Positions 1-64,000 of a stretch of DNA of 64,000 nucleotides are shown here, one piece after another. Origin of the DNA: Rufibacter sp. XAAS-G3-1. Lineage in GTDB: Bacteria; Bacteroidota; Bacteroidia; Cytophagales; Hymenobacteraceae. The first letter of the stretch is position 1; every line of letters starts with the position of its first letter. The stretch spans positions 1 through 64,000 of the forward strand of contig NZ_JABFAM010000019.1 in the NCBI RefSeq assembly GCF_013623775.1. The letters are read 5' to 3'. A program made the translations under genes and the position numbers. The notes beneath the pieces were generated by a model, which was not told the origin of the DNA, did no database searches, and worked only from the letters and a program-made list of their open reading frames with translations.

Positions 1-135
1 GCGCTCCGGAACGTGCGCCGAGAGCGAGAAGCGCAGCTCCTTCTCATCGGCAAAGTGCTTCCTGCCCTGCATCGGTAAAAAGAGTTGGTGGAACATCCTT
101 TTACGTGTATCTTCAGTCGGTTGTGCAACAAGCAC
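1..135 (-). CDS. partial open reading frame, unknown, runs off the left edge
   Basis: Reading leftward, an open frame can begin at a GTG (135-133) or at an ATG (96-94) and stays open to base 1. It encodes a polar N-terminus that starts MFHQLFLPMQGRKH from the ATG. I do not recognise the family. Its upstream end overlaps the attC-like site at 126-196, so it would be read away from the cassette array. Only about 45 residues are visible, so it could be a chance frame; base composition is compatible with coding. Confidence 0.3.
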   Translation of the reverse strand, partial: MLVAQPTEDTRKRMFHQLFLPMQGRKHFADEKELRFSLSAHVPER

Positions 136-196
136 ATTGTGTAAACACCATGCCACGGCCGACGGCCTTGCTCGTTGTTTATACTAGCCGTTGGGC
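126..196 (+). repeat. attC-like recombination site A
   Basis: This roughly 70-bp imperfect palindrome is centred on GGCCGACGGCC (5-bp arms around a single A) and ends in GTTGGGC (190-196), which fits the attC R' consensus GTTRRRY. It aligns along its length with the sites at 887-956 and 1949-2011. Its left arm is less well kept: a GCAC replaces the expected GCCCAAC. It precedes the mntA-hepT pair, as expected for the left boundary of an integron-type gene cassette. No integrase is visible, so the attC call is inferred from structure. Confidence 0.5.
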
Positions 197-249
197 AAAA
201 TGCAAAGAATAAAACAGGTTGACGATAAAAGTCGTAATTTGTGATTATT

Positions 250-552
250 ATGAAAATAATCAGCGACCATATAGGGAGAATAAGAAATCTCTGTAACCAA
301 CACAGCGTAAGAAGCCTTTTTGCGTTTGGCTCGGTTACAAATAAAAGATTCAAAGGAGACAGCGACATTGACTTAGTGGTCGATATTGACGCGGCCGACC
401 CAATTGAATATACAGACCATTATTTTGAATTGAAATTCCAGCTGGAGCAAATCCTCCAAAGGAAAATTGATTTGCTGGAACAGAAAGCTATCAGGAACCC
501 ATTCCTTAAACAAGAGATTGACCGAACCAAGGTACTCGTTTATGGAGAATGA
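250..552 (+). CDS. mntA: MntA-type minimal nucleotidyltransferase antitoxin
   Basis: This 100-residue protein of the MNT family (NTP_transf_2 fold) carries GSVTNKRFKGDSDID at residues 27-41, an exact GS-x10-DxD signature of nucleotidyltransferases. In characterised pairs MntA inactivates the HEPN ribonuclease HepT by adding AMP groups to a tyrosine. The start is taken at ATG 250; a GTG at 241 in the same frame would add three residues. The stop codon overlaps the downstream hepT start by 11 bp (542-552), a typical coupled toxin-antitoxin arrangement. The pair lies between two attC-like sites, so I infer it is cargo of an integron-type cassette. Family assignment is strong; activity is inferred. 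Confidence 0.88.
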   Translation: MKIISDHIGRIRNLCNQHSVRSLFAFGSVTNKRFKGDSDIDLVVDIDAADPIEYTDHYFELKFQLEQILQRKIDLLEQKAIRNPFLKQEIDRTKVLVYGE

Positions 553-874
553 AATTAAACTTTGGTTAGCTGACATTAAAAGGTCAATAGTTGAAATCTA
601 CGACTTCCTGCCAGTAGAGAAGGATTTTCCGACATTCCAAAAAGACCTGAAGACAAGAAAAGCAGTTGAGCGGAACCTTGAAATTATCGGAGAAGCGCTG
701 AACAGGATATTACGGGTAAATCCTGATATACTTATCACTAACTCACGCCGGATTGTAAATACCAGGAACAGAATCATTCATGGCTACGACACTGTTTCGG
801 AGGACATCATTTGGGCTATAGTCATTAAAGAGTTACCGAAACTTGAGGAAGAAATTGACCGCTTGCTTCCATAG
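542..874 (+). CDS. hepT: HepT-like HEPN ribonuclease toxin (DUF86)
   Basis: This 110-residue HEPN-domain protein begins MENEIKLWLADIKRS. The frame is open upstream to 467, but ATG 542 gives the usual HepT start and overlaps the antitoxin stop. The catalytic RX4H motif is RNRIIH (Arg75 to His80), followed by Gly-Tyr, giving the RX4HXY pattern in which the tyrosine (Tyr82 here) is the residue AMPylated by MntA in the Shewanella system. Known HepT toxins cleave RNA. The stop lies 12 bp before the next attC-like site, so the two genes fill the cassette almost completely. All key residues are present, so the toxin looks intact. Confidence 0.88.
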   Translation: MENEIKLWLADIKRSIVEIYDFLPVEKDFPTFQKDLKTRKAVERNLEIIGEALNRILRVNPDILITNSRRIVNTRNRIIHGYDTVSEDIIWAIVIKELPKLEEEIDRLLP

Positions 875-886
875 AAAAAGCACATT

Positions 887-956
887 GCCCAACATTGTGC
901 ATAAGTCATGCTTCGGCCGACGGCCTTCCACGTCTTTTATACGAGGCCGTTGGGGC
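887..956 (+). repeat. attC-like recombination site B
   Basis: The site begins GCCCAAC (887-893, fits R'' RYYYAAC) and ends GTTGGGGC (949-956), whose reverse complement pairs with the start apart from one bulged base. Inside, GTGCATAAG on the left can partly pair with CTTTTATACGAG on the right, around the GGCCGACGGCC centre. Its length of 70 bp and its position 12 bp after hepT are what a cassette 3' site should have. It shares most of its sequence with sites A and D. This is the best-preserved of the four. Confidence 0.6.
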
Positions 957-1417
957 AAATTTGAGAAACTTCTTACCGGCGGGCACGGCAGAAAAAACAA
1001 ATCTGCAGGAGTAGCAAAAGCAATTAGAAAAAGCCGAAACTTACCTTAGCAGAAGTGGGAAAAGGCCGTGATTGGCGGCACGTTCCCCAAGAGCGGGCGC
1101 AAAGCTAGCCGCTGCAACTACAGTTGGCGCGGGTAAAGCTCCGCCGCCGGCTTACGAATGGACGCTGCGTTTGAGCAGGAATTTGACGTTGCGTTTGAGC
1201 AAGTGAATTTATCGGCAATGCGTGAGGCCTGACTGCGGAAATACGTTTCCGGCCTGTTTTCCGGAAACCAGGGCAAAACTGGAAACGCGGCAATGCGTGC
1301 CGAGCCGTCCCAACAAGAACAAACTTGCCCCAACACAAGCTAAACGTCAGCCAAGTCGTATCCAGGCGCAAACCAGTTGCTTTCTAAAACTGCAATCGGT
1401 ACTTTGAGAGATAATCA
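957..1417. other. cassette-like segment without a convincing gene
   Basis: Between attC-like sites B and C I see no convincing coding region; the open frames here (for example minus strand 1105-1371) have no recognisable protein character and are interrupted in the related copy. The left part, from about 957 to 1290, is homologous to 3291-3580, sharing for example GGCACGGCAGAAAA and the conserved palindrome GGCCTGTTTT. It may be a decayed cassette or a non-coding cassette. Confidence 0.5.
1243..1288. repeat. 40-bp palindrome family copy (P family)
   Basis: The sequence CGTTTCCGGCCTGTTTTCC followed by the complementary half (CAGGGCAAAACTGG) is a diverged member of the dispersed palindrome found throughout the window. 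It lies in the gene-less cassette and is shared with the copy at 3544-3580. Confidence 0.6.
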
Positions 1418-1457
1418 GGCAAAACTCTTGGCCGTCGTTTAGCAGCGGCCGTTGGGC
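1418..1457 (+). repeat. degenerate attC-like site C
   Basis: GGCCGTCG and CGGCCGTTGGGC face each other and the element ends in GTTGGGC (1451-1457), as in site A. The left arm is poorly conserved and no clear RYYYAAC box is present. It sits 14 bp before the start of the 164-residue membrane protein. I include it because its spacing and R' end fit a cassette boundary. Confidence 0.35.
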
Positions 1458-1471
1458 GTAATTAAAATAAT

Positions 1472-1966
1472 ATGAAAGCCGACCCTAAATTGATAGAAGC
1501 TATTGCAAACATTCTATGGCCAATAATAGTTATGGTCATTGCTATAATGCTAGTCCCACTAATTAGAAAGATAATAATAAATGCTTCAGAAATAAAATTC
1601 AAGGTCGGTGATTATGAATTTACAGCTACCAAGCAAACCATAGAGGTTTTCATTAAGCCAATCCTTAATGAATTAGATGATTCAGTTACCTTGTTAAATG
1701 ATAGGCAAAAAGAGCTTTTTTTAGAGATTTATAATAAAATTTATATTAATGAAGAAGAAGTGATTTTACCTCAAAGCTTCGAAAGAGATTCTGAATATCA
1801 TAAAGATTTAAGAGCGTTAAGGAATGTAAATTTTATTAGACCATATCTTGGTGGCAAGTGGAATACTGGAAAACGTATTGAAGTAAAGAACTTTGGTGTT
1901 TTAGCTGCCAGATTGAAAGCTAAGGAATTAAAATCAAAAAATAACAACGCCCAACAAGGTGCATAA
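1472..1966 (+). CDS. small membrane-anchored protein of unknown function (cassette gene)
   Basis: This 164-residue protein has one N-terminal membrane segment (about residues 8-33, rich in Ile, Val and Met: IANILWPIIVMVIAIMLVP) followed by a cytoplasmic-looking charged domain with short helices and a basic Lys-rich tail. I do not recognise a family. The gene is much more AT-rich than the housekeeping genes to the right, which suggests recent transfer. Its last codons overlap the start of attC-like site D (1949), as is common for cassette genes. The start at ATG 1472 lies 14 bp after site C. Confidence 0.6.
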   Translation: MKADPKLIEAIANILWPIIVMVIAIMLVPLIRKIIINASEIKFKVGDYEFTATKQTIEVFIKPILNELDDSVTLLNDRQKELFLEIYNKIYINEEEVILPQSFERDSEYHKDLRALRNVNFIRPYLGGKWNTGKRIEVKNFGVLAARLKAKELKSKNNNAQQGA

Positions 1967-2011
1967 GCCATGCTACGGCCGACGGCCTTACACGTCTCAT
2001 GCACGAGTCCG
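1949..2011 (+). repeat. attC-like site D, right end replaced at the IS110 junction
   Basis: GCCCAAC at 1949-1955 is followed by GTGCATAAG (1959-1967), which pairs with CTCATGCAC (1996-2004) around the GGCCGACGGCC centre. The sequence matches site B up to the final arm but stops resembling it at about 2011, where the expected GTTGGGC is missing. A sequence resembling the missing right arm plus cassette DNA (GTTGTGCGTAAG) reappears at about 3293, on the far side of the IS110 element. I infer that the element split this site. Confidence 0.5.
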
Positions 2012-2040
2012 AAATCTATGAGTAAAACAAGCGTTATGCG

Positions 2041-3046
2041 CTAAATTTTATCCAATTTAATCTCATAAGGAGTCCCTCTTTTGACGACAGCCACGATCTG
2101 GTGGAGCAGCTTGTTTCTTACCGCGTTCAGGACGCTCATCTTGCTCTTTCCTTCCGAGACTTTCCTGTCAAAATACGCCTTCATCTCCTCATTGTAGCGG
2201 ACGCTGTTCATCGCCGCCATGTGCAGGATGTGTTTGAGCTGCTTAATTGCAAATTTAGATACACCTGTTTTGCCCATCACGCCCGTGCCGCTGCGGTATT
2301 CGAAGGGGGCCACCCCGCAGTAGCAGGCCAGTTTGCGCCCGTCGTCCATCACCGTGAAGCCCTGGGTATAGACCAGCAGCGAGACGGCCAGCACCTTGCC
2401 CACGCCCTTCACACTGGTGAGCAAATCGTATTTGCCCTTCAGGGCTCCGTCTTTGGCGATGAACTCCTGCATCTTCTCCTCCACCTGTTCCATGCTCTCC
2501 TCCAGCCCCCTGATTGCCTTTTTGTTTACCTGCCCCAGCGTCTTGCCGGAGATTGGGTCTACCGCCAGCAGTTCCTTTATGGTGACCTTGAGACTCTGCA
2601 GGGCCTTGACCAATCTCGATCTGTTGGCTTGCAGATCCTTGAGCCGCTCGAGCGTTACACTAGGCCTCCCGCTGGTGCAGCAGGGCGTAGCGGCAGATAC
2701 GCTGGGCGTCCACCCTGTCATCCTTGCCCCGTACCATGCCGATGGAGCGCTTTATCTGCAGGGCGCTCTCCATCCACACACGTACCTCCCTTGCAAGTAG
2801 ATAATGCACCAGTTGCCTGGTGTAGAGGCCCGTGTGTTCCAGGTAGCAGAGGGTATCCGTACCCGCCTCGCAGCCGTGCTGCCTGGGCCAGGCCTCCATG
2901 CGCCTGAAGCCGGAGGGGTTGTTGTTGAACTTGCTTTCGAGCATGTGCCCGTCACCGCCGTCCGCCAGGCATACGTCCAGGCTGTCCTTCGATACGTCAA
3001 TGCCCAGGATGAAGGCGGGGGCTTGCGGTTGCATAGTCTTTTCCAT
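2041..3046 (-). pseudogene. IS110-family transposase, frameshifted
   Basis: The N-terminal part (3046-2660) has the DEDD fold: GIDVSKDSLDV, LEHTGLYTRQLV and GKDDRVDAQRICRYA supply the four acidic residues. The C-terminal part (from about 2666 to 2041) has the transposase_20 domain, including CGVAPFEYRSGTGVMGKT with the conserved serine. The two halves are in different frames: after LLHQREA the first frame hits TAG at 2662-2660, while homology continues in the next frame as SVTLERLKDLQ. One inserted base or two lost bases explain this. A programmed shift is not excluded, but no slippery run is seen there. Confidence 0.8.
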
Positions 3047-3049
3047 ATC

Positions 3050-3215
3050 TTTTCAACAGGTTGTGCAGACGGCGGATCGCAACCTTTATCATGGGCCCAG
3101 TGTCCCGAGAATCTATATGACCCCTGCCTGCGGGTTTACAAATAGGGCAGCCAGGCTGAATCGGCCTGTAGGATGGCAATCGCCTGGTTAGCGCGTAGTG
3201 CCCTGGCTGCCCCTT
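3050..3215 (-). ncRNA. candidate IS110 bridge RNA region upstream of the transposase
   Basis: IS110-group elements encode a structured guide (bridge) RNA in the non-coding end upstream of the recombinase. Here that region contains a strong stem: GGGCAGCCAGG (3145-3155) pairs exactly with CCTGGCTGCCC (3202-3212) around a 46-nt segment. Further small hairpins are possible nearer the gene. The location and the stem fit a bridge RNA; the loops that would match target and donor were not assigned, so this is a candidate only. Confidence 0.4.
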
Positions 3216-3290
3216 CAGCTACTGAAAGTTAATCCAATAGCTGGTGATTGGAAACAGGTATTGAAAAAATGAAACTGGGCTAATCTAAAG

Positions 3291-3580
3291 GTTGTGCGTA
3301 AGTGAAAGAACTTTTTACCAGCTGGCACGGCAGAAAATTTATCAGCAGATGAAGCAGAAGTACAGAAAAGAAATCATCTGACTTGGCAGAAGAAAACCAG
3401 CAGAAGAATTATAAGTTAGCTTAGCAAAAGTCAGGAAAGCCACCCGACTTCTATCAGCAAAAGTTGCAGAAGTGGCAAAAGAGGAATTGACGCAGCATTT
3501 GAACAAGAACGGACGCAAAAAGCTTGCAGAACCGACCGAAACGCGTTTTTGGCCTGTTTTTCAGAAATCAGGCCAAAACT
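3291..3580. repeat. second diverged copy of the gene-less cassette sequence
   Basis: From GTTGTGC at about 3293 the sequence follows 949-1290 with many substitutions and small gaps. Shared blocks include GGCACGGCAGAAAA, the repeated GCAGAAG words, GACGCAGCATTTGA/GACGCTGCGTTTGA and the palindrome GGCCTGTTTT. No gene is recognisable in it. It looks like a duplicated cassette lying on the other side of the IS110 element. Confidence 0.5.
3544..3580. repeat. P-family palindrome
   Basis: GTTTTTGGCCTGTTTTTC is followed by AGAAATCAGGCCAAAACT. The arms pair over about 15 bp with few mismatches. Confidence 0.7.
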
Positions 3581-3615
3581 GAACGAAAGAAAAGAAAACA
3601 TAAAACGCCCCATCT

Positions 3616-3657
3616 CCTGTTTTCGGGCTGTTTTCCTGAAATCAGGTCAAAAACAGA
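3616..3657. repeat. P-family palindrome
   Basis: CTGTTTTCGGGCTGTTTTCC is followed by TGAAATCAGGTCAAAAACAG. It lies only 36 bp from the preceding copy. Confidence 0.65.
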
Positions 3658-3748
3658 AATAATAAAATGCGCGGGGAAAAGTAAAAGAACACCTCCGCAC
3701 AACGTACTTGTGTAAACGGCGGCGTCAACAAACAACCTCAGTTGCCAC

Positions 3749-3967
3749 TTACACGCCATGTACTTTACGCCCATAGGCAGGTAGTATTTGACCTTCAAGG
3801 CACCGTCTCGCGCCATAGACTCCTGCATTTTCTCCTTCACCTGCTCCATACTTTACTCCAGACCCGCTGATGACTTTCCTGCTCATCCTCCCAAGCGGTT
3901 GGCCAGAGACTGGGGCCACCGCTGCAGGCCTTTGAACCGTTCCGGCGTCCCCCCATACGTTCACCAT
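3749..3967 (-). pseudogene. decayed IS110 transposase fragment
   Basis: The minus-strand reading VAPVSGQPLGRMSRKVIS followed by an EGENAGVYGARR-like stretch aligns with VDPISGKTLGQVNKKAIR and the following helix of the IS110 transposase at 2041-3046. The overlapping frame (3849-3568) reads MEQVKEKMQESMARDGALKV, matching MEQVEEKMQEFIAKDGALKG. Homology therefore crosses frames and is broken by indels. Only the middle of the gene is left. It is a different, older insertion than the copy at 2.0-3.3 kb. Confidence 0.7.
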
Positions 3968-4317
3968 GCCGTCCTTCCCCTAACAATCATAAAGGGACAA
4001 TTGGAAATGAAACCGCACTACTCTAATGGAACTGGGCAATTACTAAAACCTAGCAGGGTTTCCGTATGACAGAAGGAGATAATAAAGCACAGGCCGCCTC
4101 TAAAACACACGTACTCTCCTAAACAGTTTTATTGCATGGGGCTATCCTTCCCTTTTATAAACAGCTATCCTCCTCACAATGAACCACTCCTGTTTTTTGG
4201 CTGTTTTACCAAGGACAGGCCGAAAACGGCTATTTATTAACCAGCGCAAAAAAGGCATTTGTATTTTATAATTCAGATATTCTTGCTAATTTTGCGACTT
4301 GCAAAAAAAGAGGCAAC
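3968..4317. other. intergenic region with one palindrome and a possible promoter
   Basis: No coding region is supported here. A P-family palindrome lies at 4189-4230 (TGTTTTTTGGCTGTTTTACC with a matching right half ACAGGCCGAAAACGG), and a TAnnTTTG box lies at 4287-4294. Confidence 0.6.
4258..4294 (+). promoter_or_regulatory. possible Bacteroidota-type promoter for the DUF177-rpmF operon
   Basis: TAATTTTG at 4287-4294 matches the TAnnTTTG -7 consensus of the Bacteroidota housekeeping sigma factor, with a TTTG at 4258-4261 as a possible -33 element. The 25-bp gap is longer than usual. The box ends 23 bp before the first start codon. Confidence 0.4.
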
Positions 4318-4869
4318 GTGAAGGAGATTAAGAAATACGATATCAATCTTGTGAGGCTGGGCAACAAAAGCCACAGCTATGAGTTTGAATTGGATGACCG
4401 CTTCTTTGAGTTGTTTGAACAGGAGTTGATCCTGGGCGGCAACTTGAAGGCTGAGGTAGTGCTGCACAAGTCTGAGCTTCTTTTGCAGTTCGATTTCCAT
4501 ATAAAAGGAACGGTTCGCCTGACCTGTGACCGGAGCTTAGAGGATTTTGAGCACCCGCTGGAAGTAGAACAAACGCTGCTCGTTCGCTACGGCCCAGAAG
4601 ACCTGGAACTGGATGTGAACGTGTTGCAGATAGTACCGGAGACGCAGTATATCAACATTGCCCAGCACTTATATGATTACATAGGCTTGGCCATACCCAT
4701 GAAAAAGCTGCACCCCCGGTTTGTGGAAGAAGACCAGGAACGGGATGACCCAGAGGCCGAAGGCCTGTTGATCTACTCTACTGGTTCAGAGGGAGAAGAT
4801 GATGAGGACGATGAGGACGAGGACGGCCCAATAGACCCCCGCTTCGCCGCCCTTAGAAAGTTAAAATAA
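4318..4869 (+). CDS. DUF177/YceD family protein
   Basis: This 183-residue protein starts at GTG 4318. The central region (LTCDRSLEDFEHPLEVEQ, then a PETQYINIAQHLYDYIGLAIP segment) is typical of the DUF177/YceD family, which sits upstream of rpmF in most bacteria and in some species affects 23S rRNA or fatty acid gene expression. Unlike many YceD proteins it keeps one cysteine (LTCDRS) rather than a pair. The C-terminus is strongly acidic, an Asp/Glu-rich run at about residues 157-172. It is followed by rpmF after 32 bp, and the rpmF-plsX-fabH order supports the family call. The biochemical role is not established. Confidence 0.85.
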   Translation: MKEIKKYDINLVRLGNKSHSYEFELDDRFFELFEQELILGGNLKAEVVLHKSELLLQFDFHIKGTVRLTCDRSLEDFEHPLEVEQTLLVRYGPEDLELDVNVLQIVPETQYINIAQHLYDYIGLAIPMKKLHPRFVEEDQERDDPEAEGLLIYSTGSEGEDDEDDEDEDGPIDPRFAALRKLK

Positions 4870-4901
4870 GTTTATAACCAATTTTGTAATAATTACCTGC
4901 G

Positions 4902-5096
4902 ATGGCACATCCTAAGCGAAAAATCTCCAAAACCAGAAGAGATAAGAGAAGAACGCACGACAAAATCACTCCTAAAGCGATTTCTATCTGCCCTAACACC
5001 GGAGAGGTGCACCAATACCACAGAGCATACGTGGTAGACGGAGATTTATACCACAACGGTAAAGTGGCCATCAAAAATTATACCTCTGTTGCGTAA
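4902..5096 (+). CDS. rpmF: 50S ribosomal protein L32
   Basis: This 64-residue basic protein begins [20 protein letters not shown], the conserved N-terminus of L32 that binds 23S rRNA. It lacks the CxxC zinc ribbon found in many L32 proteins: only one Cys ([13 protein letters not shown]) is present, so it is a zinc-independent form, as is usual in Bacteroidota. It sits between the DUF177 gene and plsX, the widely conserved link between ribosome and phospholipid synthesis genes. Confidence 0.96.
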
Positions 5097-5125
5097 TAAA
5101 GCTTGCCTGTTCAGGCTTTATTTTA
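5097..5125 (+). terminator. weak hairpin terminator or attenuator after rpmF
   Basis: GCCTG-TT-CAGGC (5105-5116) is extended by flanking AAAG/CTTT pairs and followed by TTTATTTT. The short stem suggests partial rather than complete termination before plsX. Confidence 0.5.
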
Positions 5126-5160
5126 GTTACTTGTAGGATAATTTACGAAACACGCTTTAC

Positions 5161-6102
5161 ATGAAAATAGCTCTGGATGCAATGGGCGGCGACTTCGCCC
5201 CTGATGCAGTTGTAGAAGGCGCACTTTTGGCGGCTGAGACTTTAACGGATGAGGTAGAGATTTTCCTGATTGGAGATCAAGACAAGATCCATTCCCTCCT
5301 GCAGAAGCACGGCTACACCGGTTCCAGAGTAAAGGTTGTTCACGCATCTCAAGTGATTGGGATGGGTGAACACCCTACCAAAGCCCTCACCCAGAAACCA
5401 GACTCCAGCATTGCGGTAGGGTACGGCATGCTGGCCTCTAAAAAGGTAAACGCTTTCTGCAGCGCCGGCAATACCGGTGCCATGCTGGTAGGCGCTGTCT
5501 TTAGCGTGAAACAGGTGGAGGGAATCCTTCGGCCAGCCTTGGCCAGTTTCGTGCCCAAGCTTTCTGGCGGATACGGCATCATGCTGGACGTAGGCGCCAT
5601 TGCCGACTGCAAACCCGAGATTCTGGAACAGTTTGGCGAGATTGGCTCCCTCTACGCGCAGCATGTCCTGGAAATTGACAATCCGCGGATAGGGCTGATG
5701 AACCTGGGGGAGGAGGAAGGCAAAGGCACCATGGTGACCCAACCTACCTACAAACTCCTCAAAGAAAACCAATCCATCAACTTTATCGGGAACATTGAAG
5801 GCCGCGACCTGTTTAACGACCGCGCCGACGTCATTGTGTGTGACGGGTTCACCGGTAACGTCATCCTCAAACTGGCGGAGTCAATCTATGACATCCTGCG
5901 GGAGAAAAACTTCAGAGACCCCTTCTTTGACCGCTTTAACTATGAAGCGGTAGGCGGAAGCCCTATTTTGGGCGTGAATGGGAATGCCGTCATTGGCCAT
6001 GGCGTTTCCAGCCCCACCGCTATCTGCAATATGCTGCACCTGGCCAACAAAATGGCCGTGTCCCATGTTTCAGATAAATTGAGAAAATATTTTAGCGCCT
6101 AA
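5161..6102 (+). CDS. plsX: phosphate acyltransferase PlsX
   Basis: This 313-residue cytoplasmic or peripheral enzyme converts acyl-ACP to acyl-phosphate, the first step of the PlsX/PlsY route to lysophosphatidic acid. The N-terminus [20 protein letters not shown] is the family hallmark; further signatures are [15 protein letters not shown] (about residues 99-113) and [16 protein letters not shown]. Length is normal. It follows rpmF by 64 bp and precedes fabH by 37 bp, the classical rpmF-plsX-fabH cluster, so the two lipid enzymes are probably co-transcribed. Confidence 0.97.
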
Positions 6103-6139
6103 TGGTGCGCCCTTCCACCAGACATTCCTTCAGAACGAT

Positions 6140-7138
6140 ATGAGCAAAATAACCGCCGCGATCACTGGTGTGAGCGGATATGCCCCGGAGTATGTGTTAA
6201 CCAACCATGAGTTGGAAACCATGGTTGAAACCAACGATGAATGGATCGTGAGCCGCACGGGCATTAGTGAAAGACGCATCCTGAAGGGCGAAGACCAGGG
6301 CACTTCCGCCATTGCTATTCCGGCGGTACTGGATCTCCTCAAGAAAACCAACACAGACCCGGCAGACGTTGAAATGCTCATCTGTGCCACCACTACCCCA
6401 GACCTGGTGTTTCCGGCTACGGCCAACATTATCACCGCTGAGACCGGCTGCGTCAACGCCTTCGGCTATGACCTGCAGGCCGCCTGCTCCGGTTTTCTAT
6501 TCGCCTTGGCCACTGGTGCCCAGTTTATAGAAACCGGCAAATACAAGAAAATCATCGTCGTGGGTGCCGATAAGATGTCGGCCATTGTGGACTATACAGA
6601 CCGGGCCACCTGCATCATCTTCGGAGATGGCGGCGGGGCCGTGATGCTGGAGCCTAACACCGAAGGCCTGGGCGTACAGGACAGTATCCTGAAGTCTGAT
6701 GGTACCGGGGTTCCTTACCTGCACCAAAAAGCCGGGGGAAGCCGCCGGCCGGCCACCCAGGAGACCTTAGACCGCCGGGAGCATTATGCTTTCCAGGAAG
6801 GCCAGCAGGTATTCAAGTTCGCGGTGAAAGGCATGGCCGATGTGTCGGCCGAGATCATGGAACGCAACAACCTTACCGCCGAGGACATTGCTTGGCTGGT
6901 ACCGCACCAAGCGAACAAACGCATCATTGATGCCACGGCCAACCGCATGGGTGTAGGCCCGGAGAAGGTGATGATCAATATCCAGAAATATGGCAATACC
7001 ACCAGCGGCACCATTCCCTTGTGCCTGTGGGAGTATGAGAACCAGCTCAAAAAAGGCGATAACGTGGTGCTGGCTGCCTTTGGCGGTGGTTTTACCTGGG
7101 GTTCCATCTACCTCAAATGGGCGTATGATCCCAAGTAA
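6140..7138 (+). CDS. fabH: beta-ketoacyl-ACP synthase III
   Basis: This 332-residue thiolase-fold enzyme condenses acetyl-CoA (or a branched primer) with malonyl-ACP to start fatty acid synthesis. The catalytic triad is complete: Cys116 in DLQAACSGF, His in VPHQANKRI and Asn in [10 protein letters not shown]. The loop with [11 protein letters not shown] is typical. Start ATG 6140 gives the usual [11 protein letters not shown]-terminus. It ends the rpmF-plsX-fabH group; a terminator lies just downstream. Confidence 0.97.
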
Positions 7139-7173
7139 GCCGCTCGTTTTTAGGCTTCTTTTCTGAAATAGAT

Positions 7174-7207
7174 CAAAAAATTCGGCTATCTTTGGCCGAA
7201 TTTTTTT
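7174..7207 (+). terminator. intrinsic terminator after fabH
   Basis: AAAAAATTCGGC pairs with GCCGAATTTTTTT around a 7-8-nt loop. The right arm ends in a run of seven T. It separates fabH from efp. The preceding bases 7148-7173 resemble a P-family half-site. Confidence 0.8.
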
Positions 7208-7261
7208 ATGTCCAATCGGGAAAAACCCGTAGGCATTTTAAACCGAAACACAAGACTAACT

Positions 7262-7825
7262 ATGGCAACTACCGCTGATTTTCGCAACGGGCTTTGCATT
7301 GAATTTAACGGCGACCTGTGGATCATCACTGAGTTCCAGCACGTGAAACCAGGAAAAGGCCCCGCCTTCGTCCGCACCAAACTCAAGAACATCAAAACCG
7401 GAAAAGTGGTGGACAACACCTTCACCGCCGGTATTAAAGTAACCACCGCCCGCGTGGAGCAACGCCCCCATCAGTACATCTTCAAAGACGACTATGGCTA
7501 TAATTTCATGAACCTGGAGAACTTTGAACAGGTATCTTTGGATGAGAAGATGGTTCCTTTCGCCGATTTGATGAAAGAAGGCCAGGAAGTGACTATCTTG
7601 TTCCACGCCGAGACGGAAACGCCCTTAACCGCCGAACTTCCTACGTATGTAGAACTCACTATCACGTATACAGAACCCGGTATCAAAGGAGACACCGCCA
7701 CCAACGCTTCTAAACCAGCCACCGTAGAGACGGGTGCCACTATCTCTGTCCCTCTTTTTATTGGGCAAGATGAAAAGATTAAGGTAGATACGCGTACCTA
7801 CACCTACGCCGAACGAGTAAAATAA
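7262..7825 (+). CDS. efp: translation elongation factor P
   Basis: This 187-residue protein has three OB-like domains and helps the ribosome through polyproline stretches. Start ATG 7262 (MATTADFRNGL) is preferred over the upstream TTG at 7208, because it gives the normal EF-P N-terminus. The lysine at the tip of domain I, the site that is modified in many bacteria, is present (Lys32 in KPGKGPAFVR). The C-terminus GQDEKIKVDTRTYTYAERVK is typical. It starts an efp-accB-accC run, with only 4 bp before accB; this linkage is common in bacteria. Confidence 0.96.
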   Translation: MATTADFRNGLCIEFNGDLWIITEFQHVKPGKGPAFVRTKLKNIKTGKVVDNTFTAGIKVTTARVEQRPHQYIFKDDYGYNFMNLENFEQVSLDEKMVPFADLMKEGQEVTILFHAETETPLTAELPTYVELTITYTEPGIKGDTATNASKPATVETGATISVPLFIGQDEKIKVDTRTYTYAERVK

Positions 7826-7829
7826 ACCT

Positions 7830-8321
7830 ATGAAAGCTAAGGAAATCCAAGAACTGATTGATTTCATCGCGAAATCAGGCCTGAATAAAGTTGACATTGA
7901 AACAGAGGAGTTTAAGATCTCTGTGCAGCGCGAGGCCAGCCAGAAGGTGAAGTACGTCTCTGAGCCGGCTCCAGCGGCCGCTCCGCAGGCATTGCCGCAA
8001 GCCCCCGCTCCTGCCCCGGTACCGGCCGCACCTGCTGCCCCCGCCGCTCCGGCCCAGCCTGCCGCAGATGACACCAGCAAGTACCTCACCATCAAAGCGC
8101 CTATGATCGGGACGCTTTACCGCTCAGCCAACCCAGAGTCTCCGTCTTTCGTGAACGTAGGCGACGAGGTGCAGAAAGGCCAGGTCATCTGTATCATTGA
8201 GGCCATGAAGCTGTTCAATGAGATTGAGTCTGAGATCTCGGGCCGCATTGTGAAAGTATTAGTTGACAACGCCAGCCCCGTTGAATACGACCAACCGTTG
8301 TTCTTGGTAGATCCTAGTTGA
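7830..8321 (+). CDS. accB: biotin carboxyl carrier protein of acetyl-CoA carboxylase
   Basis: This 163-residue protein has an N-terminal helical region, an Ala/Pro-rich flexible linker (residues about 46-79) and a C-terminal biotinyl domain. The biotin attachment motif is EAMKLFNEIE, with Lys127. It carries CO2 from AccC to the carboxyltransferase in malonyl-CoA synthesis. It follows efp by 4 bp and precedes accC, so both carboxylase subunits are made from one operon. Confidence 0.97.
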   Translation: MKAKEIQELIDFIAKSGLNKVDIETEEFKISVQREASQKVKYVSEPAPAAAPQALPQAPAPAPVPAAPAAPAAPAQPAADDTSKYLTIKAPMIGTLYRSANPESPSFVNVGDEVQKGQVICIIEAMKLFNEIESEISGRIVKVLVDNASPVEYDQPLFLVDPS

Positions 8322-8430
8322 TTTGAAAATTTGAAAATGAGAAAATTTGAAAATGGAGACACTTAAACGGTTCTCCATTTTCCTTCTTACATCTTCACAT
8401 CTCCAAATCTTCAAATCTCCAAATTAAACC
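8322..8430. repeat. low-complexity inverted repeat between accB and accC
   Basis: The left part repeats TTTGAAAA units and the right part repeats the complementary style CATCTTCAAATCTCCAAAT, so the two halves can form a long imperfect hairpin around ACGGTTCTCC. Its role between two co-transcribed genes is unknown. Confidence 0.6.
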
Positions 8431-8432
8431 AA

Positions 8433-9776
8433 ATGTTCAAAAAAATACTGATTGCCAACCGTGGCGAGATTGCCCTGAGGGTGATCCGGACTTGCAAAGA
8501 AATGGGCATCAAAACGGTAGCCGTCTACTCTACCGCCGACAAGGAAAGCCTGCACGTGCGCTTCGCCGATGAAGCCGTTTGCATTGGCCCGCCCTCCAGC
8601 GCCCTGTCTTACCTTAACATTCCCAACCTGATTGCCGCCGCGGAAATCACCAACGCAGATGCCATTCACCCCGGCTACGGGTTCCTTTCTGAAAACGCCG
8701 AGTTTTCCAGAATCTGCGCCGAAAACGGGATCAAGTTCATTGGCGCCACCCCAGAAATGATCAACTCCATGGGCGATAAATCATCGGCGAAGGAGTACAT
8801 GAAAAAAGCGGGCGTGCCTACCATTCCGGGTTCAGAAGGCTTGCTGAGTTCTGCCGAACAGGGCAAGAAATTGGCCGCCAAAATCAAGTATCCGGTCATC
8901 ATCAAAGCCACGGCCGGGGGCGGTGGACGCGGCATGCGCATCATCAAATCAGCCGATGAGTTTGACAAGGCCTGGAACGATGCCCGGCAGGAAGCCAAAG
9001 CCGCTTTCGGGAACGACGGCATGTACCTGGAGAAATTTGTGGAGGAGCCGCGTCACATTGAGATCCAGATTGTGGGCGACCAGTACGGCGCCGTTTGCCA
9101 CTTGTCTGAGCGCGACTGCAGCATCCAGCGCCGTCACCAGAAACTGATTGAGGAAACCCCTTCGCCGTTTATCTCAGACGAGCTGCGCGAGCGCATGGGC
9201 CAGGCCGCCATTGCCGGGGCCAAAGCCATCAACTACGAAGGCGTAGGCACCATTGAGTTCCTGGTAGACAAGCACAAAGATTTCTACTTCATGGAGATGA
9301 ACACCCGTATTCAGGTGGAGCACCCCATCACCGAGGAAGTAGTGAACTACGATCTAATCAAGGAGCAAATCAAGGTAGCCGCCGGTATCCCAATCTCAGG
9401 CAAGAACTATTATCCGCAGATGCACGCCATTGAGTGCCGCATCAACGCCGAAGACCCCAAAGCGAATTTCCGCCCGAGCCCAGGGAAGATCACGGTGTTG
9501 CACATTCCGGGTGGTCATGGGGTACGCGTAGACACACACGTGTATGCGGGCTACACCATTCCGGCCAACTATGACTCCATGATCGCGAAGCTGATTGTGA
9601 GCGCCCAAACCCGCGAAGAAGCCATTGTAAAGATGAAACGCGCCTTGAGCGAGTTCGTGATTGAAGGCGTAAAAACCACCATTCCGTTCCACATGGCCAT
9701 GATGGAGGACAAAAACTTCAACGAAGGCGACTTCACCACCAGTTACCTGGATACCTACGATTTCACTAAGTTTTAA
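8433..9776 (+). CDS. accC: acetyl-CoA carboxylase biotin carboxylase subunit
   Basis: This 447-residue ATP-grasp enzyme carboxylates the biotin on AccB using ATP and bicarbonate. The N-terminal [20 protein letters not shown], the glycine-rich ATP loop [14 protein letters not shown] (about residues 158-171), the metal site [18 protein letters not shown] and the C-terminal lid domain are all present. Length is normal for a stand-alone subunit. It is preceded by accB and closed by a strong hairpin at 9784-9835. Confidence 0.98.
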
Positions 9777-9783
9777 GGAAATT

Positions 9784-9835
9784 GCCCCTAAAACAGAAAA
9801 GCAGCCTTTTAGGGCTGCTTTTCTGTTTTAGGGGC
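9784..9835. terminator. bidirectional terminator with a perfect 23-bp stem
   Basis: GCCCCTAAAACAGAAAAGC continues to a 23-nt arm (9784-9806) that pairs perfectly with 9813-9835 around the loop TTTTAG. It lies 7 bp after accC and also faces the minus-strand DUF3109 gene. The outer arm shares the CCTAAAAC word of the P-family palindromes. Confidence 0.9.
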
Positions 9836-9863
9836 AAAACTGATGTTATGAAGTTTGGGGCTG

Positions 9864-9903
9864 GTGTTTTTGGCGTGTTTTCCAGAAAACTGGTTAGAAA
9901 CGG
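9864..9903. repeat. P-family palindrome
   Basis: GTTTTTGGCGTGTTTTCCAG is followed by AAAACTGGTTAGAAACGG. It lies between the accC terminator and the DUF3109 stop codon. Confidence 0.6.
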
Positions 9904-9922
9904 AACGTGCTCATATTTTGAT

Positions 9923-10498
9923 CTATTTCGCGACGGCTTCTTTGTCCACCATCTCTTCCAGTTCCAGGAACCACTCTTCGCCGTATTTCCGCACCAACGG
10001 CTCGCGCAGGAATTTGTAGACCGGCACGCCCAGCTCCATCCCGAAGGAACAGGCGGGGTTGCAGATTTCCCAACGGTCATAGTTAAGCGCCTCAAAACCG
10101 TCGTACTTCGTAATCCGGATGGGGTATAAATGGCAGGAGATAGGTTTTTTCCAGGTAATCTTTCCATCCAAATACGCGGCTTCAATGGCGCACTTCAGGG
10201 TGAAGTTATCATCGTAGATGGCGTAGGCGCACTCGCGGTCTCCGACGGTGGGCGTGCTGTAGTCGCCTTCAAAATCCTCTACGTACAGTCCTTGTTCCGC
10301 CACGGCCTGGATGCCCTCCTGTGACATGTACGGTTTTACGTGTTCATAGGCATGGGCTAAGACAGCGAGTTCTTCTTTCTCCAACGGGGCTCCCAGGTCA
10401 CCTTCCACGCAGCAGGCGCCTTTGCATTTCTCCAGGTTGCAGACAAAGAACTTGTCTTTGAGGTCGTCTGAGAGAACGGTGTTTTGTAGTACAATCAT
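9923..10498 (-). CDS. DUF3109 family cysteine-rich protein
   Basis: This 191-residue cytoplasmic protein carries a cysteine cluster near the N-terminus ([11 protein letters not shown], residues about 20-30) plus Cys in [28 protein letters not shown] and WEICNPACS. This spacing is typical of DUF3109, a Bacteroidota-enriched family related to the YkgJ-type zinc or iron-sulfur cluster proteins. The cysteines are likely metal ligands; no reaction is known. It stands alone on the minus strand, convergent with accC. Start ATG 10498 gives the standard [14 protein letters not shown]-terminus. Confidence 0.85.
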
Positions 10499-10574
10499 GG
10501 CTTTTTCTTACAGCAGAAAGACAAAAGTACCGCTATTTAAGTTCGGCCGCAAAAACAGGGATAAGAATATCCAG

Positions 10575-10613
10575 AAACAGGAAAGCAGCCGTTTGGGGGC
10601 TGCTTTCCTGTTT
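10575..10613 (-). terminator. hairpin terminator downstream of the STAS-like gene
   Basis: AAACAGGAAAGCAGCC (10575-10590) pairs perfectly with GGCTGCTTTCCTGTTT (10598-10613). It lies 16 bp after the stop codon of the minus-strand gene at 10629-11027. The stem is very similar to the inner part of the 9784-9835 terminator. Confidence 0.7.
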
Positions 10614-10628
10614 TAAGGCCAAAAACGG

Positions 10629-11027
10629 TTAGGCTTCCATCACCCAGGCCAGGGCCGCTGCTTCGTTGTCAAAATAATGGGTGTCAAACCGTACGGCGAT
10701 GCCTGCTTTCAGGAGGATGTTATCTACCGCCATTTTATTGAAGATGTCTTTTGACACAATCACCGCCATACGCTCCACATTGCCTTGGGCAGAGAATTTG
10801 GGAGCCCACTCCTGTACAGTCCACTCCTGGTCGGAGGGTCGTATGGCTTTGGCGTTGGTGTTATCGCCTATCCAACGGAGCACCTTTTTTTCAGTAACCA
10901 ATTGAAGATAGGTGTTCAGGATTTGCCGGTACTCTTCGCTATTGGCGAAGCCTTTCCATTGGGTGCGTACCAATGCCGCTCCCTCATCATAAGTAATGAG
11001 GATTCTATCATTTTGAAAGTAAACCAT
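10629..11027 (-). CDS. SpoIIAA/STAS-like small protein of unknown function
   Basis: This 132-residue cytoplasmic protein has alternating beta-strands and helices (ILITYDEGAALVRTQWKGF, MAVIVSKDIFNKMAVDNILLKAG, HYFDNEAAALAWVMEA). The C-terminal phrase with FDNEAAALAWV is typical of STAS/SpoIIAA-like proteins that are frequent in Cytophagales. In other bacteria such proteins bind small molecules or partner proteins, but no partner gene is adjacent. The gene is monocistronic. The fold call is from pattern only. Confidence 0.55.
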   Translation of the reverse strand: MVYFQNDRILITYDEGAALVRTQWKGFANSEEYRQILNTYLQLVTEKKVLRWIGDNTNAKAIRPSDQEWTVQEWAPKFSAQGNVERMAVIVSKDIFNKMAVDNILLKAGIAVRFDTHYFDNEAAALAWVMEA

Positions 11028-11508
11028 TTTTGTCTTTGTCTGTCTGAGGTACTACAAAACGGGACTGGTGCTACGTAACGCAACGCCTGGCTCCCGGCAA
11101 AGTGCATTGCCCACAAGAAACTACTTGCCCCTCTAAAGCTTACCCAAATTTCACTTCTGAAGTACCAATGTACTTTCTTTTGCGGCCTTCAAGCCCCCGC
11201 ATGATGCCCGAAAAAGTGAAGTAAAACCCCGTAAAACCAAAGTTGTCCAGAATTCTGCTCTTTTCAAAGGTGTATTGTCAGCCACTTCCCTCCGGCAGGA
11301 GCCTATGCCCTATTTTTTTTCACCTTCCCAATTGACCGGAACAATGCCTTTCGTAGACGAGGCCCTTCCAAACCACAGATGAAAGGCCGCTGCTTTTGAT
11401 GCACGCTAAGCCGGGAAACTTTTATTAACAAATTATTTATCAATTATATCAATGTAATTGAATATATTGAGAAGTAAAAAGCTGTACTTAACCACCCTGT
11501 TCTTTTCA
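11028..11508. other. intergenic region without an intact gene
   Basis: Apart from the possible gene remnant at 11140-11277 I see nothing supported here. The last 70 bp before the next start are AT-rich (TTATTAACAAATTATTTATC) and probably hold the promoter of the secreted-protein gene, but no clear TAnnTTTG box was found. Confidence 0.5.
11140..11277 (-). pseudogene. possible remnant of a degraded gene
   Basis: On the minus strand a 45-codon open stretch ending in TAA (11142-11140) reads YTFEKSRILDNFGFTGFYF and continues to SEVKFG. The aromatic, alternating pattern looks like real protein, possibly the end of a membrane or beta-barrel protein. There is a stop immediately upstream and no start codon of suitable position. 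I do not recognise the family. Confidence 0.3.
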
Positions 11509-12261
11509 ATGTTACCAAAGTTTCACTCTACCCTATTATTGCTGGCTGCCTTTGCTTTTTTCATTAGACATGATGGGTTTGCTCAGGCTGGCAAAGTAGA
11601 TACATTGTCAAAACAGTCCCTGTCAATGTATCCGGTTCGTTTGTACCAACAGGCCACCCAAACCGAATCGCATCTATTTAACGGCCCCCAGTATGTAGAC
11701 TACAGAAGGCAAATGAGAGAAGGGCATCAGTTCTTTCTGCAGGATGCCGCCGCCACGGGCAACGTTCACTATGATGGCGCTTCATATGACCAAGTGCCTA
11801 TGCTCTATGACTTGGTAAAAGATGAAGTCATCATTATGCGCAACAACTTACTTATGCAGAAACTGGTTAGTGAGAAAGTAGCTTCTTTTGAGTTGAACGG
11901 GCATAGGTTTGTGCGCCATGTAGCCCCCCAGTCCGCAGATTCTTCTTCCCTTCCTACGGGTTTTTATGATGTGCTTCATGATGGTACCAGCAAAATGTTG
12001 GTAAAAAGGCAGAAGCAGATGGAAGAAAAGGTAGAGGATAAGTTTCTGATTGAGATATATAGCCATCGGGACAAATTCTTTCTGGGGAAAGAAAAGACCT
12101 TTTACCAGGTTCGAAGCAAGAAATCAGTTTACCAGCTGTTGAAAGATAAAAAGAAAGAACTGAAAAAATATGCCCGCTCCAATAAGTTACGGTTCAGGAA
12201 GCAGCGGGAAGAAGGTATTCTGGCGCTTATCACCTATTATGACACCCTCAGAAACCAGTAA
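11509..12261 (+). CDS. secreted protein of unknown function
   Basis: This 250-residue protein starts at ATG 11509. The frame extends upstream to a TTG at 11458, but that start would bury the signal peptide. Residues 1-26 form a signal peptide (FHSTLLLLAAFAFFIRHDGF ending AQA). The mature part is a soluble, charged domain with a Lys/Arg-rich C-terminal third (LLKDKKKELKKYARSNKLRF). I do not recognise a characterised family, although similar proteins accompany TonB receptors in Cytophagales. It lies 47 bp before the STN/TonB receptor gene on the same strand and probably belongs to the same envelope locus. Confidence 0.6.
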   Translation: MLPKFHSTLLLLAAFAFFIRHDGFAQAGKVDTLSKQSLSMYPVRLYQQATQTESHLFNGPQYVDYRRQMREGHQFFLQDAAATGNVHYDGASYDQVPMLYDLVKDEVIIMRNNLLMQKLVSEKVASFELNGHRFVRHVAPQSADSSSLPTGFYDVLHDGTSKMLVKRQKQMEEKVEDKFLIEIYSHRDKFFLGKEKTFYQVRSKKSVYQLLKDKKKELKKYARSNKLRFRKQREEGILALITYYDTLRNQ

Positions 12262-12308
12262 GTGACCACCGTCCCGGCCCCTAAACCTTTGCCTCCATCA
12301 TCTATTGA

Positions 12309-15113
12309 ATGCCTTCAAACATGACCCAACTTTACCGTAAAGCATTTCTGTTAGCCGTTTCACTTTTGTGTTGTCTCTTACACAGCCACGCGCAAACCAG
12401 AGCAGAGCAACTGATCACATTAGACCTCAAAGACGCTTCTTTTGAGAAATTTGCCCAGGAAATAGAAACGAAAACAACCTACCGCTTTTATTACGACCCC
12501 ACCACGGTAGATAGCCTTCTGGTTTCTATGCAGGTAACACAAAAGCCTCTGAAAGAAATAATGGAACAGGCGCTGGCAGGCACAGAATTGAAGTTCGCCA
12601 TTACCCCGCAGGGCGCTGTACTTATCACCCAGGGGAAGGAGTTCATGGCAAATTTGCCGGAGAACTTCTTTAACAGGGAAAAAACCACCGCCAGTGGCAC
12701 TACTTCACCCGCCGGAACTTCCACTACAACCCCGTACATGGCGGGAGGGAACAGTAAAAAGAAGGCCGTCTCAGAAGCCAAGCTCTATGTGATAGGCGTC
12801 AAGCGAGACAACGCTTCAGGAAACGCCAACCTGGCCGGACACCTGCGCGACGCCAAAACCGGGGAGCCTGTCATTGGCGCTTCGGTTTATATCCAGTCTC
12901 CGCTCCTAGCCACCACCACAGACCAATACGGGTATTATTCCTTGACGCTGCCCGTAGGCGAGCATGAGCTGATCATAAGGGCCATCGGGATTAAGAATTC
13001 AAAACGCCGCATTGCCTTGTATTCCAACGGAAAGCTGGACATTGAGGTAGAGGAAGATGTAAGGTCACTCAAAGAAGTTCTGGTAGAGGCAGAAAAAGAC
13101 CGCAACGTAGCCGGTATGCAAATGGGCATGGAACGGCTGGACATGCGGGCCATCAAACAGGTGCCCACGGCCTTTGGCGAAACAGATATTCTACGGGTAG
13201 TACTTACGTTACCCGGCGTGAAATCTGTAGGGGAAGGAAGCACTGGCATGAACGTGCGCGGGGGCTCCACTGACCAGAACCTCATTTTGTTTAATGACGC
13301 CACCGTCTACAACCCGTCACATTTGTTTGGCTTCTTTTCGGCCTTTAACCCAGATATTGTAAAGTCGGTGGAGTTGCATAAAAGTAATATCCCGGCCAGG
13401 TACGGGGGCAGGCTTTCCTCGGTGCTGGAAGTAATCACCCGTGACGGGAACAAGAAAAAGTTCGGTGCCTCTGGCGGTATTGGTCTTTTAACCAGTAGGT
13501 TAACCTTGGAGGGGCCAATTATCAAAGACAAAACCTCTTTTATCATAGCGGGTAGAAGCACGTACTCAGACTGGCTCCTCAAGAAATTACCCAAAGAGTC
13601 GTTCAGCAAAAGCTCGGCCTCCTTTTATGACCTGAATGCCCAGGTCAACCACGAAATCAACAGTGAAAATACCCTCTACTTTTCAGGGTATCTCAGCAAA
13701 GACAAATTCCAACTGGGGTCAGACTCGCTTTATAATTTCACTAACCACAACGCCAGCGTTAAATGGAAGCATATCTTCCACAACAAGCTGTACAGTGTGC
13801 TTACGGGTGCTTACAGCCACTACGGGTATGGCGTAAATTCAGAAAAGAACCCCGTAAACGCGGCAAACCTGACCTTTGACATGAAGCAGGCAAACCTGCA
13901 GGCCGACTTCAATTACTTCCTGAACTCAAAACACACCCTAGATTTTGGGGCCAGTTCCATTCTGTATAACATTTCGCCGGGCAGCCTCACCCCGGTTGGG
14001 GGTGAATCTCTGGTCATGCCAGATATCTTACAGCGGGAAAAAGCATTGGAGAGTGCACTTTATGTCTCTGACCAATTCGATATCTCCCCACGTTTATCGG
14101 TGTACGTAGGGCTGCGGTATTCTATTTTCAATGCCTTGGGGCCCAGAGAGGTTTATACTTACGCACCCAATGTCCCTAAAACGGAAAGCACCATTCTGGA
14201 CACCGTTTCCTACGGGGGCGGCAAGGCACTGGCTACTTATCAGGGGCCGGAGTATCGCTTTTCGGCCAGGTTTGGCCTAACGGATCATTCATCTGTGAAG
14301 ATGAGCTTTAACCGGATGCGCCAGTACATTCACATGCTCTCTAACACGGCCTCCATGTCGCCCACAGACACCTGGAAGTTGAGCGATGCCAATGTGAAGC
14401 CGCAGGTGGGCGACCAGATAGCGCTGGGCTACTACCAGAATTTCAGGGCAAATACCATTGAACTGTCGGTAGAGGGCTATTACAAGAAAATGAAGGATTT
14501 TCTGGATTACCGAAACGGCGCAAACATCATTCTCAACCACCACATTGAAACAGATGTGGCAAATGCCGAAGGGAAGGCGTATGGGGTGGAAGTCATGCTG
14601 AAAAAACTGACGGGCAAGCTGAACGGCTGGGTGAGCTATACCTACTCCCGCACGCTTGTCCGCCTGAATAACACGCAAGTCTCAGAGGTTATTAACAAAG
14701 GCGAATTTTACCCCAGCAACGTAGATAAGCCGCATGATTTTACCTTGATCAGCAACTACCGGTTTAGCCAGCGGTTCAGTTCCTCTTTCAACTTCACGTA
14801 CAGTACCGGCAGGCCCATCACCTTACCCATTGCCAAATACCAGGACGGCAACGCCACCCGCATCTTCTACTCAGACAGAAACGAGTACCGGGTACCAGAC
14901 TATTACCGGGTAGATTTCGCCCTGAACATTGAAGGAAACCACAAAGTCCAGAAACTGGCCCATAGTTCCTGGACTCTTGCCGTCTACAACCTCACCGGCC
15001 GCAAGAATCCTTACTCTGTGTATTTCCGGACGGAGGAGGGAAAAGTCAAAGGCTACAAACTCTCTATTTTTGGTCAGCCCATTCCTACCATTACCTATAA
15101 CTTCAAATTCTAA
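12309..15113 (+). CDS. TonB-dependent outer membrane receptor with STN domain
   Basis: This 934-residue protein has a signal peptide (residues about 1-29, ending SHAQ), an STN domain (about 35-115, ITLDLKDASFEKFAQEIETK), a linker, a carboxypeptidase-regulatory-like beta-sandwich (about 178-245), a plug domain (about 280-375, GGSTDQNLILFNDATVYNPSHL and IPARYGGRLSSVLEV) and a 22-strand-type beta-barrel ending TYNFKF. STN domains usually connect receptors to anti-sigma factors, but no FecR/sigma pair is nearby. The stop overlaps the next start (TAATG), so the DUF4249 lipoprotein is translationally coupled. The substrate cannot be told from sequence. An alternative start at 12321 would shorten the leader slightly. 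Confidence 0.9.
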   Translation: MPSNMTQLYRKAFLLAVSLLCCLLHSHAQTRAEQLITLDLKDASFEKFAQEIETKTTYRFYYDPTTVDSLLVSMQVTQKPLKEIMEQALAGTELKFAITPQGAVLITQGKEFMANLPENFFNREKTTASGTTSPAGTSTTTPYMAGGNSKKKAVSEAKLYVIGVKRDNASGNANLAGHLRDAKTGEPVIGASVYIQSPLLATTTDQYGYYSLTLPVGEHELIIRAIGIKNSKRRIALYSNGKLDIEVEEDVRSLKEVLVEAEKDRNVAGMQMGMERLDMRAIKQVPTAFGETDILRVVLTLPGVKSVGEGSTGMNVRGGSTDQNLILFNDATVYNPSHLFGFFSAFNPDIVKSVELHKSNIPARYGGRLSSVLEVITRDGNKKKFGASGGIGLLTSRLTLEGPIIKDKTSFIIAGRSTYSDWLLKKLPKESFSKSSASFYDLNAQVNHEINSENTLYFSGYLSKDKFQLGSDSLYNFTNHNASVKWKHIFHNKLYSVLTGAYSHYGYGVNSEKNPVNAANLTFDMKQANLQADFNYFLNSKHTLDFGASSILYNISPGSLTPVGGESLVMPDILQREKALESALYVSDQFDISPRLSVYVGLRYSIFNALGPREVYTYAPNVPKTESTILDTVSYGGGKALATYQGPEYRFSARFGLTDHSSVKMSFNRMRQYIHMLSNTASMSPTDTWKLSDANVKPQVGDQIALGYYQNFRANTIELSVEGYYKKMKDFLDYRNGANIILNHHIETDVANAEGKAYGVEVMLKKLTGKLNGWVSYTYSRTLVRLNNTQVSEVINKGEFYPSNVDKPHDFTLISNYRFSQRFSSSFNFTYSTGRPITLPIAKYQDGNATRIFYSDRNEYRVPDYYRVDFALNIEGNHKVQKLAHSSWTLAVYNLTGRKNPYSVYFRTEEGKVKGYKLSIFGQPIPTITYNFKF

Positions 15114-16255
15114 TGAGCTTTTATACCAAGTACCTGAGAAATACGCTCTTCTTGTATTTCCTCTTTCTGCTCACCTCTTGCGAGGAACCCTTTACCCCTG
15201 AAGTACTGGAAAGGCCGAACAACTTCTTAGTGGTAAGTGGTTTTATCAACAGCAACGGGCCCACAGCCATCAAACTCTCCCGCACCCAGAATCTGTCTGA
15301 AGAGGGTGGGCCAGCTATGGAAACAAGAGCAACCGTGACGGTGGCGGAAGAAAACGGCCCAACGTACCTTCTAAGGGAAACCGCAGCAGGTACGTACACT
15401 TCAGGCAGACTCCCTATCCAGAACAGTAAACGGTACCGTCTGGTCATAAAGGCGGGCGGTAAGGATTATGCCTCTGACTATGTAGAAGTAAAGCAAACCC
15501 CTGTCATTGACAAAATAAGTTGGCAGGCAGAGAGTGACGGCTTACAGTTCATGGTAACCACCCATGATGACCAGAACAATACGCGCTTTTACCGTTGGGA
15601 ATACGAAGAGACCTGGGAGTACCGGGCGTATTATTATTCTGAGTATGAGTATGTCAATGGAGAAATGCAGTATCGCAGGCCTGAAAATGACATTTACCTG
15701 TGCTGGCAAAACAACAGTTCCAAAAACATCCTCATCAACAATACCGTCAAGCTCAGCCAGGATGTGGTCAGCAATTACCCCTTACTCAAACTTCCCGCAA
15801 ATTCTGACAAACTCGCCAACAAATACAGCCTTCTGGTGAAGCAATATGCCCAGTCTAAAGAATCCTATGAATACTGGGACGCGCTCAAGAAAAATACCGA
15901 AAATATTGGCACCTTGTTCGATCCCCTCCCTACCCAGCTGACCGGGAACATCACCTGTCTTACAGATCCTGCAGAGCCTGTCATAGGGTTTATAAACATC
16001 TCCTCAGTAGAAGAAAAAAGGATCTTTGTGAACAAGTCTGAGTTACCTACGGGATGGCGTCCCCCAAGTATGCACTGCACCATTGACACCGTGGCAGTAA
16101 AAGATTTGAAGGAGCATTTCTCATCTGGTTTTAATATTCCGGTTAGCATGATATACTCAGATATGGGAGCTTTCTTAGGCTACTCCGGGGCTTCTAGCAC
16201 CTGCGCAGATTGTAGAGTTTACGGCACCAAAACCAAACCAGATTTCTGGCAATAA
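15113..16255 (+). CDS. DUF4249 family lipoprotein
   Basis: This 380-residue protein begins with a lipoprotein signal (LYFLFLLTSCEEPF, lipobox LLTSC with Cys near residue 23). The mature region starts FTPEVLERPNNFLVVSGFIN, typical of DUF4249, a beta-rich family that is regularly encoded after STN-type TonB receptors in Bacteroidota. It has four conserved-looking cysteines at the C-terminus (STCADCRVYG region and MHCTID). It is probably a surface or periplasmic partner of the receptor. The start codon overlaps the receptor stop by 1 bp, and the next gene follows after 13 bp, so all three form one operon. Confidence 0.85.
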   Translation: MSFYTKYLRNTLFLYFLFLLTSCEEPFTPEVLERPNNFLVVSGFINSNGPTAIKLSRTQNLSEEGGPAMETRATVTVAEENGPTYLLRETAAGTYTSGRLPIQNSKRYRLVIKAGGKDYASDYVEVKQTPVIDKISWQAESDGLQFMVTTHDDQNNTRFYRWEYEETWEYRAYYYSEYEYVNGEMQYRRPENDIYLCWQNNSSKNILINNTVKLSQDVVSNYPLLKLPANSDKLANKYSLLVKQYAQSKESYEYWDALKKNTENIGTLFDPLPTQLTGNITCLTDPAEPVIGFINISSVEEKRIFVNKSELPTGWRPPSMHCTIDTVAVKDLKEHFSSGFNIPVSMIYSDMGAFLGYSGASSTCADCRVYGTKTKPDFWQ

Positions 16256-16268
16256 TTCTGAAAACAGC

Positions 16269-18698
16269 ATGAAAACACCAATGAAGAATCTAACCGTTTT
16301 TGGCAGAGCTGGTTTCAGGGTCATGTTAGGCTTAGGCTTGTTTTACGGAATAACAGCCAATGTCTACGGCCAAGCCGCTTCCTCTTCAACTCTGCCCGCT
16401 CGTCTGCAAGAATTCCAGAGCAAAGCCGTCCAGGAGAAGGTCTTCCTGCACCTAGACCGTACCGCCTACGCCAGCGGCGACATCATGTGGTTTAAAGTGT
16501 ACAACGTAGACGGAACGCTGCACCAACCGCTGGACATGAGCAAAGTTGCCTACGTAGAGGTATTGGATGCGGGCCGCCAACCTGTTCTGCAGGGGAAAAT
16601 CGCGTTAAAGGAAGGTGCCGGCAATGGGTCTTTTGTGTTACCGGTGACCCTGGAGGCAGGCAATTACATGGTACGGGCCTATACCAACTGGATGAAAAAC
16701 TTCAGCCCCGACTTTTATTTTGAACAGCCGGTGGCCATCATCAACACCTTTCAGCCGTTAGCCTTAAAACCCGTCCCTGACACGGCCACATACGCGATAC
16801 AGTTTTTCCCCGAGGGGGGAAACCTTGTCACTGGCTTACCCGGCAAAGTAGCTTTCAAGGCCACAAACCGCAAGACCGGCAAAGGCACCAGTTGCCAGGG
16901 CGAAATACGGGACAATGCCGGTCATGTAGTGACCACTTTCCAGCCTACAAAGCACGGAATAGGCCATTTTATCCTCCCCCCTGCCGCTGGAGAATACACG
17001 GCCGTGGCTACGTTTCCGGGGGGAAAAGTGGTTCGGCAGAAATTGCCCCAGCTTCAGGAAACAGGCTATCATCTAAACCTGACTGAAAGCAGCCCCGGTG
17101 AGCTTCAGATTACTACTTACGCTACAAACCAGCAACCGGAACAACTTTACCTTCTGGGCCACACGCGGCAAAAGGTGGTTGTAGCGGCTACCACTATCAT
17201 GGCCAATGGGAAAGCCACCTTTTCAGTGGTCAAAGATTCTCTGGCGGCGGGCATCACCCATTTTACCGTTTTCAACAGCCAGCAAAAACCGATAGCCGAA
17301 CGGCTCTTCTTCAAACGCCCTACAAAGCAACTGGAAATAGAAACCGTCTTACAGAACAATCCGTTTGGCGCGCGCGAGAAGGTAGTGCTGGACTTACTTA
17401 CCCAACGGCAGCCGGGGGTGGCAACTGCGGCCAATCTATCGTTGGCGGTCTTCAAAGCAGACAGCCTCCAAGCCACTGACATCGCCGACATCACCGCGTA
17501 TCTGTATTTATCCTCTGATCTGAAAGGCACGGTAGAGAATGCCGCTTCTTACTTCTCTGAAACTGGCCCGCAGGCAGAGGAAGCCTTTGATAACCTCATG
17601 TTAACCCATGGCTGGCGCCGCTTTACCTGGGAGGACGTGCTAAGCCAGAAAACACCCACCTTTCAATTTCTTCCAGAATATGAGGGCCACCTGATCCAGG
17701 GGAAAGTTACCCATAATGCCACCGGCACCCCAGCCAGCGATGTTAGAGCTTACCTGGCCGCACCGGGCAAAAACACCCGCTTTTACAGCAACGTGAGCAA
17801 GGCAGATGGCTCTGTGCTGTTTGCCGTGAAAGATTTCTTTGGGCCGAAGGAAATGGTGGTGCAGACAAACTTCCTAAAAGACAGCACCTACCATTTTGAA
17901 GTTTTCAGCCCGTTTTCCAGTAACTACTCAGAAAAGCGCCCCCCCGCCTTTGATGCCGAAGAAAGCCTGCGCCCGGCCATCCACTTACGCCACCTGGATG
18001 TACAGGCACAGAATATCTATTTTGAGAAATTCCTGAACCGCTACCAAGCCCCGGCCATAGACAGCCTCCCCTTTTACGGCAAACCCAACCAGCAATTCTT
18101 CTTGGACGATTATACCCGCTTTAAAGTGATGGAAGAGGTCATGCGCGAGTATGTACCAGGCGTACTGGTAAGAAAACGCCGCGACGGTTTCCATTTCAGG
18201 GTAATGGATGCACAGAACAGGCTTGTTTTCGAGGAAGATCCCCTCGTCCTGCTAGATGGCGTTCCGGTCTTTGACATAAATAAAATAATGGCCTTTGACC
18301 CGCTGAAGGTGCAAAAGCTGGATGTCATGACCACCAACTATTACAACGGTTCGCTCTCCTCCTACGGAGTGGTAAGTTACACCACCTACAAAGGCGATCT
18401 GGCCGGCTTCCCGATAGACCCCAGAGCCTTGTTGCAGGAATACGAAGGGCTCCAACTACAGCGCGAATTCTACGCCCCTGCCTATGATACCCAGGAACAG
18501 AAACTAAGCCGCCTGCCCGACTGGCGGAACCTGCTGTACTGGGCTCCTGACCTGAATACCGGCCCAGACGGCAAAGCCAGCACCCACTTCTACACTTCTG
18601 ACCAGGCAGGCACGTACACCATTGTGGTGCAGGGCCTAACCCAGGAAGGCTTACCCGGCAGTAAAGTAGTTACCTTTCAGGTGAAGAAACCCTTGTAA
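16269..18698 (+). CDS. secreted MG2-domain protein with a TonB plug-like segment
   Basis: This 809-residue exported protein has a signal peptide (about residues 1-35, ending VYGQA). The N-terminal part contains an MG2 (macroglobulin) domain: VFLHLDRTAYASGDIMWFKVY and AGNYMVRAYTNWMKNF. The central part is a series of beta-sandwich repeats. Near residues 655-705 the segment PLVLLDGVPVFDINKIMAFD followed by VQKLDVMTTNYYNGSLSSYG resembles a TonB plug. It is the third gene of the receptor-DUF4249-MG2 operon. Such trios are common in Cytophagales but no function has been shown; a role in surface uptake or binding is inferred. A start at 16281 is also possible. Confidence 0.8.
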   Translation: MKTPMKNLTVFGRAGFRVMLGLGLFYGITANVYGQAASSSTLPARLQEFQSKAVQEKVFLHLDRTAYASGDIMWFKVYNVDGTLHQPLDMSKVAYVEVLDAGRQPVLQGKIALKEGAGNGSFVLPVTLEAGNYMVRAYTNWMKNFSPDFYFEQPVAIINTFQPLALKPVPDTATYAIQFFPEGGNLVTGLPGKVAFKATNRKTGKGTSCQGEIRDNAGHVVTTFQPTKHGIGHFILPPAAGEYTAVATFPGGKVVRQKLPQLQETGYHLNLTESSPGELQITTYATNQQPEQLYLLGHTRQKVVVAATTIMANGKATFSVVKDSLAAGITHFTVFNSQQKPIAERLFFKRPTKQLEIETVLQNNPFGAREKVVLDLLTQRQPGVATAANLSLAVFKADSLQATDIADITAYLYLSSDLKGTVENAASYFSETGPQAEEAFDNLMLTHGWRRFTWEDVLSQKTPTFQFLPEYEGHLIQGKVTHNATGTPASDVRAYLAAPGKNTRFYSNVSKADGSVLFAVKDFFGPKEMVVQTNFLKDSTYHFEVFSPFSSNYSEKRPPAFDAEESLRPAIHLRHLDVQAQNIYFEKFLNRYQAPAIDSLPFYGKPNQQFFLDDYTRFKVMEEVMREYVPGVLVRKRRDGFHFRVMDAQNRLVFEEDPLVLLDGVPVFDINKIMAFDPLKVQKLDVMTTNYYNGSLSSYGVVSYTTYKGDLAGFPIDPRALLQEYEGLQLQREFYAPAYDTQEQKLSRLPDWRNLLYWAPDLNTGPDGKASTHFYTSDQAGTYTIVVQGLTQEGLPGSKVVTFQVKKPL

Positions 18699-18773
18699 CC
18701 CTCCTTCAAAAACCTGCCAAGTATAAACCAGCGCTACCATCCATTTTCAGCCTCTTTTTCAGAAAACTCGGGT

Positions 18774-18819
18774 AAACCAGAAAGCTACTTCATTGTGTGA
18801 TGGAGTAGCTTTCTGGTTT
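18774..18819 (+). terminator. terminator of the TonB/DUF4249/MG2 operon
   Basis: AAACCAGAAAGCTACT (18774-18789) pairs perfectly with AGTAGCTTTCTGGTTT (18804-18819) around a 14-nt loop. A degenerate P-family half-site precedes it (18745-18770). Confidence 0.75.
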
Positions 18820-18927
18820 CTGCCCCTTACGGTCATTCCCAGGCACATTCAAATGTTAGCCGCTTACCATATTGGCATAATCCAGAACCCTCTATAAATC
18901 GGCCTCTGATAATGCGACTTTATTCCC

Positions 18928-18935
18928 TAATTTTG
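18928..18935 (+). promoter_or_regulatory. possible -7 box of the uvrD/pcrA promoter
   Basis: TAATTTTG fits the TAnnTTTG consensus and lies 30 bp before the ATG at 18966. No clear -33 TTG was seen. Confidence 0.35.
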
Positions 18936-18965
18936 TGTTACTCCTGAAGAAAGAATAACGTGAGC

Positions 18966-21203
18966 ATGGATTACCTGAAACTCCTGAATGAGTCACAGCG
19001 CGCCGCTGTTTTAAATACCGAAGGCCCTTGCATGATCATTGCCGGGGCGGGCTCCGGCAAAACCCGGGTGCTTACCTACCGCATTGCGCATTTGCTGGAG
19101 AAAGGCGTTGATCCGTTCAACATCCTCTCCCTTACCTTTACTAACAAAGCCGCCAAAGAAATGCGCGGCCGGATTGAGAAAGTGGTAGGCCCTGAGGCCA
19201 AGAATCTTTGGATGGGAACCTTCCACTCGGTTTTCTCCCGTATCCTGCGCGCCGAGGCGCAGAAGATTGGCTACCCCAGCCACTTCACCATCTATGACTC
19301 TGATGACTCTAAAACGCTCATCAGGAACATAGTGAAGGAGATGAACCTGGACGACAAGCTCTACAAACCCAACATGGTGCTGGGGCGCATCTCGGCGGCG
19401 AAAAACAAACTCATCTCCGTAGCGCAGTACCTCCGTGACCCTGCTATTCAGGCCGATGACGAGGCGGCGCTTCGCCCGAAAATAGGCCAAATTTTCAAAA
19501 TCTACGCCGAACGGTGCTTCAAGGCCGGGGCCATGGACTTTGACGATTTGCTTTTCAACACCAACGTGCTCTTCAGAGACCACGTGGATGTGCTTAACAA
19601 ATACCAGCACATCTTCAAATATGTGATGGTAGATGAGTACCAAGATACCAACTACAGCCAGTACCTCATCACCCGCAAATTGTCGGCCAAAGACCGCAAC
19701 ATCTGCGTGGTGGGCGATGACGCGCAGAGTATTTATGCCTTCCGCGGCGCCGATATCCAGAACATCCTCAACTTTGAGCGCGATTACCCCGAGCTGGAAG
19801 TGTTCAAACTGGAGCAGAATTACCGTTCTACCCAGCACATTGTGAAGGCGGCCAACAGTGTGATCAAGAACAACAAGGCGCAGCTGCGCAAAGACGTGTT
19901 CTCTGAAAACGAGGAAGGCCATCTCATTGACGTGATCAAAGCCAGCTCAGACAACGAGGAAGGCAAGTTGGTGGCCCACGCCATCTTTGAGGAGAAGATG
20001 AACCACCACCTCTCTTATGAGGATTTCGCCATTCTCTACCGTACCAATGCCCAGAGCCGGGCCATGGAAGAAGCCTTGCGCAAAATGAACATCAAGTACC
20101 GCATTGTGGGCGGCTTGTCGTTCTACCAACGCAAGGAAATCAAAGATTTGATTTCCTACCTGCGGCTAGCCATTAACCACAACGACGAGCAGGCCTTGCG
20201 CCGCGTGATCAACTACCCCAAACGCGGCATAGGCGATACTACCATTGAGAAACTCATTGTCACGGCCAACGAGACCGACCATAGCCTTTGGGAAGTGGTG
20301 AGCCACGCGAGCCAACTGTTAGGCGGAAGAGCCGGTGCGGCCATTGATGATTTCGCCACCAAGATCAAAAGCTTTGCCGTCATCGCGCAAGAGAAAGATG
20401 CCTTTGAGGCGGCCACGTACATCGCCAAGCACTCGGGGCTGGTAGATGACCTGTACTCCGATAAATCGGTGGAAGGGCTGGCACGCTACGAGAACATCCA
20501 GGAGTTGCTGAACGCGATTAAGGAATTCGTGGACGACCCTGAGAAAGAGGAAAACTCCCTGGCCTTGTTCCTACAAGACATTGCCCTGCTCACCGATTCT
20601 GACACCAAAAAGGAAGAGGAAGGTGAGTACGTGACCATGATGACCATTCACTCGGCCAAGGGCTTGGAGTTCAGGAACGTGTTCATTGTGGGCATGGAAG
20701 AAAACCTGTTCCCCAGCCAGATGATGCTACAGTCCCGCGCCGACTTGGAAGAGGAACGCCGTCTGTTCTACGTGGCCATCACCCGCGCCGAAAAGAAGCT
20801 GACTCTCTCCTACGCCACCAGCCGCTACCAGTGGGGAAACCTTCGGGCCGCTGAGAAAAGCCGGTTCATTGATGAGATTGACCCTACATACCTCAACTTT
20901 AAGTTCGGGGATGAGCGGCCCACCTTTGAGAAAGTGTTGCAGCGGAAAACCCCGGCGGCGCAGTTGATTACCCCTGCCAAAAAACCATCGGCCGCGCCGA
21001 CCTACAATCCACCGGCCGATTTCACCCCCAGCGACACGTCTAACCTACAAGCCGGAATGCGCGTAGAGCACCCTAAATTCGGGTTTGGCAAGGTGACCAA
21101 GATTGACAATCAAGGAAACTCCATTAAGGCCATCATTGAGTTTGAAGGCGTGGGCGAGAAAACCCTGCTCTTGAGTTTCGCTAAACTGCGCATCCATACC
21201 TAG
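18966..21203 (+). CDS. pcrA: UvrD/PcrA-type 3'-5' DNA helicase
   Basis: This 745-residue superfamily 1A helicase acts in nucleotide excision repair and in removing replication blocks. It has Walker A GAGSGKT (residues 27-33), the DExx-type box VDEYQDTNYSQ, motif III GDDAQSIYAFRGA, motif IV EQNYRS, motif V TIHSAKGLEF and motif VI VAITRAEKKLTLSYA. The C-terminal tail (RVEHPKFGFGKVTKIDNQG) is the PcrA-type RNA polymerase-binding domain. ATG 18966 is preferred over GTG 18960, because MDYLKLLNESQRAAV is the family N-terminus. Monocistronic. Confidence 0.95.
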   Translation: MDYLKLLNESQRAAVLNTEGPCMIIAGAGSGKTRVLTYRIAHLLEKGVDPFNILSLTFTNKAAKEMRGRIEKVVGPEAKNLWMGTFHSVFSRILRAEAQKIGYPSHFTIYDSDDSKTLIRNIVKEMNLDDKLYKPNMVLGRISAAKNKLISVAQYLRDPAIQADDEAALRPKIGQIFKIYAERCFKAGAMDFDDLLFNTNVLFRDHVDVLNKYQHIFKYVMVDEYQDTNYSQYLITRKLSAKDRNICVVGDDAQSIYAFRGADIQNILNFERDYPELEVFKLEQNYRSTQHIVKAANSVIKNNKAQLRKDVFSENEEGHLIDVIKASSDNEEGKLVAHAIFEEKMNHHLSYEDFAILYRTNAQSRAMEEALRKMNIKYRIVGGLSFYQRKEIKDLISYLRLAINHNDEQALRRVINYPKRGIGDTTIEKLIVTANETDHSLWEVVSHASQLLGGRAGAAIDDFATKIKSFAVIAQEKDAFEAATYIAKHSGLVDDLYSDKSVEGLARYENIQELLNAIKEFVDDPEKEENSLALFLQDIALLTDSDTKKEEEGEYVTMMTIHSAKGLEFRNVFIVGMEENLFPSQMMLQSRADLEEERRLFYVAITRAEKKLTLSYATSRYQWGNLRAAEKSRFIDEIDPTYLNFKFGDERPTFEKVLQRKTPAAQLITPAKKPSAAPTYNPPADFTPSDTSNLQAGMRVEHPKFGFGKVTKIDNQGNSIKAIIEFEGVGEKTLLLSFAKLRIHT

Positions 21204-21246
21204 TTGTCAATTATGAGTTTTCAGTTGATAGTGCTTTAAAGTAAGT

Positions 21247-21290
21247 ACCTGTTTTGAGGCTGTTTTTCATAAAACAATCCTAAAACAGGT
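21247..21290. repeat. P-family palindrome after pcrA
   Basis: ACCTGTTTTGAGGCTGTTTT is followed by CATAAAACAATCCTAAAACAGGT. The outer arms ACCTGTTTT/AAAACAGGT pair exactly. It could serve as a terminator but has no T tract. Confidence 0.7.
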
Positions 21291-21426
21291 GCAGAGTTTT
21301 CCTATTCCACCAAAGTGACTCTTTTGATTTTACATCTTTCTATTGTACTCTTCCCACTAACAACCAAAAACTGACAACTAACAACTAATTTTTCCTACTT
21401 TTGACTTTGCAACACACACTATCACC

Positions 21427-22098
21427 ATGGTAGCCAGTTCAACATTTAAACAAGAGCTTTTGCTGCGGGAGTACGGCCGCAACGTGCAGAACATAGTACA
21501 GTACCTTCTCACGGTAGAAGACCGCACCAAACGGAATCAACTGGCCCAGTTACTGGTGAACCTGATGGGACGCCTGAACCCCAACGTAAAGGATATTCAG
21601 GATGCCCAACACACCCTTTGGAACCACTTGTTTGTGATGTCTGACGGTAAACTGGACGTTGATGCTCCTTTTGAGTTGAGTGCCATGGAATACCTGAACG
21701 ATAAGCCGCAGCGGGTAGACTATCCCGTCCAAAACCCCAAATACAAGCATTACGGCACCAACCTGGAACGCCTTATTGACAAAGCCAAGCAAATCAATGA
21801 CCCGCAGGAGCGCGAAGCCGCGGTCATCTCCATCGGGAAGTTGATGAAGGTGTTGTACCGCACCTATAACAAAGACAGCGTCACAGACGAGGTAATCCTG
21901 GAGAACCTACGGGAGCTGTCTAAAGGAGAGTTGGATGTAGATGCTTCGCTCATGGAAAGAGGCAATCTTTTTGAAAGCACGGTGAAAGCCCCGCAGGGCC
22001 CTGGCAACAATTACCAGAGAGACCAAAGGGAACAAAGAGACCAGAAGTACAAGAACAACAACCAGAACAAGAATCAGAACCGAGGTAAGAATAAATAA
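21427..22098 (+). CDS. DUF4290 family protein
   Basis: This 223-residue soluble protein belongs to DUF4290, a Bacteroidota family: LLREYGRNVQNIVQYLLTVE at the N-terminus and the central YGTNLERLIDKAKQIND segment are characteristic. The last 35 residues are a low-complexity Gln/Asn/Arg/Lys tail (NQNKNQNRGKNK), probably disordered. It lies 6 bp before murA and is presumably co-transcribed with it, as in many relatives, but no function is known. A TACTTTTG -7-like box lies at 21396-21403. Confidence 0.85.
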   Translation: MVASSTFKQELLLREYGRNVQNIVQYLLTVEDRTKRNQLAQLLVNLMGRLNPNVKDIQDAQHTLWNHLFVMSDGKLDVDAPFELSAMEYLNDKPQRVDYPVQNPKYKHYGTNLERLIDKAKQINDPQEREAAVISIGKLMKVLYRTYNKDSVTDEVILENLRELSKGELDVDASLMERGNLFESTVKAPQGPGNNYQRDQREQRDQKYKNNNQNKNQNRGKNK

Positions 22099-22104
22099 GA
22101 ACGC

Positions 22105-23409
22105 ATGGCTTCTTTTGAAGTAATAGGCGGCCGTACTTTACACGGCGAGATTATCCCGCAGGGAGCGAAGAACGAGGCATTGCAGATTCTGTGTGCCGTT
22201 TTATTGACCGCTGAGCCGGTCATCATTTCCAATGTTCCCAACATACGGGACGTAAACAAGCTCATTGAGCTGTTGCGCGACATGGGCGTAGACGTGGAGC
22301 AAACCGCGCCCGACACCTATGTGTTCAAGGCCGAGGATGTCAACCTGGACTACCTTTCTTCCGATAAATTTGTGGAGCAGGCCCGCGCCATCCGGGGATC
22401 TGTGATGATTCTGGGGCCTATGCTGGCCCGCTACGGCGTAGCCAAACTGCCGAAACCCGGCGGAGACAAGATTGGCCGCAGACGCTTAGACACCCACTTT
22501 GAGGCGTTTGAGAAACTGGGGGCCAAGTTCACGTATGATGCCAGTGACAGCTTCTACCACCTGGAAGGCAAAAACCTGAAAGGCACGTACATGCTGCTGG
22601 ATGAGGCCTCGGTAACCGGAACCGCCAACATTGTGATGGCCGCCGTTTTAGCCGAAGGCATTACCACCATCTACAACGCCGCCTGTGAGCCCTATCTGCA
22701 ACAGCTTTGCAAAATGCTGAACCGCATGGGTGCCAAAATAAGCGGCATTGGTTCAAACCTGCTCATCATTGAGGGCGTGGAGAAATTGGGTGGCACCGAA
22801 CACCGCATGCTCCCCGACATGATTGAGATTGGCTCTTTCATTGGCCTGGCCGGTATGACCGGTTCCGAAATCACCATCAAAAACGCCCAGATTCGGGAGT
22901 TAGGCTTGATTCCAGATACCTTCCGCCGGTTAGGCATTAAGATGGAATTCCACGGTGATGATATTTTCATTCCGGCCCAGGAGCAGTACGAAATTGACAC
23001 CTACATTGACGGCAGCATCTTAACCGTTTCTGACCACACGTGGCCCGGCTTCACCCCAGATTTGCTGAGCATCGCGCTGGTGGTGGCTACCCAAGCCAAA
23101 GGAACGGTGCTCATTCACCAGAAGATGTTTGAAAGCCGCCTGTTCTTCGTGGACAAACTCATTGATATGGGGGCCCAGATTATTCTTTGCGACCCGCACC
23201 GTGCCACCGTCATCGGGCAGAACAGACAGGTTCCGTTACGCGGCATCTCTATGACTTCGCCCGATATCAGGGCTGGGGTTGCCTTGCTTATTGCCGCCCT
23301 TTCGGCCGAAGGCCGCAGTGTGATTCACAACATTGAGCAGATTGACCGCGGTTACCAGAACATTGACGGCCGTCTGAACGCTCTAGGAGCCCAAATCACC
23401 CGTATCTAA
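22105..23409 (+). CDS. murA: UDP-N-acetylglucosamine 1-carboxyvinyltransferase
   Basis: This 434-residue enzyme transfers enolpyruvate from PEP to UDP-GlcNAc, the first committed step of peptidoglycan synthesis. The N-terminal FEVIGGRTLHGEIIPQGAKN, the RAIRGSVMILGPMLARYG segment and the C-terminal IDRGYQNIDGRLNALGA are typical. The active-site loop reads PKPGGDKIGRR: the residue matching the E. coli catalytic Cys115 is Asp121. Enzymes with Asp at this place (for example in Mycobacterium) are active but insensitive to fosfomycin, so intrinsic resistance of the enzyme is expected. It follows the DUF4290 gene by 6 bp. Confidence 0.96.
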   Translation: MASFEVIGGRTLHGEIIPQGAKNEALQILCAVLLTAEPVIISNVPNIRDVNKLIELLRDMGVDVEQTAPDTYVFKAEDVNLDYLSSDKFVEQARAIRGSVMILGPMLARYGVAKLPKPGGDKIGRRRLDTHFEAFEKLGAKFTYDASDSFYHLEGKNLKGTYMLLDEASVTGTANIVMAAVLAEGITTIYNAACEPYLQQLCKMLNRMGAKISGIGSNLLIIEGVEKLGGTEHRMLPDMIEIGSFIGLAGMTGSEITIKNAQIRELGLIPDTFRRLGIKMEFHGDDIFIPAQEQYEIDTYIDGSILTVSDHTWPGFTPDLLSIALVVATQAKGTVLIHQKMFESRLFFVDKLIDMGAQIILCDPHRATVIGQNRQVPLRGISMTSPDIRAGVALLIAALSAEGRSVIHNIEQIDRGYQNIDGRLNALGAQITRI

Positions 23410-23437
23410 ATTTCTCCCGCGAGAAGAACTTTCTTTC

Positions 23438-23500
23438 AGCCCTTCTTTTCAGAAAAGAGCCCAAAAACGGGTTTACTTCTGGGTAGAAGGGCTAAGTTTT
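23438..23500 (+). terminator. terminator after murA containing a P-family element
   Basis: AGCCCTTCT (23438-23446) pairs with AGAAGGGCT (23485-23493), followed by AAGTTTTT. The long loop holds a P-type sequence (TTTTCAGAAAAGAGCCCAAAAACGGG). Confidence 0.65.
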
Positions 23501-23526
23501 TAAGCCTTTCCTCGGCCAATCATTAC

Positions 23527-23756
23527 TCTCTGTTTCTGCCTTACTTTCGCAAAAACGGGCTGTAAACGGAGAAAAACTTATTGTCTCCGTTGTTGGTGTT
23601 CTCACCAACAACTTCTACTCCGTTTAGGTTGATGTGGCTTTGAGAAGGAACCGCTAAAGGATTGTTGGTGAGAACACCAACAAGGGCACAATTCTCTGCC
23701 TGTTTTTCATTCCTGTTTCTACCTTATTTTCGTAAAAATGGGCTATAAACGGGGAT
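23527..23756. repeat. composite repeat: two P-family copies flanking nested inverted repeats
   Basis: Two similar blocks (23527-23572 and 23714-23756: CTGTTTCTGCCTTACTTTCG and CTGTTTCTACCTTATTTTCG, each followed by an AAAACGGGCTGTAAACGG-like half) flank an inverted repeat. Its arms TTGTTGGTG-TTCT-CACCAACAA (23590-23611) and TTGTTGGTG-AGAA-CACCAACAA (23662-23683) are each hairpins. The 23410-23885 gap holds no gene. Confidence 0.6.
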
Positions 23757-23885
23757 AATTTGCTTTTAAGCTTCATTTGTTCTGCGTGAAAAGGAGAGGA
23801 CAAACGCTGCTCTGCGCATTTATATTGTCCTATCATAAAGGGTTACCTTTTTGAGGCTGAAGGGATTAAGGTAAAACTTCTGCCT

Positions 23886-24686
23886 ATGAAAACTAGCTTC
23901 TCCTCACTTCTATTCTTCTGCACCGCCTCGCTCCTTTTAGGCGGATGTTCCACCGACCCGGAAGCCTCTATGAATGAATTGGCGGCCCAACAGGACACCG
24001 TTGAAAATATTACGGTAGCAGATAAAGCCAAACCAGTAAATCAGGAACATGTCATCCGGCAGGCCGAAGTTAAGTTTCAGGTCAAGGATTTAGCGGAGAG
24101 CACGCAACGGGTAGAAAATCTGGTGGAGGAAATGGGCGCCACCCTCGCCCACACCACCCAGCACCAAAGCGAAGACAACAGAACCACCGACTTCGTGATA
24201 CGGGTGCAGCCCGAAAACTTTAAGCCCCTCCTGCGGCAACTCCAAAAGGAAAGCGTGCATCTGGACGTAAGAACCATTACCTCAGAAAATCTGGGGTTGG
24301 AGTATGTAGACCTGCAAGCCAGGAAAAAAGCGAAACTAGCCGTAGAACAACGGTTCCTGGGTCTGTTGAAAGAAGCCAAGACCATCCCACAGATTTTGGA
24401 GGTGGAAGGCCAGCTTCTGACCATACGCGAGGAGATAGAAAGTGCCGAGGCACGCTTGCGGTACCTGCAGAACCAGACTTCCTTCAGCACCATCCGGCTA
24501 TCCATGTACCAAATCGTTCCCGTTACGGTTCCCGAAGGGCCAACGTTTGGCACCAGGTTGGTTGAGGCCTTGAATACCGGCTGGCAACTGTGGCTTTCTC
24601 TGGTAATAGGTCTGTTCTACATCTGGCCCGCTTGGTTGGTAGGTTTTGGCATTATGATTTACCTGCGCAAAAGCAGGGTAGCGTAA
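23886..24686 (+). CDS. DUF4349 lipoprotein with C-terminal membrane helix
   Basis: This 266-residue protein has a lipoprotein signal (LFFCTASLLLGGCSTDPEAS, lipobox LLGGC, Cys about residue 21). The DUF4349 core follows: RQAEVKFQVKDLAESTQRVE, then a long coiled-coil hairpin (ILEVEGQLLTIREEIESAEA and RLRYLQNQTSFSTIRLSM). A membrane helix (LWLSLVIGLFYIWPAWLVGF) lies near the C-terminus. The protein is therefore probably attached to the inner membrane at both ends with the coiled coil outside the cytoplasm. Function unknown. It stands alone, with a strong terminator downstream. Confidence 0.85.
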   Translation: MKTSFSSLLFFCTASLLLGGCSTDPEASMNELAAQQDTVENITVADKAKPVNQEHVIRQAEVKFQVKDLAESTQRVENLVEEMGATLAHTTQHQSEDNRTTDFVIRVQPENFKPLLRQLQKESVHLDVRTITSENLGLEYVDLQARKKAKLAVEQRFLGLLKEAKTIPQILEVEGQLLTIREEIESAEARLRYLQNQTSFSTIRLSMYQIVPVTVPEGPTFGTRLVEALNTGWQLWLSLVIGLFYIWPAWLVGFGIMIYLRKSRVA

Positions 24687-24708
24687 CCGATTTTGGCTTT
24701 GTCTCTAA

Positions 24709-24746
24709 AAGAAAAGACCACTCAAACAGGTGAGTGGTCTTTTCTT
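24709..24746. terminator. bidirectional terminator after the DUF4349 gene
   Basis: AAGAAAAGACCACTCA (24709-24724) pairs perfectly with TGAGTGGTCTTTTCTT (24731-24746) around AACAGG. It lies between convergent genes. Confidence 0.85.
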
Positions 24747-24901
24747 AGACTTGAGTAAAGTTACTCGCTTGCGTCCCGCGAGCGAGTGTTCTTTGTTTAA
24801 CCATTACTTTCCTTCAAACACCAAAGTATGAACCTCTTTCCTGTTTTCTAAACCAGAAAGCGGGAAACCTTTTATCTGGTGCGAGCCTCTGCTTGTGTTC
24901 A

Positions 24902-24941
24902 CGTTTTTAGCCTGTTTTCGCTGAAACACGTCAGAAAACAA
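24902..24941. repeat. P-family palindrome
   Basis: CGTTTTTAGCCTGTTTTCGC is followed by TGAAACACGTCAGAAAACAA. The right half is degenerate. It lies just outside the stop codon of the methyltransferase gene. Confidence 0.5.
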
Positions 24942-24955
24942 CTACAAGAGAAAAG

Positions 24956-26143
24956 TTAACCTGCGTCACTCACTTCTTTTTCTCTTCGGCTTCCGCGGTA
25001 GAGTTCATACTTGAACAGGCGGCATTCAATGGGGCCATTGTACAACGGAATTCGTCTTGATGGTTTTAACCCAATGAATTTGGCGGCTTCCAGGTTTCCG
25101 GTGAAAATGCAGGCGTCCCAATCCTGGAAGTTGGATTTGAGCGTATCGCCAATCATTTTGTAAAGGTCGTTGATCTCGCTTTCCTCCCCTATCCGTTCAC
25201 CGTAGGGCGGGTTCATCACAATGATTCCATGGTTGGCGGGTTTTACCGCTTCCTTGAAATTCAGTTCTTTAACCCGTACGTACTGGTCTAGTGCGGCGTA
25301 CTCCAGGTTCTGGAAGGCGGCTTCCACAAAGTCGGGGTCTACGTCAGAGCCGAAAATGTCAACCTCCACCTTGGCCTCTTCTTTGGAAATGGCATCCTGC
25401 AGCACGCGCTGGTACAAAGCGGCGTCATAATCGGGCCAGCGCATGAAGCCGTAGTCTTTGCGGTACACGCCCGGGGCGATGTTGTGGGCCAGCATAGCCG
25501 CCTCGGCCAGAAACGTTCCTGAGCCGCACATGGGGTCATACAACGGAGTTCGCTTGTCCCACCCGCTCAACAGCAGAATACCAGCCGCCAACACTTCATT
25601 CAAGGGAGCCACGTTGGTTTGTTGGCGGTAACCGCGGCGGTGCAGAGAATCGCCGGAGGAATCCAGGGCCAACGACACAATGTTCTCGTGCATGTGCAGG
25701 TTGAAGCGCACATCTGGCGTGGTCACGTCAATGTTGGGTCTTCTACCTGTTTTTTCCCGGAACTGGTCTACAATGGCGTCTTTGGTGAGCTGTGACACAT
25801 AGAGCGAGTGCTCAAAGGTGGAGCGGGACACCACGGCATTGATGGCGAAAGTATCGTTCAGGCTCATGTACAGATCCCAGTCAATCTCGCGCACTTTCAT
25901 GTACAGCTCTTTTTCGTCGCGGGCCTTGAACTGGGCGAACGGCTTTAATATTCTGATGGCCGTGCGGCAACAGATATTGGCTTGGTATAATAAATACTGG
26001 TTCCCGCTGAAAGTGACCGCCCGTACCCCTGCTTTCACGTACGTCGCGCCCAAATCGCGGAGTTCCTGGGCCAGTACCTCTTCCAGGCCCGCCAGGGTGG
26101 TAGCCGTCATGTTGAAATTACCTGATGATTTTGATTTAGCCAT
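24956..26143 (-). CDS. THUMP-domain class I SAM-dependent RNA methyltransferase (RlmL/YpsC-like)
   Basis: This 395-residue protein starts at ATG 26143. A longer frame begins at 26203, but MAKSKSSGNFNMTATTLAGL is the usual start. It contains a THUMP RNA-binding domain (about residues 15-160, TTLAGLEEVLAQELRDLGA) and a Rossmann methyltransferase domain with DPMCGSGTFLAEAAM (motif I) and the N6/N2 catalytic motif MNPPYGERI. Members methylate G2445-type guanines of 23S rRNA. It corresponds to the RlmL-L half only; no RlmK half is fused. Convergent with the DUF4349 gene. Confidence 0.88.
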   Translation of the reverse strand: MAKSKSSGNFNMTATTLAGLEEVLAQELRDLGATYVKAGVRAVTFSGNQYLLYQANICCRTAIRILKPFAQFKARDEKELYMKVREIDWDLYMSLNDTFAINAVVSRSTFEHSLYVSQLTKDAIVDQFREKTGRRPNIDVTTPDVRFNLHMHENIVSLALDSSGDSLHRRGYRQQTNVAPLNEVLAAGILLLSGWDKRTPLYDPMCGSGTFLAEAAMLAHNIAPGVYRKDYGFMRWPDYDAALYQRVLQDAISKEEAKVEVDIFGSDVDPDFVEAAFQNLEYAALDQYVRVKELNFKEAVKPANHGIIVMNPPYGERIGEESEINDLYKMIGDTLKSNFQDWDACIFTGNLEAAKFIGLKPSRRIPLYNGPIECRLFKYELYRGSRREKEVSDAG

Positions 26144-26404
26144 AGAATGCGCTTGTGGGGGTGTATCTGAACGGTGCCAGCGAAAACTTCTTAATGTCGG
26201 CAATTTCGGAAAAAAATTGTGCCCATGCCGCGCACCGCCCCCCCGGCAGGCCCATTTAAGTAAAAGAATTTACCCGAGGCGAAAGCTTACCCCTACTTAT
26301 TAAATAATTTTATTAAATTTAGCCAAAGTATCTACCCCTAACACAAGATTTTTCCCGCATCTTTAGTTTTCTGCGCACACGTTCAAACCCTACCCACCTC
26401 TAAC

Positions 26405-27700
26405 ATGTCAAAAGTAATGCCTTCCCACTCCTCTGCTACCACTGTTCAGGGAAACCAGGTGAACTACACCCGCTCCATGGCCATCATTGGGGCCTTGTTT
26501 TTCGTTTTCGGCTTTGTCACCTGGCTCAACTCAGTCCTGATCCCCTACCTGAAAATTGCCTGTGAGCTGAATAACTTTGAGTCTTACCTGGTCACGTTTG
26601 CTTTTTATATTGCTTATCTGGTGATGGGGTTACCAGCCGGTTGGCTTCTGAAAAAGACGGGCTACAAAAAAGGCATGTCGGCGGGTCTGCTGATCATCGC
26701 CGCAGGGGCCTTACTCTTCGTTCCGGCCGCCATGTCCCGCACGTACGTTCTGTTTCTGCTGGGCTTGTTTGTGCAGGGAACCGGTTTAACGGTGCTACAA
26801 GCGGCGGTGAACCCCTATATTTCCATTATCGGCCCCGCCGAGAGTGCCGCCAAGCGCATCAGCATCATGGGTATCTGCAACAAGATTGCCGGTTCAGCGG
26901 CCCCTTTCATCTTGGGCAGCATCTTGCTGGTGGGCACCGATGATCTGGTGGGCAATTTAGAAACCATGGATCTGGCGCAGAGAGCCCAAGGCTTGGATGC
27001 CCTGGCCGCAAGGGTTATTACTCCTTATTTGGTTATTATGGGGGTACTTATCCTGTTGGCGGTATTCACCTATTTTTCAGGCTTGCCTGAGGTAGACACC
27101 GAACAGGAAGACGAGACCACCGCCGCCGCCAACACGGGTAAAACCAGCGTATTCCACTTCCCGCACTTGATTATAGGGGTCTTAAGCTTGTTTCTGTACG
27201 TGGGCGTGGAAGTAATGGCTGGTGACACGGTGGTGAGTTACGCCGCCGACCAGGGAATTCCTTTGGATGAAGCGCCACGGTTCACCACCTTCACCTTATG
27301 GGCCATGATTGCCGGGTACATCATTGGTATTATTGCCATTCCCAAGTACCTGAGCCAGCAGAAGGCTTTGCAGATCTGTGCCGTTTTAGGGGTGATTTTC
27401 ACATTATCAGCCATTTTCACCCAGGGCTATATCTCGGTGCTGAGCATCTCCCTGTTAGGCTTGGCGAACTCCTTGATGTGGCCCGCCATCTTCCCGCTGG
27501 CCATCGCAGATTTGGGACGCTTCACCAAAATTGGGTCTTCCCTGCTGATTATGGCCATTGCCGGGGGGGCGTTGCTACCGCTCCTGTATGGTTTCTTGGC
27601 CGATGTTTTAGACCCGCAGCAAGCCTACTGGATGATGGTGCCTTGTTACCTGTTCATCTTGTACTTCGCCGCCGTGGGGTATAGAATCAGAACCAGATAA
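26405..27700 (+). CDS. sugar MFS transporter (FucP/GluP-like)
   Basis: This 431-residue membrane protein has 12 predicted helices. The N-terminal phrase IIGALFFVFGFVTWLNSVLI, followed by YLVMGLPAGWLLKKTGYKKG and GLTVLQAAVNPYISIIGP, is characteristic of the fucose/glucose/galactose proton symporters. In Bacteroidota such proteins import neutral sugars across the inner membrane; the exact sugar cannot be read from sequence. It stands alone, diverging from the RNA methyltransferase, with a strong terminator at 27755-27786. Confidence 0.88.
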   Translation: MSKVMPSHSSATTVQGNQVNYTRSMAIIGALFFVFGFVTWLNSVLIPYLKIACELNNFESYLVTFAFYIAYLVMGLPAGWLLKKTGYKKGMSAGLLIIAAGALLFVPAAMSRTYVLFLLGLFVQGTGLTVLQAAVNPYISIIGPAESAAKRISIMGICNKIAGSAAPFILGSILLVGTDDLVGNLETMDLAQRAQGLDALAARVITPYLVIMGVLILLAVFTYFSGLPEVDTEQEDETTAAANTGKTSVFHFPHLIIGVLSLFLYVGVEVMAGDTVVSYAADQGIPLDEAPRFTTFTLWAMIAGYIIGIIAIPKYLSQQKALQICAVLGVIFTLSAIFTQGYISVLSISLLGLANSLMWPAIFPLAIADLGRFTKIGSSLLIMAIAGGALLPLLYGFLADVLDPQQAYWMMVPCYLFILYFAAVGYRIRTR

Positions 27701-27707
27701 GATTTCC

Positions 27708-27747
27708 TCTTTTAAGGCTGTTTTTAGAAAAACAGGTCTGAAACAGG
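27708..27747. repeat. P-family palindrome
   Basis: TCTTTTAAGGCTGTTTTTAG is followed by AAAAACAGGTCTGAAACAGG. It lies immediately before a canonical terminator, so it is not itself needed for termination. Confidence 0.7.
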
Positions 27748-27754
27748 AAAACAG

Positions 27755-27786
27755 AAAAGCCACCTCCCCTGGAGGTGGCTTTTTCT
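27755..27786 (+). terminator. intrinsic terminator of the sugar transporter gene
   Basis: AGCCACCTCC (27758-27767) pairs with GGAGGTGGCT (27771-27780) around CCT, followed by TTTTT. Confidence 0.92.
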
Positions 27787-27824
27787 ATGGAGCTTCCCGC
27801 TACTGATTTCTCTATTCATTTCCG

Positions 27825-27832
27825 TACTTTTG
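27825..27832 (+). promoter_or_regulatory. possible -7 box of the murB promoter
   Basis: TACTTTTG matches TAnnTTTG and lies 22 bp before the ATG at 27854, implying a very short leader. This position also argues against the TTG start at 27830. Confidence 0.45.
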
Positions 27833-27853
27833 CCCCTCACCCACCCGCTTTCC

Positions 27854-28873
27854 ATGACTATTCAACGAAAAGCCTCCCTGCAGCCTTACAACACCTTTGG
27901 CATAGACGCCAAAGCCCACCTGTTGGCCGAATTCACCTCAGTAGATGAATTGCGCGCCCTGCTCCAGAACCCAGAGGTACAGGCGCTTCCCAAGCTTATC
28001 TTAGGCGGAGGCAGCAACGTCCTTTTCACCCAGAACGTAGAGGCCGCCGTACTCCTGAACCGCATCAAAGGCATTACCCAAACCCAGGAGGCGGATGCGA
28101 AACACGTACTGGTGACCTCGGGCAGTGGCGAGACCTGGCATGACTTGGTACTCTATTCCCTGGAGCATGACCTGGGCGGCATTGAGAATTTGTCATTGAT
28201 CCCCGGCACCGTGGGTGCGGCTCCCTTACAGAACATTGGAGCCTATGGCGTAGAACTGAAAGACACCTTTGTTTCTCTGGAGGCGTTGGAAATGGCCACC
28301 GGCGAAGTGGTTTTGTTCAACAAAGAGCAATGCGGTTTCGGGTACCGCGAAAGTGTTTTCAAGAAAGAAGCCAAAGGCAACTACATTGTGACCTCGGTCA
28401 CGCTGCGGTTAACCAAAGAACACACCTACAACACTACCTACGGTGCCATTCAGGACACCCTGGAGCAGCAGCAGGTGAAGGAATTGAGTCTGAAAGCCAT
28501 CAGCGAAGCGGTTTGCCGCATCAGGAGAAGCAAATTACCAGACCCGGCCCAGCTTGGGAATGCAGGCTCTTTTTTCAAAAACCCCGAGATCTCACTGGCG
28601 CAATTTGAGATTCTGAAGTCGCAGTACCCCGGCATCCCCGGGTATCCGGTGAACCCCGAGACCATGAAAGTACCGGCGGGCTGGCTCATTGAGCAGTGCG
28701 GCTGGAAAGGCAAAGTTCTGGGCAGACACGGCGTCCACAAAGACCAGGCCTTGGTGCTGGTCAACTACGGCGGCGCAGCCGGCAACGACGTGAAAGCCCT
28801 GGCCTACGAGATCATCCACTCGGTACAGGAGAAATTCGGCATTTCTTTAACGCCGGAAGTGAATATTATATAA
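27854..28873 (+). CDS. murB: UDP-N-acetylmuramate dehydrogenase
   Basis: This 339-residue FAD enzyme reduces UDP-GlcNAc-enolpyruvate to UDP-MurNAc with NADPH, the step after MurA. The FAD site is visible in LPKLILGGGSNVLF (about residues 43-56) and IENLSLIPGTVGAAPLQNIGAYG; the catalytic serine region is QLGNAGSFFKNP, and CGFGYRESVFK is typical. Length fits the type I (E. coli-like) enzyme. ATG 27854 is chosen over TTG 27830, because the latter lies inside the likely promoter. It is not clustered with other cell-wall genes. Confidence 0.95.
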   Translation: MTIQRKASLQPYNTFGIDAKAHLLAEFTSVDELRALLQNPEVQALPKLILGGGSNVLFTQNVEAAVLLNRIKGITQTQEADAKHVLVTSGSGETWHDLVLYSLEHDLGGIENLSLIPGTVGAAPLQNIGAYGVELKDTFVSLEALEMATGEVVLFNKEQCGFGYRESVFKKEAKGNYIVTSVTLRLTKEHTYNTTYGAIQDTLEQQQVKELSLKAISEAVCRIRRSKLPDPAQLGNAGSFFKNPEISLAQFEILKSQYPGIPGYPVNPETMKVPAGWLIEQCGWKGKVLGRHGVHKDQALVLVNYGGAAGNDVKALAYEIIHSVQEKFGISLTPEVNII

Positions 28874-28930
28874 GTAGCTTGATTCAACAATAAAGCCTTT
28901 TCTTATCCTGAAAAGATCAATCATACTCTT

Positions 28931-29132
28931 GAAGCTGTTTAGAGTTTCTGGTCTGTTCTTATAAAACTAGCCTGAAAACGACGGTACAAGCATCTGCATG
29001 CGTCAGTGTACCGCTAAACCTCTTGTTTCTGGCCTGTTTTTATAAAAATAGCCTCAAAACAAAAGTATAAACGGATGCTTGCCCCAGGGGAATTGTTTTA
29101 AATGCCGGTTAATGAAAACTCTAAACAGCTTC
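28931..29132. mobile_element. 202-bp MITE-like element M1
   Basis: The element is bounded by exact 17-bp terminal inverted repeats: GAAGCTGTTTAGAGTTT at 28931-28947 and its complement at 29116-29132. Inside are two P-family palindromes (28952-28981 and 29028-29060). A second copy, in the opposite orientation, lies at 57919-58121: its left end carries TTTTTCATTAACCGGCATTT, the complement of the right end here. It has no coding capacity. Confidence 0.75.
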
Positions 29133-29133
29133 C

Positions 29134-29338
29134 TTGTCATCTTGGAAAGATCTTGTGGGCGAACTAGAAAAACCTTTCGTAAACGCTACTACCGCTTGCT
29201 ACCAAGATCCCCTTGTTGTGCGTAGAGTTAGCGTAAGCGCTCTCCGCACTGCTGGACAGCCAATCTCCTGATTGGCGTGCGTAGGCAAACCTGTACAGCC
29301 TGGCCTCTTGGTCTTTACAGTTCCTTCCAGGATGACAA
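29134..29338. repeat. E-family palindromic element, copy E1 (expanded)
   Basis: The ends TTGTCATCTTGGAAAGATC (29134-29152) and the complementary TTCCTTCCAGGATGACAA (29321-29338) are inverted repeats, and the inner phrase TCTTGTGGGCGAACTAG is shared with copies E2-E4. This copy is about twice the length of the others and holds a further hairpin, GGACAGCCAATCTCCTGATTGGC-like at 29253-29277, which recurs in the long hairpin at 45279-45342. It follows M1 by one base. Confidence 0.65.
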
Positions 29339-29355
29339 TGAAGGGATAAGTGAAA

Positions 29356-29388
29356 GGGGAGCCGGCAAAAGCCGGCTCCCCTTTTTAT
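29356..29388. terminator. terminator between murB and mutS2
   Basis: GGGGAGCCGGC-AAAA-GCCGGCTCCCC (29356-29381) is followed by TTTTTATTT. The T run serves the plus strand; it may also act for mutS2. Confidence 0.85.
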
Positions 29389-29393
29389 TTGAA

Positions 29394-29432
29394 CGGTTTA
29401 CAGCCTTGTTTTCCAAAAACAGGCCTAAAACG
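29394..29432. repeat. P-family palindrome
   Basis: CGGTTTACAGCCTTGTTTTCC is matched by AAAAACAGGCCTAAAACG. It ends 5 bp before the mutS2 stop codon. Confidence 0.7.
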
Positions 29433-29436
29433 CTGT

Positions 29437-31845
29437 TTACTTCAGCACAATAATAGACACCCCATCGCCGCCGCGCTCCACGTGTTCATCGGCTACGCTG
29501 GCTACTTCCCGCAGGGTGCGCACGTAATCCCGGATAATCATCTTCAGGATTCCGTTGCCCCGCCCGTGGATGATCTTCACCTCGGGCATGCCCAGCATGA
29601 TGGCATCATCCATGAAGTTCATCACGGTGGTCAGGGCTTCCTCGGCGCGTTGCCCGCGTACGTCCAGCGTGTACTGGAAATCGGCCATGCGTTGGGTTAC
29701 GTCCAGTCCTTTGGACGGAGAGACCGCCGTAGCCAGTTCCTTCTCTTTTTTTACTTTCTCGCGCACCACGTTAGGGTCTGGCCGTTCCAGTTTCTCCAGC
29801 TTCACAATGGTTTTCAGCCCCCCGAAGCTAACCTCTGCCGTTTTGCCTTTGATGGCCAACAGTTCGCCCACCGAGTCCTGGCCAATCAAGGCCACCCGCT
29901 CGCCTAACTGTAACGGGCCTGTAGGCACTGATCCGTTGCGTTTGTACACGGGCTTGGGTTCAGGCGTGAGTTTCTCCCTGAACGTATCCAGTTCCTGGCG
30001 GGCTGCTTTGGTTTGCTCCTTGTCGGCTTGGCTGCGCTTGATCTGCTCAATGGTGCTCTCAATCTGCTGGTTCGCGTCTTTCAAAAGCAGCTTGGCCTGG
30101 CCTTTGGCGGTGCGGATGATGTCCTGCTTGCTTTCTTCCAGATGCTGTTTCAGGGCCGTGTATTCCTCCACCTGCTTCTGTAGTTTCCGCTCGTGCTTGG
30201 CCGCCGCCGCGTTCCGGCGTTCCAGGTCGGTTTTCTCCTGCTCCAGTTGTTCCAGCAACTTGTCGTAACGGATCTTCTCCTTCCCTACCAGCGTACCGGC
30301 CCGGTCAATGATGTTCTTCGGCAAGCCGATTTTACGGGCGATTTCCAAAGCGAACGAAGAACCCGGTTTCCCGATCTCCAACTGGTACAGCGGCTGCAAC
30401 TCGGCGGGATTGTAGCGCATGGCCCCGTTCACAATGCCTTCGTTCTTCTCCGCGAAGTTCTTCAGGTTGGTGTAGTGGGTGGTGATCACGCCAAATACTT
30501 TCTGGTGGTGCAACTGGCCCAACACGGCCTCAGCAATGGCCCCGCCCAAGGCAGGCTCCGTGCCCGTCCCGAACTCATCAATGAGCACCAGTGATTTTTT
30601 ATCTGCCAGCAGCACGAATTGCTTCATGTTCTGCAAGTGCGAGCTGTAGGTACTCAGGTCATTCTCAATGGATTGCTCATCGCCCATGTCCAGGAAGATA
30701 TCCCCGAACAGACCCGCCTCAGAACCTTCCTCCACCGGAATCAACAAACCGCACTGCAACATGTACTGCAACAGACCGGCCGTTTTCATGGCCACCGATT
30801 TACCGCCGGCGTTGGGCCCCGAGATCAGGAGAATACGCTGTTCCTGGTCTAGTTCCAAGGACAAAGGCACGGCTTTCTTGCCCTGCGCCTGCAAGGTCAG
30901 GTGCAGAATGGGGTGACGGGCGTTCTTCCACTTCATGACCGGACGCTTTTGCAGCTCGGGCATAATGGCTCCCAGTTTATTCGCCACCACAGATTTGGCC
31001 CGGATAAAGTCTAGCAAGGCCAGGAACTGGTACGCTTTGCGAAGGCCCGGCAGGTGGTGCCGCACCTGGTTGGTTACCGCCGTCAGTAACCGAATCAACT
31101 CGCGGTGATACGCGTTCTCCAGATCCTTGATGTCGTTGTTCAGCTCAAACACGCTTTCGGGCTCCAGGTACACAGTCTGGCCGGTGGCCGATTCATCGTG
31201 GATCAAGCCTTTGATGCGGCGTTTGTATTCGGCAATCACCGGAATCACCAAACGGCCGCCTCTTATGGTGGGTTCGGCATCACCGGGCGTCCAGCCTTCG
31301 TTTTTGGCCTGGCGCAGGATGCTGTTGATGGTCTTGCGGAGTTGCGTCTGCTGTCCAATCAGGTCTCGCTTCACGCGCTGTAGTTCGGGCGAGGCATCGT
31401 CTTTCACGTTGCCGTTGTCATCTACCAGTTTCTCCAGGGCAGCTACCAAAGAACGGTCTACTTCCACGCCCTCGGTCAGGGCTTTCAAGGCCGGGTACTC
31501 CCCTTCCTCAGACTCCACGAAGAAGCCCAACGCCTGCCGGATGGCCCGCAGCGACATTTTCACCTCAAACACCCCACGCACTTCCAGAAACGCTCCTTCC
31601 AAAGAAGCCCGGCTCAGGTGCTCGGTTGCGTCAAAATAATAGCTGGAGGGGAAATCTTCGCCCGAACGCAGGATGTTGGCAAACTCATGGGTTTGCTGCA
31701 ACAAACGCTGCACCAGGTCAAAGCGGTCTAAGAACGACACGCGCTCTACAAACCTGCGCCCCAGCGGACTTAAACAGGCCTCAGACAACATCTCTCTGAT
31801 CTGGCTGAACCCTATTTTCTGCTCAAAATTAGATGGGTATATCAA
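29437..31845 (-). CDS. mutS2: endonuclease MutS2
   Basis: This 802-residue protein of the MutS2 branch lacks the mismatch-recognition domain of MutS1. It has a core/lever region (residues about 1-320), an ATPase domain with Walker A ISGPNAGGKSVAMKTAG and LVLIDEFGTGTEPALGGA, a coiled-coil segment (about 510-640, rich in Gln/Glu/Lys), a KOW-like stretch and a C-terminal Smr nuclease domain with LDVRGQRAEEAL and IIHGRGNGIL. MutS2 proteins suppress homologous recombination or rescue collided ribosomes, depending on species. All motifs are intact. Confidence 0.95.
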   Translation of the reverse strand: MIYPSNFEQKIGFSQIREMLSEACLSPLGRRFVERVSFLDRFDLVQRLLQQTHEFANILRSGEDFPSSYYFDATEHLSRASLEGAFLEVRGVFEVKMSLRAIRQALGFFVESEEGEYPALKALTEGVEVDRSLVAALEKLVDDNGNVKDDASPELQRVKRDLIGQQTQLRKTINSILRQAKNEGWTPGDAEPTIRGGRLVIPVIAEYKRRIKGLIHDESATGQTVYLEPESVFELNNDIKDLENAYHRELIRLLTAVTNQVRHHLPGLRKAYQFLALLDFIRAKSVVANKLGAIMPELQKRPVMKWKNARHPILHLTLQAQGKKAVPLSLELDQEQRILLISGPNAGGKSVAMKTAGLLQYMLQCGLLIPVEEGSEAGLFGDIFLDMGDEQSIENDLSTYSSHLQNMKQFVLLADKKSLVLIDEFGTGTEPALGGAIAEAVLGQLHHQKVFGVITTHYTNLKNFAEKNEGIVNGAMRYNPAELQPLYQLEIGKPGSSFALEIARKIGLPKNIIDRAGTLVGKEKIRYDKLLEQLEQEKTDLERRNAAAAKHERKLQKQVEEYTALKQHLEESKQDIIRTAKGQAKLLLKDANQQIESTIEQIKRSQADKEQTKAARQELDTFREKLTPEPKPVYKRNGSVPTGPLQLGERVALIGQDSVGELLAIKGKTAEVSFGGLKTIVKLEKLERPDPNVVREKVKKEKELATAVSPSKGLDVTQRMADFQYTLDVRGQRAEEALTTVMNFMDDAIMLGMPEVKIIHGRGNGILKMIIRDYVRTLREVASVADEHVERGGDGVSIIVLK

Positions 31846-31871
31846 GTCTTTGTTTTTCTAGTTTTACTTTT

Positions 31872-31911
31872 CGTTTCAAGCCCGATTTTGCAAAAATAGC
31901 TTAAAAACGGG
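31872..31911. repeat. P-family palindrome upstream of mutS2
   Basis: CGTTTCAAGCCCGATTTTGC is followed by AAAAATAGCTTAAAAACGGG. Being 5' of mutS2 and 3' of nothing on the plus strand, it is not a terminator of an adjacent gene except possibly the minus-strand gene at 32017. Confidence 0.6.
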
Positions 31912-32016
31912 ATTGGTCAGGATTTTAGAACATAGGGCAGCGGCTGTATGTTCCTTTGTATTCAAGAATTATTAAGCGGATTCATACTTAACATAAAAAC
32001 AGACCCAAAGACATAA

Positions 32017-32796
32017 TCAAAACTTCTCTTCTATCCCTAACCCGAACAAAGCATAATCATACTTCACCGGGTCTGCGGCATCAAACTGGCGGAGGTTCTG
32101 GGTCAATTCTTCGGCCATGGCCCAGTCTGATTGGGTTCTTTGAATGAGGTTCAACTTGCGGGCTACGCGTTGCACATGGACATCGCAGGGACAAACCAGG
32201 TCGGCGGGCGACATGCGGTGCCAGATTCCGAAATCCACCCCTATGGTATCTTGCCGTACCATCCAGCGCAAGTACATGTTGATGCGTTTACAGGCTGATT
32301 TCTTGGCGGGCGTGGAAATGTGCTTACGGGTACGGTGCGGAGCTTCGGGCAGGGAGAAAACCAGGTTATAAAACGACTCCAGTCGGGCTTTCTGGGAGGT
32401 AATTGGGGTAGCCGGATCACCAAGGAATGCTTCCTCCAGGCTTTCATGCCGCTCATAAAACCACCGGAAGAAATAAACCAGGTACAGCAGATCAGTGTCA
32501 TTGAAGGTGCGGTGCTTGAAACCCAGCAGCTGTTTCAGATCCTCATCCTGGTGCTGGGTAATAAACTGAAAAGGGGCGTGATCCATGCGCTGGAGCAGTT
32601 CTCTGCACTTTTTGATGATGGTTTTGCGCTGTCCCCACGCCAGAATGGCCGCGAAGAAACCGGCTATCTCAATGTCCTGCTTTTGACTGAACAGGTGCGG
32701 AATAGAAACCGGGTCATGCGGAATAAAGTCTCTGGTATTGTATTTCCGGTAGCGGTTTTCCAGCAAGGCTTCCAGTTGGGCAGGAGTATAAGACAT
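32017..32796 (-). CDS. TIGR02757 (DUF2400) family protein
   Basis: This 259-residue soluble helical protein matches the TIGR02757 family: IPHLFSQKQDIEIAGFFAAI followed by LAWGQRKTIIKKC, then HRTFNDTDLLYLVYFFRWFY and the conserved C-terminal region ADLVCPCDVHVQRVARKLNL. That C-terminus resembles helix-hairpin-helix DNA glycosylases (HHH-GPD type), including a Cys-containing segment, but glycosylase activity has not been shown to my knowledge. It lies upstream of mutS2 on the same strand with 171 bp between, so a shared transcript is possible. Confidence 0.88.
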   Translation of the reverse strand: MSYTPAQLEALLENRYRKYNTRDFIPHDPVSIPHLFSQKQDIEIAGFFAAILAWGQRKTIIKKCRELLQRMDHAPFQFITQHQDEDLKQLLGFKHRTFNDTDLLYLVYFFRWFYERHESLEEAFLGDPATPITSQKARLESFYNLVFSLPEAPHRTRKHISTPAKKSACKRINMYLRWMVRQDTIGVDFGIWHRMSPADLVCPCDVHVQRVARKLNLIQRTQSDWAMAEELTQNLRQFDAADPVKYDYALFGLGIEEKF

Positions 32797-32867
32797 GGTG
32801 ATTAAAGCGATCTATGGGTCTACTAATTTAAAAGAATGCGTACGAGTTAAACCATTATTGGATGAAA

Positions 32868-32918
32868 TGTGCCTTAGAAGGAGATTGGTGAAGCGCCAGA
32901 ACCCACCCCTCCGAGGAG
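32868..32918. repeat. short dispersed repeat K1
   Basis: The phrase CCTTAGAAGG ... GCGCCAGAACCCACCC is repeated at 41543-41580 (K2). In both places it stands ahead of other repeat families. Confidence 0.55.
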
Positions 32919-32973
32919 GGGAATACGCCTATGCGGTAGAATACAGATAATGCCTCCATGGCGCGGATTTACT

Positions 32974-33213
32974 ACATTTATTGCTACCGCCATTACTTAC
33001 TTTCCCAGTTCCAGTCTTCCCCGAGCGCGCCTCGCTTTTGGCCCTGGACAGGCATCAGCTAAGAGAGACAGACCCCACAGGCCGAAAGGGCAGTGCGAGA
33101 GGGGAAGACGGGGCCCCGCGGCCGTGAGCGCTTACCGCCAGAGATGGAACAATACAGCACCTGCACCCACGCAAAAAGCAGACAAGCCAAGGGAACAGCA
33201 TATTCCAAGCGCC
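32974..33213. repeat. 240-bp dispersed repeat L, copy L1
   Basis: The segment from TTATTGCTACCGCCATTACT to GGGAACAGCATATTCC is nearly identical in the same orientation to 42272-42508. The body includes GAGCGCGCCTCGCTTTTGGC and GGGGCCCCGCGGCCGTGAGC. No conserved reading frame is supported: the open frames are low in coding character. The high conservation compared with neighbouring sequence suggests recent mobility, gene conversion or a functional RNA. No gene lies in the 32797-33363 gap. Confidence 0.75.
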
Positions 33214-33285
33214 CGGTAATCTCCCAAAAAAACCAGCTCTAAGCACAGAAAGGAAACAAAAGGAGGCTTGGAGCAGATTTATAAA

Positions 33286-33333
33286 AAAGAGGCAAAAAAC
33301 GGCTCCCCCAGGAACTCCGTTTTTTGCCTCTTT
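33286..33333. terminator. terminator for the LysM/RlpA-like gene
   Basis: AAAGAGGCAAAAAACGG (33286-33302) pairs perfectly with CCGTTTTTTGCCTCTTT (33317-33333). On the minus strand it lies 30 bp after the stop codon. The right arm runs into a P-family element (33318-33356). Confidence 0.8.
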
Positions 33334-33363
33334 TGCTAAAATAAGCCTATAAACGCTTAAGGA

Positions 33364-34329
33364 TTAGGGCATGTAAGACACTTCTACCCTGAAGCGTTTG
33401 TCTACGGCCCCAATCTGCTGGCAGGCTTTTTTGGAAAGCTTTACCACTACCTTGTCGTTGTCGCCGGTGGCGGGCAGTTTGCCGATCACGCGCACGTACA
33501 CGGTTTGGTCGTTCATGGGGTTTTTGACGGCCATGATGGTGCCTACGGGGGCGGTCTTGTGCAGGGCCAGGAATTTATTGGCATCGGTGCGGGTATCAAT
33601 CTGCTCGGCCATGCCGCTTTCGTTTACCCTGGACACATACTCTGAGGTCTTGGAAGTGGCCTTCTCGTCATCGGCATCGCCTTTGGCGGGGGCCGGACTG
33701 GTTTTGGCTGCGGCAGGACTAGCGGAAGCGGAAGAACTTACCGGCTGTTTAGCGGTAGACACCACGTCATCGGCTTCCGGGGTGTACACCTTGGCGCTGG
33801 CGGCGGCTGACGAGGGGGCTTTCTCCCCCACCCCTACAATCAGGTTCTGGCCGACTTTCACGGTAGACGCGGTGAGCTTGTTCCATTTCTTCAAGTCATC
33901 AACGCTTACCTTGTGCTGGTTGGCAATGGAAAACAAGGTCTGCCGGGCTTGCACCGTATGCATCTTATTCCCTTTGGCGTCTACCACATAGGTGCGGTTG
34001 GCGGCAGGGCTGGCCACTGGCTTTTCAGCGGCGGCAGTGGCAGAAGAAGCGGTGCTGGAGGCCCCCATTTTCAGGGGAATGAGCACGGTTTGGCCAATAA
34101 CCAAGGCCTTGTCCACGTTCTTGTTGGCGGCTACAATCTGGTCTACGGCCACGCCGTACTTGCGAGACAGGGCGTACAATGTTTCGCCGGGGGTTACTTT
34201 ATGGGTGATGTAGGTTTTTCCGTTCTGGGTTTTGATCCCGGTGGAATCACGGACAAACAAAGTCTCGGCGGCGGCGGTGGCATAGGAAACCATGACACAA
34301 CCCAGAACAAACACAAACTTCTTTAACAT
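33364..34329 (-). CDS. secreted LysM protein with RlpA-like C-terminal domain
   Basis: This 321-residue protein starts at ATG 34329; an in-frame ATG at 34350 would precede the signal peptide. The signal peptide (KKFVFVLGCVMVSYATAAAE) is followed by two LysM domains (about residues 38-87, VTPGETLYALSRKYGV, and about 124-168, VQARQTLFSIANQHKV), a Ser/Ala/Pro-rich linker and a C-terminal double-psi beta-barrel region (AVKNPMNDQTVYVRVIGKLP). This suggests a periplasmic peptidoglycan-binding protein. The catalytic Asp and His typical of RlpA lytic transglycosylases are not evident, so binding rather than cleavage is inferred. Confidence 0.82.
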   Translation of the reverse strand: MLKKFVFVLGCVMVSYATAAAETLFVRDSTGIKTQNGKTYITHKVTPGETLYALSRKYGVAVDQIVAANKNVDKALVIGQTVLIPLKMGASSTASSATAAAEKPVASPAANRTYVVDAKGNKMHTVQARQTLFSIANQHKVSVDDLKKWNKLTASTVKVGQNLIVGVGEKAPSSAAASAKVYTPEADDVVSTAKQPVSSSASASPAAAKTSPAPAKGDADDEKATSKTSEYVSRVNESGMAEQIDTRTDANKFLALHKTAPVGTIMAVKNPMNDQTVYVRVIGKLPATGDNDKVVVKLSKKACQQIGAVDKRFRVEVSYMP

Positions 34330-34605
34330 GGATTCTACTTCTTTAATCATTTACAAAATAGGGCGGCCCATTCTGGCTATTGCCGAAGGAGAAAGACGAT
34401 TCTTTCCCACAAAAAAGCAGGCTGCCCCGTTTCACCCGTCACTTCAAAATAGGATAAAGCCAATTGATGAAGCTCTTGTGAGGGTGTAAGTTACCAAAAA
34501 AATCAAAAACCTTCTGCCTTCCTTTTCCGTTTAGCGGCGGGCCAAACCCAGACAAACCATCTTTCTGCGGTACAAGGCCTGGTGCAAGAAGAACGAAGAG
34601 GCTCC

Positions 34606-37071
34606 CTAAAACTGGTATACCACCTTGAATTCTTCGTTCAGTTTAAGGGCTGCCTCAAACTTGTTACCCGTTTTGGGCGAGGTAAAGCCTTTAATCTTTC
34701 CGGTCTTCCCTTTCAGTACCAAAGCCTTGATGTGGCTTTCTGAAAGTGTTTTCCCGTGCAGCGCAAACGGCACCATAAACTGGCAACCTTCCCTGAAGCG
34801 GCTGCAGCCGTAGGCCGTTTTCCCTTTGAGCATCTGGCCCTGGCTGCACTTGGGACAGATCATGACCACGGGTTTTTCCTCTTTGGCTTCGGCCTTTTCC
34901 AACTGTAGCTCATGGGCCGGGGACAAGGTAAACACCGCGTCAAATTTCTCCCCAGTCGCCTCGTCCACAAAGCCTTTCACCACCGGGCTCTTGCCTTTCT
35001 TCAGGAGCGCCTGCACCTGTTTCTCGCCCAATGGCTTGCCTTTGAAAGCCATGGGCAACCGGAACGTACAGCCTTCCCTAAACCGGGCGCAACCGTAGGC
35101 CTGGCTTCCTTTCAGGACATGACCGGTGCCGCAGGCGGGACAGTTCCCCAGACCACCCGCCGCAGGGCCCGAAGCGTTTTTCGCCTCTTTTTTGGAATTC
35201 TCGCTCTTTTTGGCGGCCTCTTTCTCCGGGGCTTTCCCGGGCGTTTCGGCGGGCTGAAGCGTGACCCGGTGGTTGTCCTGCTTTACTTCCTGCACCATCT
35301 CCCAGACCAGGCCTTTGAGTTCGCGCAGGAAATCATCGGCAGAGAACTCGCCGCCTTCAATCTGCCTTAGCTTCTTTTCCCACTGCCCCGTCATCTCCGC
35401 TGATTTAAGGGTGGGGTTTTTGATGACCTGAATCAAATCAATGCCCATTTGGGTGGGCAGTATTTTCTTTTTCTCCTTGCGGATGTAGTTGCGTTTGAAC
35501 AGCGTCTCAATGATGGCCGCGCGGGTGGAGGGTCTTCCGATGCCGTTTTCCTTCAGGGCTTCTTTCAGTTCATCGTCTTCCACCTGTTTTCCGGCGGTTT
35601 CCATGGAGCGCAGCAAGGTGGCCTCGGTATAATCTTTGGGTGGGCTGGTGGATTTACGTTCCAGCAGGGGCTCGTGGGGGCCACGCTCCCCGGCATCAAA
35701 GTGGGGCAGCACCGCCAGTTCCTCTTCTTTCTCCTCGCCTTCGGCGGAGGATTTAGCGGCCGGTTTAGGGGGAGCCGTGTTTTCCTCGGGGCCGTACACC
35801 ACGCGCCAGCCGGGTTCCAGAATCTGCTTTCCTTTGGCCCGGAACGCGTGCTGCGCCGCCTCGCCGTTCACCACGGTGTTGCTCACAATACAATCGGGGT
35901 AAAAAGCCGCTATGAACCGTTTGGCCACCACGTCAAACACCTTGGCTTCGGTGCCGAACAGACCTCTGGCCTCGGCCCCGGTGGGAATGATGGCGTGGTG
36001 ATCAGTCACTTTGTTATTGTTGAAGACCTTCGCCGATTTCCTGATCTTCTTGCCCAACAGTTCCTGCGTGAGGTGCTGGTACCCTGTAAGGCCGCTCAGA
36101 ATATTGGGGATCTTGGGGTAAATATCATCGGGCAGGAAGGTGGTGTCTACGCGCGGATAACTGACTACCTTTTTCTCGTAGAGGCTCTGCACGGTCTTCA
36201 GGGTCTCATCGGCAGACATGCCGAACTTGTTGTTGCACTCCACCTGCAGGGAGGTTAGGTCAAAGAGGCGGGGCGAACTCTCGGTGCCGCGTTTGGTTTC
36301 CACGTCTTTGATCTCAAACTCGGCCGGCTTGATCTGCTCCAGGATTTGTCGGCCTTTGGCTTCGTCCTTGAAACGGCCCGAGGTGCTGCTGAACGTCACT
36401 TCGCGGTACACGGTCTTCAGTTCCCAGAACGGTTCAGACTTGAAATTCTGGATTTCCAGGTGCCGGTGTACAATCATGGCCAGCGTGGGCGTCTGTACGC
36501 GGCCCAAGGAAAGCAACTGCCTTCCCTGGGCGTACTTGACGGTGAACAGCCGGGTGGCGTTGATGCCCAGAAGCCAATCGCCAATGGCGCGGCTTCTACC
36601 GGCCTGGTACAGTTGGTCAAACTCTTTGCCGTCACGCAGTTGCGCGAATCCCTGCCGAATGGCCTCCTCGGTGAGGGAGGAAATCCAGAGGCGTTTGAAG
36701 GGCTTGCGGTATTTGGCCTGATGGAGCACCCAGCGTTGGATCACCTCCCCTTCCTGGCCCGCATCTCCGCAGTTGATCACTTCCTCGGCGTTTTCCAGCA
36801 GGGTCTGGATGATCTTGAACTGCTGCTCTACCCCTTTGTTGTTGATGAGCTTGATGTTGAAGCGGTCGGGCACCAGGGGCAGGTCTGGCAGGTACCAGCG
36901 CTTCCAGTTGGGGTTGTAGTCGTCTGGTTCGCAGAGCTGGCAAAAGTGCCCGAAGGTCCACGTAACCTGGTACCCGTTGCCTTCAAAATACCCGTTCATC
37001 TTGGTCTTGGCACCAAGGACATGGGCAATCTCACGGGCGACACTAGGCTTTTCGGCGATGCAGAGTTTCAA
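34606..37071 (-). CDS. topB: DNA topoisomerase III
   Basis: This 821-residue type IA topoisomerase relaxes and decatenates single-stranded DNA crossings. The Toprim domain is at the N-terminus (MKLCIAEKPSVAREIAHVLG; NCGDAGQEGEVIQRW with acidic metal ligands), and the catalytic tyrosine is Tyr305 in KKVVSYPRVDTTF. Past residue 600, after an Ala/Lys-rich linker, are two related C-terminal repeats, each with a four-Cys zinc-ribbon-like core (CPACGTGHVLKGSQAYGCAR and CPKCSQGQMLKGKTAYGCSR) followed by a Toprim-CRPT-like segment. This domain set is typical of TopB in Bacteroidota. Monocistronic. Confidence 0.95.
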   Translation of the reverse strand: MKLCIAEKPSVAREIAHVLGAKTKMNGYFEGNGYQVTWTFGHFCQLCEPDDYNPNWKRWYLPDLPLVPDRFNIKLINNKGVEQQFKIIQTLLENAEEVINCGDAGQEGEVIQRWVLHQAKYRKPFKRLWISSLTEEAIRQGFAQLRDGKEFDQLYQAGRSRAIGDWLLGINATRLFTVKYAQGRQLLSLGRVQTPTLAMIVHRHLEIQNFKSEPFWELKTVYREVTFSSTSGRFKDEAKGRQILEQIKPAEFEIKDVETKRGTESSPRLFDLTSLQVECNNKFGMSADETLKTVQSLYEKKVVSYPRVDTTFLPDDIYPKIPNILSGLTGYQHLTQELLGKKIRKSAKVFNNNKVTDHHAIIPTGAEARGLFGTEAKVFDVVAKRFIAAFYPDCIVSNTVVNGEAAQHAFRAKGKQILEPGWRVVYGPEENTAPPKPAAKSSAEGEEKEEELAVLPHFDAGERGPHEPLLERKSTSPPKDYTEATLLRSMETAGKQVEDDELKEALKENGIGRPSTRAAIIETLFKRNYIRKEKKKILPTQMGIDLIQVIKNPTLKSAEMTGQWEKKLRQIEGGEFSADDFLRELKGLVWEMVQEVKQDNHRVTLQPAETPGKAPEKEAAKKSENSKKEAKNASGPAAGGLGNCPACGTGHVLKGSQAYGCARFREGCTFRLPMAFKGKPLGEKQVQALLKKGKSPVVKGFVDEATGEKFDAVFTLSPAHELQLEKAEAKEEKPVVMICPKCSQGQMLKGKTAYGCSRFREGCQFMVPFALHGKTLSESHIKALVLKGKTGKIKGFTSPKTGNKFEAALKLNEEFKVVYQF

Positions 37072-37383
37072 GGCTATTTCTCAGAAATTAGGTCAAAAAC
37101 GGACTCCAAAGGTACGCAAAATTGGGGCCCCATGCCAATTTTGACCTAACAGAACACATATATCACTTTTCCTATGTTTTAAGAAAATCACACCGTAAAC
37201 GGTTGTTCGGTTACCAATTCTCTATCAATTGATTAGCTTATCTAAAAGGCCTTCTACCCAGTGGGTGTCTCCACTGGTTTTTGGGATTTATACTTAACTA
37301 AGCCAAAACGGACTCGTATATATTACCCGGTGCCTTAGGTGGCACTGGATGTATCCATCATTCACCTTAAACGATAAATAACT
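37072..37383. other. divergent intergenic region with hairpins upstream of the Gly-rich gene
   Basis: A P-like half palindrome lies at 37072-37103 just before topB. CCAGTGG-GTGTCT-CCACTGG followed by TTTTT (37258-37282) is a small terminator- or attenuator-like hairpin, and GTGCC-TTAGGT-GGCAC (37332-37347) is a second hairpin 36 bp before the start codon. Both would be in a leader of the gene at 37384 if transcription begins upstream. No gene is seen. Confidence 0.45.
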
Positions 37384-38682
37384 ATGAGAAATCACGGAAT
37401 GGGGTACGATGCGTTTAACTCGTATCGCTCTGGACATGAAAACACGAGTCGTAGTGAGTGGGGCAGCTTAGGCAACCGCACCGAAGGACAAGGAAATAAG
37501 GATTACCAATCTTATGGCGGCAACATGAACCGCGGCAATACCGGTGACCGGGGGGAAAGTAATTTCACCAGCCAGGGAGGCTCCGTTTTCAGTGGCAACC
37601 TGGGCGACCGCCAGGAAAACCATTACAGCAGCCAAGGCTCTAACTATGGCGGAAACCAATACCGCACTGGAAACCAAAGCGACCAAAACAGAGGCGGCAT
37701 GGGTGGCCAGCAAGGCAGCACCAGCGGCTGGAGCGGCCACTCCATGCAAGGCAACTCTAATCAAAACAGAGGCGGCTCCAACCAGGGAGGCTACGGTTCT
37801 TCCATGGGAAGCCAGAACAGCATGAACACGGGCGGGTACGGTGCCTACGGTTCCGGTTCTAACCAGGGTTCTTCCAACTATGGCTCACATAGCGGATCTA
37901 ACTACGGCCAAAGCGGCTCTTCCAATACCGGCGGCTCCTCTTCTAACATAGGCACTTACGGCGGTGCGCGGTCTGGCTACGCCGGTTCTTCTTCCGGCAA
38001 CACCTCTGGTGGCGCGTTGGACAGAGGAAACGCCTACAGCAACTACGGTAATTCAAATGACTTTAGAGGATCAAACTCCGGATACAGCTCCAATAACTAC
38101 GGGAACAACCGCGGAGGACAGCAATCAGGCTCCAGCAATTACGGGGGATCTTTCGGGCACAGCGGGTCTTCGTATGGGAACAATTCAGAGTCTACTTACG
38201 GGCAGTCTTCCAGAGGTGGTTCTGGATATGGCATGAGCGGTAACGCAGGCATGGGCAATTCATGGGACAGCAACCGTCACTCTGGCGGAAACACCAACAT
38301 GTACGGCACCAACAACCAAAGCGGCAACCGCGGCGGAAGCAGCTGGATGAACGACGATGACCACGATCACGCCCAGTTTAGCCATGGCAACGCTACTCAA
38401 AACCGCTACTCAGATGATTACAACCATCCGTCCAACATGAACGGCGGCAGAGACTATGACCAGGACAGGTATCGTCATAACCGTAGCCATGAAAACAGCC
38501 AGGACAACAGCCAGGAAGACGAGGGTTTCTTCGGAAGAATTACCCACGGCATCAAGGACGCCTGGAACAGCATAGCCGGTGACGAGGACAATAACTACGA
38601 TAACAATAACAACCGCAGAAATTCTTCTGCCGGTGGCCCTCCTTACGGTTACGGCTCCGGCTCTAACAACGCCGGTTGGTAA
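37384..38682 (+). CDS. Gly/Ser/Asn-rich repetitive low-complexity protein
   Basis: This 432-residue protein has no signal peptide and no membrane helix. Residues 1-320 are irregular repeats of Gly, Ser, Asn, Gln and Tyr (for example GSNYGGNQYRTGNQSDQN and SNYGSHSGSNYGQSGSSN) with almost no hydrophobic residues. It then becomes acidic and His-rich and ends in a short amphipathic segment, EDEGFFGRITHGIKDAWNSI, before another Asn-rich tail. The composition resembles prion-like or phase-separating regions and stress proteins. I know no characterised family. Codon use is normal for the window and the long open frame is certain. It lies between divergent topB and convergent carbonic anhydrase. Confidence 0.75.
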   Translation: MRNHGMGYDAFNSYRSGHENTSRSEWGSLGNRTEGQGNKDYQSYGGNMNRGNTGDRGESNFTSQGGSVFSGNLGDRQENHYSSQGSNYGGNQYRTGNQSDQNRGGMGGQQGSTSGWSGHSMQGNSNQNRGGSNQGGYGSSMGSQNSMNTGGYGAYGSGSNQGSSNYGSHSGSNYGQSGSSNTGGSSSNIGTYGGARSGYAGSSSGNTSGGALDRGNAYSNYGNSNDFRGSNSGYSSNNYGNNRGGQQSGSSNYGGSFGHSGSSYGNNSESTYGQSSRGGSGYGMSGNAGMGNSWDSNRHSGGNTNMYGTNNQSGNRGGSSWMNDDDHDHAQFSHGNATQNRYSDDYNHPSNMNGGRDYDQDRYRHNRSHENSQDNSQEDEGFFGRITHGIKDAWNSIAGDEDNNYDNNNNRRNSSAGGPPYGYGSGSNNAGW

Positions 38683-38696
38683 TAAACACCTCCTTT

Positions 38697-38740
38697 GGGA
38701 AACAGAAAGCCCCACCAATTGGTGGGGCTTTCTGTTTCCC
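38697..38740. terminator. bidirectional terminator with a 20-bp stem
   Basis: GGGAAACAGAAAGCCCCACC (38697-38716) pairs perfectly with 38721-38740 around AATT. It separates the convergent Gly-rich and carbonic anhydrase genes. Confidence 0.88.
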
Positions 38741-38784
38741 AACTAACTTTAACTTGAAACGAAACTAAAACTAAAATCAAAGTT

Positions 38785-39447
38785 CTATAGGGCATTCATG
38801 CCGTAGATATGGTCGTATCTTCTGAGCATGTGCTCCTTCACATTGAGGTTATGTAGAATCCCGTCCCTGATGTCATACACCAAACCATGTAGCTGAGGCG
38901 GATCCTCGTTCTTTAAGGCATTCTGGATGATGGAGGTTTTTGACAGATTGATCACCTGCTCCATCACGTTTAACTCCACCAGTCTGCGTAAACGCTGCTC
39001 TTCATCTGTGATGAAGTTCAATTCATTGTCATGCAGCCTGATCACATCTTTGATGTTGGTGAGCCAGTTATCAATAAGGCCGAATTGTTTGTCGCTCATG
39101 GCGGCCGCCACGCCACCGCAACCATAATGCCCCACTACCATCACGTGCTTCACCTGGAGCACTTCAACGGCGTACTGCAGTACAGACAGCAGGTTCATGT
39201 CTGTATGCACCACCATGTTGGCAATGTTGCGGTGCACAAACATTTCACCTGGTTCTGTTCCGGCAATCTTGCTGGAGGGCACCCGGCTGTCTGAGCAGCC
39301 AATGAAAAGGTATTTAGGGGCCTGTCCTTTGGCAGAACGCTCAAAAAAATCAGGTTCTTCTTTCTGTTTACGCTCTACCCAGGCGCGGTTTCCTTCAAAG
39401 ATGCGCTCCATGTCTGGGTGCATTGGGTCACTATTTACAGTTTCCAT
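38785..39447 (-). CDS. can: beta-class carbonic anhydrase
   Basis: This 220-residue zinc enzyme interconverts CO2 and bicarbonate. Zinc ligands and catalytic residues are present: Cys51-x-Asp53-x-Arg55 in CSDSRVPSS, and His107/Cys110 in GHYGCGG. The EPGEMFVHRNIANMV segment is typical. The gene starts 18 bp after the SulP transporter stop on the same strand, so the two form an operon. I infer a joint role in bicarbonate uptake and supply, for example for AccC-dependent carboxylation. Confidence 0.96.
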   Translation of the reverse strand: METVNSDPMHPDMERIFEGNRAWVERKQKEEPDFFERSAKGQAPKYLFIGCSDSRVPSSKIAGTEPGEMFVHRNIANMVVHTDMNLLSVLQYAVEVLQVKHVMVVGHYGCGGVAAAMSDKQFGLIDNWLTNIKDVIRLHDNELNFITDEEQRLRRLVELNVMEQVINLSKTSIIQNALKNEDPPQLHGLVYDIRDGILHNLNVKEHMLRRYDHIYGMNAL

Positions 39448-39465
39448 AGTTATATCTGGTTTTAA

Positions 39466-41028
39466 TTAATGCATGTCTACGGTAGCAACCGAAGGAATAT
39501 CGCGCAGCGTTAACCGGATATCTTTCTCATGGGCTACCGTTCTAAAGTTTTCAATGGCCTCCAGCACATCATAGTCAATGTACGTAGAATTTGAGCCATC
39601 AATGATCACGTCGCTGTTTTTCGGCAGATGGTCTAAGGTAAGCGCCACGCTGGCTTTGTTTAAAAAAGACACATTCTCGCTTAGCTTGATGTGGATCTTT
39701 TCATGCCCTTCGTGGCTTTCGCGCTTGAAGAAGTAAGGCGACTTGTAATTGGCTTTCAGAATGTAGAATACCCCTACCACTAAGCCAATGGAAATACCTT
39801 TGAGCAAATCTGAGAACAGAATAGCAATGATGGTGATGATGAAAGGCAGGAACTGGTCTAACCCTAGTTTCCATTGCGTTTTGTACAAGGCCGGCTTGGT
39901 GAGCTTAAACCCTACCATCAATAACACGGCAGCCAGGGCGGCCAGCGGCACATACCGCAGGAAATCTGTCATGAACAGAATAGACAGCAGTAGAAACACG
40001 CCGTGGAAGAAGGAAGCCATTTTGGTTTCACCCCCGGCATTCACGTTGGCAGAGCTCCGTACAATCACCGCCGTTACCGGAATACCACCTATCAAACCAC
40101 TGACCATGTTTCCAACGCCCTGCGCTTTTAATTCGCGGTTGTTGGGTGAGCGGCGCTTGTGCGGGTCTAGTTTGTCAACGGCTTCCAGGCTTAGCAAGCT
40201 TTCAAGGCTGGCGACAATGGCCAGGGTTACCCCCACCACCCAGACAGAGGGATTGGTGATGGCCGACCAGTCTGGGAACCGAAGCTCGTTCAATAAAGAA
40301 GCCGGCCCGGTGATCTCAGGGAGTTGCACCAGGTGCGTATTAGCGATGGTAAACGCCGGGAAAGAGTTTTGGAACAAGAGGTTCAGGCCAATGGCAACCA
40401 ACACGGCTATCAAGGCCCCGGGCACCAGTTTCAGAAACTTAACGCGCTGGACAAAGGGCTTTTCCCACAAAATCAAAATACCCAGGGAAATCACCCCCAC
40501 AATCAAAGAACCCACTTGCAGGCGGTTACTTAAGGCATAAGAGATTTCAGAGAATGTGTTACGCCCATCTGGCTGGAAGAAGTCCATATCCCCCAGGAAA
40601 TCATCATCTGCCCCCAAAAAGTGCGGTATCTGCTTGAGGATAAGGATTAGACCAATGGCCGCCAGCATCCCTTTGATCACCGACGATGGGAAGTACAAGC
40701 CAATAATTCCCGCTTTCAGGTAGCCCAGCAAGATCTGTAACACGCCGCAGACCACCACGGCCAACAAGAAGACTTCATAACTGCCCAGCGTGGTAATCCC
40801 ATTGAGCACGATCACCGTTAACCCCGCGGCCGGCCCACTCACACTCAGTTGGGAGCCACTAAGCAAGGAAACAACCAGGCCGCCCACAACCCCGGCAATG
40901 AGCCCGGCGAAAAGCGGCGCCCCAGACGCCAGGGAAATACCCAGGCACAGCGGCAATGCCACCAAAAATACAACCAAGCCCGCAGACAGGTCTTTGCCCA
41001 CCGTGTCAAACAATTTTCTTTCTTTCAT
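39466..41028 (-). CDS. SulP family anion transporter, probably bicarbonate
   Basis: This 520-residue inner membrane protein has a SulP transport domain of 10 or more helices (LSAGLVVFLVALPLCLGISL; QLSVSGPAAGLTVIVLNGIT, the signature region) and a short C-terminal STAS-like domain (SDVIIDGSNSTYIDYDVLEA). The coupled carbonic anhydrase gene 18 bp downstream points to bicarbonate (BicA-like) rather than sulfate transport; this is inference from context. The sequence appears complete. Its upstream region opens into the repeat-rich gap at 41.0-42.7 kb. Confidence 0.9.
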   Translation of the reverse strand: MKERKLFDTVGKDLSAGLVVFLVALPLCLGISLASGAPLFAGLIAGVVGGLVVSLLSGSQLSVSGPAAGLTVIVLNGITTLGSYEVFLLAVVVCGVLQILLGYLKAGIIGLYFPSSVIKGMLAAIGLILILKQIPHFLGADDDFLGDMDFFQPDGRNTFSEISYALSNRLQVGSLIVGVISLGILILWEKPFVQRVKFLKLVPGALIAVLVAIGLNLLFQNSFPAFTIANTHLVQLPEITGPASLLNELRFPDWSAITNPSVWVVGVTLAIVASLESLLSLEAVDKLDPHKRRSPNNRELKAQGVGNMVSGLIGGIPVTAVIVRSSANVNAGGETKMASFFHGVFLLLSILFMTDFLRYVPLAALAAVLLMVGFKLTKPALYKTQWKLGLDQFLPFIITIIAILFSDLLKGISIGLVVGVFYILKANYKSPYFFKRESHEGHEKIHIKLSENVSFLNKASVALTLDHLPKNSDVIIDGSNSTYIDYDVLEAIENFRTVAHEKDIRLTLRDIPSVATVDMH

Positions 41029-41353
41029 ACGCTAATGACTCTGCTCAAAATGCCAAACTGACAATCTAGTTTCTTTCTTTCCAGATAATATGTAACACAA
41101 AAGTCACCTATTGGAATTAAGATTGAATTAAAAGCAGATTAAAATTTGATTAAAATAAAAAAGATACGGGGGCCGAAGTTCCTCCTGTGTAAACATCCCA
41201 CTTTATTGAGCTGCACTCGCTGCCCAAAACTCTCATCTGCGCAGTCCTTAAGGAGAAAATCTACGCGCTGAAGCGGCAGAACGCCGCAGGCAGTTCATAC
41301 TCACCAGAGATGAGCGCGAGAAGAAATTGATTCTTAGCGACTTTTTAAGGGTA
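41029..41353. other. intergenic, no gene seen
   Basis: The 41.03-42.69 kb gap begins with AT-rich sequence upstream of the SulP gene (41085-41160), where its promoter is expected on the minus strand. No coding region is supported. The rest of the gap is filled by the repeats listed next. Confidence 0.5.
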
Positions 41354-41393
41354 TCGTTTAGAGGCTGTTTTCTGTAAAACAAAGGGAAAACGG
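41354..41393. repeat. P-family palindrome
   Basis: TCGTTTAGAGGCTGTTTTCTG is matched by TAAAACAAAGGGAAAACGG, with a degenerate right half. Confidence 0.6.
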
Positions 41394-41488
41394 AAACAAG
41401 CTCTTAGCTTGGTAAGCGTTAGCCGCCCCGTTTGCTGATGATCCCTCTTCCAGGTTGACTTTCAATCTATGCATTAGAAAACACGAAG

Positions 41489-41529
41489 CCGTTTTAAGGC
41501 TGATTTTCTTAAATCAGCCTTAAAACCCC
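41489..41529. repeat. P-family palindrome, perfect 16-bp stem
   Basis: GTTTTAAGGCTGATTT (41491-41506) pairs exactly with AAATCAGCCTTAAAAC (41511-41526) around TCTT. No gene end is near, so this copy cannot be a terminator. Confidence 0.8.
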
Positions 41530-41617
41530 GATAAATTGGTGCGCCTTAGAAGGGATGGCGGAGCGCCAGAACCCACCCTGCCCAGGCTCCTCTTGCAGGG
41601 AAACTTTTGCTGATGTC

Positions 41618-41745
41618 GCTGTTCGGGAGTTTCACTCCCGAACCTGCCTGCTGCGAAGTGAAACTTCGCCGGGCGTCACGGGCAAAAGAAGGGGAGTGGA
41701 ACTCCCCGACCGAGTGCTTCCGGAGTGGAACTCCGAAAGAGCGGG
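41618..41745. repeat. quadruple-hairpin repeat Q1
   Basis: Four successive hairpins share the core GAGT-nnn-ACTC or a close variant: TTCGGGAGTttcACTCCCGAA (41622-41642), GCGAAGTgaaACTTCGC (41653-41669), GGGGAGTggaACTCCCC (41691-41707) and a CCGGAGTggaACTCCG form (41719-41738). The same four-part unit occurs at 42119-42260 and 59384-59530. Confidence 0.85.
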
Positions 41746-41763
41746 ATGGAAGAACAGGGATGG

Positions 41764-41802
41764 TGTTTTGGGCCTGTTTTGCGGAAAACGAACCTAAAAC
41801 GC
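41764..41802. repeat. P-family palindrome
   Basis: TGTTTTGGGCCTGTTTTGCG is matched by GAAAACGAACCTAAAACGC. Confidence 0.65.
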
Positions 41803-41929
41803 ACCAACCCGCTTGACGGGAGAAAGGCGGCTCAAGCTGTCCTTCCCCTGCAAGATGAGCTCCCAAGCCTTTACAGGGTAATACAGGCATTACAACCAAT
41901 AACTGCTAATTATGCGGCCAAAATTAGCT

Positions 41930-42070
41930 TGACTTACTTTGCTTATCTTCCTCCTGGGAGGATCTTGGTGGCGAACGGCAATAGCGCTCCATCAAAGCTA
42001 TTCTAGTTCGCCCACAAGATCCTTCCAGGAGGACAAAGAGTATAACGCAATGCCGTCTCCGTACTTAGAA
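41930..42070. repeat. E-family palindromic element, copy E2
   Basis: The core CCTGGGAGGATCTTGGTGG faces CCCACAAGATCCTTCCAGG, enclosing GGCAATAGCGCTCCATCAAA. The whole stretch is the reverse complement of E3 (54955-55100), including flanks such as GACTTACTTT and GCCGTCTCCGTACTTA, with modest divergence. Confidence 0.75.
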
Positions 42071-42118
42071 GGACGTAAACACAAGTTGGTATCACCGCTA
42101 CCACCTCCTTCTATTACC

Positions 42119-42260
42119 TTGCTGTTCGGGAGTTCTACTCCCGAACCTGTCTGCTGCGGAGTTCCACTCCGCCGGGAACCACGGGCAGGTGTTGCAGAAG
42201 AAGGGGAGTAGAACTCCCCGGCAGGTTGGCTTCCAGAGTGGAACTCCGGAAGAGCGGGAC
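42119..42260. repeat. quadruple-hairpin repeat Q2
   Basis: The hairpins are TTCGGGAGTtctACTCCCGAA (42125-42145), GCGGAGTtccACTCCGC (42156-42172), GGGGAGTagaACTCCCC (42203-42219) and TTCCaGAGTggaACTCCGGAA (42231-42251). Spacers such as CCGGGAACCACGGGCA are shared with Q1 and Q3. Confidence 0.85.
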
Positions 42261-42271
42261 TATCTCCCTTG

Positions 42272-42508
42272 CTACTTTTACTGCTGCCATTACTTACTTT
42301 CCCAGTTCCAGTCTCCCCCGAGCGCGCCTCGCTTTTGGCCCTGGACAGGCACCAGCTAAGCGAGACAGACTTCTCAGGCCGAAAGGGCAGTGCGAGAGGG
42401 GAAGACGGGGCCCCGCGGCCGTGAGCGCTTACCGCCAAAGATGAAACAACACAGCACGTGCACCCACGCAACAAACAGACAAACCAAGGGAACAGCATAT
42501 TCCGTGCA
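42272..42508. repeat. 240-bp dispersed repeat L, copy L2
   Basis: Direct repeat of 32974-33213, nearly identical over its length, including GAGCGCGCCTCGCTTTTGGC and AAGGGAACAGCATATTCC. It follows Q2 by a few bases and ends about 190 bp before the histidine kinase stop codon. Confidence 0.75.
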
Positions 42509-42697
42509 CCCACCAATCCTACGCAGAAGCGGACATGCCAAGGGAACAGCAAACTGCATGCACAAACTAATCCCTCTCCAAGAAGCCACTTCCAGACAGA
42601 AGCCAATGCGCAGAAAGGAACCAAGAGAGGCATAACACCGCCTCTGCGTAAATTTATAACAGCCTACCCATTGCGCCATCAGTGGCGTGCTGGCTTA

Positions 42698-44083
42698 TCA
42701 TATCTTGTATACCTCGTATAATTTGGGCAGCGTGAAGGTGACTTCGGTGCCCTGGTTGAGTTGGGAGTGTACTGAAATGGAGCCTTTGTGCAGCTGGATG
42801 ATTTTTTCTGCCAAGGGCAAGCCTATGCCGTGCCCGGAAATATCCCGCACGCTCTCGGCCCGGAAGAAAGGGACGAACACTTTGCGGACGTCCTCCGGGG
42901 CCATGCCAATGCCCCGGTCGCTCACGCGGAGCAACAGAGAGTTGGGTTGCACATCAATGGAAGCGGTAATGGTGGGGTTGTTGCCCGAGAACTTGGCGGC
43001 GTTCTCTAGCACATTGACAGTGGCAATGAGCAAGAGGGCTTCGTTCCCCTTGATCATGAGTTCGTCTTCGTCTTCGGGCATGTTCACGTACTCCACTTCC
43101 ACTTTCATGTGCGGCTGGCGTTTGCGGGCTTCAGCGCAAGCCTGCCAGATCAGTTCATCCAGGCGCAGGTCTGTCATCTGGACTTTGGTGGTGTCTGAAC
43201 TGGCCTGCACCATCTGCAGCAGTCCGTTGGAGAGTTGGGCCAGCAGTTGGGCGTCTTCCAGAATAGACTGCAGCACCCGTTCGTACTCCTCGGGCTGGCG
43301 CTTTTTCATGAGGGCCACCTGTATTTCCCCAATCATGGCCGTAAGGGGGGTACGCAGCTCGTGGGAGGCGTTGGACACGAAGGTTTTCTGCACCTCAAAC
43401 GCCCGCTCCAACCGGTTCAGCAGGTTGTTGAAGGTTTGGGCCAGTTGGCTTACTTCATCTTCCCCATCGGCCTGGCTCAAGCGGTGGTGCAGGTCTGAGG
43501 GGTTGATCTTCTCTACTTCAGAAACCACCTGCAGAAAGGGCTTTAAGGCGGCCCGGGAGAAAATAATCCCACTAATGATAACCGTGACCAGGGCCATCAC
43601 GAAGCCGGTAATGAGCAACGTGCGCAGGTGCTGGAGTTTGTTCAGGTTGTATAAGTCAATGGAAGACGCCAGCACAAAAAAGGTCTGGCCGCGGTGCAGG
43701 TACCGAATGCCCACCATTTGCCGGTCGCCTTGCTCCATGCGTATCTCGCCCACCTGGGTTAGCTGCCGCAGAAGATGCGGGGGCACTTGCACGTTTTCTT
43801 CCCCTTCCTGAAAAATAAGGCGCTGGTTCTGGTCAAACACCTTCACTACTTCGCGGGGCAGCATCTGGAAATACAGCCGCTGGTCTAGGACATGCTGTTG
43901 CTGGCTGACGGTGTCTGCGTCTAATACGTAATGCGCGGTGGCGTACGCCCGGTTAAGGATTCGGCCGTAGTAATCATTGCTGCGGTAGAGGGAGCTGAAG
44001 TAATAGACCGAGACGCAGAAAAAGAGCAGAATACCCATGAAGATACCCGTAAACTGCAGCGTGAGTTTGGTTTTGATTTTCAT
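42698..44083 (-). CDS. sensor histidine kinase of a two-component system
   Basis: This 461-residue inner membrane kinase has helix 1 at about residues 12-32, a periplasmic sensor region (about 33-150), helix 2 at about 155-177 (LLITGFVMALVTVIISGIIF), a HAMP domain, a HisKA domain with His241 in SNASHELRTPLTAMIGE and a HATPase domain with N box NVLENAAKFSG and G boxes DRGIGM and GHGIGLPL. The ATG overlaps the stop of the upstream response regulator (ATGA), so both are co-translated. The signal is unknown; the CusS/ArlS-like layout gives no clear hint. Confidence 0.93.
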   Translation of the reverse strand: MKIKTKLTLQFTGIFMGILLFFCVSVYYFSSLYRSNDYYGRILNRAYATAHYVLDADTVSQQQHVLDQRLYFQMLPREVVKVFDQNQRLIFQEGEENVQVPPHLLRQLTQVGEIRMEQGDRQMVGIRYLHRGQTFFVLASSIDLYNLNKLQHLRTLLITGFVMALVTVIISGIIFSRAALKPFLQVVSEVEKINPSDLHHRLSQADGEDEVSQLAQTFNNLLNRLERAFEVQKTFVSNASHELRTPLTAMIGEIQVALMKKRQPEEYERVLQSILEDAQLLAQLSNGLLQMVQASSDTTKVQMTDLRLDELIWQACAEARKRQPHMKVEVEYVNMPEDEDELMIKGNEALLLIATVNVLENAAKFSGNNPTITASIDVQPNSLLLRVSDRGIGMAPEDVRKVFVPFFRAESVRDISGHGIGLPLAEKIIQLHKGSISVHSQLNQGTEVTFTLPKLYEVYKI

Positions 44084-44763
44084 TTCTCCTCCATCTCCTT
44101 CAACACATAGCCCATGCCCACCAGCGTATGAATCAGCTTGGGCGAAAAATCTTTGTCTATCTTCTTCCGCAGGAAATTGATGTACACGTCTATGACGTTG
44201 CTACCGGTGTCAAACGACGTTTCCCAGACCTGCTCAATGATGTCTACCCGGGAAACCACGCGTTCTTTGTTGCGCAGCAGGTACTGCAGCAGGGCAAATT
44301 CGCGGGCGGTGAGCGAAACAGGCGTGCCGTTGCGGAACACGGTTTTCTTCTGCACGTCCAGTTCCAGATCGGCAATCTTCAGGACTTCGGTGCCCACGCT
44401 TTCCTGCGACCGGCGCGTCAAGGCCCTGATGCGGGCTAACAGCTCCTGAAACTCGAAGGGCTTTACCAGGTAATCGTCGGCCCCGGAGTCAAGCCCCAGT
44501 ATTTTATCATCGGTGCTGCCCAGGGCGGTGAGCATGAGAATGGGCACGGTGAGGTTCTGCTGCCGGATGAGTTTGCACACCTCCACCCCATTCATGCGCG
44601 GCAGAATGACATCCAGAATGACCAGCACGTAGTCATTCTCCATAGCCAGTTTAGCGCCGTAGAACCCGTCATACGCCTGTTCCACCTCATACATCTGCTC
44701 CTCCAGACCCTTCTTGATGAAAGCACTTACTTTCGGTTCGTCTTCAATCAGCAGAATTTTCAT
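44080..44763 (-). CDS. OmpR-family response regulator
   Basis: This 227-residue protein has an N-terminal receiver domain with the acidic pair Glu7-Asp8, phosphoacceptor Asp51 (VILDVILPRMNG) and a Lys in DYLVKPFEF, and a C-terminal winged helix (VSLTAREFALLQYLLRNKER; DVYINFLRKKIDKDF). ATG 44763 (MKILLIEDEPKV) is chosen over the upstream 44892, because the extra residues have no domain character. It is the first gene of the pair with the kinase at 42698-44083. Confidence 0.95.
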   Translation of the reverse strand: MKILLIEDEPKVSAFIKKGLEEQMYEVEQAYDGFYGAKLAMENDYVLVILDVILPRMNGVEVCKLIRQQNLTVPILMLTALGSTDDKILGLDSGADDYLVKPFEFQELLARIRALTRRSQESVGTEVLKIADLELDVQKKTVFRNGTPVSLTAREFALLQYLLRNKERVVSRVDIIEQVWETSFDTGSNVIDVYINFLRKKIDKDFSPKLIHTLVGMGYVLKEMEEK

Positions 44764-45278
44764 GGGGCTAAGATAGAAAGTTGCGGGGGAACAAACACAG
44801 GTAGATTTTACGCAGCGAGTTTTGGCGTGGTCTCTGCCAGGAAACCAGCATCTGCGGCGGCGTTCTGATTCCCTTGTAAAGTGCTTCTTCAAAAATAGAG
44901 ATTCCGCTCAGATCTGAATGGGCACACACAATGTTTCCTTCCATAGCCATAGCAGCATCCTTTCTTTCCCAGGCCCAGCTAAAGCCCGGCGTGAATTTTG
45001 ATTGCTTCTTTTCTGACGGAAGGATGCGCTTTCTCCAGTTCCTGCAACACCAATTCGGCCCGGTCTTCGTGTTTTTTGGAGAAAATCGCCCCACGGGCCG
45101 TCTGAGATGTTTCTGCGATGGGATTTGACTGATGTGACGCAGTTTACTGATGGTTCCCGGCGAGTCTGGAGACTCGCTTCATCCTTTGTCACGAGACGGT
45201 AGTCTCGCGCCAGTGTTTTCTAACCGGCTGCTTCCGCCATGCCGCCTGCTCCAAAGACCTCGTCGCGTCTTTAGACCT
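44764..45278. other. intergenic, no supported gene
   Basis: I see no supported gene here. Small hairpins occur near 45160-45210 (CGAGTCTGGAGACTCG; CGAGACGGTAGTCTCG), and the segment from about 45238 (GCCGCCTGCT with AAAGACCTCG) is repeated at 52165-52235. Confidence 0.45.
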
Positions 45279-45342
45279 GCGAGCGTCTGTGCCCTTGGAC
45301 AGCCAATCAGGAGATTGGCTGTCCAAGGGCACAGACGCTCGC
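45279..45342. repeat. perfect 30-bp hairpin
   Basis: 45279-45308 and 45313-45342 are exact reverse complements around the loop AGGA. The central part contains TGCCCTTGGACAGCCAATC. A related shorter hairpin (GGACAGCCAATCTCCTGATT) lies at 29253-29277. It is not close to any gene end (RR promoter side 44.76 kb; next gene 45.62 kb). Confidence 0.9.
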
Positions 45343-45409
45343 GCTCTATGCACAACAAGGCGCCAGTTTACTCTAAACCAGTGAGGTCTTGAAAACCTCA
45401 CTGTTTCTT

Positions 45410-45449
45410 CGTTTTGGGTCTGTTTTCAGAAAACAGCCCTAGAACCCGT
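45410..45449. repeat. P-family palindrome
   Basis: CGTTTTGGGTCTGTTTTC is matched by AGAAAACAGCCCTAGAACCCG. It is preceded by the hairpin GTGAGGTCTTGAAAACCTCAC at 45382-45402. Confidence 0.75.
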
Positions 45450-45582
45450 TTAGTGAAGAAGCAATAGCAAGCTTGGTTAAACAACATCTGCTCATTAGTC
45501 GCCACTCCTACAGCCCTTTTACCTCAGTTCGCTTTGAAAATATATTTTTCGGAAACCTCTTGCAGATATCACCAGTACCAGT

Positions 45583-45612
45583 AACTTTGAAACTCAAAGT
45601 ACTTTACAAAAA
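45583..45612. promoter_or_regulatory. operator-like palindrome upstream of the exosortase N locus
   Basis: ACTTTGA-AAC-TCAAAGT (45584-45600) overlaps the second palindrome AAAGTACTTT. Almost the same sequence (AACTTTGAAT, CAAAGTACTTTA) recurs at 46591-46614, at the start of the VIT gene. The site lies just upstream of the first gene of a group that includes a winged-helix regulator, so it is a likely binding site for that protein. Confidence 0.6.
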
Positions 45613-45624
45613 CTAGAACTGAAT

Positions 45625-46254
45625 ATGAATCCACACATAGAATATCTGGAAGACCTGAAAGAGATCAGGAGCATTATGGATAGGTCTTCCCGCTTCATTT
45701 CATTGAGTGGTTTGTCTGGCGTGTTTGCGGGCGGGTTTGCGTTGGCGGGCGCAGGCGTGGTGAAGTGGTATCTGGGCAGTCACCACATTGTGTCGCGCAC
45801 GTTGTACCAAGCCAGTCCTAATCTGGAGACCATGCTTTTTCTGGGCACCACGGCCGTGGTGGTTTTAGCGTTGGCGCTGCTATCAGGCATTTATTTCACT
45901 GCTCGTAAAGCCCGGAAGGCCAACCAGAAAGTGTGGGACAGCCAGGCAAAGCGGTTGCTGCTCAATCTGGCTATTCCGCTGGCGGCGGGCGGTATTTTCT
46001 GCGGAGTTCTGCTGTACCACCACCTCTTTTATCTGATTGCCCCGTCCATGCTCCTATTTTATGGCTTGGCACTTCTGAACGCCAGTAAATACACTCTGCG
46101 CGACATTTACTACCTGGGCCTTTGTGAGGTTGGGTTGGGGTTAGGGGCCTGCTTCTTTATTGGGTACGCCCTGCTTTCCTGGAGCATCGGGTTTGGGGTT
46201 TTGCACATTCTGTACGGCGCCATCATGTATTTCAAATATGAGCGGGAGGCATAG
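45625..46254 (+). CDS. multi-pass membrane protein of the exosortase N locus
   Basis: This 209-residue protein has about six hydrophobic segments (LSGLSGVFAGGFALAGAGVV; MLFLGTTAVVVLALALLSGI; LAIPLAAGGIFCGVLLYHHL; LIAPSMLLFYGLALLNA; GLGLGACFFIGYALLSW; FGVLHILYGAIMYFKY) and a short charged N-terminus, MNPHIEYLEDLKEIRSIMDR. I do not recognise a named family, but such proteins are often paired with a small winged-helix regulator in Bacteroidota. The next gene follows after 8 bp. Together with the operator-like site before it, it is probably the first gene of a four-gene operon. Confidence 0.75.
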   Translation: MNPHIEYLEDLKEIRSIMDRSSRFISLSGLSGVFAGGFALAGAGVVKWYLGSHHIVSRTLYQASPNLETMLFLGTTAVVVLALALLSGIYFTARKARKANQKVWDSQAKRLLLNLAIPLAAGGIFCGVLLYHHLFYLIAPSMLLFYGLALLNASKYTLRDIYYLGLCEVGLGLGACFFIGYALLSWSIGFGVLHILYGAIMYFKYEREA

Positions 46255-46262
46255 ACGGAACC

Positions 46263-46598
46263 GTGAAGAATTACCTGGAATACATCAACAAAGCTTTTGA
46301 GAGCAAAGCGCGGTTGGGCATTATGTCGGTGCTGATGGTTCAGGAGCGCGCTGATTTCTCTTCGCTCAAAGAAGCGCTGCACCTCACCGACGGCAACCTG
46401 GCCAGCCACCTGCGGGCACTGGAAGAAGCCGCCTACCTGAAGGCAGAAAAACAGTTTATCGGCCGAAAGCCGAACACCGCCTACTCCGCTACCAATGCCG
46501 GTAAAGTAGATTTCAAGCAGCATCTGGATGCCCTGGAGCAACTCATTTTAAGCAATAGACCAATCTTTAACCCAAAAAATTTTGACTATGAACTTTGA
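46263..46598 (+). CDS. winged-helix transcriptional regulator
   Basis: This 111-residue protein starts at GTG 46263. The fold is a MarR/PadR-like winged helix: RLGIMSVLMVQERADFSSLK is followed by the recognition helix LTDGNLASHLRALEEAAYLK and a beta wing with FIGRKPNTAYSAT. Such small regulators commonly repress their own operon. The palindromes at 45583-45612 and 46591-46614 are candidate operators; the second lies across the end of this gene and the start of the next. The VIT-gene start codon overlaps the stop by 11 bp. Confidence 0.85.
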   Translation: MKNYLEYINKAFESKARLGIMSVLMVQERADFSSLKEALHLTDGNLASHLRALEEAAYLKAEKQFIGRKPNTAYSATNAGKVDFKQHLDALEQLILSNRPIFNPKNFDYEL

Positions 46599-49134
46599 AT
46601 TACAAAGTACTTTAGAAACGCCTGTTTCTGAGGCTAAAACGCAAAAAACAGCCCAGAAACCGCTCCTCCTGGTGGGCTTGGCTTGCATTGTGGTCTCTTT
46701 TGGTATTTTCCTGTTGCAGGAAGCAAACCTGGTCAAGAAGGTAGACGGCACGGAAAGCCTTTTCATGTTAAACTTCCTAATGGCGGGCGGGTATTTGATA
46801 GCCCTCCGGGTTCAAAGGCTTTTCCGCTTTAACTCTCCGCTGCAACAATTGGACTACCTGATGCTTTTCCTAGTGGCGGGCCTTATCAGTTGTTTTTCCC
46901 TGAACCGTGAAATCCCCCTCTTCCTTCCTTCGGTAGATTGGTTCAGTGGCTGGCTTTTGGCGGTGTCTTTGGGCATGGTAGGGTACGCCTTCAGGTTCCT
47001 GCTGCCCCGGGCCCTCTATTTGGTAATGGTGTTCTTGCTGGGCACCGGCACCGTGCTGTTCAGTTATTTCGCGCTTTATTTGGCTCCTTATTACCACGTG
47101 GGGTTGCTGGGTACCATTGTGCTGGGACTGGGGCTGCATATGTTTGTGCCCTTCTGGTCGGCCATAAGCCTGACGGTGGCCGCACTGCGGATGGCCAGGG
47201 AGGATATTGCCCTTAAAAAGACCTTCCTGATGGGGATTCTGGTGCCCATCTTGTTCGCGCTGGTGTACCTAAGCCTTTGGCAGGCAGGCCATGACAAGAT
47301 CAACCGCATCCTAAATTCCTACCAGGTGCAAGACCAACAGGAGTTGCCCCGGTGGGTAGCCCTGAGTCAGCAGATTCCGCACACGCCTATCTTTGAGCGG
47401 CTGGTGCAGACAGATTTGCTTTACCAGACGGCGGCCGAATCTTCTGAAATGTTCAATTTCCCTTCCCGCTCTTTTGAGGAATTGCAACGCCATGATCCGT
47501 TGGTAGTACTGGCCACCCGTTTCTTCGGAAAACCGCAGCTTACCACTCAAGAGCGCATCAAAATCATGGAAAGCCGGTTTGACGCCCGTCACCTGGCGCA
47601 GGAGCGGCTCTGGTCAGGCGATCATCTTTCTACCAGCAACGTGATCACGCAGGCCCAGCTCTTTCCGCGGCACCGTTTCAGTTACACAGAGAAAATCCTG
47701 ACGGTCTATAACAACCAACCAAGTTCCTGGGCCCAGGAAGAGGCTATTTACACGTTTCATTTACCCCAGGGAAGTGTGGTCACCTCCCTCTCTTTGTGGA
47801 TTAACGGCAAAGAAGAAAAAGGCCGCCTCACCACCCAAAGCAAAGCCGACAGTGCCTATACCACCATTGTGGGCGTAGAAGTCAGAGACCCCTCGGTGGT
47901 GCATTGGCAAGAGGGAAATACCGTGAGCGTGCGGGTATTCCCCTGCACGCCGCAGGAAAGGCGCCAGTTTAAGATAGGCGTCACGTCGCCCCTCCGCTTA
48001 GACGCCGGACAGCTGGTGTATGAGAACATCTACTTTGACGGCCCTTCGGCAAAAAACGCCCCAGAAACCACCATCATTAGGGTAGAGGAGTCAACGTCTG
48101 CATTGCCCCTGCCCCGGGAGTTCAACCAAACCTCGCCGGGCCGGTATGAACGCTACGGAAACTATGAACCCGACTGGAGTTTTAAGATAGCCGCCGCCCC
48201 GCTTAGTACTAGCCGTTTCACCTTTGCCGGACAATCTTACCAGATGCAGCCCTACGCGCCACCGCTTACCTCCTTTAGCCCCACCCGCATTTACCTGGAC
48301 TTGAACAAAGCCTGGTCTGAGGAGGAGTTTATGCAAGTCTGGAACGCTGCTAAAAATGCCAAGGTGTACGCCTACGCCGCTGGTACCATGACCAAATTGA
48401 CGGACGAGAACCATGCCGCCGTCTTCCGGCAGTTACGGGAACTCAACTTCTCCTTGTTTCCCCTGCATTTGGTCAAAGAACCCGAATTAGCCCTAATCAT
48501 CAGCAAAAGCACCGGAAACTCCCCTCACCTGAGCGACCTGCAAGACAGCCGTTTTGCCCTTAATTTTGCAAAAACAGCCCCAAAACGGGAGCCAATCCGC
48601 TTCTTTCATCTCGGCACCACGCCATCGCCTTACGTGAAGACCATAAAGGAATTACGTTTGCTGCAGTATGACCAGGGCTCCGCCGAAGAACTGGTGCGTT
48701 TATTGGCCGAAAAACAATTTGTGGCGGCAAACCAAGACCAGAACTCGGTGATTCTGGGAGAGGCCGGGGTACAGATCACACGTTCCCATTCGGCTGAGAC
48801 GACCTACGGTGCACCAGACCACCTTATGCGGCTATTCGCTTACAACCACCTGTTGCAGCAGATTGGGCCAGCCTATTTCCAGCAAAACTACCTGGAGCAA
48901 CACCTGATAGCGGAAGCCGCCCAAGCCAACGTGGTGAGCCCGCTTTCCAGTCTAGTGGTGCTGGAAACCAAAGCCGATTATGAACGCTTCGGGATTGAGG
49001 AAAGCAAGAACAGCCTGGGCAATGCCAGCGTGAAATCATCGGGGGCCGTGCCAGAGCCGCATGAGTGGGCCCTTATTTTCCTGGTCATTCTGGTAGTTTC
49101 CTTTTCGGTGTTAAAACCCCGTATGTTGTCATGA
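46588..49134 (+). CDS. XrtN-system VIT domain protein with PEP-type C-terminal sorting signal
   Basis: This 848-residue membrane protein starts at ATG 46588; TTG 46582 in frame would add two residues. The N-terminal third has about seven membrane segments (PLLLVGLACIVVSFGIFLLQ onward). The middle contains a VIT-type domain (about residues 350-480, IYTFHLPQGSVVTSLSLWIN). The C-terminus VPEPHEWALIFLVILVVSFS followed by LKPRMLS is a PEP motif, a hydrophobic helix and basic residues, the pattern of exosortase substrates. xrtN follows with an ATGA overlap. Two P-family palindromes lie inside the coding region (46618-46663, residues 11-26; 48550-48589, residues 655-668). Function beyond sorting is unknown. 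Confidence 0.88.
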   Translation: MNFELQSTLETPVSEAKTQKTAQKPLLLVGLACIVVSFGIFLLQEANLVKKVDGTESLFMLNFLMAGGYLIALRVQRLFRFNSPLQQLDYLMLFLVAGLISCFSLNREIPLFLPSVDWFSGWLLAVSLGMVGYAFRFLLPRALYLVMVFLLGTGTVLFSYFALYLAPYYHVGLLGTIVLGLGLHMFVPFWSAISLTVAALRMAREDIALKKTFLMGILVPILFALVYLSLWQAGHDKINRILNSYQVQDQQELPRWVALSQQIPHTPIFERLVQTDLLYQTAAESSEMFNFPSRSFEELQRHDPLVVLATRFFGKPQLTTQERIKIMESRFDARHLAQERLWSGDHLSTSNVITQAQLFPRHRFSYTEKILTVYNNQPSSWAQEEAIYTFHLPQGSVVTSLSLWINGKEEKGRLTTQSKADSAYTTIVGVEVRDPSVVHWQEGNTVSVRVFPCTPQERRQFKIGVTSPLRLDAGQLVYENIYFDGPSAKNAPETTIIRVEESTSALPLPREFNQTSPGRYERYGNYEPDWSFKIAAAPLSTSRFTFAGQSYQMQPYAPPLTSFSPTRIYLDLNKAWSEEEFMQVWNAAKNAKVYAYAAGTMTKLTDENHAAVFRQLRELNFSLFPLHLVKEPELALIISKSTGNSPHLSDLQDSRFALNFAKTAPKREPIRFFHLGTTPSPYVKTIKELRLLQYDQGSAEELVRLLAEKQFVAANQDQNSVILGEAGVQITRSHSAETTYGAPDHLMRLFAYNHLLQQIGPAYFQQNYLEQHLIAEAAQANVVSPLSSLVVLETKADYERFGIEESKNSLGNASVKSSGAVPEPHEWALIFLVILVVSFSVLKPRMLS
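46591..46614. promoter_or_regulatory. second operator-like palindrome at the VIT gene start
   Basis: AACTTTGAATTACAAAGT followed by ACTTTA matches the site at 45583-45612. It covers the end of the regulator gene and codons 2-9 of the VIT gene. Confidence 0.5.
46618..46663. repeat. P-family palindrome inside the VIT coding sequence
   Basis: GTTTCTGAGGCT and ACAGCCCAGAAAC are complementary halves around AAAACGCAAAAA. The segment is translated as PVSEAKTQKTAQKPLL, next to the first membrane helix. Confidence 0.55.
48550..48589. repeat. P-family palindrome inside the VIT coding sequence
   Basis: CGTTTTGCCCTTAATTTTGC is followed by AAAAACAGCCCCAAAACGGG. The translated segment is RFALNFAKTAPKRE. 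Confidence 0.65.
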
Positions 49135-50498
49135 GAACTCCTGCCCTTCGGCTTTTAGTCCTCTCCCGCCGCCCGGCACTACCCCTGGCGGTGGTGCTGG
49201 GGTTGGGCTATGCATTGGTGGCGATCTTCTTTCTGCGGCAGTACCTGCTTTGGAACCCGCAGTGGCTTCTGGGTCTGGCCTTGCTCCCGTTCCTCGCCTT
49301 ACCCGCTGCGCCTAAAAAGATGTCCTGGGTTTTGTTAATGGGCGCAGCCCTTCTGCTGCTGCTGGCGGGCTTCTTCCAGATTACCACCGTGTACTTTCTA
49401 GGTTTCCTGCTCGTGCTCTGGTTTTTCCTGCAAACCATCCTGCACAGAGGGGGCGGGTACGCGCTTTTGATGTTGCTGGTGGCTTCCCCTATCTTCAGTT
49501 ACCTGGCCGATGTGGGGAGTTTTCCCCTTCGGTTACAACTAACCGAAGCCGCGGCCACCCTTCTCCGTTTCAGCGGCACTTCGGCGGAGGCGGCGGGCAA
49601 TATCCTTCTCCTGAACGGCGAGGAATTTTCGGTTGACCCTGCCTGCGCCGGGCTGCACATGCTTTCGTTCTCTTTCATGATGGCCATCTTTCTGCTGGCC
49701 CACCAACACAAAACGCAACAAAAACCCTGGCCTTTCTGGCTCCTGGCCTTTCTTCTGTTGGGCATGCTGGGCCTTAACCTGCTGGCAAACCTCCTCCGCA
49801 TTCTGGTGCTGGTCTTACTCCGGATTGGGCCAGACGCTTTCATGCACGATGCCGTGGGCCTGCTTTGCCTGGTTCTTTACGCCATTGTCCCTTTCTTTTT
49901 CCTGGTAAAATACGCGAGCAGAAAAATCCAACTTTCTACACCGGCATTTTATAAAACTAAGAAAGCACCGTTTTCCAGAGGAATTCTGCTGGTACACGCG
50001 GGGCTGCTTCTATGCCTGGCAGGGGTAGGTTACCAGGTACAGTCTCACAAGAAAGTGCCCCCATCTTCAGCGGCGCCATTGCAGGTACCGGGGTTTGAGA
50101 AGACCATTGTGCTGGATGGCGTGCACAAATTCACCAACGGAGATGCCTTGATTTACATGAAACCCGTCCGCGGATTTTATTCCTTTGAACACCACCCGTT
50201 GATCTGCTGGGAAGGCAGCGGCTATCTTTTCAGGCACGTCACGCAACAGGAAATAGCCGGAAAACAGATTTACACCGGTACGCTGGAAAAGGGCAATGAC
50301 CGGTTACACACCGCCTGGTGGATGGACAACGGCCAGCACCAAACCATAGAGCAATCTGATTGGCGCTGGCGCATGGCAACCGGAGAACCGGCGTTTCACT
50401 TGGTCAATGTCACGGCTGCCACCAAAGCGGCCCTTCTTTCTCAAGCAACCCAACTGCTTCACGCTACAACCCAGAAGGGAAACCAGGCTCAGAATTGA
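49131..50498 (+). CDS. xrtN: exosortase N
   Basis: This 455-residue multi-pass membrane cysteine transpeptidase is related to EpsH/XrtA. The catalytic residues are Cys172 (DPACAGLHML), Arg223 (NLLRILVLV) and His239 (FMHDAVGLL). The first 260 residues form about eight helices; the last 160 form an extracytoplasmic domain with HHPLICWEGSGY, reminiscent of EpsI-like partners. ATG 49131 overlaps the VIT gene stop (ATGA); the frame is open to 49065, but that region is coded by the VIT gene. The neighbouring VIT protein with a PEP-type tail is its expected substrate. Other substrates may be encoded elsewhere. Confidence 0.92.
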   Translation: MRTPALRLLVLSRRPALPLAVVLGLGYALVAIFFLRQYLLWNPQWLLGLALLPFLALPAAPKKMSWVLLMGAALLLLLAGFFQITTVYFLGFLLVLWFFLQTILHRGGGYALLMLLVASPIFSYLADVGSFPLRLQLTEAAATLLRFSGTSAEAAGNILLLNGEEFSVDPACAGLHMLSFSFMMAIFLLAHQHKTQQKPWPFWLLAFLLLGMLGLNLLANLLRILVLVLLRIGPDAFMHDAVGLLCLVLYAIVPFFFLVKYASRKIQLSTPAFYKTKKAPFSRGILLVHAGLLLCLAGVGYQVQSHKKVPPSSAAPLQVPGFEKTIVLDGVHKFTNGDALIYMKPVRGFYSFEHHPLICWEGSGYLFRHVTQQEIAGKQIYTGTLEKGNDRLHTAWWMDNGQHQTIEQSDWRWRMATGEPAFHLVNVTAATKAALLSQATQLLHATTQKGNQAQN

Positions 50499-50516
50499 AC
50501 CTAACCAAAAGTAAAC

Positions 50517-50560
50517 CCCCGTTTTAGGGCTGTTTTCTGGATAACAGCCCTAAAACGGGG
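50517..50560. terminator. P-family palindrome at the end of xrtN, probable bidirectional terminator
   Basis: CCCCGTTTTAGGGCTGTT (50517-50534) pairs perfectly with AACAGCCCTAAAACGGGG (50543-50560). It lies between convergent xrtN and the exporter gene and is the best-preserved P copy with a TTCTGGAT loop. Confidence 0.8.
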
Positions 50561-50586
50561 TTCCAACAATTCCCTCCAGAAGATGA

Positions 50587-51813
50587 CTACAGTTCAGGAA
50601 CAGCCCCGGCCAGTTCGGCATTGCGGTAATTGGCCGCGCTCCCCTGGCCTATAAAGTAAATCAGGATGCCCAAAACGGTACAGGAGGTCATCACCACAAC
50701 CATGGGCAGGGCCGTGCCGTTGTGCAGCAGGCTGACCGCTCCAGATACCAGGGCACCAATGCCCATTCTGAAACTTCCGGCCAGCGCCGAGGCACTTCCC
50801 GCGAACTTAGAGAACGGAGCCAGAGACAAGGCCGAGGCATTGGGGGCCGTAAGCCCCTGGCCCAGCAGGAACAGGAACAGCACTATGATCAAGCCCACCA
50901 AGCCGTACCAACCGGCATACACTCCTATCACCATCAACGCCCCAATGAGCGTCTGGTACACCAAGCCCAGCCTGATGATCTGGTCACTTCTAAGTTTGCG
51001 GAGCAGTAGGTGATTGAATTGCGGAGAACCAACCATGGCCACCGACAGCACGGCAAAAATCCAGCCGTACTCCTGCTCGCTTACCTTATAGATTTTCATG
51101 AACACTTCTGGCGAGCCCGAGATGTACGCAAACGGCGCCGCCGATGCAATTCCGCCTACCAATGTGTACACCAGAAACTGAGGGTTGCGCATGACTGCAT
51201 AGAAATTCCCCAGCACCGCCTTCGGTTTCAGAGACATCCCCGGGTCTGCCTGTTTCCCTTCGGGAAGGAAAAAAAAGATCGCAATCAGCATCACCAACGT
51301 AATACCAGCCAGTACCAGGAAAACCGCGTGCCACCCAAAAGCGGCCGTTATATAGCCGCCCACCGTGGGGGCGATCATGGGCGAAACGGCAATCACCAGA
51401 ATCAACCAGGAGAACACCTTGGCCGTCTCGCTCACCGGAAACAAATCCCTGACCAGCGCCTGCGCCGCCACCATTCCCGCACAGCCGCCAATGGCCTGCA
51501 GAAACCGCATGGCAATGAGCATATCTGGTGAATCTGCGAAGGCACAGCCAATGGATGCCGCAATGTAAATGCCCAACCCGGCATACAGAGGGTATTTCCG
51601 CCCGAAACGATCCAGCAACGGCCCGTACAGCAACTGCCCCGCAGAAATCCCGATCAGGTAAGCGGTCAGGGAAAGCTGCACTTTGGAGATGGTGGTGTTC
51701 AGGTCTTCGGCAATGGCCGGAAAGCCCGGCAAATACATGTCAATGGAAAAGGGGCTGATGGTGGAGAGGGAACCCAGAATCAGGATAATCAAAAAATACT
51801 GCTTACGCGTCAT
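50587..51813 (-). CDS. Bcr/CflA family multidrug efflux MFS transporter
   Basis: This 408-residue inner membrane protein has 12 helices. Typical signatures are the N-terminal STISPFSIDMYLPGFPAIAE, the motif A loop GPLLDRFGRKYPLYAGLGIY and motif C-like SWLILVIAVSPMIAPTVGGY, which identify the DHA1-type Bcr/CflA drug:proton antiporters (bicyclomycin, chloramphenicol and others). Substrates cannot be predicted. It is monocistronic and convergent with xrtN. Confidence 0.92.
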   Translation of the reverse strand: MTRKQYFLIILILGSLSTISPFSIDMYLPGFPAIAEDLNTTISKVQLSLTAYLIGISAGQLLYGPLLDRFGRKYPLYAGLGIYIAASIGCAFADSPDMLIAMRFLQAIGGCAGMVAAQALVRDLFPVSETAKVFSWLILVIAVSPMIAPTVGGYITAAFGWHAVFLVLAGITLVMLIAIFFFLPEGKQADPGMSLKPKAVLGNFYAVMRNPQFLVYTLVGGIASAAPFAYISGSPEVFMKIYKVSEQEYGWIFAVLSVAMVGSPQFNHLLLRKLRSDQIIRLGLVYQTLIGALMVIGVYAGWYGLVGLIIVLFLFLLGQGLTAPNASALSLAPFSKFAGSASALAGSFRMGIGALVSGAVSLLHNGTALPMVVVMTSCTVLGILIYFIGQGSAANYRNAELAGAVPEL

Positions 51814-52787
51814 AACTCAATAAAAAAGGAGGCAAAGGTACGATGCGCGAGGCTCTGAATTTCAGAAAAGCCCACCGCCGCCGGTATCCTCCGCGAAACC
51901 AGAATTTCTCTACGCGATTCCAGTAGACCAGGACGCCTGATTTTGCCCTGTTTTCAGAAAAACAAGGCAAAATCAGGCAGTTACCACCCCGCCTTTCAGG
52001 CAATCCTCCTTAGTCTAATCTTGCAGGGAAAAAACAGTAACCATTCTAATGAAAGAAAAGGCGCTTTCTACCCTTCCCGCTCTTTCGGATTTATTAATCC
52101 CGAACAGCAACGTTAATACAAGTTTTCCTACAAGATGAGCTCCTTAGTGAGGAGGGGAGTTTTTGTTTGCCAACGCAATGTCGCCTGCTCAAAAGACCTC
52201 GAAGTGTCTGGAAGACCTGCGAGTGTCTGTGCCGGTGGCTTTGAAGTGCGTGAAATCTGCTGGTGTAAACATCCCCCTTCGCCCCCTTCAAAGGGAGAGC
52301 ATCTGCTATTGTGACCAAAGGCTTTTCTGATGTTAACTAGGCCGCGGAAGTAAATCCGCGCCATAGTTGTTTTTGCGCTAGCAGCGGAGATAGTATGGAG
52401 ATAACCCAACACGTAGGAACGAATCAGAGACTCGCGCCAGCAAAATGGGAGGCTCTTTCTTGTAGAGCAGGAATCAGGGATGTTTTTCTTATATGTGGAA
52501 GGAAATACCCGCTGCTATAGAAGGGAACGCAAGGTATTGCGTCTCTACAAAAGACCTCACAGGTTTCCAAAACCGGTGAGGCCTCCCACGCATATCCGTT
52601 CCCAACCTTTCGCTTGAGCGCCTTGAGATCTGCGGTGTTGGGGGCAGCCCGGCCTCTGAGGCTTTTAGCCAAAGGAAGCGGGGGCTCGCACGGTGCGCGC
52701 TTATCGGGAAAGATGAACCTGAAACAACGTGAAATACCGTCACTCCAAGGCACTCGTCAACTGCCTGCACATTCAACATCAAAACAA
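51814..52787. other. repeat-rich intergenic region, no gene
   Basis: No coding region is supported. A P-family palindrome lies at 51935-51978. The segment 52165-52235 repeats 45238-45295 (CGCCTGCTC, AAAGACCTCG, GACCTGCGAG). CCCCCTTCGCCCCCTTCAAA near 52270 recurs next to the hsdR remnant (59580-59600). A hairpin-like GACCTCACAGG/CCGGTGAGGCC lies at 52552-52582. Confidence 0.6.
51935..51978. repeat. P-family palindrome
   Basis: GCCTGATTTTGCCCTGTTTT is matched by AAAACAAGGCAAAATCAGGC around CAGA, with one mismatch in the 20-bp arms. Confidence 0.8.
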
Positions 52788-52821
52788 AAAAAGAGCGCCA
52801 GAAACAACTTCTGACGCTCTT
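52788..52821 (-). terminator. terminator of the phosphorylase gene
   Basis: AAGAGCGCCAGAA (52791-52803) pairs with TTCTGACGCTCTT (52809-52821) with one mismatch; on the minus strand it is followed by a run of T (A run 52785-52792 on the plus strand). Confidence 0.75.
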
Positions 52822-52843
52822 CACCCATAAAAATCAAGAATGC

Positions 52844-54502
52844 TTATTTCCCATTCTGATACATGAGGTGGTAGTACTCATCAGCCATACGTTCTGAACT
52901 GAAATACCCTACCACCTCATTCATGCTCTGCTTCATGATGCTTACCCATTTCTTGCGGTCAACGTAGTACGCCGGAATGATTTCGTTCTCCAGGATATCC
53001 ATCATGTTGTTGTAGTCTATCTGGTCTTGCTCTTCGTTGGGGAGCGCAGTGTCCACAATGGGGAACAGGAAGCTGTTCTCGCCGTGGCGTCCAAACTCGG
53101 GGAGCCAGCCGTCCTGCACCGAGAAGTTGATGGCGCCGTTCATGGCGGCCGTCATACCGCTGGTACCAGAGGCTTCGCGCGGACGGCGCGGCGTGTTCAG
53201 CCAGATGTCGGCGCCGTCTTTCAGCTTGCGGGAGAGACTGAGCTCATAGCCAGTGAGGATGGCCACGTTCTTGTGCTTGTGCGAGACTTCCACGAGCCGG
53301 TTGAAAACCCCAATGGCCCCATGGTCATACGGATACGGTTTTCCGGCCCAGATGACCTGTACGGGTTGGCCTTCGCGGTTAATGAGTTCAAAGAAACGGT
53401 GCAGGTCGTGGAGCAGCAGGTCGGCGCGTTTGTAGGCGGCAAACCGGCGGGCCCAGACAATGGTCAGGACATCGTTCTTGAAAATCTTTCCGGTCTGGTC
53501 GGCCACTATGTCAAAGAGGGGCTTCTTCATCTCGGCCTTCAGTTGCACCAGGCGCTCATCTTCGTTCGCATCCAGCGCGGCACGCAGGTCAGGGTTCTGC
53601 CAGTAGTTGACGTTCTGGGCGTTGGTGATGGACTTTATTTCACAGATGCCTTCGTTGCCTTCCCACATGTCGCGCGATACCTCGCCGTGTAGTTGGGACA
53701 CCCCGTTGGCCATTTTAGACAAGCGCAGGGCGGTTAAGGTGTAGTCCAGGTGCGAACCGTGGGCCCCGGAAATTTCCCGGGCTTCCTCTATAGACAAGCC
53801 CCCAAAAAAGGACATCTTATTGAGCAGTTCCACCTCATTTTCCTCGTTTCCGGCTTTTTCGGGCGTGTGGGTGGTGAAGGCCATCCGTTTTTTCACTTCC
53901 TGCACGTCGCGGTACTTCTCAAACAAATGGAAAACCAGCGGCAGGGCGTGGGCTTCGTTCATGTGATAGGTGGCCACGCCGCCTAAGGCTTCTATCACCT
54001 TGGCGCCGCCCACTCCCAGAATGATGCTCTGCGCAATGCGGGTGGGCAATTCCTGGTCATACAGGCGGTGGGTGATTGTCCGGCTGATGTAGTCATTTTC
54101 GGCGATGTCGGTGGTGAGGAAGTACATGGGCACCGTCCTGAAGGTTTCGGCGGGCAGCACCAGCACCTTCACCCACACCGGGTTGTTGTGGATGGTCACC
54201 TGGAATTTGATGCCGGGGTCTTCCAGAAAGGTATAGTATTTCTTCAGGAACTGTACACCCATTTTCTGGTCGTCTTGCCGAACCTGGTCATAGTACCCGT
54301 ACTTCCAGAGAATGCCAATGCCGATCATGTTCTGCCGCAGTTCATAGGCGCTGCGCATGTGGGAACCGGCCAAATACCCAAGTCCGCCCGAATAGGTTTT
54401 CAGGGCCTGGTCAATCCCAAACTCCATGCTAAAGTAAGCCACGCGCTCACTGTACTTCTCATTAATGGCATACGGATGATACCATTTGCTGTAATTTCCC
54501 AT
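52844..54502 (-). CDS. alpha-glucan phosphorylase family protein (GT35, short form) lacking the PLP lysine
   Basis: This 552-residue protein resembles the short alpha-glucan phosphorylases that release glucose 1-phosphate from glycogen or starch. Typical segments are YFSMEFGIDQALKTYSGGLGY, TIVWARRFAAYKRADLLLHD and DIWLNTPRRPREASGTSGMT. In active phosphorylases the corresponding motif is EASGTxxMK, whose Lys holds pyridoxal phosphate; here the codon is ACG and the residue is Thr451, so catalysis by the usual mechanism is doubtful. The rest of the protein appears intact, so it may be a regulator or a glucan-binding variant. Monocistronic, no glycogen genes next to it. Confidence 0.85.
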   Translation of the reverse strand: MGNYSKWYHPYAINEKYSERVAYFSMEFGIDQALKTYSGGLGYLAGSHMRSAYELRQNMIGIGILWKYGYYDQVRQDDQKMGVQFLKKYYTFLEDPGIKFQVTIHNNPVWVKVLVLPAETFRTVPMYFLTTDIAENDYISRTITHRLYDQELPTRIAQSIILGVGGAKVIEALGGVATYHMNEAHALPLVFHLFEKYRDVQEVKKRMAFTTHTPEKAGNEENEVELLNKMSFFGGLSIEEAREISGAHGSHLDYTLTALRLSKMANGVSQLHGEVSRDMWEGNEGICEIKSITNAQNVNYWQNPDLRAALDANEDERLVQLKAEMKKPLFDIVADQTGKIFKNDVLTIVWARRFAAYKRADLLLHDLHRFFELINREGQPVQVIWAGKPYPYDHGAIGVFNRLVEVSHKHKNVAILTGYELSLSRKLKDGADIWLNTPRRPREASGTSGMTAAMNGAINFSVQDGWLPEFGRHGENSFLFPIVDTALPNEEQDQIDYNNMMDILENEIIPAYYVDRKKWVSIMKQSMNEVVGYFSSERMADEYYHLMYQNGK

Positions 54503-54954
54503 AAGTTATTGGCCGCGCCAACCTAAAATATAATTGGATAGATCTGTCCCTTCAAAGCTTCCCTTGCTTCATTAGTTGGGCGAAGCCCCATTTACGCAAG
54601 ATGAATGCGTATTAATACTAGGCATATTCTACCTCAGAAGCAAATCTTCCACAATATCTTTTCAAATGAGGCGTTCTAATCCTCTATTTCCTTTCTAAAC
54701 CGATACTCATTCTTGCTTTAAACCCATTCCAACTTCAGCGCAAACGTAGCATATCCCCCTGTGCTTTTACTTGCCCCAGTCTGTTTTAGGGTTGTTTTAA
54801 GGCTGTTTTCCAGAAAAGGCGCCAAATCCACCAAGCCACCCTATTATCCATAAGGGAAAAGGGAAGTGAGGTTTGCGCTGTTGTTCGGGATTTATCAATC
54901 TGAAAGAGCAGGTTGATGGTAGTTTTGGGAAAGAAGCCGATAAAAGATTGCTGG

Positions 54955-55100
54955 TGATAAGTACGGAGGCAGGATTACGTTATCTTATTTGTCCTGCTGG
55001 AAAGATCTCGTGGGCGAACTAGGATAGCTTTGATGGAGCGCAATTGCCGTTCGCCTCCAAGATCCTTCCAGCAGGAAGACAAGAAAAGTAAGTCAAACTA
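54955..55100. repeat. E-family palindromic element, copy E3
   Basis: CTGGAAAGATCTCGTGGGCG faces CGCCTCCAAGATCCTTCCAG. The interior GATAGCTTTGATGGAGCG is the reverse complement of E2. Confidence 0.75.
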
Positions 55101-55284
55101 TTTTTATTAGCCTACTTAACACGTACAAAGGGCACGGGAAAATCCATACCGCATGAATGCTTCCCTTTCTTTTGCAGTTCCCAAAAGCCTTTTAGGCTTC
55201 TGGTAAAAGAGCTTGATTACGAGGGAGGAGGATGCGGGAGAAACACACCTGGAGAAAGGCGTAGCACAACGGCTTCTTTACAAC

Positions 55285-55338
55285 GCTGCCTCCGTTTGAG
55301 GGCTGTTTTTGCCAAAACAGCCCTCAAACGGAGGCAGC
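55285..55338. repeat. P-family palindrome with a perfect 25-bp stem
   Basis: 55285-55309 and 55314-55338 are exact complements around TGCC. The core GTTTGAGGGCTGTTTT is P-type, extended outward by GCTGCCTCC. It lies 164 bp from the nearest gene end. Confidence 0.9.
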
Positions 55339-55501
55339 GAAGGGTATGCTGAAGCGAATATGGCCGGGTAGCCGAAACGCCCATAAGCGATAGAACAGGA
55401 ATACCCCTGCCATTGACGCAGTTGGCGTTTGGCAAGCCCCCTTTTATCTCGCTCCCGTTTATGGGCCGAAATGTGAAAATATCTGGTGAAACAGAGTGGG
55501 C

Positions 55502-56008
55502 CTACCGGCCGAAATCGTCCTGCACGCGCACGATATCGTCTTCGTTGGACGGATTGGAGGCATCTGTGTGTTGCCAGATTTCGGCAAGCACGCCCCACTC
55601 CTCTAAGCCAACCAGACGGTGACGTTCAGACTGCTTCAAGGTAATCAACGCTCCGGGCTCCAGTCTCTGCAGTTCGCCTTCTTCATCTGAGGGGCTGGTG
55701 ACCACGCCTACTTTGCCTTTCACCACTTTCCAGATTTCGGCGCGGCGGTGATGGTACTGCCAGGAGAGGCGTTTGTCTGGGGCCACCACCAGAATCTTTG
55801 GGCTTAACTTCCCCGATATCCGGAGATCATCCACTGACATTCCGTCAAAATATGTATCGGCGAACTGCTGGGCCTGGTTTTCATCAATCACAAAGAAGCC
55901 GCCCCAGGGTCTGGTTTGGTCTTGGCTGGCAATGGAGAATCCTTTAGAGGTCAGTTCTTGCTCTATTTCTTGAAAAAGGGCTTGTTTCTGGGTGTCAGTA
56001 GTGGGCAT
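55502..56008 (-). CDS. cupin-domain protein related to mannose-6-phosphate isomerase type II
   Basis: This 168-residue protein has a C-terminal cupin barrel: RLSWQYHHRRAEIWKVVKGK holds two His and one Glu that can bind metal, and LKQSERHRLVGLEEWGVLAE gives the second motif. The sequence style (QYHHRRAEIW, GxxHRL) is that of the small sugar-phosphate isomerase-like cupins found with GDP-mannose enzymes. The N-terminal 50 residues form helices and a PWGGFFVIDENQAQQF segment. The substrate is unknown. It is monocistronic. Confidence 0.8.
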   Translation of the reverse strand: MPTTDTQKQALFQEIEQELTSKGFSIASQDQTRPWGGFFVIDENQAQQFADTYFDGMSVDDLRISGKLSPKILVVAPDKRLSWQYHHRRAEIWKVVKGKVGVVTSPSDEEGELQRLEPGALITLKQSERHRLVGLEEWGVLAEIWQHTDASNPSNEDDIVRVQDDFGR

Positions 56009-56301
56009 AATGGTTTCAATGAATGATGTTGAGGGGCTAATTTAGCAGGGCAAGCGTAATTAACCGCATAAAATGTTTAGAACTCGTGCCGTCTCGCTAA
56101 CCAAATTCCTCTGCGCCTTCACGAAAGGCAATGTGTTTTTGGATTTCCTTTTTTGATGCTGAAGTACAAATATGTAGCACACTATAAACTAGTTATAGCT
56201 GCCTTGGCAAACCTGTAATTTAACAGCACCCCTAAAAGCAAGCTTCTAAAATTATCAAAATAGTCATATTGCAAGAAACACAAACCTTTACCAAACATCT
56301 T

Positions 56302-56460
56302 ATGATACTACAATTACAAACATCACACGCACCAAGACCAGCCAGGCGAATTTCGCCTTTTACCGCTTTACGCATCACTAAAAAGACCCTTTCTTTCCTA
56401 CCCACTCCCCTTAAGGCATTAAAGCCGGGCCAAACATATACAATTACATTATTTGAATAA
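56302..56460 (+). CDS. possible small protein, unknown
   Basis: This 52-residue frame starts at ATG 56302 (a TTG at 56269 is also in frame). It is Pro/Thr-rich with a basic centre (RPARRISPFTALRITKKTL) and ends KPGQTYTITLFE, slightly like the SymE-type AbrB fold. I cannot support a family. It lies 68 bp before the 116-residue gene; the DNA between them is extremely AT-rich. Confidence 0.35.
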   Translation: MILQLQTSHAPRPARRISPFTALRITKKTLSFLPTPLKALKPGQTYTITLFE

Positions 56461-56487
56461 TCAAATTTTTATATAAAATCAATCTAT

Positions 56488-56495
56488 TACATTTG
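56488..56495 (+). promoter_or_regulatory. probable -7 box for the 116-residue gene
   Basis: TACATTTG matches TAnnTTTG in a very AT-rich stretch (56455-56530), 33 bp before the ATG. Confidence 0.45.
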
Positions 56496-56528
56496 TAAAT
56501 AAAATCAAATTTATAAAATATTGTATAT

Positions 56529-56879
56529 ATGAAGAACTATTACCCTTCACAAGCCATAAACAACCCTGAGTTCTTAGAGGAGGATTTTTCAGCAAAACTC
56601 ATGACGATACTACAGTCTGAGGTATATGAGCGCGGAGAAGCCATTGAGGATGTTTTATCAGTGGCTACTACCTATAAAGAGGTACTTGGCCAAAGCCCTG
56701 AGTTGAAGGAATCAAAAAACGCAGATCAAATCTTTTGGCACCTGGACTCCCTTATACAGGAGGCGCTGAACATGATGCATAATCCTAAAAATGACTTATT
56801 TCTCTATTTAAGAGCTTTATTCGCTTTCAAAAACAGCATACAAAGTAATTTCGAATTCCAGAATATACCAGTTGCCTGA
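56529..56879 (+). CDS. small acidic protein of unknown function
   Basis: This 116-residue soluble, mainly helical and acidic protein (SAKLMTILQSEVYERGEAIE; ADQIFWHLDSLIQEALNMMH) has no signal peptide or membrane helix. I do not recognise it. The gene is more AT-rich than its neighbours, with an AT-rich promoter region, and is followed 8 bp after the stop by a 23-bp inverted repeat; this boundary suggests an acquired, independently transcribed gene. Confidence 0.6.
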   Translation: MKNYYPSQAINNPEFLEEDFSAKLMTILQSEVYERGEAIEDVLSVATTYKEVLGQSPELKESKNADQIFWHLDSLIQEALNMMHNPKNDLFLYLRALFAFKNSIQSNFEFQNIPVA

Positions 56880-56887
56880 CTGCCAAG

Positions 56888-56947
56888 CCTGATATGACAG
56901 GATTGGATGGCACCCTGGGTAAGCCCATCCAATCATGTCATATCAGG
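56888..56947. repeat. 23-bp inverted repeat after the small gene
   Basis: The arms 56888-56910 and 56925-56947 (CCTGATATGACA ... GATTGGATGG) pair with one mismatch around 14 bases. It could be a terminator (no T tract) or an end of a mobile element. The rest of the 56880-57294 gap has no supported gene; the long open frame at 56907-57290 runs through the hairpin and looks non-coding. Confidence 0.7.
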
Positions 56948-57294
56948 ATGCCAATGTTTACTGAAGGCTTTTGTCTCAGGCAGACATGCTTGGCCTTACA
57001 GATGGTCATATTGGCAAGGAGGCCAGATGGCCGGGCATAGGAGAAGTCAATGGCCATTGCCCAGAAGAAGGAGTCAAGTACGCGCAAGCTCAAAACCGTT
57101 ACTTTCAACATTTTACCTGTTGATAGTGTCCCGTCTCTACTGTGACAGGCCCAACCCCTTCAGGGGTATGCCTTCAGTGGCGGAATCACCCATGTCTCCA
57201 ACGGCACAGGTTCTGCCAACCTTTTCTGCCGCCTGCGTATCTATTATGCAGACCAAACTGCAATCATTCTTCTCACTAAACACACGCTAGCCAA

Positions 57295-57696
57295 ATGGGA
57301 ATTACATTAGAACAGGCCGAAAAGGCGATCAGGGCAGCCGTCGCCGAAGCGCAGGAACTGGACCTGAAGATGAACATAGCCGTGGTGGACGCCGGGGCTA
57401 ACCTGACGGCCTTCGCCCGCATGGACGGTGCCTGGCTGGGCTCGGTTGACATTGCCATCCGCAAGGCCCGCACGGCTCGGTTCTTTGACATGCCCACCGG
57501 CGATTTGGGGCAAGCCTCACAGCCGGGCGGCTCCCTCTACAACATAGAGCACTCCAACGGCGGACTGATCACCTTCCCGGGCGGCATCCCCCTCAAAGAC
57601 GGCAACGGTGAGGTCATCGGTGCCATCGGAGTATCGGGCAGCACGGTGGAGAATGACCATAGGGTGGCCGAGGCAGGCTTGAAGGCCATCAGCTAG
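57295..57696 (+). CDS. GlcG/HbpS-like heme-binding family protein (DUF336)
   Basis: This 133-residue protein starts [20 protein letters not shown]. The family is recognised by [20 protein letters not shown], the [10 protein letters not shown] helix, the [20 protein letters not shown] segment and the ending EAGLKAIS. Relatives bind heme or act with glycolate/diol pathways, but many are uncharacterised. No pathway genes are next to it. The gene is GC-rich compared with the small gene to its left, and its upstream flank looks rearranged. Confidence 0.9.
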
Positions 57697-57796
57697 CGCG
57701 CGGGAGTTCCTGCAACGTAGGCTTCCCCTCCCCTGTCGCGCATCTTGTAGGGAAAAGCAGTTCTGAGTAGCAGGACAAATTAGACTATCAATTTTG

Positions 57797-57885
57797 TTTT
57801 CCTGAAAGGATCTTGTGGCCAAACCGGAAAAGCTGTAAATGAACGCCCCTGCCGTTCGCCCATAAGATCCTTTCAGGATGACAGG
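57797..57885. repeat. E-family palindromic element, copy E4
   Basis: TCCTGAAAGGATCTTGTGG faces CCATAAGATCCTTTCAGGA. The interior is diverged from E1-E3. Confidence 0.7.
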
Positions 57886-57918
57886 AGAGGAGGATTTCTG
57901 TCCAGTTACTTACAACGA

Positions 57919-58121
57919 ACCTGTTTAGAGTTTTTCATTAACCGGCATTTAAAGCAATTAATTCCTCTTGCGTGCGCATCTGCTTGTGTCCGTTTTAAGG
58001 CTATTTTTATGAAAACAGGCATAAAACAAGAGGTTTATTGGCACACTGCCGCAAGCATCTGCTTGTCCTTCCGTTTTGAGGCTATTTTTTTGAAAACAGG
58101 CATAAAACTCTAAACGGCATC
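57919..58121. mobile_element. 203-bp MITE-like element M2
   Basis: CTGTTTAGAGTTTT at 57921-57934 and its near complement AAAACTCTAAACGG (58103-58116) are the ends. The element is an inverted copy of M1 (28931-29132) and also holds two P-family palindromes (about 57988-58030 and 58070-58105). Confidence 0.7.
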
Positions 58122-58239
58122 AAGGTAAGCCAACGCATTTTTTATCCTTGCGGCTTTACCGATGCCGAAGCACTGGGTTGGGAATTTCCGAATCCCTGCA
58201 TCTACTTATTGGTCGATGGGGAAAGTATTTGTAAACCTA

Positions 58240-58283
58240 GAATGGTGCTGTTCAGGATTTTGCAACCCTGAACAGCACCATTC
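58240..58283. repeat. perfect 17-bp hairpin
   Basis: GAATGGTGCTGTTCAGG (58240-58256) pairs exactly with 58267-58283 around a 10-nt loop. The T runs flank neither side, so a terminator role for the minus-strand hsd remnant is uncertain. Confidence 0.7.
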
Positions 58284-58420
58284 ACAACAGCTTTCCTGCA
58301 AGTTTACCTCCAGAAGGTAAATTCTTCCTTTTGCGCCCTATCCCATTTCAACTCCAAGGCGAGCCTATCATTTATTCATGAAAAGGGTTTCTGAGCGCGG
58401 GCACGCAATTAAAGCAGAAG

Positions 58421-59995
58421 CTACGCCACTTCAAACGCCCACACTTTATACCGCTCCTCGGCCTGCTCCATCACCTCATTCAGAATCGCCTGCAGGCCTG
58501 CTTTCACTTTAAAGCGGAGTACCTTTTTTACGGCTAGTTGCAACTGGGCTTTGGTGTCGTCTTTTTTGTACCAGTCTGGTTGGGAGGCGCTTTTCTTGAC
58601 TTCGGCCAGTATCTTTTTCACCAACTCTTTGATGAGGTCAACCTCCTGCACGGCGTTGGGGTGGTTGGCCAATATCTGGTAGAAGGCTTCCTCTTCTTCG
58701 GTGAGGCCCAGTCTCTGGCGGATCTTGTCTTCTTCCTGCATCTGCTTGGCCACGGCGCGCAGTTTTTCCATGGCCACCAGGCTGTCAAAGAAGTGGGCGT
58801 GGTAATCAGAGATGATCTTTTCTACTTCTTCTTTGAGCTTGCGATACTTGATCAGGTTCTTGGTGGAGCGGAGCTTGATCTCATTGTTCATGATCTGGCG
58901 CAGGAGTTCCAGCTTGAGCTCGTTGCCGGTCTTCTGTTCTTTGGCGGTAGCCAGGAAGGCATCAGTGATGATGGAGATGTCAAAGCGTTCAATGCCGGCC
59001 ATCTGGAACACGTCTACCACGTCTTCGCTTTCAATGCTACGGTGGATGAGGTCTTTGATTTTGTTAGCCGACTGCCGGGTGTTCTGCTGCGGATTTTTGG
59101 CTTTGCGTAGGGCCGCGCCTACGTACTGCAGGCACACAATATCAGCGCCTAGTTCATGAATACGCTCGTGGCTTTTCACAATGGGAGCCAGGCTGCTGAG
59201 TTTCTTCTCATTCAGCAAGAACGTCTTGCACAGCTCATCACCTGCCACTAGCGTGTTGGTGGCAAAACCCACCAGTTTCAGCCGTTCTGTTTTGGGGAAG
59301 CTGGAGAAGTACGGAATAGCGGCGTGCAACGACGAAAACGTCCGCTGCCCTTCTTTCTCTTGCAACGCATTTCGTCCCTCTATGCTGTTCGGGAGCTATG
59401 CTGTTCGGGAGTTCCATTCCCGAACTTGGCTGCCGGGGAGTTCTACTCCCCACGGGAACCACGGGCACATGTAGGGGAGTGGAACTCCCCGGCAATATGC
59501 TTCCGGAGTGGAACTCCGGAAGAGCCAGGTCTGAAGGATTCTTAGCAGATGCCCCTGCAACATGGGCGGCAGATGTCACCCCCTGCCCCCTTCAAAGGGG
59601 GACGGAATGCGTGAAATGGTGACGGGGCCGCCGGGCAAAGCTTCACGCAGTTGCTGAATCAGCTCCTTGGTCAATTCAAACGCTTCTTCAATGTCAAACG
59701 CCACGGCACCGGAACCTCCGGCACCGGTGTATTTCTTGGTGGCATCACGCAGGCGGTCACCAATGCCGATGTAGTCCACGATGAGGCCGCTGGGTTTGTC
59801 ACGGAAGACGGTGGCCACGCGGTTCACGGCCTGGATGAGGTTGTGGCCGGTCATCACCTTGTCTACGTAGAGCGTGTGCAGGGCGGGGTTGTCAAAGCCG
59901 GTGAGCCACATGTCCCGCACAATGACCAGTTGCAGGGTATCATCTGGGTCTTTGAAGCGGGTCTTTATGCCTTCCATGGCCTCTTTGGTGCGCAC
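58421..59995 (-). pseudogene. hsdR: type I restriction endonuclease subunit R, C-terminal remnant interrupted by a repeat
   Basis: The right part (59995-59576) is the end of the motor domain: VIVRDMWLTGFDNPALHTLY, DKVMTGHNLIQAVNRV, then GLIVDYIGIGDRL. The left part (59365-58421) is the HsdR C-terminal helical region (RLKLVGFATNTLVAGDELCK to LNEVMEQAEERYKVWAFEVA). Between them, 59366-59575 holds the quadruple-hairpin repeat Q3 and adjacent repeat DNA, which introduces stops. The N-terminal nuclease and most of the ATPase are missing: at about 60000 the sequence jumps directly into hsdM in another frame. It cannot encode an active enzyme. Confidence 0.85.
59384..59530. repeat. quadruple-hairpin repeat Q3, inside the hsdR remnant
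   Basis: The hairpins are TTCGGGAGTtccATTCCCGAA (59404-59424), GGGGAGTtctACTCCCC (59435-59451), GGGGAGTggaACTCCCC (59474-59490) and TTCCGGAGTggaACTCCGGAA (59501-59521). A partial duplication of TGCTGTTCGGGAG precedes them at 59384-59396. Confidence 0.85.
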
Positions 59996-59999
59996 GTGC

Positions 60000-60756
60000 G
60001 GGAACTATATCGTTTTTGTCTCGGCCGTGCGCCTGTAGAAATTTAAGGCTCTGCACAAACATGCCGCCGCTGCCGCAGGCTAAATCCATGATGCGGCCCT
60101 TGAGCGGCTCCAGCATCTCTACCAGCAAGCGCACCACGCTGCCCGGCGTGAAGAACTGCCCCGCACCGGAGCCCTCGGCCATCGCGAACTTGCCGATGTA
60201 GTATTCATACACGCGGCCGTAGATGTCGCTCTCGGGGTTGTTAATCTCAGAGAACTTGTCTTTGGAGAATAGGTTAATGAGCCCCGCCACCTGCGTAGGC
60301 GAGAGCTGGCTCTTCACGAAGATTGGCTCTAGCACGCCTTTGTAGTCGGGGTTGCGCTTGGCCAGCAGCTCGTCAATCAGCACGAAGGCTTGGTTTACCT
60401 TCACCTTGATGTCGTCCTGCTCGGCGTTCTGGACTAGGTAGTTCCAGGTGGCATGTTGGGGCAGGCGGTAGGCGTTCTTGACCTGGTACTCCAGCTCGTC
60501 TTCCAGCACCTCGCTCTGCTGGTGGGCTTCTAGGCTGTAGTACTCAGATTTCGGCTCCAGAAAAGAAAGCTGGATTCTCCTGCTTGCGCACCCCATAGCG
60601 TTCACTCAGGTGCTTCACAAACAGCAGGGAGAGCACGTAGTCTTTGTACTGGTTTTCGGCCACGGCGGCGCGCAGCTCATTGGCTACGTCCCAGAGTTCT
60701 TTCTCAAAATCTATATCGCCTTTGGCCGCGGGGGCCGAGGTAATTTTTTTGGCCAT
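60000..60756 (-). pseudogene. hsdM: type I DNA methyltransferase subunit M, frameshifted and truncated
   Basis: Start MAKKITSAPAAKGDIDFEKE at 60756. The N-terminal HsdM domain (LWDVANELRAAVAENQYKDY, LFVKHLSERYGV) is in one frame to about 60560; homology continues in the next frame from EPKSEYYSLEAHQQ. The methyltransferase motif I (MDLACGSGGMFVQSLKFLQ) is present, but the sequence ends at GRDKNDIV, before the catalytic NPPF motif, where it is joined out of frame to the hsdR remnant. The rest of hsdM, all of hsdS and the first part of hsdR are deleted. Frameshift plus deletion make it inactive. Confidence 0.88.
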
Positions 60757-60943
60757 GTATAATGGGTGGTGGGGTGGGGTAGAATGGAAAGCCTAAGATA
60801 TTGAAATTTCAGGCAGCCCGAAGAGGAAAGACCTGGAAGCTGCAAAATAATGATGCCCCTCCTCCTACCCCCTTACGCTTGTCTCAACCCTTGGCTCATC
60901 TGCAGAATATATCAGCAGACAACGCCCTCCTTAGAGATTTATC
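60757..60943. other. upstream flank of the hsdM remnant, no gene
   Basis: No gene or clear signal was found. The promoter of the former hsd operon should lie here. Confidence 0.4.
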
Positions 60944-61105
60944 AGAGCATGTTTAAATTTCATTTTTGCGCTACAAACGGCCATAAAAAGAACCTGCGTT
61001 CGCCTTTTTCTCGCCCCTTAGCGCTGCTACGCGGCTCAAAAAACGTTTCCGCAGAACCTTTCTCTGGCCATTTCCGCCGGCAAAAATGAAATTTAAACAA
61101 GCTCT
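60944..61105. mobile_element. 162-bp MITE-like palindromic element
   Basis: The 25-bp ends (60944-60968 and 61081-61105) are inverted repeats with one mismatch and contain GTTTAAATTTCATTTTTG. The interior arms also pair loosely (GGCCATAAAAAGAACCTGCG with the complement of CGCAGAACCTTTCTCTGGCC), so the whole unit can fold into one long hairpin. It has no coding capacity and lies 82 bp from the tRNA fragment. Confidence 0.75.
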
Positions 61106-61140
61106 CAAATGACTTTTGTAGCCAAACAGCTTCTGCAAAC

Positions 61141-61175
61141 AAAAAACCCACTTACAAGTTTTACCTCGTAAGTGG
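61141..61175 (-). terminator. intrinsic terminator of the interrupted tRNA gene
   Basis: CCACTTAC (61148-61155) pairs with GTAAGTGG (61168-61175), and on the minus strand the stem is followed by GTTTTTTG. It lies 12 bp beyond the tRNA 3' end. Confidence 0.8.
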
Positions 61176-61187
61176 CTGATTATCAAG

Positions 61188-61233
61188 TGGGCTCACTTGG
61201 AATCGAACCAAGCACCTACTGATTATGAGTCAT
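61188..61233 (-). tRNA. 3' fragment of a tRNA-Met-type gene (CAT anticodon), integration site
   Basis: On the minus strand the sequence from the anticodon loop to the 3' end is tRNA-like: GACTCATAATCAG (loop with CAT), variable loop, T-arm TTGGTTCGATTCCAA and acceptor strand TGAGCCCA. The D-arm and 5' acceptor strand are missing: upstream the sequence turns into AT-rich element DNA. The tRNA terminator is still present, so this is the original chromosomal 3' end left by a tRNA-targeting integrase. An intact copy should lie at the far end of the element, outside the window. Confidence 0.8.
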
Positions 61234-61252
61234 TTTTTGATTGTTTATTCAT

Positions 61253-61290
61253 TTTTGCCTTTATTAGCAAAAACCCCTTAAACGGGCTTA
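61253..61290. repeat. P-like half-palindrome at the element end
   Basis: TTGCCTTTATTAGCAAAAAC is followed by CCCTTAAACGGGC. The match to the P family is weak. Confidence 0.3.
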
Positions 61291-61389
61291 TTTAAGGCTT
61301 TTTAATAAATAAATACTCCTATAGCTTAGCTTTACTTCTAACATTTGCGTTCATTTGTTTCTCAAATTGTTTCTCAAATTTGTAAACAC

Positions 61390-62622
61390 ATGAACGCAAC
61401 AGCCACCATTGTATTGGATACTCGCAGAGAAAAAGCGGACGGTAGATTTCCTATAAAGATAAGGATTACCTACAATCGAAGGTCTAAATACTACTCTGCA
61501 ATCGTGGATAATGAGCTAGTTGCTCTCTCACCTGATGAATGGGAGAAAGTGGTAGGGCCTAAACCCCGTTCACCATATAAAGAAATTGGGCAAGCACTGA
61601 AAGCACTAGAACATAAGGCTGGAGGTGTCATCAAAGAAATCCCCCTCTTCTCTTTTGCCGAATTTGAGAAACGCTTCAAATCAAACCGGAACAAGAACGA
61701 TGTCTATAGCTCCTTTGAGGATTACATCAAATCTTTGCAAGAAGAAGGTCGCATAACGACAGCATTAAGCTACGGAAATGCCCTTAGCTCTTTATCTAAA
61801 TTCAGGAAGCCGCTGCTCTTTGATGATGTAACGCCTGAATTCCTACATAAATACGAGAAGTGGATGCTGGGCAACAACAAGTCCCTAACCACGATTGGCT
61901 TTTATCTAAGAAGTCTAAGAACTATTATCAATGAAGCCAAAGAAGCAGGCATTGTGAAACCAGAACAGTATCCGTTCGGAACCAGGCGATACACCATACC
62001 AAAAGGAAGAAATGTTAAGAAGGCGCTTAACTTGAGCCAGATTGAGAAAATCTATTACCATCCTGTTGAGGAGGGAACGATGGAAGAGAAAGCCAGGGAT
62101 CTTTGGTTCTTTAGCTACCTGTGCAATGGAATGAATATAAAAGACATCTGTTTATTGAAGGGTAAAAACATCTCCAACGGTAAAATTTCTTTCTACAGGG
62201 CAAAAACCAAACGAACAACCAGAATTGACCCTAAGCCTATTGAATTCATTCTTCCTGCTGAAGCCCAGCAAATCATTGACAAATGGGGGAATAAATACAT
62301 TGGGTCAGAAAGCTACGTCTACCCCTTTCTTAACGATTGCGAAACACCTACAAGAGAAAGACAGATTATAAATCAACTTACGAAGAACATCAATACATAC
62401 ATGAAGCGGATTGCAACTGAATTAGAACTAGACATCAATCTGACCACCTATGTTGCCCGTCACTCATTCAGCACGGTTCTTAAGAGAAGCGGAGCCTCAA
62501 AGGAATACATACAGGAATCCCTGGGTCATCAAGATTCTAAAACAACTGAACATTATCTAGATTCATTTGAAGATGACATCAAGAAACAGTTCTCTGATAG
62601 CCTACTTGCATTTAAAAAATAG
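61390..62622 (+). CDS. tyrosine-type site-specific integrase
   Basis: This 410-residue protein starts at ATG 61390 (MNATATIVLDTRREKADGRF); the frame extends up to 61345. It has an N-terminal arm-binding domain of the Bacteroidota type, a SAM-like core-binding domain (about residues 105-215, FEDYIKSLQEEGRITTALSY) and a catalytic domain. The second Arg box is YVARHSFSTVLKRSG and the nucleophile is in LGHQDSKTTEHYLDSF. At the first Arg position it has SYLCNGMNIKDICLL, where many relatives in this phylum carry RGM; the canonical Arg is not evident. It should integrate the element into the tRNA gene at 61188-61233. Confidence 0.92.
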   Translation: MNATATIVLDTRREKADGRFPIKIRITYNRRSKYYSAIVDNELVALSPDEWEKVVGPKPRSPYKEIGQALKALEHKAGGVIKEIPLFSFAEFEKRFKSNRNKNDVYSSFEDYIKSLQEEGRITTALSYGNALSSLSKFRKPLLFDDVTPEFLHKYEKWMLGNNKSLTTIGFYLRSLRTIINEAKEAGIVKPEQYPFGTRRYTIPKGRNVKKALNLSQIEKIYYHPVEEGTMEEKARDLWFFSYLCNGMNIKDICLLKGKNISNGKISFYRAKTKRTTRIDPKPIEFILPAEAQQIIDKWGNKYIGSESYVYPFLNDCETPTRERQIINQLTKNINTYMKRIATELELDINLTTYVARHSFSTVLKRSGASKEYIQESLGHQDSKTTEHYLDSFEDDIKKQFSDSLLAFKK

Positions 62623-62626
62623 CAAA

Positions 62627-63556
62627 ATGGAAAATAATATTCTGAAACCAGAAGATGAGATGATGCTTAATGATCTATTCAAGTCCATCAACAAGAAGAA
62701 GAACGAATACTTTATTTTTCAAAAGAAAAGGATAGAGGATATTATCCGAATAACTATTAGCTCTTTAGGAGTTGAAGCGGAAATAAAGCTTTTAGAGGAA
62801 GAATTAGCTAAAGTGAATAAAAAAGTTTTTGAAGGTCCTGATGCCACTCATGTTATCAATAAGCTTACAAAAACAGAATTCAAGAAGCGTGAATTCTCTA
62901 CTCAAAGAAGAATAGATCTAGTGAGGGAGCAATATATTGATCCAAAGTGGAAAGAAATCTATATAACAACTCTTGCAGGCAGATACCTATCTCCCCACAT
63001 GTTTGAATATCTCAATCAGCGGATTAAGGAGTTAAAAAACAAGCCCCAGCATAAAAGCACACAGTATTATGCAGGGCAATCTCCACAGCTGAATTTAGAA
63101 AATAAAGGTAAAAAAGTGAGTGCCAGCAAAAACTTTACAGATCCAACCACTTCTATGAAGTGGCTTAAAGATGATAAGGATATCGATGGCTTAAGAAGGG
63201 ACAAAAGGTTAAACCACCTCCATTACTCACTTGTTAAACATCATTTTATAGAAAAAATCACTTTAAACACCTTTAAAAATCACTTCTCAGGGTTGTTACA
63301 AACTAAAATGATAAACTGGACTCAAAGCCAGTATCAACTAATTTACCTGCTTAAAAGCTTACAACCATTTATAGACGCCTCATTTTACAATCAAAAAAAT
63401 CCCTCTATAACAACGATATCAAAACACTTCCTTGCCAATGGTAAACCACTCAAGACAAAGAGCGTGAGTGTGATGTTACATAATACAGAAGCACAAGAAC
63501 ATAAAAAAAACTTAGCCCCTATAGATTTGATAATCAAAGGAATATACAACTTTTAG
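62627..63556 (+). CDS. mobile-element protein of unknown function, weakly RteC-like
   Basis: This 309-residue protein starts at ATG 62627, 4 bp after the integrase stop; an upstream in-frame start at 62567 lies inside the integrase gene. It is basic and helical, with a coiled-coil-like N-terminal part (SINKKKNEYFIFQKKRIEDI). The C-terminal part includes INWTQSQYQLIYLLKSLQPF and KPLKTKSVSVMLHN, which resembles the C-terminus of RteC, a regulator of excision in Bacteroides conjugative transposons. That similarity is by eye only. The gene is AT-rich. Confidence 0.65.
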   Translation: MENNILKPEDEMMLNDLFKSINKKKNEYFIFQKKRIEDIIRITISSLGVEAEIKLLEEELAKVNKKVFEGPDATHVINKLTKTEFKKREFSTQRRIDLVREQYIDPKWKEIYITTLAGRYLSPHMFEYLNQRIKELKNKPQHKSTQYYAGQSPQLNLENKGKKVSASKNFTDPTTSMKWLKDDKDIDGLRRDKRLNHLHYSLVKHHFIEKITLNTFKNHFSGLLQTKMINWTQSQYQLIYLLKSLQPFIDASFYNQKNPSITTISKHFLANGKPLKTKSVSVMLHNTEAQEHKKNLAPIDLIIKGIYNF

Positions 63557-63650
63557 TTAACATACTAATTAACTCTATAGTTAATAGTTAATAGTTTTCA
63601 AGGTGTCATTTTAGAAAAATTTGGGAAACAAATAACCAATTATTTCTATT

Positions 63651-63995
63651 ATGAACATTATCGTAACAACAGAAACCCATTTGCGTGAATTGATCACGCA
63701 GGCCATCAGTACAGAGCTTAGGCTGGCATTAGACTCGTCACGCCAGAAACAGACAGCTACAGACAGCCTATCTGAAATCCTAAATGTGCAGCAGGCAGCT
63801 AAGTTGCTAAACTTAGCATCTTCCACTATTTACGGATTGGTAAACAAATCAAAGCTGCCCCACTACAAAAAGGGCGGAAAGCTAAGATTCAAGCGTTCAC
63901 AGCTCCTGGAATGGATTGACTCAGGGGAAAAGAAGACACAAAGTCAAATTGAGAAGGAAGTAAGAATACATACCCGTAGGCCTTCTAAATTCTAA
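63651..63995 (+). CDS. excisionase-family helix-turn-helix protein
   Basis: This 114-residue protein has an N-terminal helical tail (ELITQAISTELRLALDSSRQ) and a MerR/excisionase-type winged HTH: ILNVQQAAKLLNLASSTIYG, then LVNKSKLPHYKKGGKLRFKR and SQLLEWIDSGEKK. Such HTH_17 proteins next to integrases usually control excision or expression of the element. It ends 5 bp before the window edge. A 94-bp spacer separates it from the previous gene. Confidence 0.88.
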   Translation: MNIIVTTETHLRELITQAISTELRLALDSSRQKQTATDSLSEILNVQQAAKLLNLASSTIYGLVNKSKLPHYKKGGKLRFKRSQLLEWIDSGEKKTQSQIEKEVRIHTRRPSKF

Positions 63996-64000
63996 TTCCC

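What the first reader, a model, noticed from the sequence alone, without database searches (positions are those of the whole stretch)
3544..58105. A dispersed 40-bp palindrome in about 30 places, mostly intergenic (P family)
Copies with half-site about CGTTTTNRGGCYTGTTTT followed by its complement occur at 3544, 3616, 4189, 9864, 21247, 23436, 27708, 29394, 31872, 41354, 41489, 41764, 45410, 50517, 51935, 54781, 55285 and elsewhere, about one per 2 kb. Some sit at convergent gene ends and could terminate transcription, but others are upstream of genes, beside a separate terminator, within MITEs or in gene deserts, so termination does not explain all of them. Sequence conservation exceeds what a stem alone requires. 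This resembles REP/BIME elements, which are usually spread by a Y1 (RAYT) transposase, but no such gene is in the window.
Basis: partly seen in the sequence, partly recalled or inferred. Interest (0 to 1): 0.75.

Follow-up and report, generated by a model that had tools for sequence, protein, structure and literature searches.

The report
Genus-wide 40-bp dyad at gene ends
Rufibacter bacteria carry an estimated one to three and a half thousand copies of a 40-letter mirror-symmetric DNA word, mostly just after genes, in a different 'dialect' in several species and kept in place as if some protein reads it as DNA.

Summary
All 17 listed sites are real; 37 copies score 14 bits or more in the window, where shuffles give none. 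The genus is Rufibacter. Density is about 0.65/kb here (roughly 3,400 copies by extrapolation); 16 of 16 Rufibacter genomes have the family, against one single hit in 188 genomes of five other family genera.

RAYT mobilisation is not supported: the genome's one RAYT has its own, different inverted repeat. But P does flank Y1 genes somewhat more often than isolated small genes (11 of 20 vs 28 of 98).

Bulk P is not selected as an RNA hairpin: halves vary independently, the spacer is rigidly 4 bp, and transcribed short-arm copies show G-U 586 vs A-C 600, whereas ordinary terminators show 101 vs 43. About 12% of copies have long perfect arms and look like terminators.

Sites persist at orthologous gene ends (pcrA 16 of 16) while sequence follows species dialects. 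Best reading: a double-stranded DNA site for an unidentified two-fold-symmetric factor, partly co-opted as terminators. An uptake-like drive is the boldest alternative. No trans-acting factor was found.

The parts
1241..1284 (.). P dyad copy
   Evidence: matrix score 37
3541..3584 (.).
   Evidence: score 42
3615..3658 (.).
   Evidence: score 47
4188..4231 (.).
   Evidence: score 34
7142..7185 (.). P dyad copy, degenerate
   Evidence: score 20
9755..9798 (.). P dyad copy, degenerate, at end of biotin carboxylase-family gene
   Evidence: score 20; Pfam
9862..9905 (.).
   Evidence: score 41
10587..10630 (.). P dyad copy
   Evidence: score 24
16237..16280 (.). P dyad copy, degenerate, over a gene end
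   Evidence: score 18
17897..17940 (.). weak P-like site inside a predicted CDS
   Evidence: score 16
18739..18782 (.). P dyad copy upstream of pcrA
   Evidence: score 31
21247..21290 (.). P dyad copy 43 bp after pcrA stop; a copy stands at this gene end in 16 of 16 species
   Evidence: score 42
23429..23472 (.). P dyad copy after EPSP synthase-family gene; a copy follows this gene in 14 of 16 species
   Evidence: score 35
23528..23571 (.). P dyad copy, poorly paired
   Evidence: score 33; fold
23711..23754 (.). P dyad copy
   Evidence: score 35
24899..24942 (.). P dyad copy between convergent genes
   Evidence: score 28
27705..27748 (.). P dyad copy 4 bp after the stop of gene 26417-27700 (transporter-like by eye, not scanned), upstream of a separate canonical terminator; found in 10 of 10 species in which the gene was found
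   Evidence: score 44
28940..28983 (.). P dyad copy, part of a larger duplicated stretch
   Evidence: score 29
29021..29064 (.). P dyad copy, part of the same duplicated stretch
   Evidence: score 45
29392..29435 (.).
   Evidence: score 39
31869..31912 (.).
   Evidence: score 40
33261..33304 (.). P dyad copy, degenerate
   Evidence: score 21
33315..33358 (.). P dyad copy
   Evidence: score 38
37061..37104 (.). P dyad copy at a gene edge next to a divergent region
   Evidence: score 35
37161..37204 (.). P-like site, degenerate, divergent region
   Evidence: score 17
41352..41395 (.).
   Evidence: score 35
41487..41530 (.).
   Evidence: score 43
41761..41804 (.). P dyad copy inside a larger dispersed repeat
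   Evidence: score 43
45407..45450 (.).
   Evidence: score 29
46621..46664 (.). weak P-like site in a predicted CDS
   Evidence: score 15
48547..48590 (.). P dyad copy inside a predicted CDS
   Evidence: score 39
50517..50560 (.). P dyad copy with long near-perfect arms filling the gap between two convergent genes (terminator-like class)
   Evidence: score 48
51935..51978 (.). P dyad copy
   Evidence: score 32
54790..54833 (.).
   Evidence: score 34
55290..55333 (.). P dyad copy with long perfect arms
   Evidence: score 39; fold
57988..58031 (.). P dyad copy
   Evidence: score 46
58069..58112 (.). P dyad copy, similar to the previous (38 of 44)
   Evidence: score 44

Best explanation
P is a double-stranded DNA site, not mainly an RNA hairpin: two inverted half-sites, about CGTTTTNRGSCTGTTTT, with a rigid 4-bp spacer, read by an unidentified factor with two-fold symmetry (a dimeric, Rufibacter-specific nucleoid or topology protein is my guess). 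It stands at many gene 3' ends, its positions are inherited, its contact positions are under purifying selection, and its consensus drifts as a species dialect, presumably with the factor. About 12% of copies have grown long perfect arms and serve additionally as intrinsic terminators. Shown: copy number, genus limit, symmetry, rigid spacing, independent halves, lack of an RNA signature in the bulk, positional retention, dialects, terminator-like subset. Inferred: that a protein binds, that it acts on topology or gene boundaries, and that an initial burst at the root of the genus placed the copies.
For: Halves agree no more than shuffled halves at k=5-10 from the centre in 273 G000-genome copies, and hardly more inside the core in G005 (175 copies). 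Facing half-sites sit at spacer 4 in 202 (G000), 152 (G005), 74 (G012), 66 (G007) and 62 (G006) cases, with at most 7 at any other facing spacer. In codirectional copies with 0-2 extra arm pairs G-U is 586 and A-C 600, while ordinary terminators in the same 8 samples give 101 vs 43. Between G002 and G011 the GTTT, TTT, AAA and AAAC columns are 82-98% identical against 60-63% in flanks, 56 pairs; 48 of 52 and 54 of 62 testable copies are retained. Gene-end positions are shared across species. P lies upstream (62), downstream (115) or across (97) conventional terminators. Dialects and held-out fit.
Against: No binding protein was identified and nothing here shows binding. Covariation does exist at k=11-13 (G000) and k=18-23, so pairing matters at some positions or in some copies. 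Lone half-sites equal shuffled counts, but in G000 they exceed the reversed-matrix control (26 vs 9 at 14 bits), so some lone halves may be real. An orientation-latent model beats the symmetric one by more than in null sets (119 vs 72-84). Retention pairs were selected by the same matrix in both species, and 44 of 96 and 42 of 104 copies had flanks that could not be aligned. G004 and G000 do not fit their own dialect clearly (3 of 12 and 7 of 12). The preference for the first third of codirectional gaps (132/77/38) could reflect mere avoidance of promoters. P flanks Y1 genes more often than isolated small genes.
Confidence: 0.48

Rival explanations
1. P copies are intrinsic terminators or 3'-UTR RNA hairpins that happen to share a sequence.
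For: Enriched after genes and between convergent genes; 116 of 950 copies have at least 5 of 6 extra arm pairs, mostly codirectional or convergent; codirectional ones show a T-run downstream on the sense side in 26 of 72 vs 7 on the antisense side, and G-U 47 vs A-C 29. Window copies 50517 and 55290 fold at -34 and -52 kcal/mol.
Against: Copies with 0-2 arm pairs lack the G-U excess and the T-run asymmetry (27 vs 30 of 313); many lie downstream of a separate terminator or in divergent regions; independent halves and fixed 4-bp spacer.
Confidence: 0.15
2. P is a DNA-uptake-like self-recognition word kept by biased uptake and recombination (molecular drive), like DUS/USS but as a 38-bp dyad.
For: Thousands of copies by extrapolation, genus limit, species dialects, fixed orthologous positions that change in place, identical cores with locus-specific arms; DUS also has dialects and inverted pairs tied to terminators (passages of PMC3630211 and PMC2397512). 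ComEC-family gene in 16 of 16 Rufibacter genomes.
Against: A single DUS suffices for uptake (passage), but lone P halves do not exceed shuffles (in G000 they do exceed a reversed-matrix control). The ComEC family occurs in 37 of 38 genomes searched, so it does not discriminate. Competence of Rufibacter was not tested; no uptake receptor was sought.
Confidence: 0.15
3. P is a REP/BIME or MITE family spread by a RAYT or another transposase.
For: Size, copy number, extragenic place; 1 clean occupied/empty site between G002 and G011; some near-identical copies and some inside larger repeats; a phage-contig copy between two genes; P on both sides of 11 of 20 Y1 loci vs 28 of 98 isolated genes of similar length.
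Against: The RAYT of the genome has other terminal repeats; P stands at varying distances from Y1 genes, mostly outside their own repeats; no target duplication beyond chance level; no tag; identical cores carry different flanks and arms; G007 has P but no Y1 match.
Confidence: 0.18

Closest known systems
REP/BIME elements with RAYT (GTAG- and CGTC-tagged REPs)
   Same: Short palindromes, high copy, mostly 3' of genes and between unidirectional or convergent genes; REPs are reported targets of gyrase (PMC3733652 abstract and passages, PMC2817692 passages).
   Different: No tag seen, no cognate RAYT found, halves vary independently, one dialect per species in several species.
Untagged REP-like palindromes (mentioned for M. 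tuberculosis, D. radiodurans, Bordetellae, Brucellae, Cyanobacteria in PMC3733652, passage)
   Different: I did not compare sequences; positional conservation and dialects were not assessed for those here.
Neisserial DUS / Pasteurellacean USS
   Same: High copy (for example 3,770 in N. sicca), dialects conserved within species, inverted pairs that act as terminators, highly conserved elements (PMC3630211 and PMC2397512, passages).
   Different: DUS works as a single 10-12-mer; P is a 38-bp dyad with a fixed spacer.
Intrinsic (rho-independent) terminators
   Same: A subset of P copies has long perfect stems and downstream T-runs.
   Different: Bulk copies have neither, and often sit beside a separate terminator.

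Membership tests
REP/BIME with RAYT | GTAG or CGTC tag at one end / intrinsic orientation | tested here: not met
   Orientation-latent EM on 282 copies separates a better from a worse half of the same site; the gain (119) exceeds null sets (72-84), but the two halves keep the same consensus and no tag appears.
REP/BIME with RAYT | RAYT gene flanked by the same palindrome | tested here: not met
   L001 RAYT has its own inverted repeat of at least 30 bp. Over 20 fetched Y1 loci (of 45 matches) P is near both sides in 11, more than isolated genes of similar length (28 of 98), but at varying distances.
REP/BIME with RAYT | High-copy extragenic palindrome | tested here: met
   264 copies at 14 bits or more in 400 kb; 27 of 261 in predicted CDS in G000, up to 32 of 104 in G011.
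MITE | Target-site duplication | tested here: not met
   958 copies: over 128 length/boundary combinations of 3-10 bp the largest full-length excess is 24 vs 18 (3 bp) and 9 vs 4 (4 bp); a 2-bp excess (120 vs 68) lies at boundary 18, at the edge of the dyad.
MITE | Copies share identity up to fixed ends | tested here: inconclusive
   10 of 175 G005 copies with an identical 32-bp core have different flanks, but a few G000 copies sit in larger repeats.
Intrinsic terminator | RNA stem selected (G-U tolerated) plus T-run | tested here: not met
   Not met for the bulk; met for the long-arm subset.
DUS/USS | Single copies of the unit enriched | tested here: inconclusive
   Lone half-sites do not clearly exceed shuffled counts in 5 samples, but in G000 exceed the reversed-matrix control, 26 vs 9 at 14 bits; the whole dyad as unit remains possible.
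DUS/USS | Species dialects at conserved loci | tested here: met
   Clear for G005, G007, G012 and partly G006; weak for G000 and G004.
DUS/USS | Sequence-biased DNA uptake | not testable with these tools
   Needs transformation assays; ComEC-family gene present.

The most novel reading that the evidence does not exclude
A genus-wide dyad word under concerted evolution in place: thousands of sites at inherited positions change dialect together without copying their flanks, because a coevolving reader (a dimeric chromosome protein, or an uptake/recombination receptor giving molecular drive) imposes its specificity. It would be the first such system in Bacteroidota known to me (recall, not a search result).
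Probability: 0.35. Interest if true: 0.9.

Novelty: new variant of a known kind. Interest (0 to 1): 0.72.

Why it matters
Palindromic repeats in bacteria are usually read as RAYT products or terminators. Here a family stands at many gene ends throughout one genus, lacks the RNA signature in bulk, and shows species dialects at fixed positions. That makes a concrete question testable: who reads it, and how do thousands of scattered sites change together? The answer would name either a new type of chromosome-organising protein or a new kind of self-DNA word.

Tried and rejected
RAYT mobilisation: set aside because the genome's RAYT has other ends and counts do not track; my first statement that P near Y1 genes is at background density (0.71/kb, upper end of the 0.25-0.7/kb) did not hold up as an argument, since a control on similar genes showed P on both sides more often near Y1 genes. 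For that I raised this rival from 0.15 to 0.18 and lowered the best reading from 0.5 to 0.48. Rfam: no match at gathering threshold in the window. Flanking inverted repeats around P in general: a small excess (10 vs 3.3 at score 14 over 282 copies), a few loci only. Intrinsic orientation: none clear. Target-site duplications: none. Full-size element with P halves as ends: 21 half-site pairs were listed; one balanced pair (16.3/16.2 bits) encloses a FeoB gene, the strongest balanced one (17.4/17.9 bits, 574 bp apart, G011) encloses no called gene, the genes in the others were not identified. Analogous palindrome family in other genera: palindromes of 9 other-genus genomes were only looked at by eye and mostly resemble ordinary terminators. 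Origin-to-terminus distribution: not answered, the listing is cut off. rRNA and tRNA ends: 19 tRNAs with 4 copies downstream and 4 upstream within 200 bp, and one 5S site in G007, too few to tell. ComEC as discriminator: 37 of 38 genomes, uninformative. Viral contigs: 1 stretch with an exact match, one scan. Literature: Rufibacter plus palindrom gave 2 papers (listing and abstract starts seen, incidental), Rufibacter plus repeat plus intergenic 0, Hymenobacter plus palindromic repeat 7 (listing only); the RepRanger paper (abstract, outline and a term search) has no mention of Rufibacter in its held main text. Only this open-licence library was searched.
Full report
1. The sites are real. The 17 coordinates all hold a copy. 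By half-site scoring 30 places in the window reach 23 of 32, none in four shuffles. A symmetric 44-column matrix, refined on 400 kb of contig C25 of the same genome, finds 264 copies at 14 bits or more there (0 in two shuffles) and 37 in the window. That is about 0.65/kb; over 5.30 Mb this extrapolates to roughly 3,400 copies. The same extrapolation from 20-kb to 400-kb samples of other species (0.25-0.7/kb) gives about 1,300 to 3,900. Pattern counts over the whole own genome at up to 2 mismatches are 426 forward and 394 reverse, with 0 for the reversed-pattern control.

2. Taxon. An exact pattern scan of the named genome collection returned 27 stretches, all Rufibacter (R. ruber, roseus, immobilis, latericius, sediminis). 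In the family, 16 of 16 Rufibacter genomes match (6 to 1,015 forward hits) and 1 of 188 genomes of the five other genera has one hit. With the G000 matrix at 14 bits one 20-kb stretch around pcrA holds 0.25-0.7 copies per kb in each of 16 Rufibacter genomes; 12 genomes of other genera (20 or 40 kb each) have 2 hits in all, both in one genus, which by eye do not look like P. The low strict-pattern counts in G012 and G009 therefore reflect dialect or decay, not scarcity.

3. Anatomy. Consensus of G000: CCGTTTTnRGSCTGTTTT, four free bases, then the complement. Best conserved are GTTT, TTT(T), AAA(A) and AAAC; the T and A tracts start at columns 5, 16, 24 and 35, that is 11, 8 and 11 apart, close to helical repeats (that this bends DNA is inference). 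An EM with hidden orientation on 282 copies separates a better from a worse half; its gain (119) exceeds that of null sets (72-84), but both halves keep one consensus. Facing half-sites pair almost only at a 4-bp spacer. Lone half-sites at 14 bits number 26, 6, 2, 5 and 1 (G000, G005, G012, G007, G006) against 28, 9, 3, 4 and 1 in shuffles; against a reversed-matrix control (9, 3, 1, 3, 4) G000 has an excess.

4. Not mainly RNA. In 273 copies the two halves agree no more than shuffled halves at k=5-10 from the centre, although those positions are variable; agreement above shuffle appears at k=11-13 and k=18-21, and in G005 (175 copies) at k=18-23 but hardly inside the core. In codirectional copies with 0-2 extra arm pairs, read in the direction of transcription, G-U is 586 and A-C 600. 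The positive control, 239 conventional terminators not overlapping P in the same eight samples, gives 101 vs 43, so the test has power. Against this, 116 of 950 copies have at least five of six extra arm pairs (8 of 958 copies at sample edges were left out); they concentrate in codirectional (72) and convergent (37) gaps; the 72 have a downstream T-run on the sense side in 26 and on the antisense side in 7, and G-U 47 vs A-C 29. These look like terminators built on P.

5. Position. Over eight samples (958 copies) the gaps holding a P number 147 convergent, 419 codirectional and 96 divergent, against 189, 733 and 197 gaps of 60 bp or more (the first numbers may include shorter gaps, so they are not strict fractions). 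Copies in predicted CDS range from 2 of 77 (G012) to 32 of 104 (G011). In codirectional gaps of 200-600 bp copies fall 132/77/38 in first, middle and last third. Relative to a conventional terminator P is upstream in 62, downstream in 115 and overlapping in 97 cases; of 1,003 gene ends with 80 bp of room, 237 have both, 113 only a terminator, 361 only P, 292 neither, looking at most 300 bp out. Gene calls are mine and approximate.

6. Inheritance. I took 11 genes of the window (11626-28873) and looked for P from -25 to +250 bp of the stop in 16 species. Copies follow: pcrA 16 of 16; gene 22105 (EPSP synthase family) 14 of 16; gene 26417 (transporter-like by eye) 10 of 10, at +2 to +7 bp except one at -6; gene 23970 (DUF4349) 13 of 15 and its convergent neighbour 24956 (RlmL-like) 12 of 15, which share many copies; gene 12561 7 of 9; gene 16323 7 of 9; gene 15113 5 of 9; gene 27854 7 of 14; gene 11626 0 of 9; gene 21427 (7 bp before the next gene) 0 of 16. 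Families are; the name pcrA is recalled. Between G002 and G011, 48 of 52 and 54 of 62 copies with alignable flanks are kept; 44 of 96 and 42 of 104 could not be tested; of the 12 not kept (one of them weak), one is a clean presence/absence of about 50 bp. In 56 aligned pairs the GTTT, TTT, AAA and AAAC columns are 82-98% identical, flanks 60-63%. Pairs were chosen by the same matrix on both sides, which favours those columns.

7. Dialects. G012: TTCCGTTTTCGGGCTCATTTC; G007: CCGTTTTTGGCCTGTTTTC; G006: GTTTTgGGCCTGTTTT; G005: CGTTTAGGGGCTGTTTTT; G004 weak. On a 20-kb region outside the training sample copies fit their own dialect best, of six, in 7 of 7 (G007), 9 of 10 (G012), 6 of 9 (G006), 7 of 12 (G000) and 3 of 12 (G004) (G005's region lies inside its training sample and was not counted). 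At shared gene ends one search prints 18 rows, which are 15 distinct copies because three stand between convergent genes and appear twice; leaving out the 4 of G005, 9 of 11 fit their own species best and 2, both of G000, fit G006. Sites thus seem to change in place. Ten G005 copies with an identical 32-bp core have unrelated flanks, several with self-complementary, locus-specific arms, which argues against copying of a unit longer than the core.

8. Mobility. One Y1/RAYT gene in the own genome is bounded by another inverted repeat. 15 of 16 genus genomes have Y1 matches, G007 none. Over 20 fetched Y1 loci (of 45 matches) P stands on both sides, 250-750 bp from the centre, in 11, against 58 of 387 genes of 400-720 bp and 28 of 98 of these with wide gaps. 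So P is commoner beside Y1 genes than beside comparable genes, weakly so against the fairer control. No target duplication.

9. Conclusion. P behaves as a dyad DNA site kept at gene ends by selection or drive and read with species-specific preference, with a minority co-opted as terminators. Which factor reads it is unknown. Closest in place and size are REP/BIME; closest in population behaviour are DUS/USS dialects (passages seen). I rank a two-fold DNA-binding protein first, with a mobile repeat, uptake-like drive and terminators as rivals.

Noticed in passing
downstream of pcrA, window 21204-21370 and the same place in other species (L090-L104): Around the P copy of many species lie outer arms of degenerate roughly 7-bp tandem words (GTATCACG-, AAGACATAAGAC-, TTAGTTATTAG-like) that look complementary across P; the word differs between species at the same locus (one G000 locus scored).
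   Followed up: partly
L001:1190-1250 and 1860-1920: The only Y1/RAYT gene found in the own genome is bounded by its own long inverted repeat with a GCCAATCTCCAGATTGGC palindrome, a separate REP-like family.
   Followed up: partly
L105-L123: P stands on both sides of Y1 genes more often than beside comparable genes (11 of 20, L001 included, vs 28 of 98).
   Followed up: partly
window 41761-41804 and C25 positions near 114900, 388719, 399677: P copies embedded in a larger dispersed repeat (GGGATGGTGTTTTGGGCCTG...CGCACCAACCCGCTT).
   Followed up: partly
window 28940-29064 and C25 102606-102730: A stretch with two P copies is duplicated nearly identically elsewhere in the genome.
   Followed up: no
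3' end of the RlmL-like gene (window 24956-26110, minus) in G002, G003, G004, G011, G014: A (GTGA)n tract of up to about 80 bp directly after the stop codon in five species, absent in the window's genome.
   Followed up: no
L224:1343-1380: A perfect P copy between two genes of a 39-kb viral contig (IMGVR_UViG_2839759663_000002).
   Followed up: partly
orthologues of window gene 12561-15113, end (G002, G003, G004, G009, G010, G011, G014): A P-like site spans the junction of two overlapping genes in 7 of 9 species, so it would be coding.
   Followed up: no
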